60,143 nucleotides of DNA, taken from the NCBI GenBank assembly GCA_011620215.1, contig WOZP01000023.1:1-60143 (forward strand), in the 5' to 3' direction. Made by a program: the position numbers and the translations under genes. Numbering within the stretch: the stretch's first letter is position 1; every line of letters starts with the position of its first letter. Source of the stretch: Rugosibacter sp. Its GTDB lineage: Bacteria > Pseudomonadota > Gammaproteobacteria > Burkholderiales > Rhodocyclaceae. Of this stretch, positions 1 to 60,143 are shown in pieces. The notes below the pieces were generated by a model. The model saw only the letters and a program-made list of their open reading frames with translations. It ran no database searches and was not told where the DNA came from.

Positions 1-2
1 TC

Positions 3-614
3 ATCTGGCGTGCAACCAAAGGCGCTTATATGGATACCTTTGAGCTGGAAAAGCGCCGCCTATCGGTAAAAAACAAAAGTGTGTGGGGGCCTAGCAGCCT
101 GGTGTTCTGGGGACTGGTTGCCGTGTTTGGCACACCCTTAGGTATTGGTTTATATGCAGGCGCGCTTGCAGGCAGCTTGACGCTAGCGGTAATGGTGACC
201 ACCAAGTTTGTTTTGGAAGCTCTCAATTATCTGCAACATTACGGGTTGCAACGCGTCACCAGCCAACCGATTGAAGACCGTCACACATGGCACCATTTTT
301 CCACCATGTCACGTATCGCAGGTGTGGAGATTACCAACCATATTGATCATCACCGTGATGGCTTTTTGCCTTTCTATAACCTGCAAGTACATAAAGGTGC
401 GCCTGAAATGCCCAGCGTGTTCATCTGCGCCCCCGCAGCGCTCATTCCCTGGGTATGGGACAACCTGATTGTCAAGCCCCGCCTGAAAAAATGGGATCTC
501 GAATATGCCTCGCCTGCAGAAAGAAAATTGGCCAGAGAAGCCAATCGCCGCGCAGGATGGCCTGATTGGATAGGCGAAGCAGAGGCTGGTTTGACGCAAA
601 AAATAGCCGCTTGA
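3..614 (+). CDS. AlkB-like fatty acid desaturase/alkane hydroxylase family protein, 5' truncated by window edge
   Basis: Frame open from the window start; LEALNYLQHYGLQR and NHIDHHRDGFLPFYNL resemble the histidine motifs of membrane di-iron hydroxylases. Confidence 0.75.
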   Translation: MWRATKGAYMDTFELEKRRLSVKNKSVWGPSSLVFWGLVAVFGTPLGIGLYAGALAGSLTLAVMVTTKFVLEALNYLQHYGLQRVTSQPIEDRHTWHHFSTMSRIAGVEITNHIDHHRDGFLPFYNLQVHKGAPEMPSVFICAPAALIPWVWDNLIVKPRLKKWDLEYASPAERKLAREANRRAGWPDWIGEAEAGLTQKIAA

Positions 615-642
615 GCCAAGACTGAGCTACTGGATAATCAAT

Positions 643-686
643 AAAAAAGGCGGTGCAACCTACCTCTGGGTTGCACCGCCTTTTTT
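643..686. terminator. Bidirectional Rho-independent terminator
   Basis: aaaaaaggcggtgcaacc-tacctct-gggttgcaccgcctttttt: long perfect stem with A-run and T-run, between convergent genes. Confidence 0.9.
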
Positions 687-725
687 ACTTTTAACGAGGC
701 GCTAAAGAACTTTGATGAACTTTGA

Positions 726-1649
726 TCATGTCACTATTTCAAAGAAATCGGGTGGAATGGTAGCCTCGTAATAAAAGGTGCCACGGGGAATGTTTTCACC
801 GGCCCAGACAATCGGCGGCACATTACCCCGAATCGTCGATGCTTCATATACGCCACACTGAAATTCATTTCTGTTTCCTGATGGATCGAAGAAGTAGGTT
901 GTCGTCACCCCGCCAATCCCATGACGACTAATGCCATAGCCCAGCGTGGCAATTTTTCTGTGCTTCAACATATCCGCGCGGCGAATCACATCGGCCCGAT
1001 CATTCACATAAAAAGCAATGTGATGCAAGCCATTCGACGGGCCAGGCGCAAAGGCGAGATTATGTATCGTACTGCTGGTGGTTAAAAAGAAAGCAAATGG
1101 ACTGCCATCCGGCGCCAGAATCATTTCTGTCAGATTAAAGTCCAGCGCCTCCATCAAGAATTTGACGGTTTTATCGCAATCATTGCCCACCAACAAGGCA
1201 TGATCCAAATGCGTCACCGGCGTAACACCTTCGACCTGGGCTAGAACAATGTCCGGATTGTTCATCCCGTAGCTATAACCCAACCTGTCGGAATGATAAA
1301 AAAGATTTAACACGTGACCCGACGGCAAGGTGATCATCACCCCCTGGCCTTGCCCCAGCACCTCCTCATCCGCAACGCGCCGTGTCACCAAGCCCCAATC
1401 TCTGGCTACGGCTTCCGCTTCTGCCAAATCATTGATGTCATTCACCTTGAATCCAATATGATGCAGACCTGCACGGTCAGCCGCATTCAGAATAAGACAG
1501 TGATGATCCTGAGACTCGTGCGCTTGCAGATAGACCTGCCCGGGGCGGCGTCCCGTAACTCTTAAACCGACCACCTCTATGTAATGTTTCTCACTGGCGA
1601 CAATGTCCAACGCATAAATACTCATGTAGCTCAACCGCGTAACAGCCAT
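726..1649 (-). CDS. Catechol 2,3-dioxygenase (extradiol, vicinal oxygen chelate fold)
   Basis: Two-domain VOC protein with THLDHALL, LHHIAFYV and RNEFQCG metal-ligand contexts; start at MAVTRL with GGAG ribosome-binding site upstream. Confidence 0.85.
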   Translation of the reverse strand: MAVTRLSYMSIYALDIVASEKHYIEVVGLRVTGRRPGQVYLQAHESQDHHCLILNAADRAGLHHIGFKVNDINDLAEAEAVARDWGLVTRRVADEEVLGQGQGVMITLPSGHVLNLFYHSDRLGYSYGMNNPDIVLAQVEGVTPVTHLDHALLVGNDCDKTVKFLMEALDFNLTEMILAPDGSPFAFFLTTSSTIHNLAFAPGPSNGLHHIAFYVNDRADVIRRADMLKHRKIATLGYGISRHGIGGVTTTYFFDPSGNRNEFQCGVYEASTIRGNVPPIVWAGENIPRGTFYYEATIPPDFFEIVT

Positions 1650-1753
1650 GGCGATCTCCTCTTTTTGTAGCGATAACCCTCGCTTAAGCACTCAATTTCA
1701 CGATATTTGAAAAATGAGAGATTCAGGGTATCCAGAGACAAAGCAGTTTGAGT

Positions 1754-1767
1754 TGACTTGCATCAAG
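1754..1767. promoter_or_regulatory. FNR-like box TTGACTTGCATCAA
   Basis: One mismatch to TTGATNNNNATCAA; about 105 bp upstream of the catechol dioxygenase start. Confidence 0.4.
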
Positions 1768-1826
1768 AAACAACAATTTTGCAGAGGAGTTTATATAGTC
1801 CCCAAGCCTTGCAAAAAGCATCTGCG

Positions 1827-1852
1827 CGCCGACTTACCAGCGCCGACTTTTT
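1827..1852 (-). repeat. 26-bp dispersed repeat copy 1, abutting tauE-like stop codon
   Basis: cgccgacttaccagcgccgacttttt. Confidence 0.8.
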
Positions 1853-2555
1853 ACACGTGACAAACAATGCCCTGCCACAGCTTGCCGCCGAGCGTTGCCG
1901 CATTGATAAGACCCCACACACCAAACAGCAACACTAAAAAACCACTCAGCAAACGCAAAGTACGCCCCTGTGTCAGACGACGAAAACGCACAAGCAACAG
2001 CCCCGCCAGCATGAGATTGGGCAGTGTACCAAGACCAAAGGCGAGCATGATCAAGGCACCGCGCACCGGGCCTCCGGAAAGCAGCGCCAGCGCCAGCACG
2101 CTATATACCAGCCCGCAGGGCAGCCAGCCCCACAGCATACCCAGTGGCAGGGCTTGTGCCACGCCATGCACAGGTAAAAAGTGACGTGTCAATGGCTGCA
2201 CGCGTCGCCACAGCCATTGTCCGGCACGCTCGACAAAAGCCAGCGTCTGCGTCATGCCGGTAAGATAAAGGCCAAGGCCAATCAGCATCAGATTGGCTGC
2301 TACATAAAGTGCCATCTGCACTGGCAGCCAATGATCAAGCAGCAGCCCGAGGCTGCCTATTGCACCCATCAAGGCGCCCGCGATCATGTAGCTGCCGATA
2401 CGGCCAAGGTTATAGGCCAAATGGATTGACCACGGCGTTTTTTGGCGAGGAAGCTGGACCGTCAGCGCGGAAACAATGCCACCGCACATGCCCGCACAGT
2501 GCACCCCACCGAGCAGCCCCACGAGGAATACCGCAAAAAAACCAGTGTCATACAT
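1851..2555 (-). CDS. Sulfite exporter TauE/SafE-like membrane protein (cbb3-associated type)
   Basis: GLLGGVHCAGMCGGIVSAL and LPLGMLWGWLPCGLVYSVL motifs; adjacent to the cco/hemN/fnr genes. Confidence 0.8.
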   Translation of the reverse strand: MYDTGFFAVFLVGLLGGVHCAGMCGGIVSALTVQLPRQKTPWSIHLAYNLGRIGSYMIAGALMGAIGSLGLLLDHWLPVQMALYVAANLMLIGLGLYLTGMTQTLAFVERAGQWLWRRVQPLTRHFLPVHGVAQALPLGMLWGWLPCGLVYSVLALALLSGGPVRGALIMLAFGLGTLPNLMLAGLLLVRFRRLTQGRTLRLLSGFLVLLFGVWGLINAATLGGKLWQGIVCHV

Positions 2556-2588
2556 TGAGTATCTGGTGCCGTCCTGTTTTGTGTATGC

Positions 2589-3977
2589 TCAAATCACTTT
2601 CGAGTAGCGAATCCGTTCCTGGTCAAAACGCAGATAGCGATCAAACACCATCGCAATGGCACGCACCAGTAGACGACCTGAAGGGTTAACAGTGATCCAT
2701 TGGTCAGTCACCGTGACCAAGCCCTCTTCTTCCATCGCCGCTAGCTCAGCTAATTCTGTCGCGAAATAGGATTTGAAATGGATCAAATGGGCAATCTCAA
2801 AAGCATCAATAGGCAAGATGAAATGACACATCAGTGCCTGAATGATACTGCGTCGCAACAAATCATCGGGAGTTAACTGAATTCCGCGCAACACAGGCAG
2901 TATGCCTTGATCAAGGCGATCGTAGTAATCATTCAAGGCGCGCACGTTTTGCACATAGCTGGGGCCTATTTTTCCGATAGCAGACACTCCGAAGGCGATT
3001 AAGTCTGCTTCAGCATGTGTCGAATACCCTTGAAAATTCCGATGCAAGCGCCCTTGACGCTGAGCGATGGCCAATTCATCTGTGGGTTTGGCAAAATGGT
3101 CCATGCCAATGAACACATACCCGGCATCTGTCAGGCGACGAATCGCCAGCTGCAGAATCTGCAAACGCCCGTCCGCAGTAGGTAAGTCGGCATCATTGAT
3201 GCGGCGCTGCGGCTTGGCCAGATTCGGCACATGGGCATAGCTGTAGATCGAGAGACGATCCGGGCCGAGCTTGATCACTTCATCCAGTGTGCGGTTAAAG
3301 CCAATCACATTCTGTTTAGGCAGGCCATAGATCAGATCCACTGCAAGGGACTTAAAACCGCAGTCACGTGCTGCATCCATGACACGCTTTGTTTCCTCGA
3401 GACTCTGGATGCGATTAACCGCTTTTTGCACTTCCGGCGCAAAATCCTGTACCCCAATGCTCATGCGATTAAAGCCAAGTTCAGCCAGTAGCGAGACCGT
3501 TGCCCCTCTGACTTTGCGCGGATCAATCTCGATTGAATACTCGCCCTCAGGCAACAGCTGGAAACGGCTATGGATCATATCCATCAGATGACGCATTTCG
3601 TCATCCGCAAGAAAGCTCGGCGAACCACCGCCCCAATGCATCTGGGCAACCTCGCGCGTGCCACCGAGGGCCGCCAGCGCCAGATCCATCTCCTTGCCTA
3701 AATAAGTAAGATATTTCGCTGAGCGACCGTGATCTTTCGTGATAATTTTGTTGCAGGCGCAGTAATAGCAGATTGTCGGACAAAACGGAATGTGAATATA
3801 TAGCGAGAGGGGGCGGCTAGGGGCCACCACGCCTCTCTGCCCTAGCCAATGCATGTAATGATCAGCCGTAAAAGCCTCAACAAAACGGTCAGCAGTCGGG
3901 TAAGATGTATATCTTGGGCCGTTTACATCGAAACGGCGAATCAGTTGACTGTCGAAAATGATTTCCTGATCATTCAT
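2589..3977 (-). CDS. hemN: Oxygen-independent coproporphyrinogen III oxidase
   Basis: Radical SAM motif CPTICYYCACN; full-length HemN architecture. Confidence 0.95.
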   Translation of the reverse strand: MNDQEIIFDSQLIRRFDVNGPRYTSYPTADRFVEAFTADHYMHWLGQRGVVAPSRPLSLYIHIPFCPTICYYCACNKIITKDHGRSAKYLTYLGKEMDLALAALGGTREVAQMHWGGGSPSFLADDEMRHLMDMIHSRFQLLPEGEYSIEIDPRKVRGATVSLLAELGFNRMSIGVQDFAPEVQKAVNRIQSLEETKRVMDAARDCGFKSLAVDLIYGLPKQNVIGFNRTLDEVIKLGPDRLSIYSYAHVPNLAKPQRRINDADLPTADGRLQILQLAIRRLTDAGYVFIGMDHFAKPTDELAIAQRQGRLHRNFQGYSTHAEADLIAFGVSAIGKIGPSYVQNVRALNDYYDRLDQGILPVLRGIQLTPDDLLRRSIIQALMCHFILPIDAFEIAHLIHFKSYFATELAELAAMEEEGLVTVTDQWITVNPSGRLLVRAIAMVFDRYLRFDQERIRYSKVI

Positions 3978-4040
3978 GGATTTTTAGGAATGTCTAAGGA
4001 TGAATGCTTTTCATGTTGCCGCAATCCTGCAGATGCCAAG

Positions 4041-4054
4041 TTGATCAAGGTCAA
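4041..4054. promoter_or_regulatory. FNR-like box TTGATCAAGGTCAA in hemN-fnr divergent region
   Basis: One mismatch to TTGATNNNNATCAA; lies between divergent hemN and fnr. Confidence 0.55.
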
Positions 4055-4098
4055 CAACCAAGTGGATTGAGGTATTATTTTGATGAATTGATTTAACT

Positions 4099-4824
4099 AT
4101 GACCGAAATTATCAAACTTCAACCTGCCTGTTCACAATGTAATTTACAGGAACTCTGTTTGCCCATCGGACTTTCAGAAGCTGAACTTTCCTTGGTAGAT
4201 AGCCTGGTGGATGAGCGAAGAAAAATTGCACGTGGCGAGGCAATTTTTCGTTCTGGCGACCGCTTCACGGCAATTTATGCAGTGAAACTCGGCTTTTTCA
4301 AAACCGAAGTCCTGTCTGAAGATGGCCGTCACCAGGTCACCAGCTTTTACATGCCGGGCGAAGTGTTGGGCATGGATGGCATTAGTGCAGAAACTCATCA
4401 TTGTGATGCCATTGCACTCGAAGATAGTGAAGTTTGTCTGATCCCATTTCATGAACTGGAAACGATTTCAGTCAAGGTCCCCACAATGCAACGTCACTTG
4501 CATCGGGTCATGAGTCGCGAGATTGTTCGCGATCAGGGAATGATGATGATGTTGGGCGCGATGCGTGCGGAAGAGCGCGTGATTGCCTTTTTGCTTAACT
4601 TGTCTCAGCGATATGCGGCTCGGGGTTATGCCGCTGCAGATTTCAACTTGCGTATGACTCGAGAAGAAATTGGTTCTTATCTTGGCTTAAAGCTGGAAAC
4701 AGTCAGTCGTACGTTTTCCCATCTCCAGGAAGAGGGATTGCTCCAGGTAGAGAAAAAGCATATTCGGCTCATGGATGCTGCCATACTTAAAAAAATGCTA
4801 TCGCAGGAAGGCATCGGTCGCTAA
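4099..4824 (+). CDS. fnr: CRP/FNR family transcriptional regulator, FNR type
   Basis: N-terminal Cys cluster CSQCNLQELC, cNMP-like domain, HTH EEIGSYLGLKLETVSRTFS. Confidence 0.93.
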   Translation: MTEIIKLQPACSQCNLQELCLPIGLSEAELSLVDSLVDERRKIARGEAIFRSGDRFTAIYAVKLGFFKTEVLSEDGRHQVTSFYMPGEVLGMDGISAETHHCDAIALEDSEVCLIPFHELETISVKVPTMQRHLHRVMSREIVRDQGMMMMLGAMRAEERVIAFLLNLSQRYAARGYAAADFNLRMTREEIGSYLGLKLETVSRTFSHLQEEGLLQVEKKHIRLMDAAILKKMLSQEGIGR

Positions 4825-4855
4825 TACAGTCCGTACTCTGCAATTCCCTTGGACA

Positions 4856-5101
4856 CTACGTTTTTTGATCGGCACCCTTGAATTCTTGTGCAGTATGCAG
4901 AAGATAGCAAGTCGCCATGCTGGAAGCAGCACAAATCACCCAGAAACAAAAAAAACCAATGGAATAAGTTGTAAGGCTGGAAAAGTGAACGGGCTCGCCA
5001 AACAAATAAAGCTCCTGCGGGTCAATCAGTGTAAAAAAGATCCCCTCAGCAATGCCGGCAACCAAAAAAGATGGCCACAGCACGGATAAGATATTTTGCA
5101 T
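4856..5101 (-). CDS. Small membrane protein near cco cluster, unknown function
   Basis: MQNILSVLWPSFLVAGIAEGIFFTLIDP..., hydrophobic segments, same strand as the cco genes. Confidence 0.55.
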   Translation of the reverse strand: MQNILSVLWPSFLVAGIAEGIFFTLIDPQELYLFGEPVHFSSLTTYSIGFFCFWVICAASSMATCYLLHTAQEFKGADQKT

Positions 5102-5175
5102 CGCGTCTCCCCTGTTTGAAATCAAACATTGTTTTGATAATTATCGCGTGACCGGTTTAGAATGGTTTCTTCTGA

Positions 5176-5700
5176 TTAGCGAGTTTTTTTAGTAGCTCCG
5201 ATGGTGGTTTCACCATTATCTGGCAAGACGATATTACCTAATAAACGCCAGGTTTTCTTGTCATCCTCAAGTAAAATGAGCCAGTGACCAGCGACCGGTA
5301 AATGGATCCTGTCGCTTCGATAGCTGTCGCCAGTCCGCACCAACTGAAATGACTGGTCCAGTCCGGCTCGCGTAGGATGCAAAATACTGACCAGCAATAG
5401 AGAGGGCAACACAAAAGCAGGATCAGTTGCCTGCAGACGAATAAAAAGCCCATGATCTGCAAGGCGAATACCTGCTATCAATCCAGACTTGCTTGCTTGC
5501 TCACTACTAACCAACGTTTGATTGATGGCCAAGCCTTTTTTATAGTAATCCGCCGTCACCAGACCATCGTCAGTTTTGACTGCAATCCATGCAGTGGCCA
5601 GTGCTGCAATCACCACGATGAATGGGCCACTCATCAGTATCCAAGGCCATGGTTCCTTGTGCCAAGGCCGACTGTGCGAAACGCTGGGCAGTCTCTTCAT
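5176..5700 (-). CDS. ccoH: FixH/CcoH family protein
   Basis: WPWILMSGPFIVVIAALATAWIAVKTDDGLVTADYYKKGLAIN. Confidence 0.9.
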   Translation of the reverse strand: MKRLPSVSHSRPWHKEPWPWILMSGPFIVVIAALATAWIAVKTDDGLVTADYYKKGLAINQTLVSSEQASKSGLIAGIRLADHGLFIRLQATDPAFVLPSLLLVSILHPTRAGLDQSFQLVRTGDSYRSDRIHLPVAGHWLILLEDDKKTWRLLGNIVLPDNGETTIGATKKTR

Positions 5701-7112
5701 GGCTGAATAAACGTCGCTTTTTCGCGTATGACAGTTGTCTCATCTGCCATCGCTTTCACTTCGAAATAAATCACGTTGGAGCCTCTCTTGCCGCTGTCGG
5801 GTGGCACGCGCACCTGAACCATAAAAGTCCGATCGCCAGCAGGTGGCAGCTCGATGATGCGCTCACCTATCATATTAATCTCGGGTAAGCCGCTCACTGT
5901 AATGGCATAGCGGTGCGCGGCTTCCGATGCATTCATCACATGCAGTCGATAAACATTCTCAATCAGCCCACCTTCGACTTCACGCGCCAGCACTGCACGA
6001 TCTCGGATGACATCCACTCGCAGTGTCGATTTAGTGGCAATTCCCCAGATAAAGGCAGCGATAATGGTCCATAGAATGGCGGTATAAATCAGCACGCGCG
6101 GCCGAACAATATGGCTAATAATTTCTTTCCAGCCCCAGTGAGCCGCAATCGCATGTTCGGTCGAATAGCGAATCAGGCCCTTGGGGGTACCCATTTTTTC
6201 CATCACCTGATCGCACGCATCAATGCAAGCAGCGCAGCCTATACACTCGTACTGCAACCCCTTGCGTATATCAATGCCTGTCGGACATACCTGGACACAA
6301 ATACTGCAATCAACACAATCTCCCTTGCCTTGCGCTTTGTAAGACTCACCCTTTTTATGTGATCCTCTTGGCTCTCCTCGGGTGGCGTCATAGGTAATTG
6401 TGAGTGTATCTGGGTCAAACATGACCCCTTGAAATCGGGCATACGGACACATGTATTTACAAACCTGTTCTCGCAAGTGCCCAGCAAATAGATAGGTGAA
6501 AGAGCCGTAAAAAATGATCCAGAAAATCTCCCACGGGCCAAGCGAGAAACTCCAAACAGAAACCCACAACATTTTAATGGGTGTGAAATAACCAACAAAA
6601 GTAAACCCTGTCCATAAGGCCAAAAGGCCCCAAGCACTATATTTTGCAACACGCAGCAAGAGCTTTCTTGGCGACATTGCATTCGCATCCAGTTTGATGC
6701 GAGCTGCACGATTTCCTTCTATCTTGCGCTCAATCCAAAGAAATATTTCGGTATATACCGTCTGCGGACAAGCATAGCCGCACCATAAACGCCCCCCGAC
6801 GGCAGTAAATAAAAAGAGCGAATAGGCTGAAATAATGAGCAGAACAGCCAGATAAATAATGTCCTGCGGCCAGAAAACCAGCCCGAAAATATAGAATTTT
6901 CTGGCTGTTAGATCAAAAAGGACGGCTTGTCTGCCATTCCATGGGAGCCAGCACAAACCATAGAACAGCGTCTGTGTCAGCCATACCATCAGCCAACGCC
7001 AAGTGGCATAAACCCCGGTAACTGAGCGCGGATAGACCTTTTCATGTACTTCGTAAAGGCTCTGTTCAACAAAAGTTACCGGTTTGGACGTAACTGCCAA
7101 TGGCGTGACCAT
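5697..7112 (-). CDS. ccoG: cbb3 oxidase accessory protein CcoG (RdxA/FixG), polyferredoxin
   Basis: 4Fe-4S motifs CVDCSICVQVCPTGIDIRKGLQYECIGCAACIDACD; GYACPQTVYTEIF. Confidence 0.95.
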   Translation of the reverse strand: MVTPLAVTSKPVTFVEQSLYEVHEKVYPRSVTGVYATWRWLMVWLTQTLFYGLCWLPWNGRQAVLFDLTARKFYIFGLVFWPQDIIYLAVLLIISAYSLFLFTAVGGRLWCGYACPQTVYTEIFLWIERKIEGNRAARIKLDANAMSPRKLLLRVAKYSAWGLLALWTGFTFVGYFTPIKMLWVSVWSFSLGPWEIFWIIFYGSFTYLFAGHLREQVCKYMCPYARFQGVMFDPDTLTITYDATRGEPRGSHKKGESYKAQGKGDCVDCSICVQVCPTGIDIRKGLQYECIGCAACIDACDQVMEKMGTPKGLIRYSTEHAIAAHWGWKEIISHIVRPRVLIYTAILWTIIAAFIWGIATKSTLRVDVIRDRAVLAREVEGGLIENVYRLHVMNASEAAHRYAITVSGLPEINMIGERIIELPPAGDRTFMVQVRVPPDSGKRGSNVIYFEVKAMADETTVIREKATFIQP

Positions 7113-7180
7113 GCTTAATATCCGTAGTTGATCAATTCTAACTAGCTGTGCACATGAAAAAATTGAAGATTAAATATTCT

Positions 7181-8143
7181 TTAGTGGGCTGAATTCGGGG
7201 CATCCGCTAATAGCGGATTTCCGCTGGTGCCGCTGTGGAGACTCTCCTGACCACCCCCTAATCCATAGACATAGGCTGTAAGTAAATGCACCTTGGCTTC
7301 GCCCAGAAAATCCCCAAAAGCAGGCATTTGATTGACTCTTCCATTGCTGATGGTTTCAATTATGGTGTCTTCTGAGCTGCCATAAAGCCATACTTTATCT
7401 GCAAGATTAGGTGCTAATCCAACATTACCCTTACCTTCCGGCCCGTGACAGGCGGCACAAGCAACGCTGAACAATTGCCGACCTCGATGAATTCGGATAG
7501 GGTCTGCAGCAAGACCGGAAAGGGAGCGCACATAGTGAGCAATATCCTTGATCTCATCGCCACTTAAATCAGGTTTAACTCCCTTGGCGGGCATCAGTGC
7601 ACTTCTTCCCTGCGTGATTGTTTCTTTAATCTGCTCTGGGGAACCACCAAACAGCCAGTCTTTGTCCGTAAGATTAGGGAAGCCCTTTGCACCCTGCGCA
7701 TCTGACCCATGACACTGCGAACAGTAAGTCAAAAACAGCCGCTGCCCTATCTCCCTGGCTTCCGGATTAGTTGCCACCACACGAATATCCTGTTTCAAGT
7801 ATTTTTGAAAAATCGGCCCGTATTGATCATCCGCTTTTTTCATTTCATTATCGTATTGCCCAGCGGAAGTCCATTGGTATTGCCCTTTAAAGCTGCCTAA
7901 ACCAGGATACATGGCCAAATAGAACAGCGCGAATATCACTGTTAAATAAAATAACCAACGCCACCAGTTTGGGAGCGGGTTGCTAAGTTCCTCCAGATTT
8001 TCGTCCCAGACATGCCCTGTTGTTTTTCCTTCAACGTGCTTGGCTGAGCTTTGCATCCAAAGCAAAACAGCGCAGCCAAGAATGCTGATAATGGTAATAA
8101 CTGCAATATAGATATTCCAGAAGCCGCTAACAAAATCGCTCAT
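7181..8143 (-). CDS. ccoP: cbb3 oxidase diheme subunit III
   Basis: Two CxxCH motifs (CSQCHGSDAQG, CAACHGPEGKG); N-terminal TM anchor. Confidence 0.95.
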   Translation of the reverse strand: MSDFVSGFWNIYIAVITIISILGCAVLLWMQSSAKHVEGKTTGHVWDENLEELSNPLPNWWRWLFYLTVIFALFYLAMYPGLGSFKGQYQWTSAGQYDNEMKKADDQYGPIFQKYLKQDIRVVATNPEAREIGQRLFLTYCSQCHGSDAQGAKGFPNLTDKDWLFGGSPEQIKETITQGRSALMPAKGVKPDLSGDEIKDIAHYVRSLSGLAADPIRIHRGRQLFSVACAACHGPEGKGNVGLAPNLADKVWLYGSSEDTIIETISNGRVNQMPAFGDFLGEAKVHLLTAYVYGLGGGQESLHSGTSGNPLLADAPNSAH

Positions 8144-8343
8144 GATGTTTTCTCTTCCTGTTTTTCGTTTCCTTGCCTGACTGATATGGCTTCTGATGCC
8201 AAAGGGCTATCATCATCAAGGGGGATCCTCGCTGCTTGGTCATAGGCCTGTTTACGACGATCGGAATAAGCCCACCAGACAATGCCAATGAAGATCAGAA
8301 ACAACAGCACCGTGATTACAGAACGCAAATTATTGATATCCAT
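8140..8343 (-). CDS. ccoQ: cbb3 oxidase subunit CcoQ/FixQ
   Basis: MDINNLRSVITVLLFLIFIGIVWWAYS..., between ccoO and ccoP. Confidence 0.9.
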   Translation of the reverse strand: MDINNLRSVITVLLFLIFIGIVWWAYSDRRKQAYDQAARIPLDDDSPLASEAISVRQGNEKQEEKTS

Positions 8344-8357
8344 TTTTGTGCCTCTGC

Positions 8358-8969
8358 TTAGCGAACCTGTTTGATTGCCGTCCCCATACCCTGCAAGTAG
8401 GCAATCAAGGCATCGAGCTCGGACTTTCCTTCAATTGCTTTTTTGGCACCGTCAATTTCATCATCGGTATAAGGCACACCGACTTTACGCAACGCCCTCA
8501 TCTTGGCCTCGATGTCAGCAGTATTGAGTGGTCGATCCAGCCAGAAATAAGCCGGCATGTTTGATTCAGGAACAACATCGCGCGGATTGAGCAGGTGTGT
8601 CCTGTGCCACAGATCGGAATATCTGCCTCCGACACGCGCCAGATCCGGACCTGTACGCTTCGAACCCCACTGAAAGGGGTGGTCGTAGATAAACTCACCC
8701 GCTACAGAATAGTGGCCATAACGTTCGGTTTCGGCACGAAATGGACGAATCATCTGCGAATGGCAGTTATAGCAGCCCTCGCGGATGTAAATATCTCGCC
8801 CGGAGAGCCGTAGGGGATCGTATGGCTTGACAAGTTCATTTGCAGGTGAAGTCGTAGACTTCTGGAAAAACAACGGCACGATTTCCAACAACCCCGCCAC
8901 ACTGATGGTGAGAATGGTCAGCACAATCAACAAACCCACATTTCTTTCAATCTTGTCATGCGTCAACAT
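8358..8969 (-). CDS. ccoO: cbb3 oxidase monoheme subunit II
   Basis: [28 protein letters not shown]. Confidence 0.95.
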
Positions 8970-9003
8970 AGGGTCGAGCTCCAGTTTTATTCTGCGGTAT
9001 GAC

Positions 9004-10443
9004 TCAATTTGCCTGATGGGCTATCGCTGCCTTAAGAACTGGCGCATCGATCGCTTGCCCACCTGCTATTGTCTTGAACATATTCCATGCCATGATCAGC
9101 ATGCCCGTCAGGAACAGCATGCCACCGAGCAAACGGATGGTCCAGAAGGGATAGGTCGCCTTGACCGACTCAACGAACGAGTAGGTCAACGTGCCGTCAG
9201 GGTTGGTTGCACGCCACATCAAGCCTTGCATGACGCCTGCAATCCACATCGAAGCGATGTACAGCACAATGCCAATGGTCGCAATCCAGAAGTGGGTTTC
9301 GACAGCTTTCATGCTGTGCATCTGCGCTTTGCCGTACAAACGCGGCAGCAGGTAGTAGATCGAACCAATCGAAATCATGGCCACCCAGCCTAACGCACCG
9401 GAATGCACATGGCCAATGGTCCAATCGGTATAGTGTGAAAGCGCATTGACCGTCTTGATTGACATCATCGGACCTTCAAAGGTCGACATGCCATAGAAAG
9501 AAAGCGAAGTAATCAAGAACTTCAGAATCGGATCGTCACGCAATTTATGCCACGCGCCCGACAAGGTCATGATGCCGTTGATCATGCCACCCCACGAGGG
9601 AGCCAGCAGTATCAGCGAAAACACCATGCCAATACTTTGCGTCCAGTCAGGCAGCGCGGTGTAATGCAAATGGTGCGGACCCGCCCACATGTAAGTAAAA
9701 ATCAGCGCCCAGAAGTGCACCACGGAAAGGCGGTAGGAATATATTGGTCGCTCTGCTTGCTTGGGTACAAAGTAATACATCATGCCAAGAAAGCCTGCAG
9801 TGAGAAAGAATCCCACGGCATTGTGCCCATACCACCATTGCACCATCGCATCTTGCACGCCTGCGTAAGCAGAGTAAGACTTCATCGGGAACAGGCTGAC
9901 TGGAATTGCCGCATTATTAACCAGATGCAAAAGTGCGACAGCCAGAATAAAAGCACCATAAAACCAGTTGGCAACGTAGATATGAGAAACCGTACGCTTA
10001 GCGATAGTGCCGAAAAAAACCACGGCATAAGACACCCACACCAGCGTGATCAGAATGTCGATCGGCCATTCCAGCTCGGCATATTCTTTTGCCTCGGTCA
10101 TCCCCATCGGCAACGTGACAGCGGCAAGAACAATGACCAATTGCCAGCCCCAGAAAGTAAAAGCCGCCAGCCTCGGCGCAAATAACGGCGCATGACTGGT
10201 GCGCTGCACAACGAAATAAGACGTAGCAAACAGGGCACAGCCACCAAACGCAAAAATAACCGCATTGGTATGCAGCGGCCTCAGGCGGCCATAGCTCAGA
10301 TACTCATTAACATTGAGTTCAGGCCAAACCAGCTGGGCGGCAATAATGACCCCAACCAACATGCCGACAATACCCCAGATAACCGTCATCACGGTAAATT
10401 GGCGCACAACCTTGTAGTGATAAGTTGTCGGCAACTGCATCAT
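9004..10443 (-). CDS. ccoN: cbb3 oxidase catalytic subunit I
   Basis: Heme-copper oxidase subunit [15 protein letters not shown]. Confidence 0.95.
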
Positions 10444-10546
10444 ATATTTACCTCAAAAATAAAAAACAGAACTAATCGCTTTAGTCAATCAAGTGATCTA
10501 AAAAAAGAAGCACTCTTAGTTTAGGCGATAACAGGATAAAGACATC

Positions 10547-10560
10547 TTGATTTAGATCAA
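10547..10560. promoter_or_regulatory. Perfect FNR box TTGATTTAGATCAA upstream of ccoN
   Basis: Exact match to TTGATNNNNATCAA about 104 bp upstream of the ccoN start. Confidence 0.85.
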
Positions 10561-10647
10561 ATAATGCTGCATTGCACTAAAAATTAGCCGAATCAAAAGC
10601 CATCAGAGCCTATCTGTGAAAGGCACCTTAACGATTTTATATGGTTC

Positions 10648-10845
10648 TCAACCCTCTTCTGAATCATTTGAATTATCTTTTGAGTATTGATTACCTGCCG
10701 ATTGGTCATCATCATCCATCAGCAACCGATAACCGGGGCCCTCAAGATCGTCAAACTGACCGCTTTTCAACGACCACCAGAAAATGGCGGCAATAACAAA
10801 CACCAGTAATAAGGATAAAGGAATCAGCAGGTAAAGGATGTCCAC
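10648..10845 (-). CDS. ccoS: cbb3 oxidase assembly protein CcoS
   Basis: (V)DILYLLIPLSLLLVFVIAAIFWWSLKSGQFDDLEGPGYRLLMDDD; likely GTG start. Confidence 0.88.
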   Translation of the reverse strand: MDILYLLIPLSLLLVFVIAAIFWWSLKSGQFDDLEGPGYRLLMDDDDQSAGNQYSKDNSNDSEEG

Positions 10846-10847
10846 GG

Positions 10848-13325
10848 TTATCTCTTGCCTTGTAGACGCAAGGCATTGAGCACCACCAGAAAGGAGCTCG
10901 CTGACATCCCAATCCCGGCCATCCATGGACTCACCCAGCCGATCATGGCGAGCGGAATGGCAACCAGATTGTAGATAAAAGCCCAGATCAGGTTCTGCTT
11001 TACGATGCGCACAGTTTGTCGTGCCAGCGCCACCCCAGGGGCCAGCGCTGCCAAATGGTTGCCCAGCAGCACAATATCGGACTGCGCTCGCGCCAGATCA
11101 GCACCACCGCCCATGGCAATGGACACTTGGGCTTTTGCCAGCACGGGTGCATCATTAACACCATCGCCAACCATCGCGACAACAGCTCCCGTTGCCTGCA
11201 AAGCAGTCACTGCTGCGTGCTTGTCTTCAGGAGTCATTCCGCCGCGCGCGTCATCAATACCCAAGGCGTGAGCAACCCGCTGCACAGCAGCAAAAGCATC
11301 GCCGCTAAAGATTGAAAGCGTTACACCAGTTCGCCGCAAGGCAATCATCGACGTAGCGGCGTCTGGACGCACATCATCATTTAAGCAAAAAAAAGCCTGC
11401 CATCCAGCGGCAGAACCCAGCGCGATCACCGTATCACCAGCGCCGACTTTTTGTTCAATATTCAGCGGCAATGATTTTTGGTGGAGACACGCCACAAAAT
11501 CCAGTCGCCCCAGTCGCCATTCAGTAGCATCGATAAAGCCTAGCACGCCGGCGCCAGTCACGGCGCTCACATTGCCTACAGGCGCAATAGTCTCTGCAGC
11601 ATGCCGCAAAGCACGGCCAATAGGATGCTCCGAACCCTGCTCCAGCCCTGCTGCCAGGGCAAGCGCAGCTTCTGGCGTACCACGGCATGTGATTGTTTCG
11701 ACCAGTGCCAGCTGGCCCAGCGTCAGCGTACCGGTTTTATCGAATATGAAATGATTCGCTTGCGCCAGTGTTTCAATGGCATGCCCGCGGGTTACCAGCA
11801 CGCCACGTGCAGCCAAAGCACCGGTGGCTACCGTTAAAGCCACCGGCGTAGCCAGCGATAGCGCACAAGGGCAGCTCACCACCAGCACAGAAACGAACAC
11901 CCATAACGCCTGGGCCGGATCAAGCTGCCACCAGATCAACGCTGTCGCCGCTGCCAGTAACAATACCGTCACAACGAAACGTCCGGCGATACGATCCGCC
12001 ATATGCACTACTTGCGGCTTTTCTGCTGCGGCCCGTTCCATCAATCGTGTAATCGCGGCCAGTCGTGTATCCTGGCCCAGACGCAGCACGCGCATCGCCA
12101 GCGGGCTGGTCACATTGACACTGCCACCAATAAGCTCATCGCCCACTACTTTAGGTAATGGCCGACTCTCCCCAGTGAGCAATGACTCGTCAGCCGCACT
12201 GCCCCCCTCGATCACTTCACCATCTGCGGGAATACTTTCACCGGGGGCTATCCGCAAGACATCACCGACACAGAGTTCAGCTGCCGCCACCCGCTCGCAA
12301 GCCACTTCTGGCCAGCGCACAAACCGTGTTGCCAGTGTCGGCATGGCGCGCGCCAGTGTCTCGACACTACGTACTGCTTTTTGTCGAGCCATCATTTCAA
12401 GATACCGGCCGGAAAGCAGGAAGAAGACAAACATGGTGACCGAATCAAAATATACCTCGCCACTACCCGACAGCGTTGCCCACACGCTCGCAGCAAACGC
12501 ACTTCCCACCCCCAATGCCACAGGGACATCCATGCCGAGTCGACGCAATGTCACATCGCGCCAGGCATTGGCAAAAAATGGTGCCGCAGAATAAAGTACC
12601 ACCGGCAAGGTCAGAATGAGGCTGGCCCAGCGCATCAATTGCTCAATGTCTGGCGTCATGTCGCTGCCAGTCTCTGTTTGCGCAAAATAGACCGGGATGA
12701 CATACATCATCACTTGCATCATGCCAAAACCAGCGACGAACAGCCGCCAAAGCGCCGTCTTGCGTTCTTGCTGCGCCAGACTTTCTGAGCGCGCCACATC
12801 GTAAGGATGCGCCCGATAACCAATAGCGGCAATGGCTTCGAGCAATTTGGAGAGCTTCGTTATCCGCGTATCCCACCGCACCCGGGCACGGCGTGTGGCG
12901 TAATTGATATCGACCGAAGTCACGCCCGGCTGGCGGCGCAAATGCGCTTCGTTAAGCCAAACGCAAGCGGCGCAGGTAATGCCTTCAAGTATCAGCGCCG
13001 CCTCTCGCTCATACTCTCCAGCGACCTGAACAAAGCTTTTCTGCACCTTGGGATGATCAAACAAACCCAGTGCCTCTAAAGCAATGGGTAACGCTTCGCG
13101 AGGACTTTCCGGCAACGCATCGCGGTGACGGTAATACTCGGTGAGCTGGTTATCGACTATCGCCTGCGCCACCGCCTGACACCCGGTACAGCACAGCACG
13201 CGCGGTACGGCATCAATGGTGATGAAGATTTTTGTTTCTGGAGGAACAGGCAAGCCGCAGTGATAGCAGAAAGCATCAATAGATTCGATAAAACGCCCCC
13301 CCAAAATCCATCTCTCGCCGGGCAA
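10848..13325 (-). CDS. ccoI: Copper-translocating P-type ATPase CcoI/FixI
   Basis: DKTGTLT, SCPCALSLATP, GDGVNDAPVLA; N-terminal CYHCGLPVP and CAACVWLNE motifs. Confidence 0.94.
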   Translation of the reverse strand: MPGERWILGGRFIESIDAFCYHCGLPVPPETKIFITIDAVPRVLCCTGCQAVAQAIVDNQLTEYYRHRDALPESPREALPIALEALGLFDHPKVQKSFVQVAGEYEREAALILEGITCAACVWLNEAHLRRQPGVTSVDINYATRRARVRWDTRITKLSKLLEAIAAIGYRAHPYDVARSESLAQQERKTALWRLFVAGFGMMQVMMYVIPVYFAQTETGSDMTPDIEQLMRWASLILTLPVVLYSAAPFFANAWRDVTLRRLGMDVPVALGVGSAFAASVWATLSGSGEVYFDSVTMFVFFLLSGRYLEMMARQKAVRSVETLARAMPTLATRFVRWPEVACERVAAAELCVGDVLRIAPGESIPADGEVIEGGSAADESLLTGESRPLPKVVGDELIGGSVNVTSPLAMRVLRLGQDTRLAAITRLMERAAAEKPQVVHMADRIAGRFVVTVLLLAAATALIWWQLDPAQALWVFVSVLVVSCPCALSLATPVALTVATGALAARGVLVTRGHAIETLAQANHFIFDKTGTLTLGQLALVETITCRGTPEAALALAAGLEQGSEHPIGRALRHAAETIAPVGNVSAVTGAGVLGFIDATEWRLGRLDFVACLHQKSLPLNIEQKVGAGDTVIALGSAAGWQAFFCLNDDVRPDAATSMIALRRTGVTLSIFSGDAFAAVQRVAHALGIDDARGGMTPEDKHAAVTALQATGAVVAMVGDGVNDAPVLAKAQVSIAMGGGADLARAQSDIVLLGNHLAALAPGVALARQTVRIVKQNLIWAFIYNLVAIPLAMIGWVSPWMAGIGMSASSFLVVLNALRLQGKR
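11427..11452 (-). repeat. 26-bp dispersed repeat copy 2, inside ccoI
   Basis: caccgtatcaccagcgccgacttttt. Confidence 0.88.
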
Positions 13326-13396
13326 TGTTGAAATTATGCCGGAAACGCTTCACCGAAGCTGGAAAATATCCATACAGAGGTAATAATCATGGGCAG

Positions 13397-13477
13397 GATG
13401 CCACTTCGATGCTTGGCCACAGCAGCGGTGCCGTGACCCGCAGGCACTACATTCGCGACACAAGAGAAGTGCAACCT
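13397..13477 (+). pseudogene. C-terminal remnant of a phage-type tyrosine recombinase/integrase
   Basis: DATSMLGHSSGAVTRRHYIRDTREVQP carries the LGHSS...HY signature; no N-terminal or catalytic core upstream. Confidence 0.7.
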
Positions 13478-13571
13478 TTGGAAAAGTGCAGCCTTTGCGC
13501 TGAATATTAGGCAATTGCGTTTTTATTACACAGTGACTAGTCACTGCTTTCTATAAAACCAGTTCTTGTGG

Positions 13572-13645
13572 GGTGGCTGATGGGACTCGAACCCACGACA
13601 ACCGGAATCACAATCCGGGACTCTACCAACTGAGCTACAGCCACC
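13572..13645 (-). tRNA. tRNA-His (GTG)
   Basis: Reverse complement GGTGGCTGTAGCTCAGTTGGTAGAGTCCCGGATTGTGATTCCGG...GGTTCGAACCC...AGCCACC, followed by encoded CCA. Confidence 0.97.
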
Positions 13646-13800
13646 ATCGTTACATTTGCCTGTTAAAAAGACCACATGGCAAGGCCGCTATTATGCGAGA
13701 TGACAATAAAAGAATCAAGCTTATTGCTTCGGCCTGAATATGTTTGAACTGAACAGTAACGAAGCTCCGTGTTGGCTCCGTGCACTGAATGATGCTCGAC

Positions 13801-13828
13801 TTCAAACTTCATCTAGCCGGATCAATAG
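13801..13828 (+). repeat. 28-bp repeat shared with 28726-28753
   Basis: ttcaaacttcatctagccggatcaatag. Confidence 0.75.
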
Positions 13829-13885
13829 TTCGTATTTATCATGCTTTCTCATGCACTTTCAGATACGGTGTTTGAACCCCCACAC

Positions 13886-16800
13886 CTACGCCAGAGGTTG
13901 AAACAGCACATCCAGATCATCTGCCGTAATCAGGTGCCCACCACCTTCTTCATCGCCCTCGGCTGCGGTGTTTTTACGCATTAACTGATCAGCCATGCCG
14001 CGCTTACGGTTTTGCAGTGCAAGTATTTTTTCTTCCACCGTTCCCTGCGTCAATAGCTTGTAAACAAATACCGACTTATCTTGGCCGATGCGGTGAGCGC
14101 GAGCAGTTGCCTGCTCTTCTACCGCCGGATTCCACCAGGGATCATAATGAATCACCGTATCAGCTGCGGTGAGGTTCAAGCCTGTGCCACCCGCCTTGAG
14201 ACTGATGAGAAACAACGGGACGCGACCTTCCTGAAAATGGCGTATGGGTGTTTCACGATCGGTCGTCTGGCCGGTGAGCTTGACATAAGCAATATCCTTG
14301 GCCTTCAGCGCCTCTTCGATTAACACGAGCATCGACGTGAATTGCGAAAACAGCAGCACTTTACGGCCTTCATCCAGCAGCTCTTCCAGCATATCCATGA
14401 GCGTGTCTAATTTGGCAGAAGGTACTGTGCCTTTTTTGATCAACGCTTCAGTCGTCGGTAGCTTGACCAGCCGTGGATCACAGCAGACTTGACGCAGTTT
14501 TAATAATGCATCGAGAATCATGATCTGGCTGCGTCCTGCACCTTGCTGGGCAAGCACTTGGCGCAGTTTTTTGTCAAACACGACGCGCAGGCTTTCATAA
14601 ATATCCCGCTGGCTTCCTTCAAGTTCAACCCAGCGCACAATTTCTGTGCGCGGTGGCAGATCTTTCAAAACCTGCTCTTTTGTTCTACGCAACAGAAAAG
14701 GTCTGACTCTATCTGCCAAGCGATGCCGGACTTCTTCATCACCCGCTTTTTCAATCGGCGTGCGATAAAGCTTTGCAAATTGCTGTGCACGACCCAATAA
14801 GCCCGGCATGAGGAAATCGAACTGCGCCCACAACTCGCCCAGATGGTTTTCCAAAGGCGTCCCGGTTAAAGACAGCCGATGCCGCGCCTTTAATTGGCGC
14901 GCCACCTGATGTGCCTGCGCTTTTGGATTCTTGATGAATTGTGCCTCATCCATCACCAGCAGGTGATATTCTTGCGCTAAGAGCACCTCACGGTCGCGTA
15001 CGAGCAGCGGGTAGGTAGTGAGAATAATATCGGCAGTGGCAATTTCATCAAATCGATCGGCCCTATCCTTGCCATGCAGCACCAGCACTTTCATCTCAGG
15101 TGTAAATTGAGCGGCCTCATTTTTCCAGTTGACCATCAGGCTGGTCGTGGCCACGACCAGGCTAGGCTTGTCAGCGCGGCCAGAAATTTTTTCCAGATGC
15201 AAATGAGCCAGCGTCTGTACGGTCTTTCCCAAGCCCATGTCATCGGCGAGGATGCCAGCCAAACCATATTCGCGCAGAAATTGCAGCCAATTGAGCCCCA
15301 CTTGCTGATAGGGCCGCAAGGTTGCCATAAAGCCAGCCGCAGGTGGTTGATGTGTCATGCCGGAAAAATCCTGCAACTTTTTGGCCAGCATCCGCAGCTC
15401 ATCACTACCGATCCACTGCGTGGCATGCTCTTCCAGCCCCACCAAGGCGGAGGCATGATGTCGCGCCAAGCGAGGCCGGTCGTCATCCAGAAACTCCAAA
15501 AGCGGCAGCAACCACGCTTTGAGTCGCCCCGCCGACACAGGCAGAATACGACGCGCATCGATCGCTATTGGAATGCTAGCGTCATCTTCCAGCGCCCGCA
15601 CTGTGGCTAAAAACTTGGGTTGCTCATGCAACAAGCGTAAGAGCGGTGGCACAAGGCTCACCCGCTCATCACCCACCATCACGCCCAGATCAAGATTAAA
15701 CCAATCACTGCCGGCTTCCTCTACGCCTACAAACCACTCATCTGCCGCCGTCAAGTGAAAGGGAAAATCTTCTGCCAAAGTGACGAATATGCCCGCGTGC
15801 TCAAGTGCACCCATGCCTGTATCAAGAAAAGGCATCCAGCCTTCCGCATCGCTACGACCTGGCATGAGGCAATCATCAAGCTCTGCGGCCTGGTATCCCG
15901 GCAAACGTTGCCGATAACTTTCAAAACCCAATGCTTGTAAAGCCGCCCAAACCTCGCTTTCAGCATCCAGGTCACGCAACAGGGTTTCCCACTGCCCTTC
16001 CGATTTTTGTCGCCGCATCATGGGGGCGGGCCGCTCGCTCCCCATCACGTTGACGCCTTCCGGATACCGAAATTGCAAGGTGGCAATCGCATGCGTCTCG
16101 ATTGCACCCTTCGCCGCAAAGCTGCGAAACTGCCTCGCGGTCAGGGTTAAATATGCCGTGGGTTTTCCTGCGGCGACACTGTCAAGCGCATCAGGCAACG
16201 GCAAACTGACCCCTTTTTGCTGAGCAATGCGTAACAGCTGCTGACGCACTAAAGGCGCATCCGCTTCATTCAACGGTGGCGCAGACAGTATTTTTTTCAA
16301 TAACGATTCGGGCAAAGCCGAATGCAGTTCGCCGATATGGAAATTTGCAGGGTCAAAATAAAACAAAGGCCAGGTGGAAATAACCTCCAGGGGTTCAGGC
16401 AAATTCACGCGCGCCTGCTGCAACCCCGCCAGATTACGTTCCCAGCCGAGTACAAGAGGCTTTGACTGACCCTGCCGTACAGACTGATCCAGTTCGCCAT
16501 CCAGATACAACCTGCCAGTACGTAAAGCCTGGCGTAACAGCAACGCACCTGTCTCACCGACGAGTTCAACATCATCTTGATAGTGAAATGTGGTTCCCGC
16601 CTGTAGCGCGATAAACAGCCGCAACGGAGGCACATCGTCATCGAGAATAAATTCGCGATGGCTGCGCATGCTACCTAAATCATAGGGTTGCGGTTGGTAA
16701 ATAACAGGCTTACCCCACCCTCCGGTTTTTGTCTGTCGACTTTTGCCCAATGCCAGCCGCATCGACTGCCCTCGCCGCAATAAATACACCACGCGTTGTG

Positions 16801-17257
16801 GCAAGGTTTTTTTGCTCGGTGCAGGCAAATCCACCACCGATGGGGCGTCGTCCAACTCATCCAACCACTCCAGGGCAGCAGTGCTCGGTTCTGGAAAAGC
16901 TTCTGCGCCAAGCAGCACCCCCCCTTGAGGCTGAACCAATCCCGCCTGCTGGTAATACACCCACAGCGCTGCCACAGCATGTTTGCAGTCCATGCCCACC
17001 GGGCAAGAACAATCGTTATCAACACCCCGGATAGCGCCAGCTGGCGTCAGTGACAGCCATAAATCCACCTGATATGGTGGCTGAATACTCCCCTGCACGC
17101 TCGCTTCCACATGGATTTCCAGAGGATCTTGTTCAACGGAAAGAAGTGAGACACGTCCCTCTGTTGCATATGCCAAACCACGTTGTACCGTGGCAGAACC
17201 ATACTCATTATCCAGTTCGGCCAGATAATCAGCGCTTTTCGAGAGTGTGCTTGACAT
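13886..17257 (-). CDS. SWIM zinc finger/SNF2 family DEAD-like helicase
   Basis: CSCPVGMDCKHAVAALW (SWIM), ILADDMGLGKTVQTLAHL, MDEAQFIKN, TARAHRIGQDKSVFVYKL. Confidence 0.93.
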   Translation of the reverse strand: MSSTLSKSADYLAELDNEYGSATVQRGLAYATEGRVSLLSVEQDPLEIHVEASVQGSIQPPYQVDLWLSLTPAGAIRGVDNDCSCPVGMDCKHAVAALWVYYQQAGLVQPQGGVLLGAEAFPEPSTAALEWLDELDDAPSVVDLPAPSKKTLPQRVVYLLRRGQSMRLALGKSRQTKTGGWGKPVIYQPQPYDLGSMRSHREFILDDDVPPLRLFIALQAGTTFHYQDDVELVGETGALLLRQALRTGRLYLDGELDQSVRQGQSKPLVLGWERNLAGLQQARVNLPEPLEVISTWPLFYFDPANFHIGELHSALPESLLKKILSAPPLNEADAPLVRQQLLRIAQQKGVSLPLPDALDSVAAGKPTAYLTLTARQFRSFAAKGAIETHAIATLQFRYPEGVNVMGSERPAPMMRRQKSEGQWETLLRDLDAESEVWAALQALGFESYRQRLPGYQAAELDDCLMPGRSDAEGWMPFLDTGMGALEHAGIFVTLAEDFPFHLTAADEWFVGVEEAGSDWFNLDLGVMVGDERVSLVPPLLRLLHEQPKFLATVRALEDDASIPIAIDARRILPVSAGRLKAWLLPLLEFLDDDRPRLARHHASALVGLEEHATQWIGSDELRMLAKKLQDFSGMTHQPPAAGFMATLRPYQQVGLNWLQFLREYGLAGILADDMGLGKTVQTLAHLHLEKISGRADKPSLVVATTSLMVNWKNEAAQFTPEMKVLVLHGKDRADRFDEIATADIILTTYPLLVRDREVLLAQEYHLLVMDEAQFIKNPKAQAHQVARQLKARHRLSLTGTPLENHLGELWAQFDFLMPGLLGRAQQFAKLYRTPIEKAGDEEVRHRLADRVRPFLLRRTKEQVLKDLPPRTEIVRWVELEGSQRDIYESLRVVFDKKLRQVLAQQGAGRSQIMILDALLKLRQVCCDPRLVKLPTTEALIKKGTVPSAKLDTLMDMLEELLDEGRKVLLFSQFTSMLVLIEEALKAKDIAYVKLTGQTTDRETPIRHFQEGRVPLFLISLKAGGTGLNLTAADTVIHYDPWWNPAVEEQATARAHRIGQDKSVFVYKLLTQGTVEEKILALQNRKRGMADQLMRKNTAAEGDEEGGGHLITADDLDVLFQPLA

Positions 17258-17305
17258 GAGATAATACGTTCACAAAGGGCTTGGAAGATACCACATAGAG
17301 TCCAT

Positions 17306-17331
17306 CGCCGTCTCATCAACGCCGACTTTTC
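17306..17331 (-). repeat. 26-bp dispersed repeat copy 3, upstream of SNF2 gene
   Basis: cgccgtctcatcaacgccgacttttc. Confidence 0.8.
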
Positions 17332-17721
17332 AATCGATGCTCAGCACATGTTTATCTTATTAGCGGGCAAATATACCGCCCGGCAAAGACATCAACAGCT
17401 ATTGATGCATAGGGGTTTTCTAATGGAAACCCGTCCAATGGAGATGACAAGAACCGAAAAGCATGGCATTTTTTTGGCTTTTCCATGGCTCTTAATCTTG
17501 AACAAAGCCTACTATATGCAGTATTCGAATTACACACTAACACAAGACAATAATCTAACTGACTGTTTAATATAAAAAATTAATTTATTACTTTGCTGTT
17601 TAAAAAAGCTGCGGTATGCTCCTCGAAACCCAAAAAATAAATTGGGTCGCTGATTTTTCTTTACGCATTTTTTTACCCCTTTTCAGCCTAGGCTACATCC
17701 TCATTTTCATCGGGAGACAAC

Positions 17722-20658
17722 ATGACAAATAACAAAACAGATCAACAAATTGCACCCGAATCCGCAGTAATTGAACATACCGGGCAAATGGGCCTCCCTT
17801 TGCCACAAGAAATATCCGGTGAAGTCCTCATCGAAAAATACGCCAAGGGCAATGAACGTACAGTGCATGATGTTCGCGCCCGTGTCGCCCGCGCACTTGC
17901 TGGCGTCGAAACCGAAGATAAGCGCGCCCATTGGGAAGCACGCTTTCTTGAAGCCCAGGAAAACGGCTTTGTTCCTGCCGGGCGCATCAATTCGGCCGCC
18001 GGCACCGATCTTTGTGCCACGTTAATCAACTGCTTTGTGCAGCCGGTGGGTGATTCAATTTCTGAAACCGTCGATGGCCGCCCCGGCATCTACACCGCAC
18101 TCTTGCAAGCAGCTGAAACCATGCGTCGCGGTGGTGGCGTGGGTTACGATTTTTCATCCATTCGTCCGATAGGTGCACATGTCAAAGGCACGCAGTCGCG
18201 TGCTTCCGGTCCTATTTCTTACATGCGGGTATTCGACCGCTCATGCGAAACCGTTGAATCTGCAGGCAGTCGACGCGGCGCGCAAATGGGTGTGCTGCGT
18301 TGTGACCATCCGGATATCGAAGAATTCATTCACGCCAAGGATCAGGGCGATCTGACCAATTTCAACATCTCCGTAGGCGTCACCGATGCATTCATGCTCG
18401 CAGTAGAAACCGATGGCGAAATTGAGCTGGCCCACCGCGCTGCACCTACTGCCGACATCAAAGCCGCTGGCGCTTACCCGCGCGAAGACGGCCTATGGGT
18501 CTATCGCAAGGTTCGCGCGCGCGACTTGTGGGATCAAATCATGCGCTCGACTTATGACCACGCCGAGCCGGGCATCCTGTTCCTTGACCGTATGAACAAG
18601 GACAATAATTTATATTATTGCGAAACCATCGAGGCCACGAATCCATGTGCTGAGCAGCCATTGCCACCTTATGGCTGCTGTTGCCTGGGCTCGATCAACC
18701 TGACCAATTTTGTGCACGATGCCTTCTCGGACAAGGCCCGTTTTGATTTTGAAGCTTTCGGCAAAGTGATTGACACCTCTGTGCGCATGCTCGACAACGT
18801 GCTCGAAGCCACGCATTGGCCACTCCCGCAACAGCATCAGGAAGCTCAGTCAAAACGCCGTGTGGGCCTGGGTTACACCGGTTTGGGCGATGCGCTCATC
18901 ATGCTGCGCCTACGTTACGACACCCCCGCCGCACGCGATATGGGCGCGAAAATTTCGGAATATATGCGCGACCGCGCCTACCTGTATTCGGCCGAACTCG
19001 CCAAAGAACGCGGTGCCTTTCCGTTGTTCAACGCCGACTTGTATCTGGCTGGCGGCAACTTTGCCTCGCGCCTGTCGAATAATGTCAAAGAGCAAATCAG
19101 AAAACATGGCTTGCGCAATTCGCATCTGCTCTCCATCGCGCCTACCGGGACAATCAGCCTGGCCTTTGCCGACAACGCCAGCAACGGCATCGAGCCACCA
19201 TTCTCCTGGACTTACACACGCAAAAAACGCATGGCCGATGGTACGCAAAAAGAGTACGCCGTTGAAGATTACGCTTGGCGCTTGTACAAGCACCAAGGGG
19301 GCGATGTCAGCAAACTGCCCGACTACTTTGTCACGGCACTCGACATCTCGGCGCAGGCGCACAAGGACATGGTGGCGGCTGTTGCACCCTTTGTTGACAC
19401 CTCGATTTCCAAAACCGTGAATGTACCTGCCGACTATCCTTACGCGGAATTCGAAGACCTCTACATGAGCGCATGGAAAGCCGGGCTCAAGGGCCTCGCC
19501 ACCTATCGCCCCAACTCGATTCTAGGCAGCGTTCTCTCGGTTGATTCTACCGCCACCAGCAATGCACAAAAGCAGCCGCAGGATGTCACCATCGATTCAG
19601 CAAACCGCCGCCTGTCTATCGGCGCCCTGCCTGCACCCGTACTAGCCTCGCTACGCTGGCCCAGCCGCCCGCGCATGAGCGATGGCAATACGGCATGGAC
19701 CTACATGATCGAAGCGCCTCAAGGCGAGTTCGCCCTCTTCGTCGGCCAGATTGAAAACGACATGGGCCGCGCCATGCCCTTTGAAGTCTGGGTCAATGGC
19801 GCCGAGCAACCACGCGGCATTGGCGCGGTGGCAAAAACCTTGTCCATGGATATGCGTGCCAACGACAAAGCCTGGCTGAAACTCAAACTTGACGCGCTAG
19901 CCAAAACACAGGATGAAGAGGCTTTCGATCTGCCTTTTCCACCCAATGGCGAGAAAAAGCGCGTCCCCGGCGTGGTCTCGGCGCTAGCGCAAGTCGTTCG
20001 CTATCGTTGCGAGAAACTCGGCGCACTGGAAGATGCAGCGGCAGAAAACAGCACAGGGAAAAGTGCCACACCGGTTATCGATTGCATGTTCAGCCGCGAC
20101 GAACCAAAAACGGGTACCGATGGCACGCTCTCCTGGACCGTCGACATAAGCAACCCCGTCGCTGGCGAAGAGTTCGTATTGGGTCTGAAAGAAATCACGC
20201 TGCCCGATGGCGTCACGCGGCCTTATTCAGTCTGGCTCTCCGGCCATTACCCCCGTGCGCTTGACGGCTTGACCCGCCTGCTCTCGCTTGACATGCGCGT
20301 GCTTGACCCCGCATGGATCGGCATGAAATTACGCAAACTGATGAATTATGCCGAGCCCTTGGGTGACTTCATGGCGCGCGTACCAGGTTCGAACAAGCAG
20401 CAAAACTGGCCCTCAACCGTAGCCTATATCGCCCGCTTAATCATGCATCGCTACGCCATGCTCGGCATACTGGATGAAAACGGCTATCCCACGCGCGCCA
20501 TGGGTATTCTTGAAACCCCGGGTGCGGCACCAGAAACCAGTGGTGGCATCAAAGTCATGCAAGGTTCTTTATGCAATGAATGCGGCAACATGACCGTTAT
20601 CCGCAAAGACGGCTGCGACTTCTGCTCCGCCTGTGGTGCTGTGGGAACCTGTGGTTAG
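17722..20658 (+). CDS. nrdJ: Adenosylcobalamin-dependent (class II) ribonucleoside-diphosphate reductase
   Basis: [35 protein letters not shown]-terminal zinc-ribbon-like [22 protein letters not shown]. Confidence 0.93.
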
Positions 20659-20666
20659 CAAAGGGC

Positions 20667-20686
20667 TGGGTTCCGAAAGGAACCCA
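20667..20686 (+). terminator. Stem-loop after nrdJ (8-bp perfect stem, GAAA loop)
   Basis: TGGGTTCC-GAAA-GGAACCCA; no strong T-run follows. Confidence 0.45.
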
Positions 20687-20688
20687 AT

Positions 20689-21720
20689 TTGCAATATGCT
20701 TATGGCAACATATATCTTGAAATGGGTTACAAAATGGCGAAATCGTTAAGCCAGAGGATCACTGAAAGCCGTCGGCTGCTAAAGAACCAGTATGCCTATC
20801 TGGACGACATGGGTTCTTACAGTACATTACTCGATGATGAGAGGGTTGATGACCCATCAATCAACAGGATTGTTGCGAGCCGCCGGTTACTACAAAACCC
20901 TTATGCGTACCTGAACGAATTTGGGAACTTCAGCGCCGCGAAAGATTCCCCGTACATTCAACCAGATGCTTTCCGTGCACTACCGCAACAAGTGGAAGGA
21001 AAATACTCATCACTGGGAAGGAACAAGCGGAAGAGCTACCGTCACTCAAATGCTGAGATAGAAGCCAAGGTGATAAGCCTACAAAGAAGGATGTGGCAGG
21101 ACAGGAGCCAAATTTGGCTCGATGCCGCGCCACCCGCTCCTATCGACATACTTGATCCAGAGATCGCCATCAGGCTCATCGGTTACGATTTTCATCTCGA
21201 CGAGACGCTTGGTCAGTACTTCAGCGACGAGAAACATATTGAAGTTGCCGGCACTATCGACGACTCGTCAAAGCAAGTACGTATCTCTCGCCAGTTCCCT
21301 TACGATGTGCGCAACTTCACTGCAGCTCATGAGCTGGGACATGCTCTCCTACACGACGCAAGGGGCCTACATCGTGACAGACCGCTCGACGGAGCAATGA
21401 TATCTCGCGATCCTATCGAAATTGAAGCCGATAAGTTTGCCTCGTATTTCTTGATGCCAGGAAAACTCGTCAAAGCGTACTTCAAGAAGCTTTTTGGTAC
21501 CGACAACTTTTTCCTGAACGAGGATACCGATTTCGCACTTACCCGCGGCAACGCTTTGGACCTAAGACGGAATTGCAGAACTCTTCGCGACCTGACCAAG
21601 ATACTCGCTAGTACAGAGAGTTATAACGGACTCCGTTTCATCTCGCTAGCAAGCCAGTTCCGGGTATCAACTGAAGCGATGGCTATTCGCTTTGAGGAAT
21701 TGGGATTAGTGACAATTTAA
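20689..21720 (+). CDS. ImmA/IrrE family metallo-endopeptidase with duplicated N-terminal module (alternative start 20734)
   Basis: AAHELGHALLHD zinc motif and downstream EIEADKFASYFLMP typical of COG2856-type proteins. Confidence 0.88.
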   Translation: MQYAYGNIYLEMGYKMAKSLSQRITESRRLLKNQYAYLDDMGSYSTLLDDERVDDPSINRIVASRRLLQNPYAYLNEFGNFSAAKDSPYIQPDAFRALPQQVEGKYSSLGRNKRKSYRHSNAEIEAKVISLQRRMWQDRSQIWLDAAPPAPIDILDPEIAIRLIGYDFHLDETLGQYFSDEKHIEVAGTIDDSSKQVRISRQFPYDVRNFTAAHELGHALLHDARGLHRDRPLDGAMISRDPIEIEADKFASYFLMPGKLVKAYFKKLFGTDNFFLNEDTDFALTRGNALDLRRNCRTLRDLTKILASTESYNGLRFISLASQFRVSTEAMAIRFEELGLVTI

Positions 21721-22026
21721 AGCATAAGAAATCGCTGAACAAGTAGCCGCAGTAGACAACGGTGAAATTCAAATCGAGACAGAGTCGTAACGCGAACGAG
21801 ATTTTCATCGGATAGAGGACTGTTTTTGGCTTCGGGAGTGAGGTATTCACCTATATTTCTCTCATGCTGCCGCACCTCTCCCGTCAGCGGTTGTCCCCAT
21901 TTCACAAGATTCACCATTGCCAACATGGCGAAAAAAACTGTTCACGGCAGTTTCTACTGATTCAGTGTTTCCTCAGCTATTTTTCAGCGGCGGTGTTTTA
22001 GCAAAATGCCTGACTATACCTCAGCG

Positions 22027-22461
22027 CTACTTCCCAATCCGGGTCGTAGGCATCACAAGCGCATCGCCATCAATCACCACTTTGCCGCTGACAGTACATA
22101 TCGTCGTCAACGAGACACGCCGTTTTTCTGGCATGAGCTCTTTGATAGTGACTATGGCATGGACTGTATCACCCGGACGAACAGGCGCTTTAAAGCGCAA
22201 GTTCTGGCTAAGGTAAATCGTCCCCGGGCCCGGCAGGCGACCAGCAATCGCTGCCGATATCACGCTGGCTGACAGCATGCCGTGTGCAATCCGCCCTTTG
22301 AACTGTGTGGTTTGCGCAAACTCTTCATTGATATGCATGGCGTTGTTATCACCCGAGACACTGGCAAATAGCACAATGTCTGCTTCGGTGATTGTCTTCG
22401 CAAATGTGGCGGTCATACCCACCACCAGGTCTTCAAAATCGTAGCCATTCAACTCGTTCAT
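22027..22461 (-). CDS. MaoC family (R)-hydratase
   Basis: FASVSGDNNAMHINEEFAQTTQFKGRIAHGMLSASVIS hydratase motif. Confidence 0.9.
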   Translation of the reverse strand: MNELNGYDFEDLVVGMTATFAKTITEADIVLFASVSGDNNAMHINEEFAQTTQFKGRIAHGMLSASVISAAIAGRLPGPGTIYLSQNLRFKAPVRPGDTVHAIVTIKELMPEKRRVSLTTICTVSGKVVIDGDALVMPTTRIGK

Positions 22462-22503
22462 GATTATTTTCCGCGATTGTCAAACAGGATAAGTGACGCG
22501 TGA

Positions 22504-25500
22504 TCAAGCGGCAAGTACAACAGGCCGCGATTGACGAAATGCCTGCAAACGCTGCGCCTGTAACATTTTGGCTGCAGCAATGCTTTTCTCTTTGACATGC
22601 CCGTAGCCACGAATCTCATCAGGCACACTCACCAACAAAACAGCTGCCGCATAGTTGGCAGGTGTGAGTTGCGACGCAACCTCGTCAAGCAACTGAATGT
22701 AGTCTTCGATCATCTGCTGCTCGTGACGACGCTCTTCTGTCTTGCCAAAGATATCCAACTTGCTGCCGCGCAGAAATTTCATTTTGGCAAGCAGCTTGAA
22801 TGCCTTGAAAATCCAGGGACCGAATACACGCTTTTGTAGCTCGCCGGTGATCGGATCACGCTTGGAGATCAGCGGAGGAGCTAAGTGATATTGTGCTTTA
22901 TAGCCAGCCTTGAACTGGGCATCCAGTTTGGCTAAAAACGCCGGGGCGGTGTGCAAACGCGCAACTTCGTATTCATCCTTGTAAGCCATCAACTTGTAGA
23001 GATAGCGCGCAGCGGCCTCACTGAAACTCGTGTCACCGACATTCGCCGTTTTCTCGGCGCTGGTGACACGGCGAATAACCTCCGTGTAACGCTTGGCATA
23101 GGCGATATTTTGATACGCAATGAGTTCAGGCACGCGTATTTCAAGCAAGCGCTTGAGCTCACCCTGCGCCGCCACAGAATCAACCAGCGCACGAGCAGGC
23201 GCGCTCGACGCCGGGGCTGGCGACAATATACTCACGCTCGCCGGTGCTGTACCCTTGCTGGCTTCGGCCTGCACAAACGCGTAATCAACCACCGCCATGC
23301 GGCCCCAGCGGAAGGCCGCCAAGCCCATCTCAACACCCACACCCGCTTGCTGAATCGCCGTCTCAATAGAGGCCGCCAGCAGCGGCAAAGCCCCCGCCTG
23401 GAAGGCCACGCCGACCATAAACAAGTTGGTTGCCATACTGTCTCCAAACAACCCTTCAGCCAGCCCTTGGCCATCAAGAAACACATTGTCGTTCGCGCGG
23501 CTCACCCGCGCGATGCCCGCCATTAAACCCTTCAAGCCGGGGAAGGCCACGTGGCGATTAGTCACCATCTGCCCCGTCGGTGTCTCGGTGGTCGAAACAA
23601 TGGCAATAGTACGTTCAGGGTGACACTTATCCAGATTCTTTGGGTCTGTCGCGTTGAGAATATCAAAGCCGAGATAAAGATCGGCGCACCCGTCAGAAAT
23701 TTTATTGGCCCCGCTGAAAGGTAATGCCGTGATCTTGATATCAGAAATCACCGCACCCCCTTTTTGGGCCAGGCCTGTCTGGTCCAGACCAATCACGTGG
23801 CGGCCTTCTAGCCGCGCGGCGTTGGCAATCGTGGCAGCCACCGTCACCGAACCCGTGCCGCCGATGCCCATCAAGTGCACACCAAAATCACCCTGTACCT
23901 TGAATACAGGCTCAGGCAGGTTCCGCTCCAGTGCGGGAATCTGTGCTTTTTTCTTTTTACGGGGCGCATCCGTCGCCTGCGCTGCATCAGCCACCGGCGT
24001 GATGGTCATAAACGAAGGGCAAAACCCTTTAACGCATGAATAATCCTTGTTGCAAGAACTTTGATGGATACGCGTCTTGCGGCCAAACTCTGTGGGTATC
24101 GGCTCGATACTCATGCAGTTGGCCTTTTCACCACAATCACCACAACCTTCGCACACGCGCTCGTTGATGATGATGGTTTGCACCGGCTCTTCAGCCTTGC
24201 CCCGGCTGCGCGAACGGCGCAATTCAGCGGCGCACTCTTGATCATGAATCAGCATCGTCGTGCCCTTGATCTGCGCCAGCAAACGCTGCGCTTCATCAAG
24301 CCGGTCACGGTGCCAAACCTCCGTGCCACTCACCAGGCTGACGCCTTGGTAGAGCTCGGGATGATCCGTGGTGATAATCACCTTTTTGACGCCATTCGCC
24401 AGCGACTCGGACACGATGTCCGCCACTGGATGGCTGCCCATGATGGCTTGCCCGCCGGTCATTGACGTGTGCCCGTTGTAGAGCAACTTGAACGTGATGT
24501 TGACCCCGGTTGACGCCGCATAACGGATTGCCATGCTGCCCGAATGGGCGTAGGTGCCGTCCCCCATGTTCTGAAAAATATGCTCTGTCTCGGTAAATGG
24601 CGCCATGCCAACCCACTGCGCACCTTCAGCGCCCATATGTGTGCCCATCACCACATTGCGGCCCATCCACATCGCCATCGTGTGGCAGCCAATACCTGCC
24701 GAGACGATGCTGCCTTCAGGTGCGATGGTTGAGCTGTTATGCGGGCAACCGGAGCAGAACCAGGCGGTGCGTACTGCCGTGGGCAATTTGCTGCGCGCAT
24801 GAATTTCATCCAGCCGCTGGAGCCATGCATCGGCTGACTCGATACGCGCCTTGCGCGACAAACGTTGAGTCAACGCACGTGCAATGACGTCGGATTCAAA
24901 TTCACCATAGTGCGGCAGCAGCTCTTGTTCTTCCTCATCGAATTTCCCGACAATGCGAGGGGCATTTACACTACCGTAAAGAATATTCTTGGCAAACATC
25001 TCAAGAAACGGCCGCTTCTCTTCAATCACAAAAATCTCTTCCAGGCCTTGCGCAAACTCACGCACAACCATGGGCTCCATCGGGAACAACATGCCCATCT
25101 TCAAAATGCGGATGCCATAGCGGCGTAGCGCCGCATCGTCCAGCCCCATTTCAAGAAAGGCCTGGCATAAATCGTGATACGTCTTGCCGGCAGTCATGAT
25201 GCCCAGCCAGGCGTCTGCATTCGGGAACACCACATTGTTCAGATTATTCTCACGCGCATAGCGCCGCGCTACTTCCAGCCTGCGGGTATAGAGCGACTGC
25301 TCCATCTCCAGCGCTTCAGCGCGCACATTCATGCCCAAATTCATGCGCGGGGTAAATGGTTTGCCGTCGAACATCATGTCTGGGGTAATAAACTTCAGCC
25401 GCTCGGGAGTCACGTCCGCAGTGCCTGAACCATCCGCCACATTCGTCACAATTTTCAGGCCGATCCACAAGCCTGACAAACGCGACAGATTGTAGCCATG

Positions 25501-26049
25501 CAGCCCTAAGTCAAGAATATCTTGCACATTGCCTGGATACAGCGAAGGGATGCCGACGTGATACAGCATCGGCTCGGATTGGCTACTGAGGGACGATGAT
25601 TTACAGCTCGGATCATCTCCCACCACAGCAAGCACACCACCATTTTTGCCTATGCCAGTGTAATTGGCATGCTTGAGCGCGTCTCCGCTGCGATCAACCC
25701 CAGGTGCTTTGCCGTACCACATGCCGGTGACACCATCGAGCTTTTGCCGACCAACGGTGTGCAGCATTTGCGTACCCCAAACGGCTGTGGCAGCCAAATC
25801 TTCATTGATGCCATCCACAAAGTGAATGTTGCTTTCAATCAGCATTTTCTGCTGCTTGATGAGCGCAGCATCCAGCATGCCCAATGGCGAGCCACGATAA
25901 CCCGAAACAAACATACCCGTTGTCAACCCACGGCGCGCATCTGTACGCACCTGATCTAACGTGAGGCGCACTAAAGCATCAATGCCACCAATGTTGATGG
26001 CACCCTCTGCCTGGTTGAACACAGTTGTTTTATCTTGTTTTGAGGACAT
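22504..26049 (-). CDS. Fused indolepyruvate:ferredoxin oxidoreductase family protein
   Basis: TPP domain (GIGCHTMAMWMG), 4Fe-4S CEGCGDCGEKANCMSIEP, gamma domain GIGGTGSVTVAATIA. Confidence 0.92.
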   Translation of the reverse strand: MSSKQDKTTVFNQAEGAINIGGIDALVRLTLDQVRTDARRGLTTGMFVSGYRGSPLGMLDAALIKQQKMLIESNIHFVDGINEDLAATAVWGTQMLHTVGRQKLDGVTGMWYGKAPGVDRSGDALKHANYTGIGKNGGVLAVVGDDPSCKSSSLSSQSEPMLYHVGIPSLYPGNVQDILDLGLHGYNLSRLSGLWIGLKIVTNVADGSGTADVTPERLKFITPDMMFDGKPFTPRMNLGMNVRAEALEMEQSLYTRRLEVARRYARENNLNNVVFPNADAWLGIMTAGKTYHDLCQAFLEMGLDDAALRRYGIRILKMGMLFPMEPMVVREFAQGLEEIFVIEEKRPFLEMFAKNILYGSVNAPRIVGKFDEEEQELLPHYGEFESDVIARALTQRLSRKARIESADAWLQRLDEIHARSKLPTAVRTAWFCSGCPHNSSTIAPEGSIVSAGIGCHTMAMWMGRNVVMGTHMGAEGAQWVGMAPFTETEHIFQNMGDGTYAHSGSMAIRYAASTGVNITFKLLYNGHTSMTGGQAIMGSHPVADIVSESLANGVKKVIITTDHPELYQGVSLVSGTEVWHRDRLDEAQRLLAQIKGTTMLIHDQECAAELRRSRSRGKAEEPVQTIIINERVCEGCGDCGEKANCMSIEPIPTEFGRKTRIHQSSCNKDYSCVKGFCPSFMTITPVADAAQATDAPRKKKKAQIPALERNLPEPVFKVQGDFGVHLMGIGGTGSVTVAATIANAARLEGRHVIGLDQTGLAQKGGAVISDIKITALPFSGANKISDGCADLYLGFDILNATDPKNLDKCHPERTIAIVSTTETPTGQMVTNRHVAFPGLKGLMAGIARVSRANDNVFLDGQGLAEGLFGDSMATNLFMVGVAFQAGALPLLAASIETAIQQAGVGVEMGLAAFRWGRMAVVDYAFVQAEASKGTAPASVSILSPAPASSAPARALVDSVAAQGELKRLLEIRVPELIAYQNIAYAKRYTEVIRRVTSAEKTANVGDTSFSEAAARYLYKLMAYKDEYEVARLHTAPAFLAKLDAQFKAGYKAQYHLAPPLISKRDPITGELQKRVFGPWIFKAFKLLAKMKFLRGSKLDIFGKTEERRHEQQMIEDYIQLLDEVASQLTPANYAAAVLLVSVPDEIRGYGHVKEKSIAAAKMLQAQRLQAFRQSRPVVLAA
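23048..23073 (+). repeat. 26-bp dispersed repeat copy 4 (weaker), inside indolepyruvate oxidoreductase gene
   Basis: gttttctcggcgctggtgacacggcg; A-rich side not conserved. Confidence 0.5.
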
Positions 26050-26104
26050 CGGGTAGCTCCGTTGAGGGAATAGCAAGAAGGATATTATCGATCATCGAAT
26101 TAAG

Positions 26105-27181
26105 TCAATTTATTCTTGCAACACCTCTCGCAACATTGGTTGCTGCAAGAATTTCAGCGGCTTTAGCATCCAGTGTCGGCGGTAAAACGGTTGCTAGCGA
26201 AATCAACTGCGCGCCTTCATGCTGCGCATAGTGATTCAACTGTGAGCGCTGATACAGCGGATCATAATGAAGCCGGAGGAGTTCCTTTACCAGCGCCCGG
26301 AAATCGCCCGCTGCGGCCATGTGTTTCCAGTGCGCGAGCATTTCATTGCTATGCACCCCATGAAGCCTGTCAAGACATGCATGCAACCAGGGTACATCTT
26401 CCAGCGCATACGCATAATCAGTTAGCAAAAAGTCAACTCGCGCTTCCAACCCAACATCCAGGCGCAGGCAATACGCACTGCGCAACGCAAGGATTAGGCT
26501 CTCTGGCAGACGTAACTTGCCGATGACTCGACTCTCCGCCTCAACAAACACCGGCTGCTGCGGATCAAATTTATTCAGCACACCAAAAAGACTCGTCTCG
26601 AAACTTTTTTGTGATGGTTGCGGTTGCCCCGGCAAGCCACCTAGCACCGACCCCTTATGTGCCGCCAAAGACTCCAGATGCAGCACCTGTGCGCCTTGAT
26701 GCGCCAACGCTTCAAGCAGCTGGCTCTTACCGCTGCCCGTAGCGCCACTGATCACACGAAAATCAAATTTTGTCGGCAGCGTGATCAGTTCAGCCAATAC
26801 ATGCCGACGCCATGCTTTATAACCGCCCGCTAGTTGATGGGAATCCCAGCCTACTTCACGCATCACGTGACTAAACGCTCCGCTGCGTTGCCCCCCTCGC
26901 CAACAAACGATAAGCGGACGCCATTGCCGTGGCTTGTCGAGAAAATGCGTCTCCAGCATGGAGGCAATATTGCGCCCCACCAGCACAGCACCAATTTTTT
27001 TAGCTTCAAACGATGACACCTGCTTATACAGCGTACCGACCCGAGCGCGCTCTTCATCACTAAGTACAGGACAATTTTGAGCACCCGGCAGATGATCTTC
27101 AGCGAATTCACTCGGCGAGCGGACATCAATGATGGCGTCGAATTCTGCGATTTGTGCTACCGTTGCCAGCTTTTTGTTCAT
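26105..27181 (-). CDS. mnmH: tRNA 2-selenouridine synthase
   Basis: Rhodanese CWRGGQRSGAFSHVMREVGW plus P-loop [14 protein letters not shown]; adjacent to selD. Confidence 0.93.
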   Translation of the reverse strand: MNKKLATVAQIAEFDAIIDVRSPSEFAEDHLPGAQNCPVLSDEERARVGTLYKQVSSFEAKKIGAVLVGRNIASMLETHFLDKPRQWRPLIVCWRGGQRSGAFSHVMREVGWDSHQLAGGYKAWRRHVLAELITLPTKFDFRVISGATGSGKSQLLEALAHQGAQVLHLESLAAHKGSVLGGLPGQPQPSQKSFETSLFGVLNKFDPQQPVFVEAESRVIGKLRLPESLILALRSAYCLRLDVGLEARVDFLLTDYAYALEDVPWLHACLDRLHGVHSNEMLAHWKHMAAAGDFRALVKELLRLHYDPLYQRSQLNHYAQHEGAQLISLATVLPPTLDAKAAEILAATNVARGVARIN

Positions 27182-27189
27182 AAAAGAAG

Positions 27190-28233
27190 ATGATGTCTGT
27201 ACGATTAACCCAATTCTCTCACGGTGGTGGTTGCGGCTGCAAAATTGCACCGGCTGTCTTGGCGCAATTACTCGCCGCGTCCCCCTTTAAAACCTTCCCC
27301 GCAGACTTGCTCGTTGGCACTGAAACATCGGATGATGCGGCCGTTTATCGCTTGAATCCGCAGCAAGCCATTATCGCCACGACAGATTTTTTCACACCTA
27401 TCGTTGATAACCCGCGTGATTTCGGTCGCATTGCCGCTGCCAATGCCTTGTCCGATGTCTATGCCATGGGCGGACGCCCCCTCTTTGCCCTGGCACTGGT
27501 GGGCATGCCCCTGGACAAACTGCCCCCCGAAGTCATCCGCGAAATCCTGGCCGGTGGCGAAGAAATCTGCACTGCCGCAGGCATCCCCATTGCAGGCGGA
27601 CATTCCATTGATGTACTGGAACCCATCTATGGACTGGTGGGCATTGGCCTGGTACATCCTGATCAAATCAAACGCAACAGTGGCGCACAGGCAGGCGATG
27701 CGTTGATTCTGGGCAAACCCCTGGGCATTGGCATCCTCTCCGCAGCGCTTAAAAAAGAGGTGCTCTCCGCCGCAGGTTATACCGACATGCTGCGCTGGAC
27801 AACCCAACTGAACACCCCCGGCTGTGCCTTCGCCAGTATGGACGAGGTACACGCCGTCACCGATGTCACCGGCTTTGGCCTTGCCGGTCACCTGCTGGAA
27901 ATCTGTCGCGGGTCGCAACTCGGCGCAACCCTCAAGTTTTCACAATTGCCACTGATTGATGAAGCAATACGCCACGCGAAGGCAGGCATTGTCACTGGCG
28001 CATCCGCTCGCAACTGGTCAGGCTACGGCAGCCAGATAACCCTTGCGCCCGAACTCGCCGAATGGCAACAAAAAATACTCGCTGATCCGCAAACCAGCGG
28101 CGGCCTGCTAGTCGCTTGCGCGCCCGCAGCAGCAGATGCCGTACTCGCCAAATTCAAGCAAGAAGGCTTTGAGAGTGCGGCCATCATAGGCGAGATGCTC
28201 AGCGGTATCCCCAGAGTGACGGTCGATGCATGA
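27190..28233 (+). CDS. selD: Selenide, water dikinase (Cys-containing)
   Basis: HGGGCGCKIAPAVL, GTETSDDAAVYRL, GFGLAGHLLEI. Confidence 0.95.
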   Translation: MMSVRLTQFSHGGGCGCKIAPAVLAQLLAASPFKTFPADLLVGTETSDDAAVYRLNPQQAIIATTDFFTPIVDNPRDFGRIAAANALSDVYAMGGRPLFALALVGMPLDKLPPEVIREILAGGEEICTAAGIPIAGGHSIDVLEPIYGLVGIGLVHPDQIKRNSGAQAGDALILGKPLGIGILSAALKKEVLSAAGYTDMLRWTTQLNTPGCAFASMDEVHAVTDVTGFGLAGHLLEICRGSQLGATLKFSQLPLIDEAIRHAKAGIVTGASARNWSGYGSQITLAPELAEWQQKILADPQTSGGLLVACAPAAADAVLAKFKQEGFESAAIIGEMLSGIPRVTVDA

Positions 28234-28303
28234 TGTCGCCTGACGTAACCCTCACGGCACAAACAGCAGACGCGTCATCATCAATCAGGTATCCGCTCCA
28301 ATT

Positions 28304-28329
28304 GAAAAGTCGGCGCTCGTGATACGGCA
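28304..28329 (+). repeat. 26-bp dispersed repeat copy 5, intergenic between selD and IS630 remnant
   Basis: gaaaagtcggcgctcgtgatacggca. Confidence 0.85.
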
Positions 28330-28394
28330 AGACAATTAAAAACAACTTTCTCACTTGCCCACTCTACCTCGTATTAGCAAGGGTTATGGCGTGA

Positions 28395-28722
28395 TGCAAG
28401 CCGTACAAGCCTGACTCAACGAGCAACACCCGGAAATTGAGCAGCGCGCCAAGGCCGAGTGCGGCGAGATTCACTGGGACGATGAGACGCCCCTGATCAA
28501 TACCCATGTGCGCGGCCGCAGCGACGCGTCGGCAGGCAAGACACGTGTGATCCGGAAGAACGCCTCAATGCCGACCTCAGGCATGCCATCGGAACAAAAG
28601 GGCCGGTACTCACCTAAGCCAAACTAAAACTCGCTACCACCGAACACATGGTCAAACTCGAATAATCACCCGAGCGGGTCAAGCGCTTCTTCCAGGATTC
28701 GCGTGTCAAATATGCTGCTTGA
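28395..28722 (+). pseudogene. Decayed IS630-family transposase
   Basis: Fragments LNEQHPEIEQRAKAECGEIHWDDETPLINTHVRGRS and NADLRHAIGTKGPV...SPERVKRFFQDSRVKYAA* with in-frame stops, a frameshift and deleted middle. Confidence 0.75.
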
Positions 28723-28725
28723 AAT

Positions 28726-28753
28726 TTCAAACTTCATCTGGCCTGATCAATAG
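28726..28753 (+). repeat. 28-bp repeat shared with 13801-13828, at IS630 remnant 3' end
   Basis: ttcaaacttcatctggcctgatcaatag; 26 of 28 identical. Confidence 0.75.
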
Positions 28754-28756
28754 GCT

Positions 28757-28960
28757 CGTCCACCCGAATCGAGGGCAGCAAGTTATCCGACCGCGAGTTC
28801 GAGCACCTGCTATCCAACCTGAAAATCCGCGACTTCATCAGCCGCGACGAGCAGGAGGTGGTCGGCTATGCGAAGGCCATGGAATTGGTGTTTACGTCCT
28901 GGCAGAACATCGCGTTCACCGAAAACCACATCAATCTCCAGATAATCGTTCATAAAAAAA
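28757..28960 (+). pseudogene. Fragment of Fic/DOC family protein N-terminal region
   Basis: STRIEGSKLSDREFEHLLSNLKIRDFISRDEQEVVGYAKAMELVFTSWQNIAFTENHI; no HPFxxGNG core follows. Confidence 0.72.
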
Positions 28961-29080
28961 CCTGCACTCGCCGTAATGTGGGGCATATCCATATCGCGTC
29001 AAGTATAACAACGAGAAAATATACTCAACCCCGGTTAAAGCACATGCCATCCCCCGGAACGAATCGACTAGAATCCTTGA

Positions 29081-30397
29081 ATGAAAACGCTTACCCGTTT
29101 GTCCCGTCCGCGTTTAGCGCGTTTAACTTTTGTTGCGCTTGCCCTGCTCCTCCTGGCTGTCATCTCTTATGTCGCGTGGCATTTTTTTGCCGACGCTGGC
29201 GAGACGCTGAAATTCAAGCAGGCCAAGGTTGAAGTTGGCCCTATCACAGCTGCGGTATCGGCTACAGGCACCCTCAATCCAGTCGTTTCAGTACAGGTGG
29301 GCTCGCAGGTCTCTGGCCAGATAAAAGAAATCCTGGTGGACTTCAATTCACCAGTGAAGGCAGGCCAGTTGATCGCCCGTCTTGACCCGGAAACCTATCG
29401 CCAGCGCGTGATTCAAGCGCAGGCAGACACAGAAGCGGCACGCGCTAACCTGGCCATGCAGCAGGCGGATGTCCTCCGTGTCCAGGCGAATCTGGTTGAT
29501 GCTCAACGCGATTACGCGCGCAAAAAATTGCTGGTGGAAAAGAAATTCATCTCGCCAGCCGATCTTGATAAAGCACAAACCACATTCGATGCAGCCGCAG
29601 CGGCGCTACGCGTTGCCCAAGCGCAGGCGCTCAGTGGCGCAGCACAGGTCCGCCAGCGTCAGGCCCTGCTGGCGCAAGCGCAGGTGGATTTAGGTCGCAC
29701 TGAAATTCGCTCACCAGTGGATGGCGTGGTGGTCAAACGTAGTGTAGATACGGGGCAAACGGTTGCCGCCAGCCTGCAGGCACCCGAGCTTTTTATCATT
29801 GCCAGAAACCTGAGTGACATGCAGGTGGAAACCTCAGTGGATGAAGCCGATGTGGGGCGTATTCAACCAGGCCAAAACGTGAGTTTTACCGTTGACGCCT
29901 TTCCTGGGCAGCACTTTGCGGGACAGGTCAAGCAAGTACGCAAGGCGGCGTCGATTGTTTCCAATGTCGTGAGCTACACCGTGGTTGTTTCCGCAGCTAA
30001 CCCCGATCTCTTGCTGCTGCCCGGCATGACGGCGAATGTACGCATCATCACGGCGCACAAGGACAATGCACTCAAAGTACCTAATGCCGCATTACGTTTC
30101 AACCCGCCGGCAAACAGCGATGAAAAAGGCGATAAAAAGAACATGTCCGGCGTCTCACCAGCGCCGACTTTTTCTAAGCGAGGGAAAGACCGCAGCGAGG
30201 GCAGTCGCGTATGGGTGCAGGATAAAGACGGCAAGCCCAGCGCCGTCACGGTGCGTCTTGGCCTCACTGATGGCAGCATGACCGAGATTATCGCGGACAA
30301 TAGCCAGATCACCGCAGGCAGTGAGGTCATCGTCGGGATGCAAAGCACTGCTCGCAGCAAATCTGCCGCAGGCGCGCCTGGCCCGCGCATGTTCTGA
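29081..30397 (+). CDS. HlyD/MacA-type periplasmic adaptor subunit
   Basis: VSVQVGSQVSGQIKEILVDFNSPVKAGQLIARLDP; hairpin/lipoyl/barrel layout. Confidence 0.92.
   Translation: MKTLTRLSRPRLARLTFVALALLLLAVISYVAWHFFADAGETLKFKQAKVEVGPITAAVSATGTLNPVVSVQVGSQVSGQIKEILVDFNSPVKAGQLIARLDPETYRQRVIQAQADTEAARANLAMQQADVLRVQANLVDAQRDYARKKLLVEKKFISPADLDKAQTTFDAAAAALRVAQAQALSGAAQVRQRQALLAQAQVDLGRTEIRSPVDGVVVKRSVDTGQTVAASLQAPELFIIARNLSDMQVETSVDEADVGRIQPGQNVSFTVDAFPGQHFAGQVKQVRKAASIVSNVVSYTVVVSAANPDLLLLPGMTANVRIITAHKDNALKVPNAALRFNPPANSDEKGDKKNMSGVSPAPTFSKRGKDRSEGSRVWVQDKDGKPSAVTVRLGLTDGSMTEIIADNSQITAGSEVIVGMQSTARSKSAAGAPGPRMF
30148..30173 (-). repeat. 26-bp dispersed repeat copy 6, inside MacA-like gene
   Basis: cggcgtctcaccagcgccgacttttt. 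Confidence 0.88.
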
Positions 30398-30431
30398 TTT
30401 CTCGTCCAGACACGGATCACGGATTCAAAAT

Positions 30432-31151
30432 ATGGCAGCACTGATTCAAGTTGACGGGCTGGCCAAGGATTACCAAATGGGCAGCACCCTCGTACACGCC
30501 TTGCGTGGCGTCACTCTGGACATTGCCGCTGGCGAATTCGTTGCTGTCATGGGGCCATCCGGCTCAGGCAAATCCACCTTCATGAATCTGCTCGGTTGTC
30601 TGGATCAACCCAGCAGTGGCCGCTACCGGCTGGGGGAGCAGGAAGTCTCGCAACTCTCCAGTGATGAACTGGCGCAAGTGCGCAACCGCCAGATCGGTTT
30701 TGTGTTTCAGCATTTCAATCTTCTGGCACGCACGTCCGCCCTGGACAATGTCACCCTGCCTTTGCTGTATAATCATGCCCCGCTTGCCGAGCGTGACGCC
30801 CGCGCAAAAAAACGGCTCGCGCAGGTCGGCCTGGCCGAACGCATGGATCACCATCCGGCACAGCTTTCCGGCGGCCAGCAGCAACGCGTGGCAATCGCCC
30901 GGGCGCTGGTTTGCGACCCGCAACTGGTGCTGGCCGACGAGCCGACCGGCGCGCTCGACAGCCACACCAGTATTGAAATCATGGCGCTGCTGCAGCAACT
31001 CAACCACGAAGGCGTCACTATCGTGCTGGTGACACATGAGCACGACATTGCCCTGTTTGCCAGCCGCATCATCAGCTTTCGCGATGGCGTGGTGGTGGAA
31101 GATAAAGCCAACGTGCCCAATGATGCGGCGGCATTGCTGATCAAGACATAG
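30432..31151 (+). CDS. MacB-type ABC transporter ATP-binding protein
   Basis: [43 protein letters not shown]. Confidence 0.95.
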
Positions 31152-31152
31152 C

Positions 31153-32385
31153 ATGAATCTCGCCGCTACCTTGCGTGTCGCTCTGCTTGCCCTGCGCATC
31201 AACAAGATGCGCTCGGCATTGACTATGCTCGGCATCATCATTGGCGTGGCCGCAGTGATTGTGATGATCGCCGTCGGCAACGGGGCACAGGCACGTGTGG
31301 AAGAACAAATTAAAAGCCTCGGCTCGAACATCATCATGGTGCTTTCCGGCTCGGTGACATCAGGTGGTGCGCGCGGCGGCTCCGGCTCGCAACCGACGAT
31401 CTTCGAAGAGGATGCCACCGCCATGATGCGCGAGATTGATGACATTCAAGCCGCCGCGCCCACGCTGCGCGCTTCAGGCCAGGTGATTGCCGGCAATGCC
31501 AACTGGTCGACCACGTTCTATGGCATCACGCCCGAATATCTTGAAGTGCGCGAATGGCCCATTGCCGAAGGACGAAATTTTGAAACCACAGAAATGAATG
31601 GCAGCGGCAAGGTAGTGCTCATCGGGCAAACCGTGGCAGAAAATCTGTTCGGTGCAGCCAACCCGCTCGACCAGGTGATTCGCGTGCGCAAGGTGCCACT
31701 CACTGTAGTCGGCGTGTTGCAGCGCAAAGGTCAGAGCATGAGCGGACAAGATCAGGACGATACCTTGTTGATGCCAATCAACACCGCCAGAACACGTGTG
31801 ATCGGAGTAACGCAAGCCAAATCGCGCAGCGTCAACTCGATTATGGTCAAGGTCAAAGACGGGGCGGACATGGCGCAAGCCGAAGCACATTTGAAAGAAC
31901 TGCTGCGCCAGCGCCATCGCCTGCAACCCGGCCAGGATGACGACTTTTATGTGCGCAACCTGTCAGAAATTCTGCAAACGCAAGAAGCATCGTCCAAAGT
32001 CATGGCGCTTCTACTGGCTGCCGTGGCGTCAGTTTCTCTGCTGGTGGGCGGCATTGGCATCATGAACATCATGCTGGTTTCGGTGACCGAGCGTACTCGC
32101 GAAATCGGCTTGCGCATGGCGGTCGGCGCCCGGGGCCGCGACATCCTTACACAATTTCTGGTCGAAGCCGTCATGTTATCGGTGATCGGCGGACTCATCG
32201 GCATTGTGCTTGGCATCAGCACCGCCCTGTTGATTGCCAAACTGGCCGGCTGGCCGACAGCATTGTCGGCAGCGGCGATTATTCTGGCCGCCGGTTTCGC
32301 CGCGATTATCGGTATTTTCTTCGGCTACTATCCGGCGCGCAAAGCCTCACGTCTCCTGCCAATTGACGCCTTGCGCTACGAATAA
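31153..32385 (+). CDS. MacB-type ABC transporter permease
   Basis: [24 protein letters not shown]-terminal [21 protein letters not shown]...[12 protein letters not shown]. Confidence 0.94.
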
Positions 32386-32407
32386 ACCTGTCCTACAAAA
32401 TCGGGCA

Positions 32408-33673
32408 TCAGTGATACCAGTTGGTGATACCGAAAGCCACCGTCGCCACCGTCATAACGCCTGTTGCCAACCAGCCCATCCAGCGTAGCCGTGGCGAACC
32501 GACAAAGCGACCCATCATTTTCTCGTGGCCGGACATATGCATCATCACAGCCATCAACGGCACTGCAACAACGCCATTGATCATCGCGCTCCACAACAGC
32601 GCCTTCATCGGGTCAATATTGCTGAAGTCAAGCAACACGCCGAGCAAAGTCGAGATGGCAATGATGGAATAAAAGCCCTTGGCTGCCTCAGGCTTGAGGC
32701 CAAGCCCTGTGCGCCAGCGGAAAAACTCCGCCACTGCATAGGCTGCCGACCCGGCGAGTACTGGCACTGCCAACAGGCCGGTACCGATAATACCGGCAGC
32801 AAACAACGCAAAGGCATAATCACCGGCGATGGGACGTAACGCGGCCGCCGCTTGCGCCGAGGTTTGAATGTCGGTGATGCCATGCACATGTAGTGTTACC
32901 GCTGTTGTGAGCATGATAAAAAATGCAACCGCTTGCGAAAAACCCATGCCCAGCAAAGTATCCAACCTGATACGCGCCAAGTGATGCACGGCTTCTGCAG
33001 GTCGTCGCATCAGCGCGATTAATCGGGGCCTGCGTCCCATCTCTTCCACTTCCTGGCTGGCCTGCCAGAAAAACATGTACGGGCTGATCGTCGTGCCGAA
33101 AATACTCACCACCAGACCCAGATAGTCATTCGTATGCTCGATTTTTGGCCACAGCGTATCGAGCACCACGGTAGTCCATGGCACATGCACAAAAAACAAG
33201 GTCCCTACATAGGCAAACAGCGATAACGTGAGCCACTTGAGCACCCGCACGTAGCGCTCATAGGGAATGAATATTTGCAACAACAGACACAACATGCCAA
33301 ATGCCACCGCGTACACATGCCTTGGCCCGCCCGCGACCAGATGCACGGCATCCGCCATCGCGCTGATATCGGATGCGATATTGATAGTGTTTGCCATCAG
33401 CAACAGCAACACCAGCGGCAGCGCAACCCAGCGTGGATAATTGAGCCGCAGGCTCGCCGCCAGGCCACGCCCGGTAACGCGGCCAATGCGGGCGCTAACC
33501 ATTTGTATGCTGACCATCAGCGGATAAGTGAATGGCAGAGTCCACAACATGCCAAAGCCATATTGCGCACCGGCTTGCGAATAAGTGGCGATGCCACTGG
33601 GGTCATCGTCTGCAGCACCCGTGATCAAGCCGGGGCCCAATGAACGTAACCAGCGGCGAAGGTGGGATGTCAT
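32408..33673 (-). CDS. NRAMP-like divalent metal transporter family protein
   Basis: LGPGLITGAADDDPSGIATYSQAGAQYG; multiple TM segments. Confidence 0.88.
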   Translation of the reverse strand: MTSHLRRWLRSLGPGLITGAADDDPSGIATYSQAGAQYGFGMLWTLPFTYPLMVSIQMVSARIGRVTGRGLAASLRLNYPRWVALPLVLLLLMANTINIASDISAMADAVHLVAGGPRHVYAVAFGMLCLLLQIFIPYERYVRVLKWLTLSLFAYVGTLFFVHVPWTTVVLDTLWPKIEHTNDYLGLVVSIFGTTISPYMFFWQASQEVEEMGRRPRLIALMRRPAEAVHHLARIRLDTLLGMGFSQAVAFFIMLTTAVTLHVHGITDIQTSAQAAAALRPIAGDYAFALFAAGIIGTGLLAVPVLAGSAAYAVAEFFRWRTGLGLKPEAAKGFYSIIAISTLLGVLLDFSNIDPMKALLWSAMINGVVAVPLMAVMMHMSGHEKMMGRFVGSPRLRWMGWLATGVMTVATVAFGITNWYH

Positions 33674-33857
33674 AGTCTGATTTCGTCGATAATGATGCAG
33701 CAGCAATTTTAGTGGCTACCAGTAGAATGACGTAAAAATACTCTGGTCAATTGTCAGCCACTTTGTAACAAATTGTCAGGCCGCATGGCTTTCAACTTAG
33801 TATCGTATGGCCTCTCATTTTTATAAGCACCCAACTTAAGATAAGTACCCAACACGC

Positions 33858-36296
33858 ATGAGCAACGAAACTCCCGACCTGTTCGACAACCTGGCCGACG
33901 AAAATCCACCGCCGCCTGCCGTACCACCAGCGCCGACTTTTTCGGATGACTTTGGCAATGGCAATTCATTAGCATTGGACACCTATGCCGAGCGCGCCTA
34001 TCTCGCCTATGCGATGAGCGTGGTGCGCGGGCGCGCATTGCCGCAAGTCGAGGATGGCTTAAAGCCGGTGCAGCGGCGCATCCTGCATGCGATGAATGAA
34101 ATGCGCCTGGCGGCCAGTGCCAAGCATGTGAAGAGCGCGCGCGTCGTCGGCGATGTGATCGGCAAATATCACCCGCATGGCGACACCAGCATTTATGACG
34201 CGATGGTGCGCGTGGCGCAGGATTTCACGCTGCGCTATCCGCTGATCGACGGCCAGGGCAACTTCGGCTCGCGCGATGGCGATGGTGCGGCGGCGATGCG
34301 CTATACCGAATGCCGGCTGACGCCGATTGCAGAATTGTTGCTCGCCGAAATCGACCGCGGCACGGTCGATTTCCTGCCCAATTACGATGGTTCGGCAACC
34401 GAGCCGCAACTCTTGCCCGCGCGCCTGCCCTTTGTGCTGCTGAATGGCGCATCCGGCATCGCGGTCGGCATGGCGACGGAAATTCCGCCGCACAATTTGC
34501 GCGAAGTGGCCGAGGCGGTACGCCTGCTGATCAAAAAACCCAACGCCACGCTGGATGACGTGCTCGCCGTGTTGCCGGGGCCGGATTTTCCCGGTGGCGG
34601 GCAGCTGATTTCGCCGGTTGCGGATATTCGGGAGATGTATGCCAACGGCCGAGGCAGCGTGCGCATGCGCGCCCGCTGGCATGTGGAAGAGCTCGCCCGG
34701 GGACAATGGCGCTTGGTAATTGACGAATTGCCGCACGGCGTCTCGGTCGCCCAAGTCTTGTCAGAAATTGAAAGCCTGACCAACCCGCAACCCCGCGCGG
34801 GGAAAAAGGATGTGAGTCAGGAACAGAAAAATCTCAAAGCACTGGTACTCGGCGTACTGGATACAATCCGCGATGAATCGAGCGATCAACAGGCTGTACG
34901 CATCATGCTGGAGCCAAAAAGCTCACGTCTCACGCAGGAAGAATTCATGGGCGTGCTGCTAGCGCACACCAGCCTGGAAGCAAATGTCTCCATCAACCTG
35001 ACCATGATGGGGTTGTATGGCGAAAACGGGGGCCGTCCGCGCCAAAAAAGTCTGCTGCAAATATTGCATGAGTGGATCGCCTATCGCTTTGCCACGGTGG
35101 AACGCCGCACTCGCCATCGGCTGGCCGAAGTGGAACGCCGAATTCACATTCTGGAAGGCCGCATGCTGGTCTTTTTAAAAATCGATGAAGTCATCCGCTG
35201 CATCCGCGAGGCAGACGACCCCAAGGCGGATCTGATTGCGCGCTTTGGGCTCACCGAAACGCAAGCCGAAGACATCCTCGAAATCCGCCTGCGTCAGCTG
35301 GCGCGTCTGGAAGGTATACGCATCGAGAAGGAACTCAACGAGTTGCGCGAAGAACATGGGCAGCTCATCACTCTGCTCGAATCACGCGCGGAAATGACGC
35401 GCTTGATTCTGAAAGAAATCAACGAGGATGCCAAGCGTTTTGGCGATGATCGCCGCACCTTTATGCGGCCGGAAGCCACCACTAATCGCAATCGTGAAGT
35501 AGCGGCACCCGATGAGCCAGTTACCGTCATTATCTCGAAAAACGGCTGGGTACGCGTACGACAAGGGCATGACATTGATCCCGCGACACTCAACTACAAA
35601 GCCGGTGATGCAGCAGGCTGGATTGTCCCTTCACGTACGGTGTGGCCGCTGGTCATCATTGACAGTAACGGCCGCAGCTACAGTTTGAAGGTCGCCGATT
35701 TACCCAGTGGCCGTGGCGATGGCACACCACTGAATACACTGCTCGATTTTCAGGATGGGGGCAAACTCGCACACGTTATCAGTGGCTTGCCAGAAGATAA
35801 ATATCTGGTCGCCAGTTCAGGTGCTTATGGCTTTATCACCCGTATCGCGGACATGATGTCGCGCAATAAAGCGGGCAAAGTATTCTTGACGCTGGAAAAA
35901 GACGAGCGACCTTTGACGCCTGCAAAAGTCGGCGCTAGTGAAACGGCGAACACGGCGGGCACGGTGAACACGGCAGACACGGCAGACACGGCGCATCAGA
36001 TGGTCGCTGTGCTCTCTGAGGGTGGCAGATTGTTGATGTTTGCGCTGACCGAGCTTAAAGAAATGGCACGCGGTCGTGGCTTGATGCTGATTGATCTGGC
36101 CAAGAAAGATGCTTTGGCCGGAGTGGCCTTGGTAAGCAAAAATCCCTTGTATCTGCAGGGCGTTGGCCGTGCTGGAAAACCGGTTGAATCCGTTCTGGAG
36201 CCACGCGCTCAAGTCGCTTTTCACGGTAGTCGCGCGCGTCGCGGACAAGAAATTCCTTTCAAACTCAAACCTACCGGCCTGTTCGCTGGCCGGTGA
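33858..36296 (+). CDS. parC: DNA topoisomerase IV subunit A
   Basis: [30 protein letters not shown]...[11 protein letters not shown]. Confidence 0.95.
33917..33942 (-). repeat. 26-bp dispersed repeat copy 7, inside parC N-terminal extension
   Basis: tgccgtaccaccagcgccgacttttt. Confidence 0.88.
35923..35948 (+). repeat. 26-bp dispersed repeat copy 8, inside parC C-terminal domain
   Basis: caaaagtcggcgctagtgaaacggcg. Confidence 0.85.
35949..35993 (+). repeat. Five tandem 9-bp units (consensus aacacggcg) inside parC
   Basis: aacacggcg|ggcacggtg|aacacggca|gacacggca|gacacggcg; encodes [15 protein letters not shown]. Confidence 0.85.
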
Positions 36297-36323
36297 CTTC
36301 TTCCATCATGCGACGAATCCAAA

Positions 36324-37253
36324 TCAAATGAGCGTCGTGGTTAGCTCGCCAATGTTTTCAACAGCGATGCTTACCTTATCGCCCTTTTGGAGAAAAATGC
36401 CACGCGGCATGCCTACGCCCGCAGGCGTGCCAGTTGCAACAATATCGCCAGGATAAAGCGTAAAACGTTGCGACAAAAATGACACCAACTCGGCATAATT
36501 AAAAATCATTTTGCTGGTGTTGGAATCTTGCATCAGCGTGTCATTTACCCAGAGCTTCAAATCCAGATCCAGCGGATTCGCAATCTCATCACGCGGCACG
36601 ATCCAGGGGCCTGTAGGACATGCGCCGTCAAAATTCTTCTGGCTGATCCAGTCGTATTCCATCGCCGAGCCGGGGGTAGCCTTCGGCCGCTTCATGAAAT
36701 CACGCGCCGACAAATCGTTGATGATGGTGTAGCCGGCCACATAGTCCATGGCGTCGGCTTCAGCCACGTCCTTGCATTGCCGACCGATCACCACCGCCAC
36801 TTCGAGCTCCCAATCAAATTGCTTGCTATAGGCCGGGATAGTCACGCGTCCACCGTGCCCTACCATCGTATTGCGCGCCGTTCTGATAAACAGCCAAGGC
36901 GGCATGCCAATCTCATGTGGGTCGGGTTCTGCGGGTAGGTTGAATGCCTTGGACATTTCCGCCAGGTGATCAGTATAATTTGCCCCGGCGCAGTAAATGC
37001 CATTAGGGTAAAGCACCGGCGGCAGATAAGTCACCATATCCAGCGAGCGACCAGTGAATTTAGCGAGTCGGGTTGCATCCTCAGTCAATGCAGCCAGCTC
37101 TTTTTGCGTATTTTCCCAGTCATTCAGCACATCAAGTACCGTTGGCGTTTCAGGTAGCACATCGGCCAGATCAAATACTTGGTTGTTCATGAATACTGCG
37201 CCAACAGGTGTGTTGCCACGCGCGCAAGTCAGCAGACGAAATGAATGGCTCAC
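36324..37253 (-). CDS. Fumarylacetoacetate hydrolase family protein
   Basis: NYTDHLAEM, FDWELEVAVVIGRQCKDV, GDIVATGTPAGVGMPRG. Confidence 0.92.
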   Translation of the reverse strand: MSHSFRLLTCARGNTPVGAVFMNNQVFDLADVLPETPTVLDVLNDWENTQKELAALTEDATRLAKFTGRSLDMVTYLPPVLYPNGIYCAGANYTDHLAEMSKAFNLPAEPDPHEIGMPPWLFIRTARNTMVGHGGRVTIPAYSKQFDWELEVAVVIGRQCKDVAEADAMDYVAGYTIINDLSARDFMKRPKATPGSAMEYDWISQKNFDGACPTGPWIVPRDEIANPLDLDLKLWVNDTLMQDSNTSKMIFNYAELVSFLSQRFTLYPGDIVATGTPAGVGMPRGIFLQKGDKVSIAVENIGELTTTLI

Positions 37254-37351
37254 TATGGGTATCCTTTGGATGGTTAAGACTGCATTAAAGACATGTGATC
37301 GAGAGTGCTTAGTGAGAGTGCCCAGTTATAGTAGCTTCAACCTTGCCAGAC

Positions 37352-38593
37352 TCAAGGCTGTGCTTTAACCACATCAAACCCCGCCTCAATATCGCTCAAA
37401 TCACAATCACGGCCTAGGGGTGCCTCACCTCGCTCATATGCCTTCACTGCATCGACCAAGGTTTTACGCCCTTTGACCAAGGCCATATCCACCGGAGCAA
37501 GATATTCCCGCGAACGATCGACTCGTCCCTGGCTTTCGATAACTGCCAGATCTTCTGCAAAAATATTGATCAGCGTGGTTTTCTTGCCGCCAAATCCGGC
37601 AAAGCTTTCGCCACGATCAACGGCACCGCGATCTTGCCCCCAGCGGTTGTCCGCTGTGCGCTCCCCCAACTCTTCCAGAAAATCATTGAGATTGGGAATG
37701 CTCGCCAAATTTTGCATGGCAAAGCCATCCGGCTGCAAAGGCGCATGGCGGTTATAGAAAATCATCCACAACACCGCATGATCGTCATCAATAGGCACAC
37801 TGATTTGCAATCCTTTATCAGCCATCGCGCCGGGACTAATCGCATGATGTTGAATAAACGGCATGATGAAATGAAAATGCGTTGTCTTGGCGGCGTCGTG
37901 ATTCGCATAAGCAAAGCCGTAATCCGTCGAATGCGCACGCATTTCGGGATAATCAAACTCAATGCCACTATCTGTGCGCCGCCCCGAGCCAGAAAAGTAG
38001 GCGCTCCCGCGACTCGAGTTACGATTAGTTTGATTGTGCAGTATCTGCGCGTGAAACACATCCCATAAGGTTTCCAGCGGATGCAGCCAATTACAATTAA
38101 CTACTGCCGTTGCCGAAATAACATGGCTATCGGGCAAATCAGTGAATGACAAGGGGCGAAATGGGGGCGCGGTTCCCGCAGCCCCTGTACCTAGCCAGGC
38201 CCAGATAATGCCCTGCCCCTCATGCACCGGATGCGCCCCGGTTTTAATCTCAGGCAATGGCGCATCTGCCGAGTGCGTGGGTGCATCGAGCAATCTGCCC
38301 GAAGGTGCCATTTTCCAACCGTGATAGATGCAGCGCAGGCCAGCTTCTTCGTTACGCGCCATCGCAAGCGATGCGCCTCGGTGCGGACAAGCCTCATTCA
38401 TCACCCCCGCCTCACCCCCAGGTGAACGGAACACGACATATTTATCACCCATCACGGTAACACGATATGGTGCTGCGCCTGGCTCCACCTGAGACGAACG
38501 CAATACTGGCACCCAATATTCGCGCATCAATCGCCCCATTGGCGTGCCCTGCCCTGTTTCGGTAATCAGCTGGTTATTCGCTTTACTTAGCAC
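37352..38593 (-). CDS. Rieske aromatic ring-hydroxylating oxygenase, alpha-subunit type (phthalate oxygenase-like)
   Basis: Rieske motif CPHRGASLAMARNEEAGLRCIYHGWKM. Confidence 0.92.
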   Translation of the reverse strand: MLSKANNQLITETGQGTPMGRLMREYWVPVLRSSQVEPGAAPYRVTVMGDKYVVFRSPGGEAGVMNEACPHRGASLAMARNEEAGLRCIYHGWKMAPSGRLLDAPTHSADAPLPEIKTGAHPVHEGQGIIWAWLGTGAAGTAPPFRPLSFTDLPDSHVISATAVVNCNWLHPLETLWDVFHAQILHNQTNRNSSRGSAYFSGSGRRTDSGIEFDYPEMRAHSTDYGFAYANHDAAKTTHFHFIMPFIQHHAISPGAMADKGLQISVPIDDDHAVLWMIFYNRHAPLQPDGFAMQNLASIPNLNDFLEELGERTADNRWGQDRGAVDRGESFAGFGGKKTTLINIFAEDLAVIESQGRVDRSREYLAPVDMALVKGRKTLVDAVKAYERGEAPLGRDCDLSDIEAGFDVVKAQP

Positions 38594-38695
38594 GGACCAC
38601 TCCTCTTCTGCCTAAACAGATTCTCTTTCGTGTTATTTTTTCGTAGGATACTGTGAATGATATGCACGCGCACACGTCGCTCTTATGAAAATCAT

Positions 38696-38953
38696 GCCTC
38701 CAGTGCCTGATAAGGATAGTCTTCCATACTGTACTTTTGAATCACAAACCCAGCAGGCATAGCGAGTGGTGAAGTGATCTGCTCTTCCTCTTCTTGCATA
38801 TCACCAAGAATCAATACCCGATGCGCAACACGCCACACGCCGTGGCGCTCTTCAAATTAGTCAATATAGTGAGCAATAGCATATTTTTTATTCACTATTG
38901 CCCTGAGCCGCACCTGCCGCTTTTGAGCCACACCAAATTCGGTATAAACTTGT
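38696..38953 (-). pseudogene. SnoaL-like/NTF2-like ring-hydroxylating accessory subunit fragment with in-frame stop
   Basis: Reverse strand reads LQVYTEFGVAQKRQVRLRAIVNKKYAIAHYID*FEERHGVWRVAHRVLILGDMQEEEEQ...YPYQALEA*; TAA at 38857-38859. Confidence 0.65.
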
Positions 38954-39106
38954 AAACGTTAGGTCTTCTAACTGCAGCCATCTACCTGAGACCATGAACA
39001 ATGCTAGTTGGCAATTAGAGTAAGTTCCATTTAACCTATGTCAATCATGCCCTTCTTTTCAAAAAATTTAGATTTTCCATGACCGCTATTTTGAACTGAA
39101 AACTCT

Positions 39107-39244
39107 ATGCTATTTATTCTCTACTACATTATTGCCATCACTATCCTGGTGATGCACTTTACAGGCTATTTGGCCCGTCGAAATTTGGAATGGGTAGTTT
39201 TACTGCTTGCAGTTACAGTGTTTCCTGCGGTGTTATACCTTTAG
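39107..39244 (+). CDS. Possible small membrane protein, 45 aa
   Basis: MLFILYYIIAITILVMHFTGYLARRNLEWVVLLLAVTVFPAVLYL*; two hydrophobic segments; below the ORF-track size cutoff. Confidence 0.4.
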   Translation: MLFILYYIIAITILVMHFTGYLARRNLEWVVLLLAVTVFPAVLYL

Positions 39245-39507
39245 TTTTGCAAAAGAGATTGCTTTGCCTACCAGCCAGGTATCAATGGAAGATACCCAAT
39301 AAAAAAGCCTCAGCTATCTTTGTCCGCGCACTAAGATGACCATGCTTTGGTTCATCAGCGCCAACCAGCAGACTGGTGGGCCGTCCTTCAAGCCAAAAGC
39401 TTTATCAGTAGTCGTTACAAAGTAAAAGTACGCCGATTAATACGTGAAGAAGGCTTTAGCTCTGCCTGGAAAAGACAACTAGTTACGTCACATTTTCACC
39501 ACAGAAA

Positions 39508-39531
39508 AACAAAAAGCCACCTTGCGGTGGC
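39508..39531 (-). terminator. Rho-independent terminator downstream of tRNA-Val
   Basis: Reverse strand GCCACC-GCAA-GGTGGC followed by TTTTTG. Confidence 0.8.
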
Positions 39532-39576
39532 CTGATTAGTAGCAGAATTATCTAATAATTCTGCTAAGACTTTTGG

Positions 39577-39650
39577 TAGGCGCGATTGGACTCGAACCAA
39601 CGACCCCCACCATGTCAAGGTGGTGCTCTAACCAGCTGAGCTACGCGCCT
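39577..39650 (-). tRNA. tRNA-Val (GAC)
   Basis: Reverse complement AGGCGCGTAGCTCAGCTGGTTAGAGCACCACCTTGACATGGTGG...GGTTCGAGTCC...CGCGCCTA, followed by CCA. Confidence 0.97.
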
Positions 39651-39860
39651 ACTTAAGAACGGCGAATTCTACCTGAAACAAGCATGGCGTCAAACTGTTT
39701 TAGCAAGTAACAAGTAAGATTAAACAGAAGTCATGCCTAACTTTTTACAATACAGATAAGCCTGCCCTAGCAAAAGGCTACCTTGCTTAAGCTCTGCGCT
39801 GGGTAGCTTTGCGCCCTGATACGGGTTTACAGATCACGGGATGAACGTTATAGTCAGCCA

Positions 39861-40373
39861 ATGAATAGAACACCATCCAAGAAAACAGGTACTTTTTTAT
39901 TGTTCAGCCTGTTGCTTTCGTCAATTGCACAGGCCAACGAACCTATCGTCATTCCGCCACCGCTGCGGGTGTCATTCATTGATCGCGCAACAGCAACCGC
40001 TCAAGATGTCATTGATAAGGCTGTAGATCTACTCGGTATCCCATACCGTTTTGGTGGGACGACGCCTGAATCCGGGTTTGACTGCTCGGGCTTTGTGCGT
40101 CACGTATTCCGTACAGGGTTTGGCTTGATTCTTCCACGCAGTGCTCTTGAGCAGAGCAAAACTGGACAAGCTGTTCCATCTACCGAGCTCAAACCTGGTG
40201 ATCTGGTTTTCTTTAACACCATGCGTCGCGCGTTTTCGCATGTCGGCATTTATCTTGGCAATGATCAGTTTGTGCATGCCCCACGCACCGGCGAACGGGT
40301 TCGTGTCGATAGCATGAGCGACAACTACTGGATACAGCGATTCAATGGCGCCCGGCGCGTCAATCCTGAATAA
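39861..40373 (+). CDS. C40 family (NlpC/P60) peptidase
   Basis: GIPYRFGGTTPESGFDCSGFVRHVF, SHVGIYLGNDQFVHAP. Confidence 0.93.
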   Translation: MNRTPSKKTGTFLLFSLLLSSIAQANEPIVIPPPLRVSFIDRATATAQDVIDKAVDLLGIPYRFGGTTPESGFDCSGFVRHVFRTGFGLILPRSALEQSKTGQAVPSTELKPGDLVFFNTMRRAFSHVGIYLGNDQFVHAPRTGERVRVDSMSDNYWIQRFNGARRVNPE

Positions 40374-40447
40374 TTGATCGGCAGTTCAATCGCCCCCTCT
40401 TTTACAACGCTAACTGTAATTTCAACTCACGACCTTGAGGAATAATC

Positions 40448-40687
40448 ATGACCAATCCAGAAATTGCTGCAAAATCACCTTTCGCTGTTGCTGTTGAAGC
40501 TGGCAAGGATTACTACTGGTGCTCCTGCGGCAAATCCAAAGGTCAGCCTTTCTGTGATGGCAGCCATAAAGGATCGTCATTTTCGCCATTGAAATATACT
40601 GCCAGCGAAAGCACGACAGTCTACTTTTGCGGTTGCAAACACAGCAAAAATGGTGCGCTCTGTGACGGCTCACATAAGTCGCTGTAA
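40448..40687 (+). CDS. CDGSH iron-sulfur domain protein (two CDGSH motifs)
   Basis: CSCGKSKGQPFCDGSH and CGCKHSKNGALCDGSH. Confidence 0.95.
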   Translation: MTNPEIAAKSPFAVAVEAGKDYYWCSCGKSKGQPFCDGSHKGSSFSPLKYTASESTTVYFCGCKHSKNGALCDGSHKSL

Positions 40688-40742
40688 CCTGAAATCTCTT
40701 CAGGAAATTTAGTTCGAACCACTTTTTCATGCGCTGCAGCCG

Positions 40743-41468
40743 ATGATTCCATGGCTGTCGATTGAGCTTGATTTCCCACCGGTTAGCTCGGCCCTCACTG
40801 AGCCAACCGGCCCCAATGGCCTTCTCGCTGCGGGTGGTGATCTTTCGCCGCCACGCTTGCTTGCAGCTTATACACAAGGAATTTTCCCTTGGTATTCACC
40901 GGGTGAACCGATCCTGTGGTGGAGCCCTGACCCACGCATGGTGCTCTTTCCGGGTGAGGTCAAACTATCACGCTCTCTAGCCAAAACACTCCGTAACGCA
41001 GCCTACAACATCCGCTTTGATACTGCCTTTTCTGCCACGATATCCGCTTGTGCGCAGAAACCACGATCTGGACAGAGTGGAACCTGGATCAGCGCTGAAA
41101 TGATGACGGCTTACGAAAAACTGCATCAACTGGGCTATGCTCATAGCGTAGAAACATGGGTCGATGGTGAGTTGGTTGGCGGGCTCTACGGCATCGCAAT
41201 CGGACGGGTTTTTTACGGCGAATCGATGTTCAGCCACGTGCGTGATACATCAAAAATTGCGTTCGCTCATTTGTGCGCTTACCTCAAACAGCAAGAATTC
41301 GGCATAATTGATTGCCAAATGGAAACCACTCACCTCACCTCTCTCGGTGCTCACCTAATTGCCCGTAACGACTTTGTTGCTAAGCTGGTGGCATTGACCC
41401 AATCAGGCCCGGCCCCAGGCCCGTGGCCTGCCATGGCTATCGACGGTTACTTCAAGGAGGCGCGATGA
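40743..41468 (+). CDS. aat: Leucyl/phenylalanyl-tRNA-protein transferase
   Basis: [43 protein letters not shown]. Confidence 0.96.
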
Positions 41469-42214
41469 CACACCTACGCGATTTACCTGCCTTCCCTTTG
41501 TTGCAGTTCTATACCACCACACCCTATAGCTGCTCTTACCTGCCGAATCGTTCTGCTCGCTCACAAGTTGCCACACCGATCAATCTTATCGACAACAGAA
41601 CCTATAGCGATCTCGTGCGGGCTGGCTTTCGGCGAAGCGGCATGTTTACCTATCGCCCCCGATGTGATCTATGCACGGCTTGTCAGCCGATTCGCTTGGA
41701 TGTCACACAATTCACGTCCAACCGCAGTCAGCGCCGTGCATTCGCTCAACATTCGGAGCTCACTGCGCAGGATTGCGAACTCACCTTTCGCGAAGATCAT
41801 TACCAGCTTTACCAGGGTTATCAAAATGCCCGCCATGCGGGTGGAGGCATGGATCAGGATAGTCGTGAGCAATATGCGCAGTTCCTGCTACAAACCCATG
41901 TTGATAGCCGCCTGATTGAATTCCGTGAAAACGGTGTATTACGCATCGTTAGCATTATCGACGTCCTCGATGATGGCTTATCGGCTGTCTATACTTTTTA
42001 TGCTTGCGATATTCCCCGCACCAGCTTTGGCACCTTTGCCATTCTCTGGCAAATCGCTGAATGCCAAAGGTTAGGGCTGCCTTGGCTGTATTTAGGTTAC
42101 TGGATCCGTGACAGTAAAAAAATGGCCTACAAAGAAAATTTTCGCCCCTTGACTGTCCTGCGCGAAGGCGAGTGGCAAGCCTTTGTACCGCAGCAGGAAT
42201 CTGCCACTGACTAA
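41465..42214 (+). CDS. bpt: Arginyl/aspartate leucyl-tRNA-protein transferase (Bpt/Ate)
   Basis: [47 protein letters not shown] overlap with aat. Confidence 0.93.
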
Positions 42215-42249
42215 CCCCTGAAGATTTACACTTGCGTTAACAGGTTAGC

Positions 42250-44421
42250 CTATTCAGTTTCTGCTCGCTGCTCGCGTTGCCAATAGGCGCGAATCACTAG
42301 CCAAAGCACTGTCACGCCGCCCAACAAAACCAGCAGTATCGGCCATGGGGCAGGCTGATTCCATTCGGCACGTTTTATTGTCCGTAAGCCAGCGTCCACA
42401 CGCTGATATTTCAAGGTATTGTTGCCCACCTTGCCTGGCTTTCGATTTGTCAGCCAAACATGCTGCAAACTGTAATCCTTCGGATGAAATCCCCATATCC
42501 ACGGCGTATCTTTACGCAGTTGTTCCACCATCTGATCAATCAACATCTGGCGTTGTGGACTATTTTCCATTGTCTGCATCTGCGCGAATAAAGCATCATA
42601 GGCAGGATTGTTGTAATTGGCGGCATTCGATCCATCATGCAGTACCGCCGACTGCTGACTGGACAGTAAAAAAAGGAAATTTTCCGGATCGGGATAATCC
42701 GCATTCCAGCCAAAATAAAAAATCTGCGCAGCACCCTTGCGTATTTTTTCCTGAAACCGGTTGTAATCCGTATTTCGCACCACTAACTGCACATTGATTT
42801 GGCTGAGCTGTTTGTTCAACCAATCCATCCGCGCTTTTGAGCCAACCCCTGTCGCCGTTGTATCAAGGTAGATCACCAGAGGTTCACCGGTAGAGGCATC
42901 CCGCCCGTTCGGCCAACCCGCTTCAGCCAGCAATCGCTTCGCCTCAGCAATGGACTTACGTCGCGCCTGGCCGTTAACCCAGTCGTACATCGTGCGATTA
43001 ATACCCCCAGCGCCTTCACGATAGCCGAAGATACCTGGTGGGATCGGTCCTTGTGCCGCAACGCCACGACCGTTTTGAAAAATCGAGATGAATTCCTCTT
43101 GATCGATGGCAATTGAAATCGCCTGCCTCAGTTTGCGTGCACGTTCAGCTGTTGCTGGGTTACTACCACCGACGAGCGGATCAAGCCAGTTAAATCCCAT
43201 ATAAAACGTTGACGTGGCAACAGACGTTGATAAGGTAATGCCTTGAGCCTGCATGGCATCGGTGAGTGTTGCTTCGCCACCACCCGTGACTTGCACAGCC
43301 TGGTCAAAAGAATCAGAAGATATGCCCGATGCATCATAATAACCTTGCAAGAATTTATTCCAATACGGAATCTGCTCTTTTTCGCGGGTGAAAACAATCT
43401 GATCGATAAAAGGTAAGCGCTTGCCGCAATCCTTTAGCAGCCCAGCCTTCTCATCTTCCGGCTCGCCCTCACAGGGATAGTGCTCTTCGTGAAAATTAGG
43501 ATTTCTCTGCAACACCATGCGCGCATTCGGATCGTTTTCCGTCAGCATGTAAGGACCTGTGCCTATGGGATACCAGTCCAGTGTCAGATTTTTTTCTTGC
43601 ATGCCTGGCTGGCTATAAAACTTGTCTGCCTCCCAGGGCATAGGCGAAAAAAATGGCATCGCCAGCCAGTAAAGAAACTGCGGGTACTTGCCCTTGATCC
43701 GAATTCGATAATGGTATTTATCGATCACTTCAGCCCCGGCAAGGGAATATTTGCGCAAGTCTAGCCAGTCATCACGCCGTATCACCAGCGCCGACTTTTG
43801 CAGGCTCTTGGCAAAATCACTTAGCCCGACGACATAACTGCTCATCAACCCCAGAATAGGCGAATGCAGATGCGGATGTCCCAGCCGCTTTATGCCATAA
43901 ACGTAATCTTCAGCGATCAGCTCTCGTGTATCTTGCGCAGCGAAATCAGCCATCGTCGTGATGTGAGAAAGCTGTTCAGTAGATAAATCGTGATACAGAT
44001 AACCTGCGACGGGATTGCGCGCAAAGGCCGCATGTGGCTGATAGCGAATACCTCGCTTGATGGCAATAACGTAATCCGTAAAAGCAATCTGCGCTGCCGG
44101 GCTGTTTGCGGGCAACTCTTTTCCCTGAGCATCAAGATAGCGTGGCTGCGGGACGGCCTCAGCCGTTGCCGGAATCAACGCATACGGGCGCTTGAGGTAG
44201 TGATATTGTAGCGGCGGCTCGTAAATCTGGGCAGTAAAAGTAATTTCGTCTTCGCTATACGACTGCACCGGGTCAAGATGTTTTGGGCGATCAATAAACG
44301 CGGTGTATAAGATGTTTTTTCCACGCTCCACCGCAGGATACGGATTGTTCCACGCCTCTCCACAACCTGTCAGAAACAAGGCAAGTAAAGTAAAAAGCAC
44401 TGCGCGAAATGGTCTCGACAT
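42250..44421 (-). CDS. ABC transporter substrate-binding lipoprotein, SBP family 5
   Basis: Lipobox LTGC; peptide-binding SBP pattern; C-terminal TM anchor. Confidence 0.88.
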   Translation of the reverse strand: MSRPFRAVLFTLLALFLTGCGEAWNNPYPAVERGKNILYTAFIDRPKHLDPVQSYSEDEITFTAQIYEPPLQYHYLKRPYALIPATAEAVPQPRYLDAQGKELPANSPAAQIAFTDYVIAIKRGIRYQPHAAFARNPVAGYLYHDLSTEQLSHITTMADFAAQDTRELIAEDYVYGIKRLGHPHLHSPILGLMSSYVVGLSDFAKSLQKSALVIRRDDWLDLRKYSLAGAEVIDKYHYRIRIKGKYPQFLYWLAMPFFSPMPWEADKFYSQPGMQEKNLTLDWYPIGTGPYMLTENDPNARMVLQRNPNFHEEHYPCEGEPEDEKAGLLKDCGKRLPFIDQIVFTREKEQIPYWNKFLQGYYDASGISSDSFDQAVQVTGGGEATLTDAMQAQGITLSTSVATSTFYMGFNWLDPLVGGSNPATAERARKLRQAISIAIDQEEFISIFQNGRGVAAQGPIPPGIFGYREGAGGINRTMYDWVNGQARRKSIAEAKRLLAEAGWPNGRDASTGEPLVIYLDTTATGVGSKARMDWLNKQLSQINVQLVVRNTDYNRFQEKIRKGAAQIFYFGWNADYPDPENFLFLLSSQQSAVLHDGSNAANYNNPAYDALFAQMQTMENSPQRQMLIDQMVEQLRKDTPWIWGFHPKDYSLQHVWLTNRKPGKVGNNTLKYQRVDAGLRTIKRAEWNQPAPWPILLVLLGGVTVLWLVIRAYWQREQRAETE
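43775..43800 (-). repeat. 26-bp dispersed repeat copy 9, inside ABC substrate-binding gene
   Basis: cgccgtatcaccagcgccgacttttg; 25 of 26 match consensus. Confidence 0.92.
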
Positions 44422-44490
44422 AGTGGCTAGTTTAGCCGATCCGCTATAATCCAAAAGACTGATTCAACCGAATTCACTAGAGGAAAAACA

Positions 44491-45291
44491 ATGGGATTTC
44501 TTGTCGGCAAACGCATTCTGATCACAGGTTTGATCTCCAATCGATCCATTGCCTATGGCATTGCCAAAGCCTGTCACCGCGAGGGTGCGAGCCTGGCATT
44601 CACTTATCAAAACGAACGCTTTGCCGATCGAATCACCAAGTTTGCTGAAGAATTTGGCTCGCAAGCGGTATTTCCCTGTGATGTTGCTGAAGACGCGCAG
44701 ATAGAAAAGCTTTTTGTCGACATCGCCAAACACTGGGAAGGCCTTGACGGCTTGGTACATTCCATCGCCTACGCCCCAGCCGAAGCGATCGAAGGCGATT
44801 TTCTCGATGGCATCACGCGTGACGCCTTTCGCATTGCCCATGATGTTTCTTCCTACAGTTATGCAGCACTTGCCAAAGCCGCTCGTCCCCTGCTACTCAA
44901 GGGTAACAATGCCTCGCTCCTGGCGATGACTTACCTTGGTGCCGAACGCACCATGCCCAACTACAACACCATGGGACTAGCCAAGGCCAGCCTCGAAGCC
45001 GCAACGCGCTACCTCGCCTTTTGCCTTGGGCCACAAGGCATTCGCGCCAATGCAATTTCTGCGGGCCCCATTAAAACTCTGGCCGCCTCCGGTATTGGTA
45101 ACTTTGGCAAATTGCTGGCCTATAACGCGCACCACGCTCCCCTGCGGCGCAATATCACGATCGAAGAAGTAGGGAATGCCGCAGCCTTCATGCTCTCTGA
45201 TTTAGCCAGTGGCATCACCGGTGAAATCATGTTTGTCGATGGCGGTTTAAACACCACTGCGCTAGGCAATACCGACCCTTTACCCGGTTAA
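44491..45291 (+). CDS. fabI: Enoyl-[acyl-carrier-protein] reductase FabI
   Basis: [45 protein letters not shown]. Confidence 0.96.
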
Positions 45292-45321
45292 TCATCCCTG
45301 ATTCCTGGTTTTAACCTCCGC

Positions 45322-46200
45322 ATGAAGAGTCTCTTTCACACGATTGCCTTGATCGGCAAATATAAAAGCCCGGAAATTTCAGAATCTCTGGTAACGCTGG
45401 CGGCGTTTCTTCGTGGCCACCATCTTGAAGTTTTGATTGAAGAAGGCACTGCCGCAGCGATGGAACCGCATCATTACACCGTCGCCAATTATGAAACCAT
45501 TGGCCAGCGTGCCAATCTGGCGATCATTCTTGGTGGGGATGGTACGCTCCTTAATGCGGCCCGTTGTCTGGCCAAGTTTGATGTGCCTCTCGTCGGCGTA
45601 AACCAAGGGCGGCTGGGTTTTATGACCGATATTTCGCGCGAATCGATGATAGACAGCATGGCGACCTTGCTGGCCGGGAAATTTTCACGCGAACAACGTT
45701 TTTTGCTGGATGCTGAAGTATTACGCAATGGCGAACGTGCCTGCCATGCCTTAACGCTGAATGATGTGGTCATTAACAAGGGAGAAGCTGGCCGCCTGAT
45801 CGAGTTGGAAGTTAAAGTAGATGATGAGTTGATTCATATCCTGCGTGCCGATGGCTTGATTATTTCCACGCCTACCGGTTCTACCGCTTACGCTTTATCT
45901 GCCAATGGCCCCATCCTGCACCCCTCGGTTGCAGGGATTGCCATTGTGCCGCTCTGCCCGCATGCGCTATCCAACCGCCCCATCACCGTCAGCGATCACA
46001 GCACGATTAGTGTGATGCTACTGCCACCGCATGAGGCGCGAATACACTTTGATGGCCAAACGCGATTTGATGCGCACAGCGGTGATGTTGTGCGCATCCA
46101 GCGCTCCCCTTACACCATTACCTTGCTGCATCCTCCTGGCTACAGTTATTTCGCGATGTTGCGCGAAAAACTGCATTGGAGTGCCACACCGCGCAACTAG
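45322..46200 (+). CDS. nadK: NAD kinase
   Basis: ILGGDGTLLNAARCLA, DGLIISTPTGSTAYALSANGPI. Confidence 0.96.
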   Translation: MKSLFHTIALIGKYKSPEISESLVTLAAFLRGHHLEVLIEEGTAAAMEPHHYTVANYETIGQRANLAIILGGDGTLLNAARCLAKFDVPLVGVNQGRLGFMTDISRESMIDSMATLLAGKFSREQRFLLDAEVLRNGERACHALTLNDVVINKGEAGRLIELEVKVDDELIHILRADGLIISTPTGSTAYALSANGPILHPSVAGIAIVPLCPHALSNRPITVSDHSTISVMLLPPHEARIHFDGQTRFDAHSGDVVRIQRSPYTITLLHPPGYSYFAMLREKLHWSATPRN

Positions 46201-46242
46201 CGCACTACCCACATTATTTGCATTTTCCACCCCCATTCCATT

Positions 46243-47898
46243 ATGTTGCAGCGCCTGATCATTCGTGACTTTGTTATCGTCGACCAGCTGGAATTGGAAT
46301 TCAGCCACGGGTTTGGCGCCCTCACGGGTGAAACCGGCGCGGGCAAATCCATTCTCATTGATGCCTTATCTCTTGTTCTGGGCGAACGTGCGGATGCCTC
46401 CGTCATCCGTACTAGTGCTGAGCGTGCCGAAGTTACCGCCGAATTTAATGTGGTTGAGAACAGTGCGCTGGCGAGCTGGCTAGAGACCAATGACTTTGAT
46501 ACCGCCACCTGCTTGTTGCGCCGTATCATTGACCAGAGTGGTCGTTCCCGGGCCTATATCAACGGCACGGCCTCGACGCTGGGGCAATTACGCGAAATAG
46601 CGACTTTTCTGGCAGATATCCATGGTCAAAACGCGCATCATTCGTTGCTCTACCCTGAAGCACAGCGTGCCTTGCTCGATGCCCACGCAGGTGCCCAAGA
46701 CTTGTTACACGAAGTAGCAACCACCTACACTGCCTGGCGTCAAGCTCGTGAAGCCAGGCAAGCCGCCATGACTGATAGCGAAGCATCTGCACGCGAGCGT
46801 GAGCTGCTTGAATGGCAAGTCAAAGAATTGACCGCACTTGCTTTCAATGCTGAAGAATGGCAAGAAACGGAAACTGAACAACGCCGTCTGGGCAATGCCA
46901 GTGCATTGCTTGAAGCAGCTAGCGCAGCACTAGTCGTTCTCGATGAAAGTGAAACAGCGGCGCTATCGGCCTTGCAGCATGCGGGCGCACGCCTGAATGA
47001 ACTAGTCACGACAGACCCGGCACTGAGCGATGCCGCCAGACTTTTCGACAGTGCAGTCATTCAGCTCGAAGAGTCGGCGCTGGCACTACGGCGTTATCAA
47101 GATCATCTGGAGCTTGATCCTTCACGATTAATCGAGCTTGATAGCCGAATAGATGCCGTGACACAAATGGCGCGCAAATATCGTGTGCCGCCAGCCGAAC
47201 TCTCAGCATTACTCGCTCGACTAACGGCCCAGCTTGACGAGATCAGCTTGCGCGCCGACCCTGCTGCTCTGGCTGAACGCGAACAGGTCACGGAAGCCGC
47301 CTATCTTGCCGTCGCTAAAAAATTGTCGGCCTTGCGCGGCGAAACTGCCAAGCGCCTATCCCAAGCGGTCAGCTCCAGCATGCAAGAGCTGGCAATGAGT
47401 GGCGGCCAGTTTTCTATTGCACTGGAAGCACTCAGTGAAGGCGCTTCATTTGGTCTGGAAAGTGTTGAGTTTCAAGTCGCCGCCAATACGGGCCAGATGC
47501 TCCGCCCGCTGGCAAAAGTCGCCTCGGGCGGCGAGCTCTCGCGCATTGGGTTGGCGCTGCAAGTCATTGCCAGCCAGGCCAATCCGGTCGGCACCTTGAT
47601 ATTTGACGAAGTGGATGTCGGCATTGGCGGCCGCGTCGCCGAAATTGTGGGTCGCATGCTACGCGACCTGGGCAAAACCCGTCAGGTACTGTGCGTCACC
47701 CACTTGCCTCAAGTTGCTGCACAGGCCGACTGGCAGTGGTCGATTGTCAAAGAAACGCGCAATGCGGTTGTCGTGTCGTCAGTCCGCATACTGGATCAAG
47801 CATCGCGCGTGATAGAGATTGCGCGCATGTTGGGCGGCGAAAAAATCACCAGCACAACACAGCGCCATGCGGCAGAAATGCTGGGGCTTACCGAGTAA
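46243..47898 (+). CDS. recN: DNA repair protein RecN
   Basis: LTGETGAGKSILIDALSLVLG; C-terminal VASGGELSRIGLALQVI...FDEVDVGIGG. Confidence 0.96.
   Translation: MLQRLIIRDFVIVDQLELEFSHGFGALTGETGAGKSILIDALSLVLGERADASVIRTSAERAEVTAEFNVVENSALASWLETNDFDTATCLLRRIIDQSGRSRAYINGTASTLGQLREIATFLADIHGQNAHHSLLYPEAQRALLDAHAGAQDLLHEVATTYTAWRQAREARQAAMTDSEASARERELLEWQVKELTALAFNAEEWQETETEQRRLGNASALLEAASAALVVLDESETAALSALQHAGARLNELVTTDPALSDAARLFDSAVIQLEESALALRRYQDHLELDPSRLIELDSRIDAVTQMARKYRVPPAELSALLARLTAQLDEISLRADPAALAEREQVTEAAYLAVAKKLSALRGETAKRLSQAVSSSMQELAMSGGQFSIALEALSEGASFGLESVEFQVAANTGQMLRPLAKVASGGELSRIGLALQVIASQANPVGTLIFDEVDVGIGGRVAEIVGRMLRDLGKTRQVLCVTHLPQVAAQADWQWSIVKETRNAVVVSSVRILDQASRVIEIARMLGGEKITSTTQRHAAEMLGLTE
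47068..47093 (+). repeat. 26-bp dispersed repeat copy 10 (weaker), inside recN
   Basis: gaagagtcggcgctggcactacggcg. Confidence 0.5.
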
Positions 47899-48469
47899 GC
47901 GGGCTCAAAGCGTCAAGCATGATCATCATGCCTGTCAACATAAAAACCCCGGCGGCAATCCAGCGTATGGCTTTCAGCGGCAGGCGCTCCCCCAAACGCT
48001 CACCGATCAACACTGCAGGCACATTGGCAATCATCATGCCCAGCGTTGTGCCCATAACAACCGCTAGTAATGCTTGTTGGAACTGCGCACCCAGCGCCAC
48101 CGTTGCGAGTTGAGTTTTATCACCCATTTCTGCCATAAAGAAAACAATGGTTGCCGTCACAAAAACACCAGCCTGGTGCAATTTTGGTTCATCATCCAAC
48201 GCATCGGGACGCAAAACCCATAAACCAAAAATAATGAATACCGCACCCGTGACCCAGGGCAACCATTGTGGCGCAATCCACTGCGCCAACCAAACACCAA
48301 CGGATGCTGCCAATGCATGATTGAGCACCGTGGCCACAAAAATCCCCGCAATAATCGGAATGGGTTTTCTGAGGCGTGCCGCCAGTACAAATGAGAGCAG
48401 TTGCGTTTTATCGCCGATTTCGGCCAGCGCGACAAGCGAGGTTGAGGTAAGAAATACCTCGATGTTCAA
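47888..48469 (-). CDS. TMEM165/GDT1 (UPF0016) family transporter
   Basis: Paired [14 protein letters not shown] and [14 protein letters not shown] motifs. Confidence 0.93.
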
Positions 48470-48915
48470 GTGGATTCCTTTCGATGCTCGCAGTCGGGTT
48501 TAGTACATTCAACATAAAGATAGAGTGCATGTTCACGCAGCTCAAAGCCACGCTGACGAACAATTTCGTTTTGCCTTTTCTCGATCTCCGGGTCAAAAAA
48601 TTCTTCCACCCGCCCGCATTGCAGACAAACCAGATGATCATGATGAGATCCTTCGTTCAACTCGAAGGTAGCCTTCCCTGATTCGAAATGGTGACGCTGC
48701 AGCAAGCCGGCCTGCTCGAATTGAGTCAAAACACGATAGACGGTAGCCAAGCCCACATCCATGTCATCTGCCAATAAATGACGATACACATCCTCTGCAG
48801 TGATATGGCGTGGCGCTCCCTCTTGCTCCAACTTGTGAAACAAATCGAGAATTTTCAGACGAGGCAGAGTTGCTTTAAGGCCAATGCTTTTAAGATCATC
48901 GGGATGAGTAGTCAT
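48466..48915 (-). CDS. fur: Ferric uptake regulator
   Basis: [41 protein letters not shown] overlap with UPF0016 gene. Confidence 0.95.
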
Positions 48916-49077
48916 AGTGAAAAATGAGTCCAGCAAGAACAAGGCGCGACGGCCTTCTATGATATAGTTTTCACACTCCAATGGGGTGCCCCTGCTACAG
49001 ATTTCGCGGCAAACCCCGCACAATTTTTTCAGTCCACGCAGCAGACTCGTTTGCTTGCATCACCCCGGAACTAGCCG

Positions 49078-49515
49078 ATGAAGCATTTTTTTTATTCTTT
49101 GCCTTTCCTTACAGTGATTGCACTGTGTCCTGCCTGTTCAAGCGTCAATCAAGCCTCAGCGTATATCACTCCTTATCGCATTGATGTACGTCAAGGAAAT
49201 TGGGTTACGCAAGAAATGATGTCGCAACTCAAACCTGGTCAAACACGCGAGCAAGTGCGCTTCATTCTTGGTTCTCCGCTGGTTTCAGACATGTTCCACG
49301 CCGATCGTTGGGATTATGTTTATCGCTTGCAACCAGGACGGGGCGAAGCAGAACAGCGCCGCATTGCCGTATTTTTTCAGGATAACAAACTCGTTCGCGT
49401 TGGTGGGGATGTCATCGCCGATGACGGGAAACAAGCTGCTCCTAAAGCAGCCAATCAAGTCATTGAGGTTGTAACTCCAACGGATGAAAACCAGAAAAAA
49501 TCGAAAAAAGAATGA
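49078..49515 (+). CDS. bamE: Outer membrane protein assembly factor BamE
   Basis: [48 protein letters not shown]; divergent from fur. Confidence 0.94.
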
Positions 49516-50318
49516 AAAAAATTCGCTATGCCATCGCAGGAAGCGCTGGCCGTATGGGACGGACGTTAATTGAAGCCGTATTGAAAAATGAAAATGCCAC
49601 ACTCACCGCTGCCTTGGAGCACTCTGCAAGCCCATTTCTTGGCAAAGACGCAGGAGAGCTCATCGGCTCACCCTGTGGTGTTTTCGTATCGTGTGACATT
49701 GAAGCTGCTTTAGCTCATGCTGATTGCCTGATCGATTTCACCCGGCCCGATGCCACGCTGCTTCACTTGGCTGCCTGCAAAAAATTAGGCGTTAATATCA
49801 TTATCGGCACGACAGGGTTTTCTGCCGAAGGGAAACAGGCCATTGAGTCTGCCGCACAAAAGATTCCTGTCGTGTTTGCCCCCAATATGGCTGTAGGCGT
49901 CAATGCGGTATTCAAGCTCCTGGCATTGGCCGCAAAGATTCTTGACACCGGCTACGACATCGAAGTGATCGAATCGCATCACCGGCACAAAGTCGATGCA
50001 CCCTCAGGCACAGCACTCAGGATGGGAGAAGTCTTGGCTAAAGCGCTAGGCCAAGACTTGGCTGAATGTGCCACCTATGGTCGCCAAGGGCATACGGGGG
50101 AAAGGCCAGCAACACAAATCGGGTTCTCTGCTATTCGTGGAGGCGATATCGTGGGCGACCATACGGTACTCTTCGCCGGGGAAGGTGAGCGCATCGAAAT
50201 AACCCATAAGGCTTCCAGCCGCATGTCTTACGCGCTAGGCGCGCTGCGTGCGGGACGTTTCTTGCAAGAAAAGAAGCAGGGGCTGTTTGATATGCAAGAC
50301 GTGCTGGGCCTGAAATAA
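49512..50318 (+). CDS. dapB: 4-hydroxy-tetrahydrodipicolinate reductase
   Basis: [32 protein letters not shown]. Confidence 0.96.
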
Positions 50319-50351
50319 TCTCATTGCCCAGCACCTCAAGCAGAGTAAGAC

Positions 50352-52169
50352 TTACGCTGCGTCGCTGCGACCTGCGCGCTTGCGATCGTGTTCTTTGAGA
50401 AAGCGCTTGCGGATGCGTATGGATTTTGGTGTGATCTCAACCAGTTCATCATCTGCAATGAATTCCACGGCGGACTCAAGACTTACCTGTATTGGCGGTA
50501 TCAACCGAACCGCTTCGTCTGTGCCGGATGAACGCACGTTAGTAAGCTGCTTGCCCTTGATGGGATTTACTACCAAATCGTTATCACGGCTATGGATACC
50601 AATGATGATCCCCTCATACAGCGGATCACCTGGGCTGACAAACATGCGGCCTCGATCCTGCAGCTTCCACAAAGCGTAAGCCACAGCAGCGCCATCGTCT
50701 TGTGAGATGAGCACACCATTGCGACGTTCCGCCATGACGCCAGCCATAGGGCCGTAATCATCAAAAATATGACTGGCCAGCCCCGTGCCACGGGTCAAGG
50801 TCAAAAACTCACCCTGAAAACCAATCAAGCCGCGGGCAGGAATGCGATATTCAAGACGCACACGCCCTTTACTGTCAGATTCCATGTTCTGCAAATCACC
50901 GCGACGACGGCCCAATTCTTCCATGACGCCGCCCTGATGTTCATTTTCAATATCTATCGTGAGCAGTTCATAAGGCTCGCACTTTTCACCGTTGATTTCC
51001 TTGAACAGCACACGGGGGCGCGACACCGCCAGTTCATAACCTTCACGGCGCATGGTTTCGAGCAAAATGGTCAGATGCAGTTCACCACGGCCTGAAACCA
51101 AGAATACATCTGCATCTTCTGTCTCTTCAACGCGCAATGCCACATTGGCAAGCAGCTCTTTTTGCAACCGTTCGCGAATCTGGCGGCTGGTAACAAATTT
51201 GCCTTCCTTGCCTGCCAGAGGCGACGTATTAACCTGGAAATTCATAGTCAGCGTCGGCTCATCCACAACCAATGGAGGCAAACCCACAGGGTTAAGGGTA
51301 TCGCATACCGTAACCCCGATCCCGACTTGATCGATCCCGGTCACGAGAACGATATCACCTGCTTCGGCTTCAGTTGCCTGTTCGCGCTCCAAGCCTTTGA
51401 ACATCATGATCTGGCCAATTTTTGACTTGCCTTTAGCTTCATCGCCGTACATCACGGCAACTTCCTGACCAACTTTGATACGTCCCTGTTTGATGCGGCC
51501 AATACCGATACGACCTACATAGCTGCTGTAATCGAGTGAACAGATTTGTAGCTGCAAGGGCTTTTCAGCATCAACATCAGGTTGCGGCGTATACTTGATA
51601 ATAGCTTCATACAATGGTCGCATGTCAGTGCCCGGCTTGGAGGCATCCATCATGGCAAAGCCATTGAGCGCCGAAGCAAAGACAACGGGAAAATCAAGTT
51701 GCTCTTCTGTCGCACCGAGTTTGTCGAAAAGATCAAATGTCTGGCTAATCACCCAATCAGGACGGGCCCCAGGGCGGTCAATCTTATTGACGACTACAAT
51801 GGGTTTGAGGCCTAATGCCAACGCTTTTCGCGTAACGAACCGGGTTTGCGGCATCGGCCCTTCGACCGCGTCAACCAGTAGCAGCACGCCATCCACCATG
51901 GAAAGCACGCGCTCTACTTCACCACCAAAATCGGCATGCCCCGGGGTATCCACAATATTAATGTGCGTACCCTCAAAATCAATAGCACAATTTTTTGACA
52001 AAATGGTAATTCCACGCTCTTTTTCAAGATCGTTGGAGTCCATCACGCGCTCCGACAACTGCTGGTGCGCAGCAAATGTGCCGGATTGACGAAGTAATTG
52101 ATCAACCAGCGTGGTTTTACCGTGGTCGACGTGGGCGATAATGGCAATGTTTCTGAGGGAACGGGACAT
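50352..52169 (-). CDS. typA: Translational GTPase TypA/BipA
   Basis: IIAHVDHGKTTLVDQLL, DTPGHADFGGEVERVL; start MSRSLRNI. Confidence 0.96.
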   Translation of the reverse strand: MSRSLRNIAIIAHVDHGKTTLVDQLLRQSGTFAAHQQLSERVMDSNDLEKERGITILSKNCAIDFEGTHINIVDTPGHADFGGEVERVLSMVDGVLLLVDAVEGPMPQTRFVTRKALALGLKPIVVVNKIDRPGARPDWVISQTFDLFDKLGATEEQLDFPVVFASALNGFAMMDASKPGTDMRPLYEAIIKYTPQPDVDAEKPLQLQICSLDYSSYVGRIGIGRIKQGRIKVGQEVAVMYGDEAKGKSKIGQIMMFKGLEREQATEAEAGDIVLVTGIDQVGIGVTVCDTLNPVGLPPLVVDEPTLTMNFQVNTSPLAGKEGKFVTSRQIRERLQKELLANVALRVEETEDADVFLVSGRGELHLTILLETMRREGYELAVSRPRVLFKEINGEKCEPYELLTIDIENEHQGGVMEELGRRRGDLQNMESDSKGRVRLEYRIPARGLIGFQGEFLTLTRGTGLASHIFDDYGPMAGVMAERRNGVLISQDDGAAVAYALWKLQDRGRMFVSPGDPLYEGIIIGIHSRDNDLVVNPIKGKQLTNVRSSGTDEAVRLIPPIQVSLESAVEFIADDELVEITPKSIRIRKRFLKEHDRKRAGRSDAA

Positions 52170-52271
52170 AGTGTGGGATCGCGTAATGTTGCGGTGCGGA
52201 AAAGGCGCGCATTCTACCATGTTAAAACTTAGTGTTCGCAGCTTTTCTGCTTGAATTTTCAGGAGATTTTG

Positions 52272-53009
52272 ATGCTTGGTATTATCGGTGGCAGTGGCTT
52301 GACGCAGTTAGCGAATTTAGGTGTCTCTCACCGCGAAATTATCCGCACCGCCTATGGTGAGCCATCAGGACCCTTCACCTTTGGTCGTATCGGCTGCCAA
52401 GAGGTTGTTTTTATCGCGCGGCATGGCTATGGCCATACCATCCCCCCCCATCTGGTGAATTACCGTGCCAATCTTTCGGCATTGCACAGTATCGGGGTGA
52501 GCCAGATTATTTCAGTCGCATCGGTTGGCGGCATTCATCCAGACATGACGCCAGGCACTTTGGTTGTTCCGCATCAAATGATTGATTACACCTGGGGCCG
52601 TGAAATGACATTTCAATCGGGCAGTGATGGTCCGGTCAAACATATCGACTTTACAGAACCCTATACAGAGAATGTCCGCCAAATTTTACTCAACGCGGCC
52701 CAGCAAACACGTGAGCCCGTGATAAATGGCGGGATTTATGCAGCAACGCAGGGGCCACGCCTGGAAACAGTCGCTGAAATTAATCGGCTCTCGCGAGATG
52801 GCGCCGATATTGTCGGGATGACGGGCATGCCAGAAGCCGGGCTGGCAAAGGAGCTAGATCTACCCTATGCCGCACTGTGTGTTGTCGCCAATTGGGCCGC
52901 AGGGCGAGGCGACTCTACGCATGGCATACAGTTTGACCACCTTGAAAGCATGCTGCATACATCGATGGATCGCGTGCGCCGTCTCATTGCGCACCTGTGC
53001 GAAGCATGA
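52272..53009 (+). CDS. mtnP: S-methyl-5'-thioadenosine phosphorylase family protein
   Basis: LGIIGGSGL, RHGYGHTIPPHLVNYRANL, GIYAATQGPRLETVAEI. Confidence 0.9.
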   Translation: MLGIIGGSGLTQLANLGVSHREIIRTAYGEPSGPFTFGRIGCQEVVFIARHGYGHTIPPHLVNYRANLSALHSIGVSQIISVASVGGIHPDMTPGTLVVPHQMIDYTWGREMTFQSGSDGPVKHIDFTEPYTENVRQILLNAAQQTREPVINGGIYAATQGPRLETVAEINRLSRDGADIVGMTGMPEAGLAKELDLPYAALCVVANWAAGRGDSTHGIQFDHLESMLHTSMDRVRRLIAHLCEA

Positions 53010-53536
53010 TCAAGCCGGTGCTGCACATGGGCGATCCACGGCTTTTACGCATCGCCGAACCTGTCACGTCATTTCACCCGCAAGACCTTGCGATGTTATT
53101 GCAGGACATGCGAGACACGATGGCTCATCACGATGGCGCAGGCATCGCCGCCCCACAAATTGGGGTGAACTTACGCGTCGTAATCTTTGGCGGTCAGCCC
53201 AGCCCGCGTTACCCTGGAGCTCCGAGTATTCCTGATACGGTGCTCATCAACCCCACATTAACGCCCCGTTCAAGCGAAGAAGAAGACGGCTGGGAAGGCT
53301 GCCTTTCGGTCCCTGGATTACGCGGCATTGTGCCGCGCTGGAAGCAACTTCATTATTCCGGCTACACTGAAGAAGGGTATTATTTTGAGCGAGAAGTTGA
53401 TGGTTTTCACGCACGCGTTGTACAACATGAAGTTGATCATCTTGATGGCATACTGTATCCCAGACGAATAAGGGATTTGACGCGCTTTGGATTTATCGAC
53501 GCACTTTTCAATGAAAACCTCTCCTCGAGCGACTAA
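53006..53536 (+). CDS. def: Peptide deformylase
   Basis: GAGIAAPQIGV, EGCLSVPGLRG, QHEVDHLDGILY; ATGA overlap with mtnP. Confidence 0.95.
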   Translation: MIKPVLHMGDPRLLRIAEPVTSFHPQDLAMLLQDMRDTMAHHDGAGIAAPQIGVNLRVVIFGGQPSPRYPGAPSIPDTVLINPTLTPRSSEEEDGWEGCLSVPGLRGIVPRWKQLHYSGYTEEGYYFEREVDGFHARVVQHEVDHLDGILYPRRIRDLTRFGFIDALFNENLSSSD

Positions 53537-53548
53537 ATTGAGCCTCGT

Positions 53549-54241
53549 ATGAGCACTATTTTGCTTCATGAGCTATCACTCCTCGACTGCATTGCGCTGG
53601 GATGGTTTTTTATCTGCTGGGCTGGCTATAGTTTTTTCTCTGAAAAAAGCACGCTAGCGCATCAAGGACTGGTTGGGGTTTCCCATGAATATCGCCTTGG
53701 TTGGGCAAAACAGATGTTAACGCGAGAAATCCGCATTGTTGATTCGGCATTGGTGGGTAACCTGATGACCAGCGTGTCGTTTTATGCCAATACCACGATC
53801 TACATCATTGCCGGCCTGATGGCAGTCATGGGTACCCTGGACAAGGCAATGTCAGCGACAGATATTTCGCCATTTACCCACACCGCAGGCCGCGCGCTGT
53901 GGGAACTTAAATTACTGCTCTTGCTGGGTATTTTCATTTTTGCTTACTTCAAATTTACCTGGTCGCTCAGGCAGCTGAACTTACTTTCCATTCTGATTGG
54001 CGCTGCGCCGCCCATTTCAGCGCCTGCGCCCGAAATTGAAAAATTCAGTCGTCGTATGGGAGTAATTAATACATTGTCAGGTGACGAATTCAATCGTGCC
54101 ATCAGAGCCTACTATTTTGGTCTGGCTACCCTGTGCTGGTTTATTCAACCTTGGCTTTTTATTCTGATGACCACGGCAATCACTCTTGTGCTCTACCGCC
54201 GTGATTTTTTATCCAACACACTGATGGCATTGCGCGACTAA
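53549..54241 (+). CDS. DUF599 family membrane protein
   Basis: DCIALGWFFICWAGYSFF...FYANTTIYIIAGLMAVMG. Confidence 0.8.
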   Translation: MSTILLHELSLLDCIALGWFFICWAGYSFFSEKSTLAHQGLVGVSHEYRLGWAKQMLTREIRIVDSALVGNLMTSVSFYANTTIYIIAGLMAVMGTLDKAMSATDISPFTHTAGRALWELKLLLLLGIFIFAYFKFTWSLRQLNLLSILIGAAPPISAPAPEIEKFSRRMGVINTLSGDEFNRAIRAYYFGLATLCWFIQPWLFILMTTAITLVLYRRDFLSNTLMALRD

Positions 54242-55158
54242 TGCGTCATTCCATGCATAGAAGCGTATTCGCACAATGTCTCATGGCTCACAAGAAAAAT
54301 CTTTTCAGAACTGGATGCCGTATCCAGCCAGATAGCAGATAAATCGGGAAAAGCTGTTTCTACCTGCTCGCGATTGTGTCCCACCTCGATCGCAATAAAA
54401 CCATCGGGGTTCAAATGATCTGCGGCTTCACTCAAAATCCGCCGCACCACATCCAGGCCATCATGACCAGCAGCCAGTGCCAACGCAGGTTCATGGCGAT
54501 ATTCTGCTGGCAAGGCCGCCATGGCAGCAGCAGTCACATAGGGTGGGTTGCTTAAAATAAAGTCATACCGTTTCCCGGGAATTGCTGCAAACAAGTCAGA
54601 TTCAATGGCTTGCACATTGTCTGGCAAACCATAATCGGCGATATTGCGTCGAGCCACGGCAAGCGCTTCAGGGGATAGATCAATGGCATCAATTTGCGCA
54701 TGAGGAAACGTATGCGCCATCAGAATGGCCAAACAACCGGATCCCGTACACAAGTCAAGCGCGCTGGTTATTTTTTCCGGATTATCTACCCAAGGTGCCA
54801 GGCCATCCTCGAGCAGTTCGGCAAAATAAGAACGCGGCACAATAACGCGCTCATCCACATAAAAACGAAAAGTCCCCAGCCAGGCTTCTTGCACGATATA
54901 CGCCGTAGGCAAGCGGCGCGCGATACGTTGTTGCAGCGCATTCCAAACCGCCAGTCGCTCTGCTCGGGTCAGCCGTGCGTCCAGAAAAGGTTCCAGACGA
55001 TCCTGCGGTAATTTAAGGGTAGCGAGCAACAACCAGATGGCTTCGTCCCATGCATTATCGGTGCCATGACCAAAAAAAAGATCCGCTTCGCTAAATCGGC
55101 TCATGGTCCAGCGCAACCAATCGCGCAGCGTAATCAGTTCATCTACGGGTGTCATCAT
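54238..55158 (-). CDS. prmB: 50S ribosomal protein L3 N(5)-glutamine methyltransferase
   Basis: [37 protein letters not shown]. Confidence 0.93.
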
Positions 55159-56288
55159 GACAATAACCGATCAAAAGTACCTTCATAAATCTGGGCTAAG
55201 TGCTCAAGTTCTGCAACGGCAATGTGCTCATCAATTTTGTGAATGCTTTCATTGGTCGGCCCGAATTCGACAAGTTGACTGCATATATCCGCAATGAATC
55301 GGCCATCAGATGTACCCCCGGTTGTCGCCAGCGCAGGCGTAATCCCGGTCACCTGTGTAATGGATTCAGATATCGCGGCACACAGCGGACCGCGCAAGGT
55401 GAGAAATGGCTTGGCACCCAGTGTCCAGTGGATGTCATACGCTAAACCATGCCGGTCAAGCAGACCATGCACGCGGGCTTGCAAATCTTCTGCCGTGCTG
55501 GCGGTAGAAAAGCGAAAGTTGAACCATAGCTCGAAAGTGCCAGGGCTCACGTTATTTGCCCCGGTACCGGCATGCGCATTGGAAACCTGCAAGCTGGTCG
55601 GCGGAAAATCTTCGTTGCCCTCATCCCATGTCATTGCAACAAGTTCTGCCAACGCAGGTGCTGCCAGGTGCACGGGATTTTTCACGAGATGCGGATAAGC
55701 TACATGCCCCTGCACCCCTTTCACCGTCAGTTTGGCCGAGAGCGATCCACGCCGACCATTTTTGACAATGTCACCCAGTTGATCAACGCAGGTGGGTTCG
55801 CCAACAATGCAGTAGTCAATTGTCTCACCGCGCGCCTTGAGCGTCTCGACAACCCGCACAGTGCCATTGATCGCATCGCCCTCTTCATCCGAAGTTAGCA
55901 GCAAGGCCAAAGAGTCGGCGCTGGTGATACGGCGCGCCAGTAATCGCTCAATCGCAACAACGCATGCAGCAATCGAGCTCTTCATGTCTGCTGCGCCACG
56001 CCCATAAAGATAGCCATCGCGAATTTCGGGCGTAAACGGGGGAGACGTCCATTTTTCAAGCGGGCCCGTTGGTACCACATCGGTGTGCCCGGCAAAACAA
56101 ATAATTTTTCCGTGCGGATGACTGCCACGTCGTTTTGCCCATAAATTGGACACGCCACCGTGATCCATTCGCTCAATAGAAAAACCGAGCGGCATTAACC
56201 ACGCGGCAATCAGATCAAGACAGCCAGCATCTTCAGGGGTAATCGAGGCACAGGCAATCAGCGCCTGAACTTTTTCAAGAACCGGCAT
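55155..56288 (-). CDS. dapE: Succinyl-diaminopimelate desuccinylase
   Basis: [46 protein letters not shown]. Confidence 0.96.
55909..55934 (+). repeat. 26-bp dispersed repeat copy 11, inside dapE
   Basis: aaagagtcggcgctggtgatacggcg; 25 of 26 match consensus. Confidence 0.92.
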
Positions 56289-57460
56289 TAGATCTCCGCA
56301 TCCAGTTTGAGCGTGAACTCGCTAAATGATGTATTGAGAGCCAGCGATCGTTTCGCTTCCTCAGCAATCTGACTAGCGACAGGTGCGTCGATAACTACCG
56401 TCGCATTGTTGATCAACCACTGCAAATTATTAGCTGAATCTGCATTGGCAAGCGCTTCATCCAGCGTGATGGTATTGCTTTTGTAAAGTGCGAACAGGCA
56501 CTGCTCAAAGGTCTGGCTTCCTTGCACCATACTTTTTTCCATGGCGTCTTTGATCTCGTTCAAGTCACCTTTTTCGATCAGCTCGGCAACGTAGCGAGAA
56601 TTAAGCAACACTTCCACCGCCGGCGTGCGGCTCCCATCCGGCTTTTTAACCAAACGTTGAGAAACAACAGACTTTAACGATACGGCAAGATCAGCAAGTA
56701 ATGCAGGTCGATTTTCCTGCGGATAGAAGCTGATGATCCGACTCATCGCGTGATAACTGTTATTAGCATGCAGTGTGGCAATACACAAATGACCAGACTG
56801 TGCATAAGCGACTGCTTGACTCATGGTTTCCTTATCACGAATCTCTCCGATAAAAATAACATCCGGCGCTTGACGCAACGCATTTTTCAACGCGGTTTGA
56901 AAAGACAAGGTATCTGAACCGACTTCGCGCTGATTAACGATCGATTTCTTGTTGCGAAACAGAAACTCAACCGGATCTTCCAAGGTAAGAATATGGCCGC
57001 TTCGATTTTCGTTCCGATAATCCAGCATCGAAGTGAGCGTTGTCGATTTACCCGATCCAGTCGCGCCGACAATGAGTACCAGACCACGCTTTTCCATAAT
57101 AATGTCTTTTAAAACATCCGGCAGCCCTAACGTATTGATGTTCGGCACATCAATCGGAATGTAGCGCACCACCATGGCCGGTGTACCCCGTTGATAAAAG
57201 CAGGAAATACGGAACACCCCCACGTCGAGCAATGGATGGCGAACATTTAGCTCCCGTTCCTTGTCAAGCGTCTCGATTTGTTCTGTCGTCAAGACTTCCA
57301 TTAATAAAGTACGGATAGTGGCCGGATCAATCACCGTTGCATTAACTGACATGGCATTGCCATTGATCTTGATAGTGATCGGTGCCCCGCAAGAGACAAA
57401 CAGGTCAGATGCTTTTTTGGCAGCCATCAACCTAAACAGCTTGTGCATCGTGCTCATCAC
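56288..57460 (-). CDS. pilU: PilT/PilU family type IV pilus twitching ATPase
   Basis: [51 protein letters not shown]. Confidence 0.88.
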
Positions 57461-57481
57461 TCCCCCTTTATCGTACTGATG

Positions 57482-58313
57482 CTAGTCACGTAAAAGTTCG
57501 TTAATGCTAGTCTTGGCACGCGTTTGTGCATCAACTCTTTTAACAATCACCGCGCAATACAGACTGTACTTCCCATCAGCAGACGGCAAATTGCCACTCA
57601 CCACGACGGATCCTTCAGGCACACGCCCATAAGTTACTTCGCCCGTGGCACGGTCATAAATTTTCGTGCTCTGGCTGATATACACGCCCATGGAGATAAC
57701 GCAATTATCTTCAACGATCACACCTTCAACAACTTCAGAGCGCGCGCCGATAAAACAATTATCACCAATAATAGTCGGGTTAGCCTGCAAAGGCTCAAGC
57801 ACGCCACCAATCCCCACACCGCCGGAAAGATGAACATTTTTACCTATTTGTGCACATGAACCGACGGTTGCCCAAGTATCCACCATCGTGCCTTCATCAA
57901 CATAGGCCCCAATATTGACGTAGCTGGGCATAAGTACCACATTCTTGCCAATAAAGCTGCCGCGACGAGCAACCGCTGGTGGCACAACGCGAAATCCCCC
58001 CTTTTCAAATTGATGCGTATCGTAATAAGAAAATTTCGTCGGCACCTTGTCGAAATAGCGCATCGGGCCATTCTCCATGAGCACATTTTCTTCCAGCCGA
58101 AAAGAAAGCAGCACCGCTTTTTTTATCCACTGATGCGTTACCCAATCGTCATTGATCTTCTCGGCAACGCGCAATACGCCGCTATCCAACTCGCCCAACA
58201 CATGTGCAACCGCTTCGCCAACGTGTGCAGGTGCAGTGCCCGGTTTCAAATTGGCGCGATTTTCCCACGCCTGTTCGATGATCGGTTGTAAATCATTCAG
58301 CGGTTTGTTCATA
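57482..58313 (-). CDS. dapD: 2,3,4,5-tetrahydropyridine-2,6-dicarboxylate N-succinyltransferase
   Basis: Hexapeptide repeat core [45 protein letters not shown]. Confidence 0.96.
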
Positions 58314-58323
58314 TGTTTTTCTT

Positions 58324-59526
58324 TCACAAAGAGAGACAAAAATCGTTAATGCGATGCGCAGCCTCAATACAGTCTTCCAGGCTGGTCACGAGTGCCAAGC
58401 GAATAAAATTTTCACCCGGATTAATACCATCAGCAACTCTTCCAAGGTAACTGCCTGGCAGCACTGCAACATTTTTCTGCTGCAAAAGCTGGCGCGCAAA
58501 TTCAGTGTCCGCGATCGGAGTTTTCGCCCACAGATAAAACCCGGCATCGGGAATAGTGCAAGGCAAATGGCGCGCGATAAGTGGCGTAACCGCTGCAAAT
58601 TTTTCCGCATATCGACGCCGGTTATCTTGTACATGCGCTTCATCATTCCAGGCCGCGATACTCGCCGCTTGCACCGCCGGATTCATCGCGCCGCCATGGT
58701 AGGTGCGATAAAGTAAAAACTTCTTCAGAACTTCGGCATCACCAGCGACAAATCCCGAGCGCAACCCGGGAACATTTGATCGCTTGGATAAACTCGAGAA
58801 AACAACCAGATGGCGATAGTCGTCACGCCCGAGTTGTTTAGCTGCGGTCAATGCACCCAAGGGAGGCGCATTTTCATCACTATAGATTTCGGAATAACAC
58901 TCGTCCGATGCAATCACAAAATCATGACGATCCGCGAGAGCAAACAGCGCGCGCCACGACTCCAGCGTCATCACATTGCCAGTCGGATTGGCGGGCGAGC
59001 ACACATAAACCAGCTGCACATCACGCCAGACCGACTCCGCAAGCGCAGTCCAGTCCATAGCGAAGCCGTTTTCCGGCAAAGTGTTCAGATAAATCGGCTC
59101 GGCGCCCGCTAACAAAGCGGCACCTTCATAAATTTGATAAAACGGATTCGGACAAACGACTTTTGCCTGAGGACGCGTGCGGTCAATAACCGTCTGGGCA
59201 AATGCAAACAGTGCCTCGCGCGAGCCATTCACGGGTAGCACTTGAGTCTCCACATCCAAAAGAGGCACAGCATACCGACGCGCAATCCATTGTCCGATCG
59301 CCTCACGCACACCGCGCGTACCTTGCGTATTTGGATATTGCGCTAATCCTGCAAGATGTTCGGCCAGCGCCTGCTGAATGAGAATGGGTGTGGCGTGCTG
59401 CGGTTCGCCGATCGAAAGTCGAATTTCGCGAAAAGTCGGTGCTGGTGACACGCCAAGGCACAATTGACGCAGCCTTTCAAACGGGTAAGGCTGCAACCGA
59501 GCGAGATCCGGATTCACAGATAGCAA
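58324..59526 (-). CDS. dapC: Succinyldiaminopimelate transaminase
   Basis: [14 protein letters not shown]-lysine region [23 protein letters not shown]. Confidence 0.93.
59430..59455 (+). repeat. 26-bp dispersed repeat copy 12, inside dapC
   Basis: gaaaagtcggtgctggtgacacgcca. Confidence 0.75.
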
Positions 59527-59785
59527 AGAAAAATCAATAAGGGACGTTGATTATAAGACAGGGGCTCAACAGAAGGCTTTATCTTGATTAATTCGAATAC
59601 AAAGCTGGCACGAACCACCGGGATACTCTATGGATTTCCTCTTCAGCCACTAACCTCAATCATCAACTAAACATCTGAAATGTCGCCACTTTTTCCCGTT
59701 TCTTCATCGCTTTTTTATCAGCGGGCAACTTACACTTGCATCAGCTTTTTTACTGCAATCGGGCAGTGGTGGGGTTTTGGTTTCC

Positions 59786-60094
59786 ATGCAAAAATTGATC
59801 GCTTTTTCTTTTATTCTTTTAGTGCTTGTCGCAGAAGCTTCTGCGCACGGGGCCATATCTGCCATCAATAGCAGTCAAGTGCAAATATTTTTTGCGCTCA
59901 TTGGCGTGCTGACCTGCCTTCTTGGCAGCCTTTGGTTGTTAACTAAACTTACCCTGCAACGCAAAGCATCCAAGGCCGGATTGCACATTGTGACAGCAAC
60001 CCCTATCGGCTATCAAAAACGAGTTGTTATTGTTGAAATGAGCAACCACGCTCATCGAAAAAAAAGGAAATCCAATTCGAGTATCAGACTCTAG
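59786..60094 (+). CDS. Small secreted/membrane protein, weakly FliO-like
   Basis: Signal-like MQKLIAFSFILLVLVAEASAHG, one TM segment, then GLHIVTATPIGYQKRVVIVEM resembling FliO; C-terminus ends abruptly. Confidence 0.4.
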   Translation: MQKLIAFSFILLVLVAEASAHGAISAINSSQVQIFFALIGVLTCLLGSLWLLTKLTLQRKASKAGLHIVTATPIGYQKRVVIVEMSNHAHRKKRKSNSSIRL

Positions 60095-60109
60095 GGAAAC
60101 GCTGATTAA

Positions 60110-60136
60110 GTCCTTCGACAGGCTCAGGACGAACGG
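60110..60136. repeat. Candidate dispersed intergenic repeat at window edge
   Basis: gtccttcgacaggctcaggacgaacgg; imperfect inverted ends (ttcg...cgaa); resembles REP-like repeats recalled from other proteobacteria. Confidence 0.5.
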
Positions 60137-60143
60137 TAAGCTA

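Follow-up and report, generated by a model that had tools for sequence, protein, structure and literature searches.

A 25-bp repeat dispersed across the analysed DNA is probably the tag of a third, independent system of the DNA-uptake-signal type. The window, which is the whole 60,143-nt stretch that was analysed, belongs to a Rugosibacter-like genome (Betaproteobacteria). The uptake-signal reading was favoured because the copies are conserved at their loci, are constrained as DNA, have no clean empty site, are missing from foreign islands and differ between genera as dialects. Sequence-specific DNA uptake has been described for only two bacterial families, the Pasteurellaceae and the Neisseriaceae (PMC7811141). 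The literature that we searched contained no report of uptake sequences from this lineage, nor any in which the motif appears as a genomic repeat. A sequence-only reading of the window had left an uptake signal, an RPE- or MITE-like repeat and a binding site unranked as candidates; the comparative data now favour the uptake-type signal.

The repeat unit and its copies in the window

The repeat unit is 25 bp long, AAAAGTCGGCGCTGGYGANACGGCG, and its edges are sharp. The sequence-only reading had proposed a dispersed repeat of 26 bp; the dispersion stands, and the unit becomes 25 bp since the first base of the 26-mer carries no information. All 12 of the places that it listed are present in the orientation it gave. 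Its division into ten strong and two weaker copies was revised, as all but one of the 12 are full copies. The exception, at 23048, has lost its A-tract, and the copies at 17306 and 47068 are weaker, yet well over background (positions of the 26-mer). The places, in coordinates of the 25-bp unit, are as follows.

1827..1851, reverse strand: 25-bp motif (AAAAGTCGGCGCTGGTAAGTCGGCG) at the stop codon of the gene 1851-2555(-)
11427..11451, reverse strand: 25-bp motif within a P-type metal ATPase gene; reads QKVGAGDTV
17306..17330, reverse strand: 25-bp motif, intergenic, with two core mismatches
23049..23073, forward strand: partial copy, right 19 bp intact and A-tract lost (TTTTCTCGG...), within an indolepyruvate-ferredoxin oxidoreductase-like gene
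28305..28329, forward strand: 25-bp motif, intergenic
30148..30172, reverse strand: 25-bp motif within ORF 29081-30397(+); reverse-strand reading SGVSPAPTF
33917..33941, reverse strand: 25-bp motif near the 5' end of parC (topoisomerase IV subunit A); reads PAVPPAPTF
35924..35948, forward strand: 25-bp motif near the 3' end of parC; reads AKVGASETA
43775..43799, reverse strand: perfect 25-bp motif within a family-5 solute-binding protein gene; reads QKSALVIRR
47069..47093, forward strand: 25-bp motif within a RecN/SMC-like gene; reads EESALALRR
55910..55934, forward strand: 25-bp motif within ORF 55155-56288(-); reads RRITSADSL
59431..59455, forward strand: 25-bp motif within ORF 58324-59526(-); reads LGVSPAPTF

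The copy near the 5' end of parC was ungapped in five of six aligned relatives. The perfect copy at 43775 has a counterpart at this position in all eight relatives; that of the relative G007 contains additional in-frame bases close to the 3' end. The copy in the RecN/SMC-like gene was likewise kept in 8/8. Conservation of the encoded residues in distant orthologues, raised earlier as a possible objection to a repeat, was generally not found; the recN-like copy at 47069 is the sole case that looks protein-driven, and the only one to whose retention protein constraint may contribute. A further near-match was observed at 34565-34589(-). It was interpreted as a chance near-match over sequence that is conserved among parC orthologues.

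The 14-bp core was matched 25 times in the window at up to three mismatches, compared with 6.7 expected, and none of 100 dinucleotide shuffles reached 25. When the codons of the window's own genes were shuffled synonymously, with every protein and the codon usage preserved, the strong coding sites averaged 0.13 and reached 2 at most, compared with 8 observed. These results bear out the earlier claims that neither chance nor codon bias can account for the repeat, and protein homology is equally inadequate, given that third-codon positions are conserved within the motif.

Genome-wide distribution and conservation of the motif

A genome-wide count had been suggested as a check, with a lack of enrichment as the adverse outcome. 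The host genome contained 255 core copies (up to one mismatch) and the reversed control 4, which shows enrichment over background. The copies were nearly equally shared between the strands (134+/121-). Between 130 and 304 core copies were present in each of the 9/9 genomes of the genus, and two other genera carried 460 and 575 copies vs 0 in the control. The motif (consensus AAAAGTCGGCGCTGGTGANACGGCG) holds 35 bits of information spread over nearly all 25 positions, while by our arithmetic ∼13 bits suffice to mark ∼450 sites. The copies occur at a density of ∼1 per 5–6 kb and in every region sampled, and gaps of less than 1 kb between them were scarce (8 vs 22 and 1 vs 7.7 expected), indicating repulsion.

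Coding regions held 61% of the copies, distributed throughout genes in equal orientations (77 vs 76), and the position inside genes did not differ with orientation (p 0.40). All five open reading frames were used by the motif, and the TGA-containing frame almost never. Copies outside genes were enriched (35% of copies in ∼17% of the sequence) and often located just downstream of stop codons.

The comparison of orthologous loci showed that the site was kept in 309 of 340 comparisons, which covered 129 query loci. Overall identity was 0.93 in the motif and 0.82 in the flanks, and the motif was better conserved than its flank at 18 of 19 loci. At third-codon positions, identity reached 0.929 inside the motif and 0.647 in the flanks (28 coding loci), which shows that the constraint on the copies acts on the DNA level. 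Ten of the 340 pairs, at five loci, were substituted at the same length, as illustrated by uvrC (KVATGET vs KVGAGET). The copies therefore seem to arise by point substitution (or recombination) and not by insertion, the direction of change being not polarised at every locus.

In G007, motif-free gaps of 26–89 kb contained prophage, conjugation, metal-efflux and transposase/surface-sugar genes, according to our own gene calls with identities judged by eye. Other genera of the family had either no copies or dialects, which have the fixed ends AAAAGTC-N12-ACGGCG in common. Sister species nearly without the motif were also found, namely G185 in genus g11, a motif-less species in a motif-rich genus, and G111/G189 vs G216 in g20. 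The carriers are environmental bacteria, known mostly through groundwater and lake metagenomes.

The uptake model and its alternatives

In the proposed mechanism, the 25-mer would mark DNA as self throughout the genome and would be bound by a DNA receptor on the cell surface, which would form part of the type-IV-pilus/ComEC transformation system. It would serve as DUS does for Neisseria (Neisseriaceae) and USS for Haemophilus (Pasteurellaceae), where such tags select the free DNA that is taken up, but with an unrelated sequence and in another lineage (Rugosibacter and related genera). Binding of the motif by this receptor would bias uptake, and copies would be kept and spread since tagged DNA would be preferentially taken up and would enter the chromosome by recombination (molecular drive). 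Full-length ComEC was present in 9/9 genus members and in the other carriers searched; it was also present in relatives without the motif and is therefore not discriminating. A link between motif loss and competence loss was rejected, as the motif-less G185 keeps ComEC. Pilins of the ComP_DUS family were found in almost every family member searched, whether or not it carried the motif. A minor pilin ending in CWV-x3-GGxC seemed specific to carriers among the first ComP_DUS hits and was discarded as the receptor when its profile matched many non-carriers at more than 130 bits; the pilin profile search of carriers and non-carriers thus yielded no carrier-specific receptor.

Several observations weigh against the uptake-signal reading. 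In-frame insertions interrupt ∼10% of the copies in G007, a feature not expected under the uptake model, and a density 5–10 times below that of DUS/USS, together with the longer motif, counts against it. Dialects and conserved sites could also result from other DNA-binding systems that act genome-wide. A wider version is tentatively put forward, in which a third uptake-signal system has undergone a dialect radiation across one betaproteobacterial family, its tag also acting as a landing site for small in-frame modules, so that tags and a mosaic repeat family would co-evolve.

It is unlikely that the motif instead binds, genome-wide, a protein of chromosome organisation, recombination or replication outside DNA uptake, with each site kept by selection for this function. 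The repulsion below 1 kb, the near-equal strands, the DNA-level constraint and the genus dialects would also be expected from a co-evolving DNA-binding protein. However, the copies are strand-balanced in both G007 stretches sampled, and the strand bias of Chi or KOPS is absent; they are present in all regions sampled, unlike the single-domain matS, and 35 bits far exceeds what a locus-finding protein needs. An essential chromosome function is also hard to square with the near-total absence of the motif in sister species.

Spread of the 25-mer as a short mobile repeat (RPE-, MITE- or REP-like), by insertion followed by decay, is improbable. The sharp boundaries agree with it, as do the longer in-frame variants of G007, which share modules at unrelated loci, and the use of all open frames, as is also seen in Rickettsia RPE. 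Against this, the 340 comparisons contained no clean empty site, and differences at orthologous codons leave the length unchanged. The copy scores have a bimodal distribution in which decayed copies are few, and third-codon positions are conserved. The copies show neither target duplication nor a preference for particular flanks, and the 25-mer has no significant fold (z-score −1.37), palindrome or inverted ends. The mobile-repeat candidate of the sequence-only reading is therefore not favoured as the origin of the 25-mer.

A site for a transcription regulator, or an RNA element such as a terminator, leader or protein-binding mRNA site, is very improbable. The enrichment outside genes, the rarity between divergent genes and the location after stop codons would suit such an element, whereas most copies lie inside coding regions without preferred orientation, and they are depleted between divergent genes, where promoters lie (7 vs 17 expected). 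An Rfam search of the window returned two tRNAs only and no match at the motif copies, which also lack a significant fold. Inverted pairs acting as transcription terminators are known for DUS and USS; for the motif this role was rejected, since no inverted pairs less than 400 bp apart were found in the G000 and G007 stretches, which is also a difference from DUS. One close inverted pair was observed in G008. Chance combined with codon bias or protein homology, to which two places on conserved protein could be credited (the recN-like 47069 and the parC near-match 34565), is refuted by the reversed control, the codon-preserving shuffles and the third-codon conservation.

If the uptake-signal reading is true, the motif would be the third independent case of sequence-specific uptake, with several genus dialects, and a lead toward a new class of DNA receptor. 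What drives the evolution of uptake tags, be it sex, repair or selfish drive, is a long-standing question that would become testable outside host-associated bacteria, and the motif could serve to mark foreign islands and contaminating sequence in the metagenome-assembled genomes of the carriers.

Comparison with known systems

Chi, KOPS and matS resemble the motif in being short words that DNA-processing proteins recognise throughout the genome, and the motif core holds GCTGGTG, near the E. coli Chi GCTGGTGG. Chi and KOPS are 8 bp long and strongly strand-biased, and matS is confined to the terminus, whereas the motif is 25 bp long and strand-balanced. Rickettsia palindromic elements and further small repeats of the in-frame kind are likewise dispersed, coding and read in several frames, and some G007 copies carry extra in-frame modules; the 25-mer differs in being non-palindromic and strongly constrained, with no insertion/empty-site polymorphism.

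The Pasteurellaceae USS and the motif both have an A-rich stretch adjoining a G+C-rich core, evolve by point mutation, are scarce in newly acquired segments and show frame preferences (PMC7811141). The USS is unrelated in sequence and lineage, and its 9-bp core recurs about every 1 kb, whereas the information of the motif extends over nearly its full length.

The Neisseriaceae DUS and the motif both have betaproteobacterial hosts, yet of different families. The motif is a two-part 25-bp word (AAAAGTC ... ACGGCG) with ∼440–580 copies, compared with 10–12 bp and ∼1,000–6,000 copies for DUS. Its consensus has no likeness to the DUS word GCCGTCTGAA with its invariant CTG core, and it is thus not DUS by sequence. 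Known DUS/USS show 97% vs 85% conservation and are absent from recently acquired genes (PMC2397512), and nearly all DUS dialects carry UGA in one frame (PMC3630211). Like the motif, DUS is abundant genome-wide in both orientations, lies in and between genes and contains TGA in one frame (PMC3630211, PMC2397512); both are conserved far above their surroundings, are missing from recently acquired DNA and form genus dialects with constant core positions.

Repeat unit, abundance and placement

All 12 copies listed in the sequence-only reading were present in the window sequence. The core, GTCGGCGCTGGTGA, had 25 matches there at ≤3 mismatches, against 6.7 expected, and the claim that chance could not account for it held, as none of 100 shuffles of the window reached 25. 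The aligned copies defined a unit of 25 bp with sharp edges, AAAAGTCGGCGCTGGTGAnACGGCR, and each flanking position carried at most about 0.3 bit. A motif weight matrix detected 90 sites above 16 bits in 424 kb and 0 in simulated sequence. Codon bias and protein homology had also been called inadequate explanations, and rightly so: synonymous-codon shuffling of the window's genes, which kept the proteins and the codon usage, cut the number of strong coding sites from the 8 observed to 0.13. A near-match, AAAATCCGGCCCCGGCAACACGGCG, lies in parC at 34565-34589 (reverse strand), apparently over what we take to be the conserved protein motif GPDFP; it scores higher in G007, a complete relative of 2.93 Mb, and lower in other relatives.

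At ≤1 mismatch, the source genome (a 2.38-Mb draft, 220 contigs, 90% completeness, with the window as its contig 64) contained 134 core copies on the forward strand and 121 on the reverse, against 4 for the reversed word. Core copies numbered 130-304 in each of the nine genomes of the genus and were near background in most other genera of the family. Two other genera reached 460 and 575 copies at full length, with 0 for the control. G007 had 179 copies in the 1.2 Mb examined, and the motif matrix there contained 35 bits of information. Words of the motif topped the list of over-represented 11-mers in motif-carrying genomes. Twenty extra stretches of the source genome were picked for containing an exact core, so their copy density is biased upward, with conservation not conditioned on the relative. 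Copies avoid one another at short range: the two G007 stretches had 8 and 1 gaps below 1 kb, where 22 and 7.7, respectively, were expected.

Among 250 copies, 153 lay within genes, 87 were intergenic and 10 spanned a gene end, in sequence that was about 83% coding; a simple codon-usage caller supplied the gene calls throughout. Orientation relative to the host gene was even (77 vs 76), and copies between divergent genes were depleted (7 against 17 expected by length). All five open reading frames were occupied, unequally, KVGAGDTA and the reverse AVSPAPTF being commonest, and the TGA-reading frame was almost unused (3 copies). In the compared genome G008, two perfect motifs formed a single inverted pair with 12 bp between them (L159, 2547-2608), an arrangement that the DNA uptake sequence (DUS) of Neisseriaceae and the uptake signal sequence (USS) of Pasteurellaceae use as terminators; no close inverted pairs occurred in the G000 or G007 stretches.

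Conservation and origin of the copies

Orthologous pairs are non-independent, since a locus recurs among relatives; redundancy is lowest in the comparison of G000 with G007. Between these genomes the site was kept at 23 of 26 loci, with identity of about 0.82 in the flanks and 0.93 in the motif, and motif identity exceeded flank identity at 18 of 19 ungapped loci. At 28 coding loci, third-codon identity fell from 0.929 within the motif to 0.647 beside it; first and second positions differed little, and the constraint therefore acts on DNA. The perfect motif at 43775 was found at the corresponding position in each of the eight relatives, at overall identities down to about 73%.

Presence and absence were compared with homology assigned by flanks only. 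The full site was present in the relative in 309 of 340 comparisons, which represent 129 query loci, many being one locus viewed from different genomes. Clean deletion of the 25-bp unit was found in none of them; same-length differences accounted for 10 pairs at 5 loci, and the remainder showed internal insertions or poor flanks. As read from the alignments, the motif encodes KVGAGETA in uvrC, where a motif-less relative has KVATGETV, and KVGAGET in a biotin-carboxylase-like gene, where a relative has RVAAGEK. From such sequences, copies look to have arisen by substitution at pre-adapted sites. USS is reported to evolve by point mutation (PMC7811141), and many recent DUS seem to be recombination-derived (PMC2397512).

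Inserts and motif-free regions

Split copies made up roughly 10% in G007 and fewer in G000. The inserts usually preserved the frame; most often they separated AAAAGT from CGGCG or followed GATACG. Insert modules recurred at unrelated loci, for example TCCCGAAGGGACGCA, CTTGAGTCCGTCACTGGA, TATGCGCAGCGGTATCC... and CCGCGAAGCAAGTACCCTTGGGGTG (G007 L144/L276 and others; source genome L161, L175), the last in both orientations. Short and long motif forms alternated between species at one locus, in both directions. Folding of hairpins seen by eye was not significant, one module being marginal (z -2.2). In a uvrC-like gene (L091, about 2690-2950), a relative has an in-frame insert of >200 bases with such modules, and G007 a single 25-mer. 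A distant parallel comes from Neisseria, where the attachment site of one element seems to be adapted to make use of DUS motifs (PMC7371117).

The G007 stretches also contained motif-free gaps of 26-89 kb over foreign-type genes, much as DUS are missing from recently acquired genes (PMC2397512); conjugative elements have been found through atypical DUS distributions (PMC7371117).

Motif-free gaps in G007 (genes identified by eye from N-terminal sequences, no profile search)
82 kb: tail-tape-measure-like gene and SMC-like gene
75 kb: TrbE/VirD4-like conjugation genes
89 kb: three RND metal-efflux pumps
28 kb: surface-sugar-like genes and a transposase
26 kb: includes a copper-ATPase-like gene

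Across G007 stretches 1-800000 and 1780001-2180000, TAGTGTCCGGTTAA occurred at 10 separate places and is probably an insertion-sequence terminus.

Dialects and a proposed uptake model

Public genomes with exact 22-mer matches were almost all Rugosibacter, Sulfuritalea and other Rhodocyclales-labelled assemblies; NCBI taxonomy places Rugosibacter in Sterolibacteriaceae, Nitrosomonadales, Betaproteobacteria. Another genus of the source genome's family, g11 (G018), lacks the motif and has AAAAGTCAGTCCCnnnnnnACGGCG instead, with the same 25-bp frame and a different middle. When 200 genomes of the family were searched for AAAAGTC-N12-ACGGCG, three g11 genomes (G018, G151, G104) had 287, 254 and 199 copies, a fourth species of that genus (G185) had none and G016 had 584; most genomes had 0-3, and the reversed control gave 0-3 in all. 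A third dialect, AAAAGTCGACGCTGG..., was present in G077. G185, and G111 and G189 of genus g20, are near motif-free inside motif-rich genera and retain ComEC, which makes them natural cases for the study of motif loss.

Among the 300 genomes searched across the order, only this family had copies in abundance; transfer or mis-binning looks to be behind the few stray copies elsewhere. Handfuls of copies were seen in G284 (two dialects) and G237, from other, otherwise motif-free families; transfer or mis-binned contigs are possible sources. Viral contigs included 114 stretches with the exact motif (L351-L430); these may come either from phages that infect these hosts or from host DNA present in the collection.

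ComEC was full length in each of the nine genomes of the genus and in every other carrier that was searched, and non-carriers had a full-length ComEC too. ComP_DUS-family pilins occurred across the family, and no subtype was seen to track the motif. We infer uptake, binding and receptor alike; our preferred reading, a fairly probable one, is that the motif is an uptake tag recognised by a putative transformation-pilus receptor. The receptor would recognise AAAAGTC...ACGGCG, with the dialect determined by the middle. DNA carrying the tag would be preferentially taken up, and recombination would retain tags in the core genome and push near-matches to consensus. The dialects resemble those of the Neisseriaceae DUS, in which positions are likewise divided into constant and variable ones (PMC3630211).
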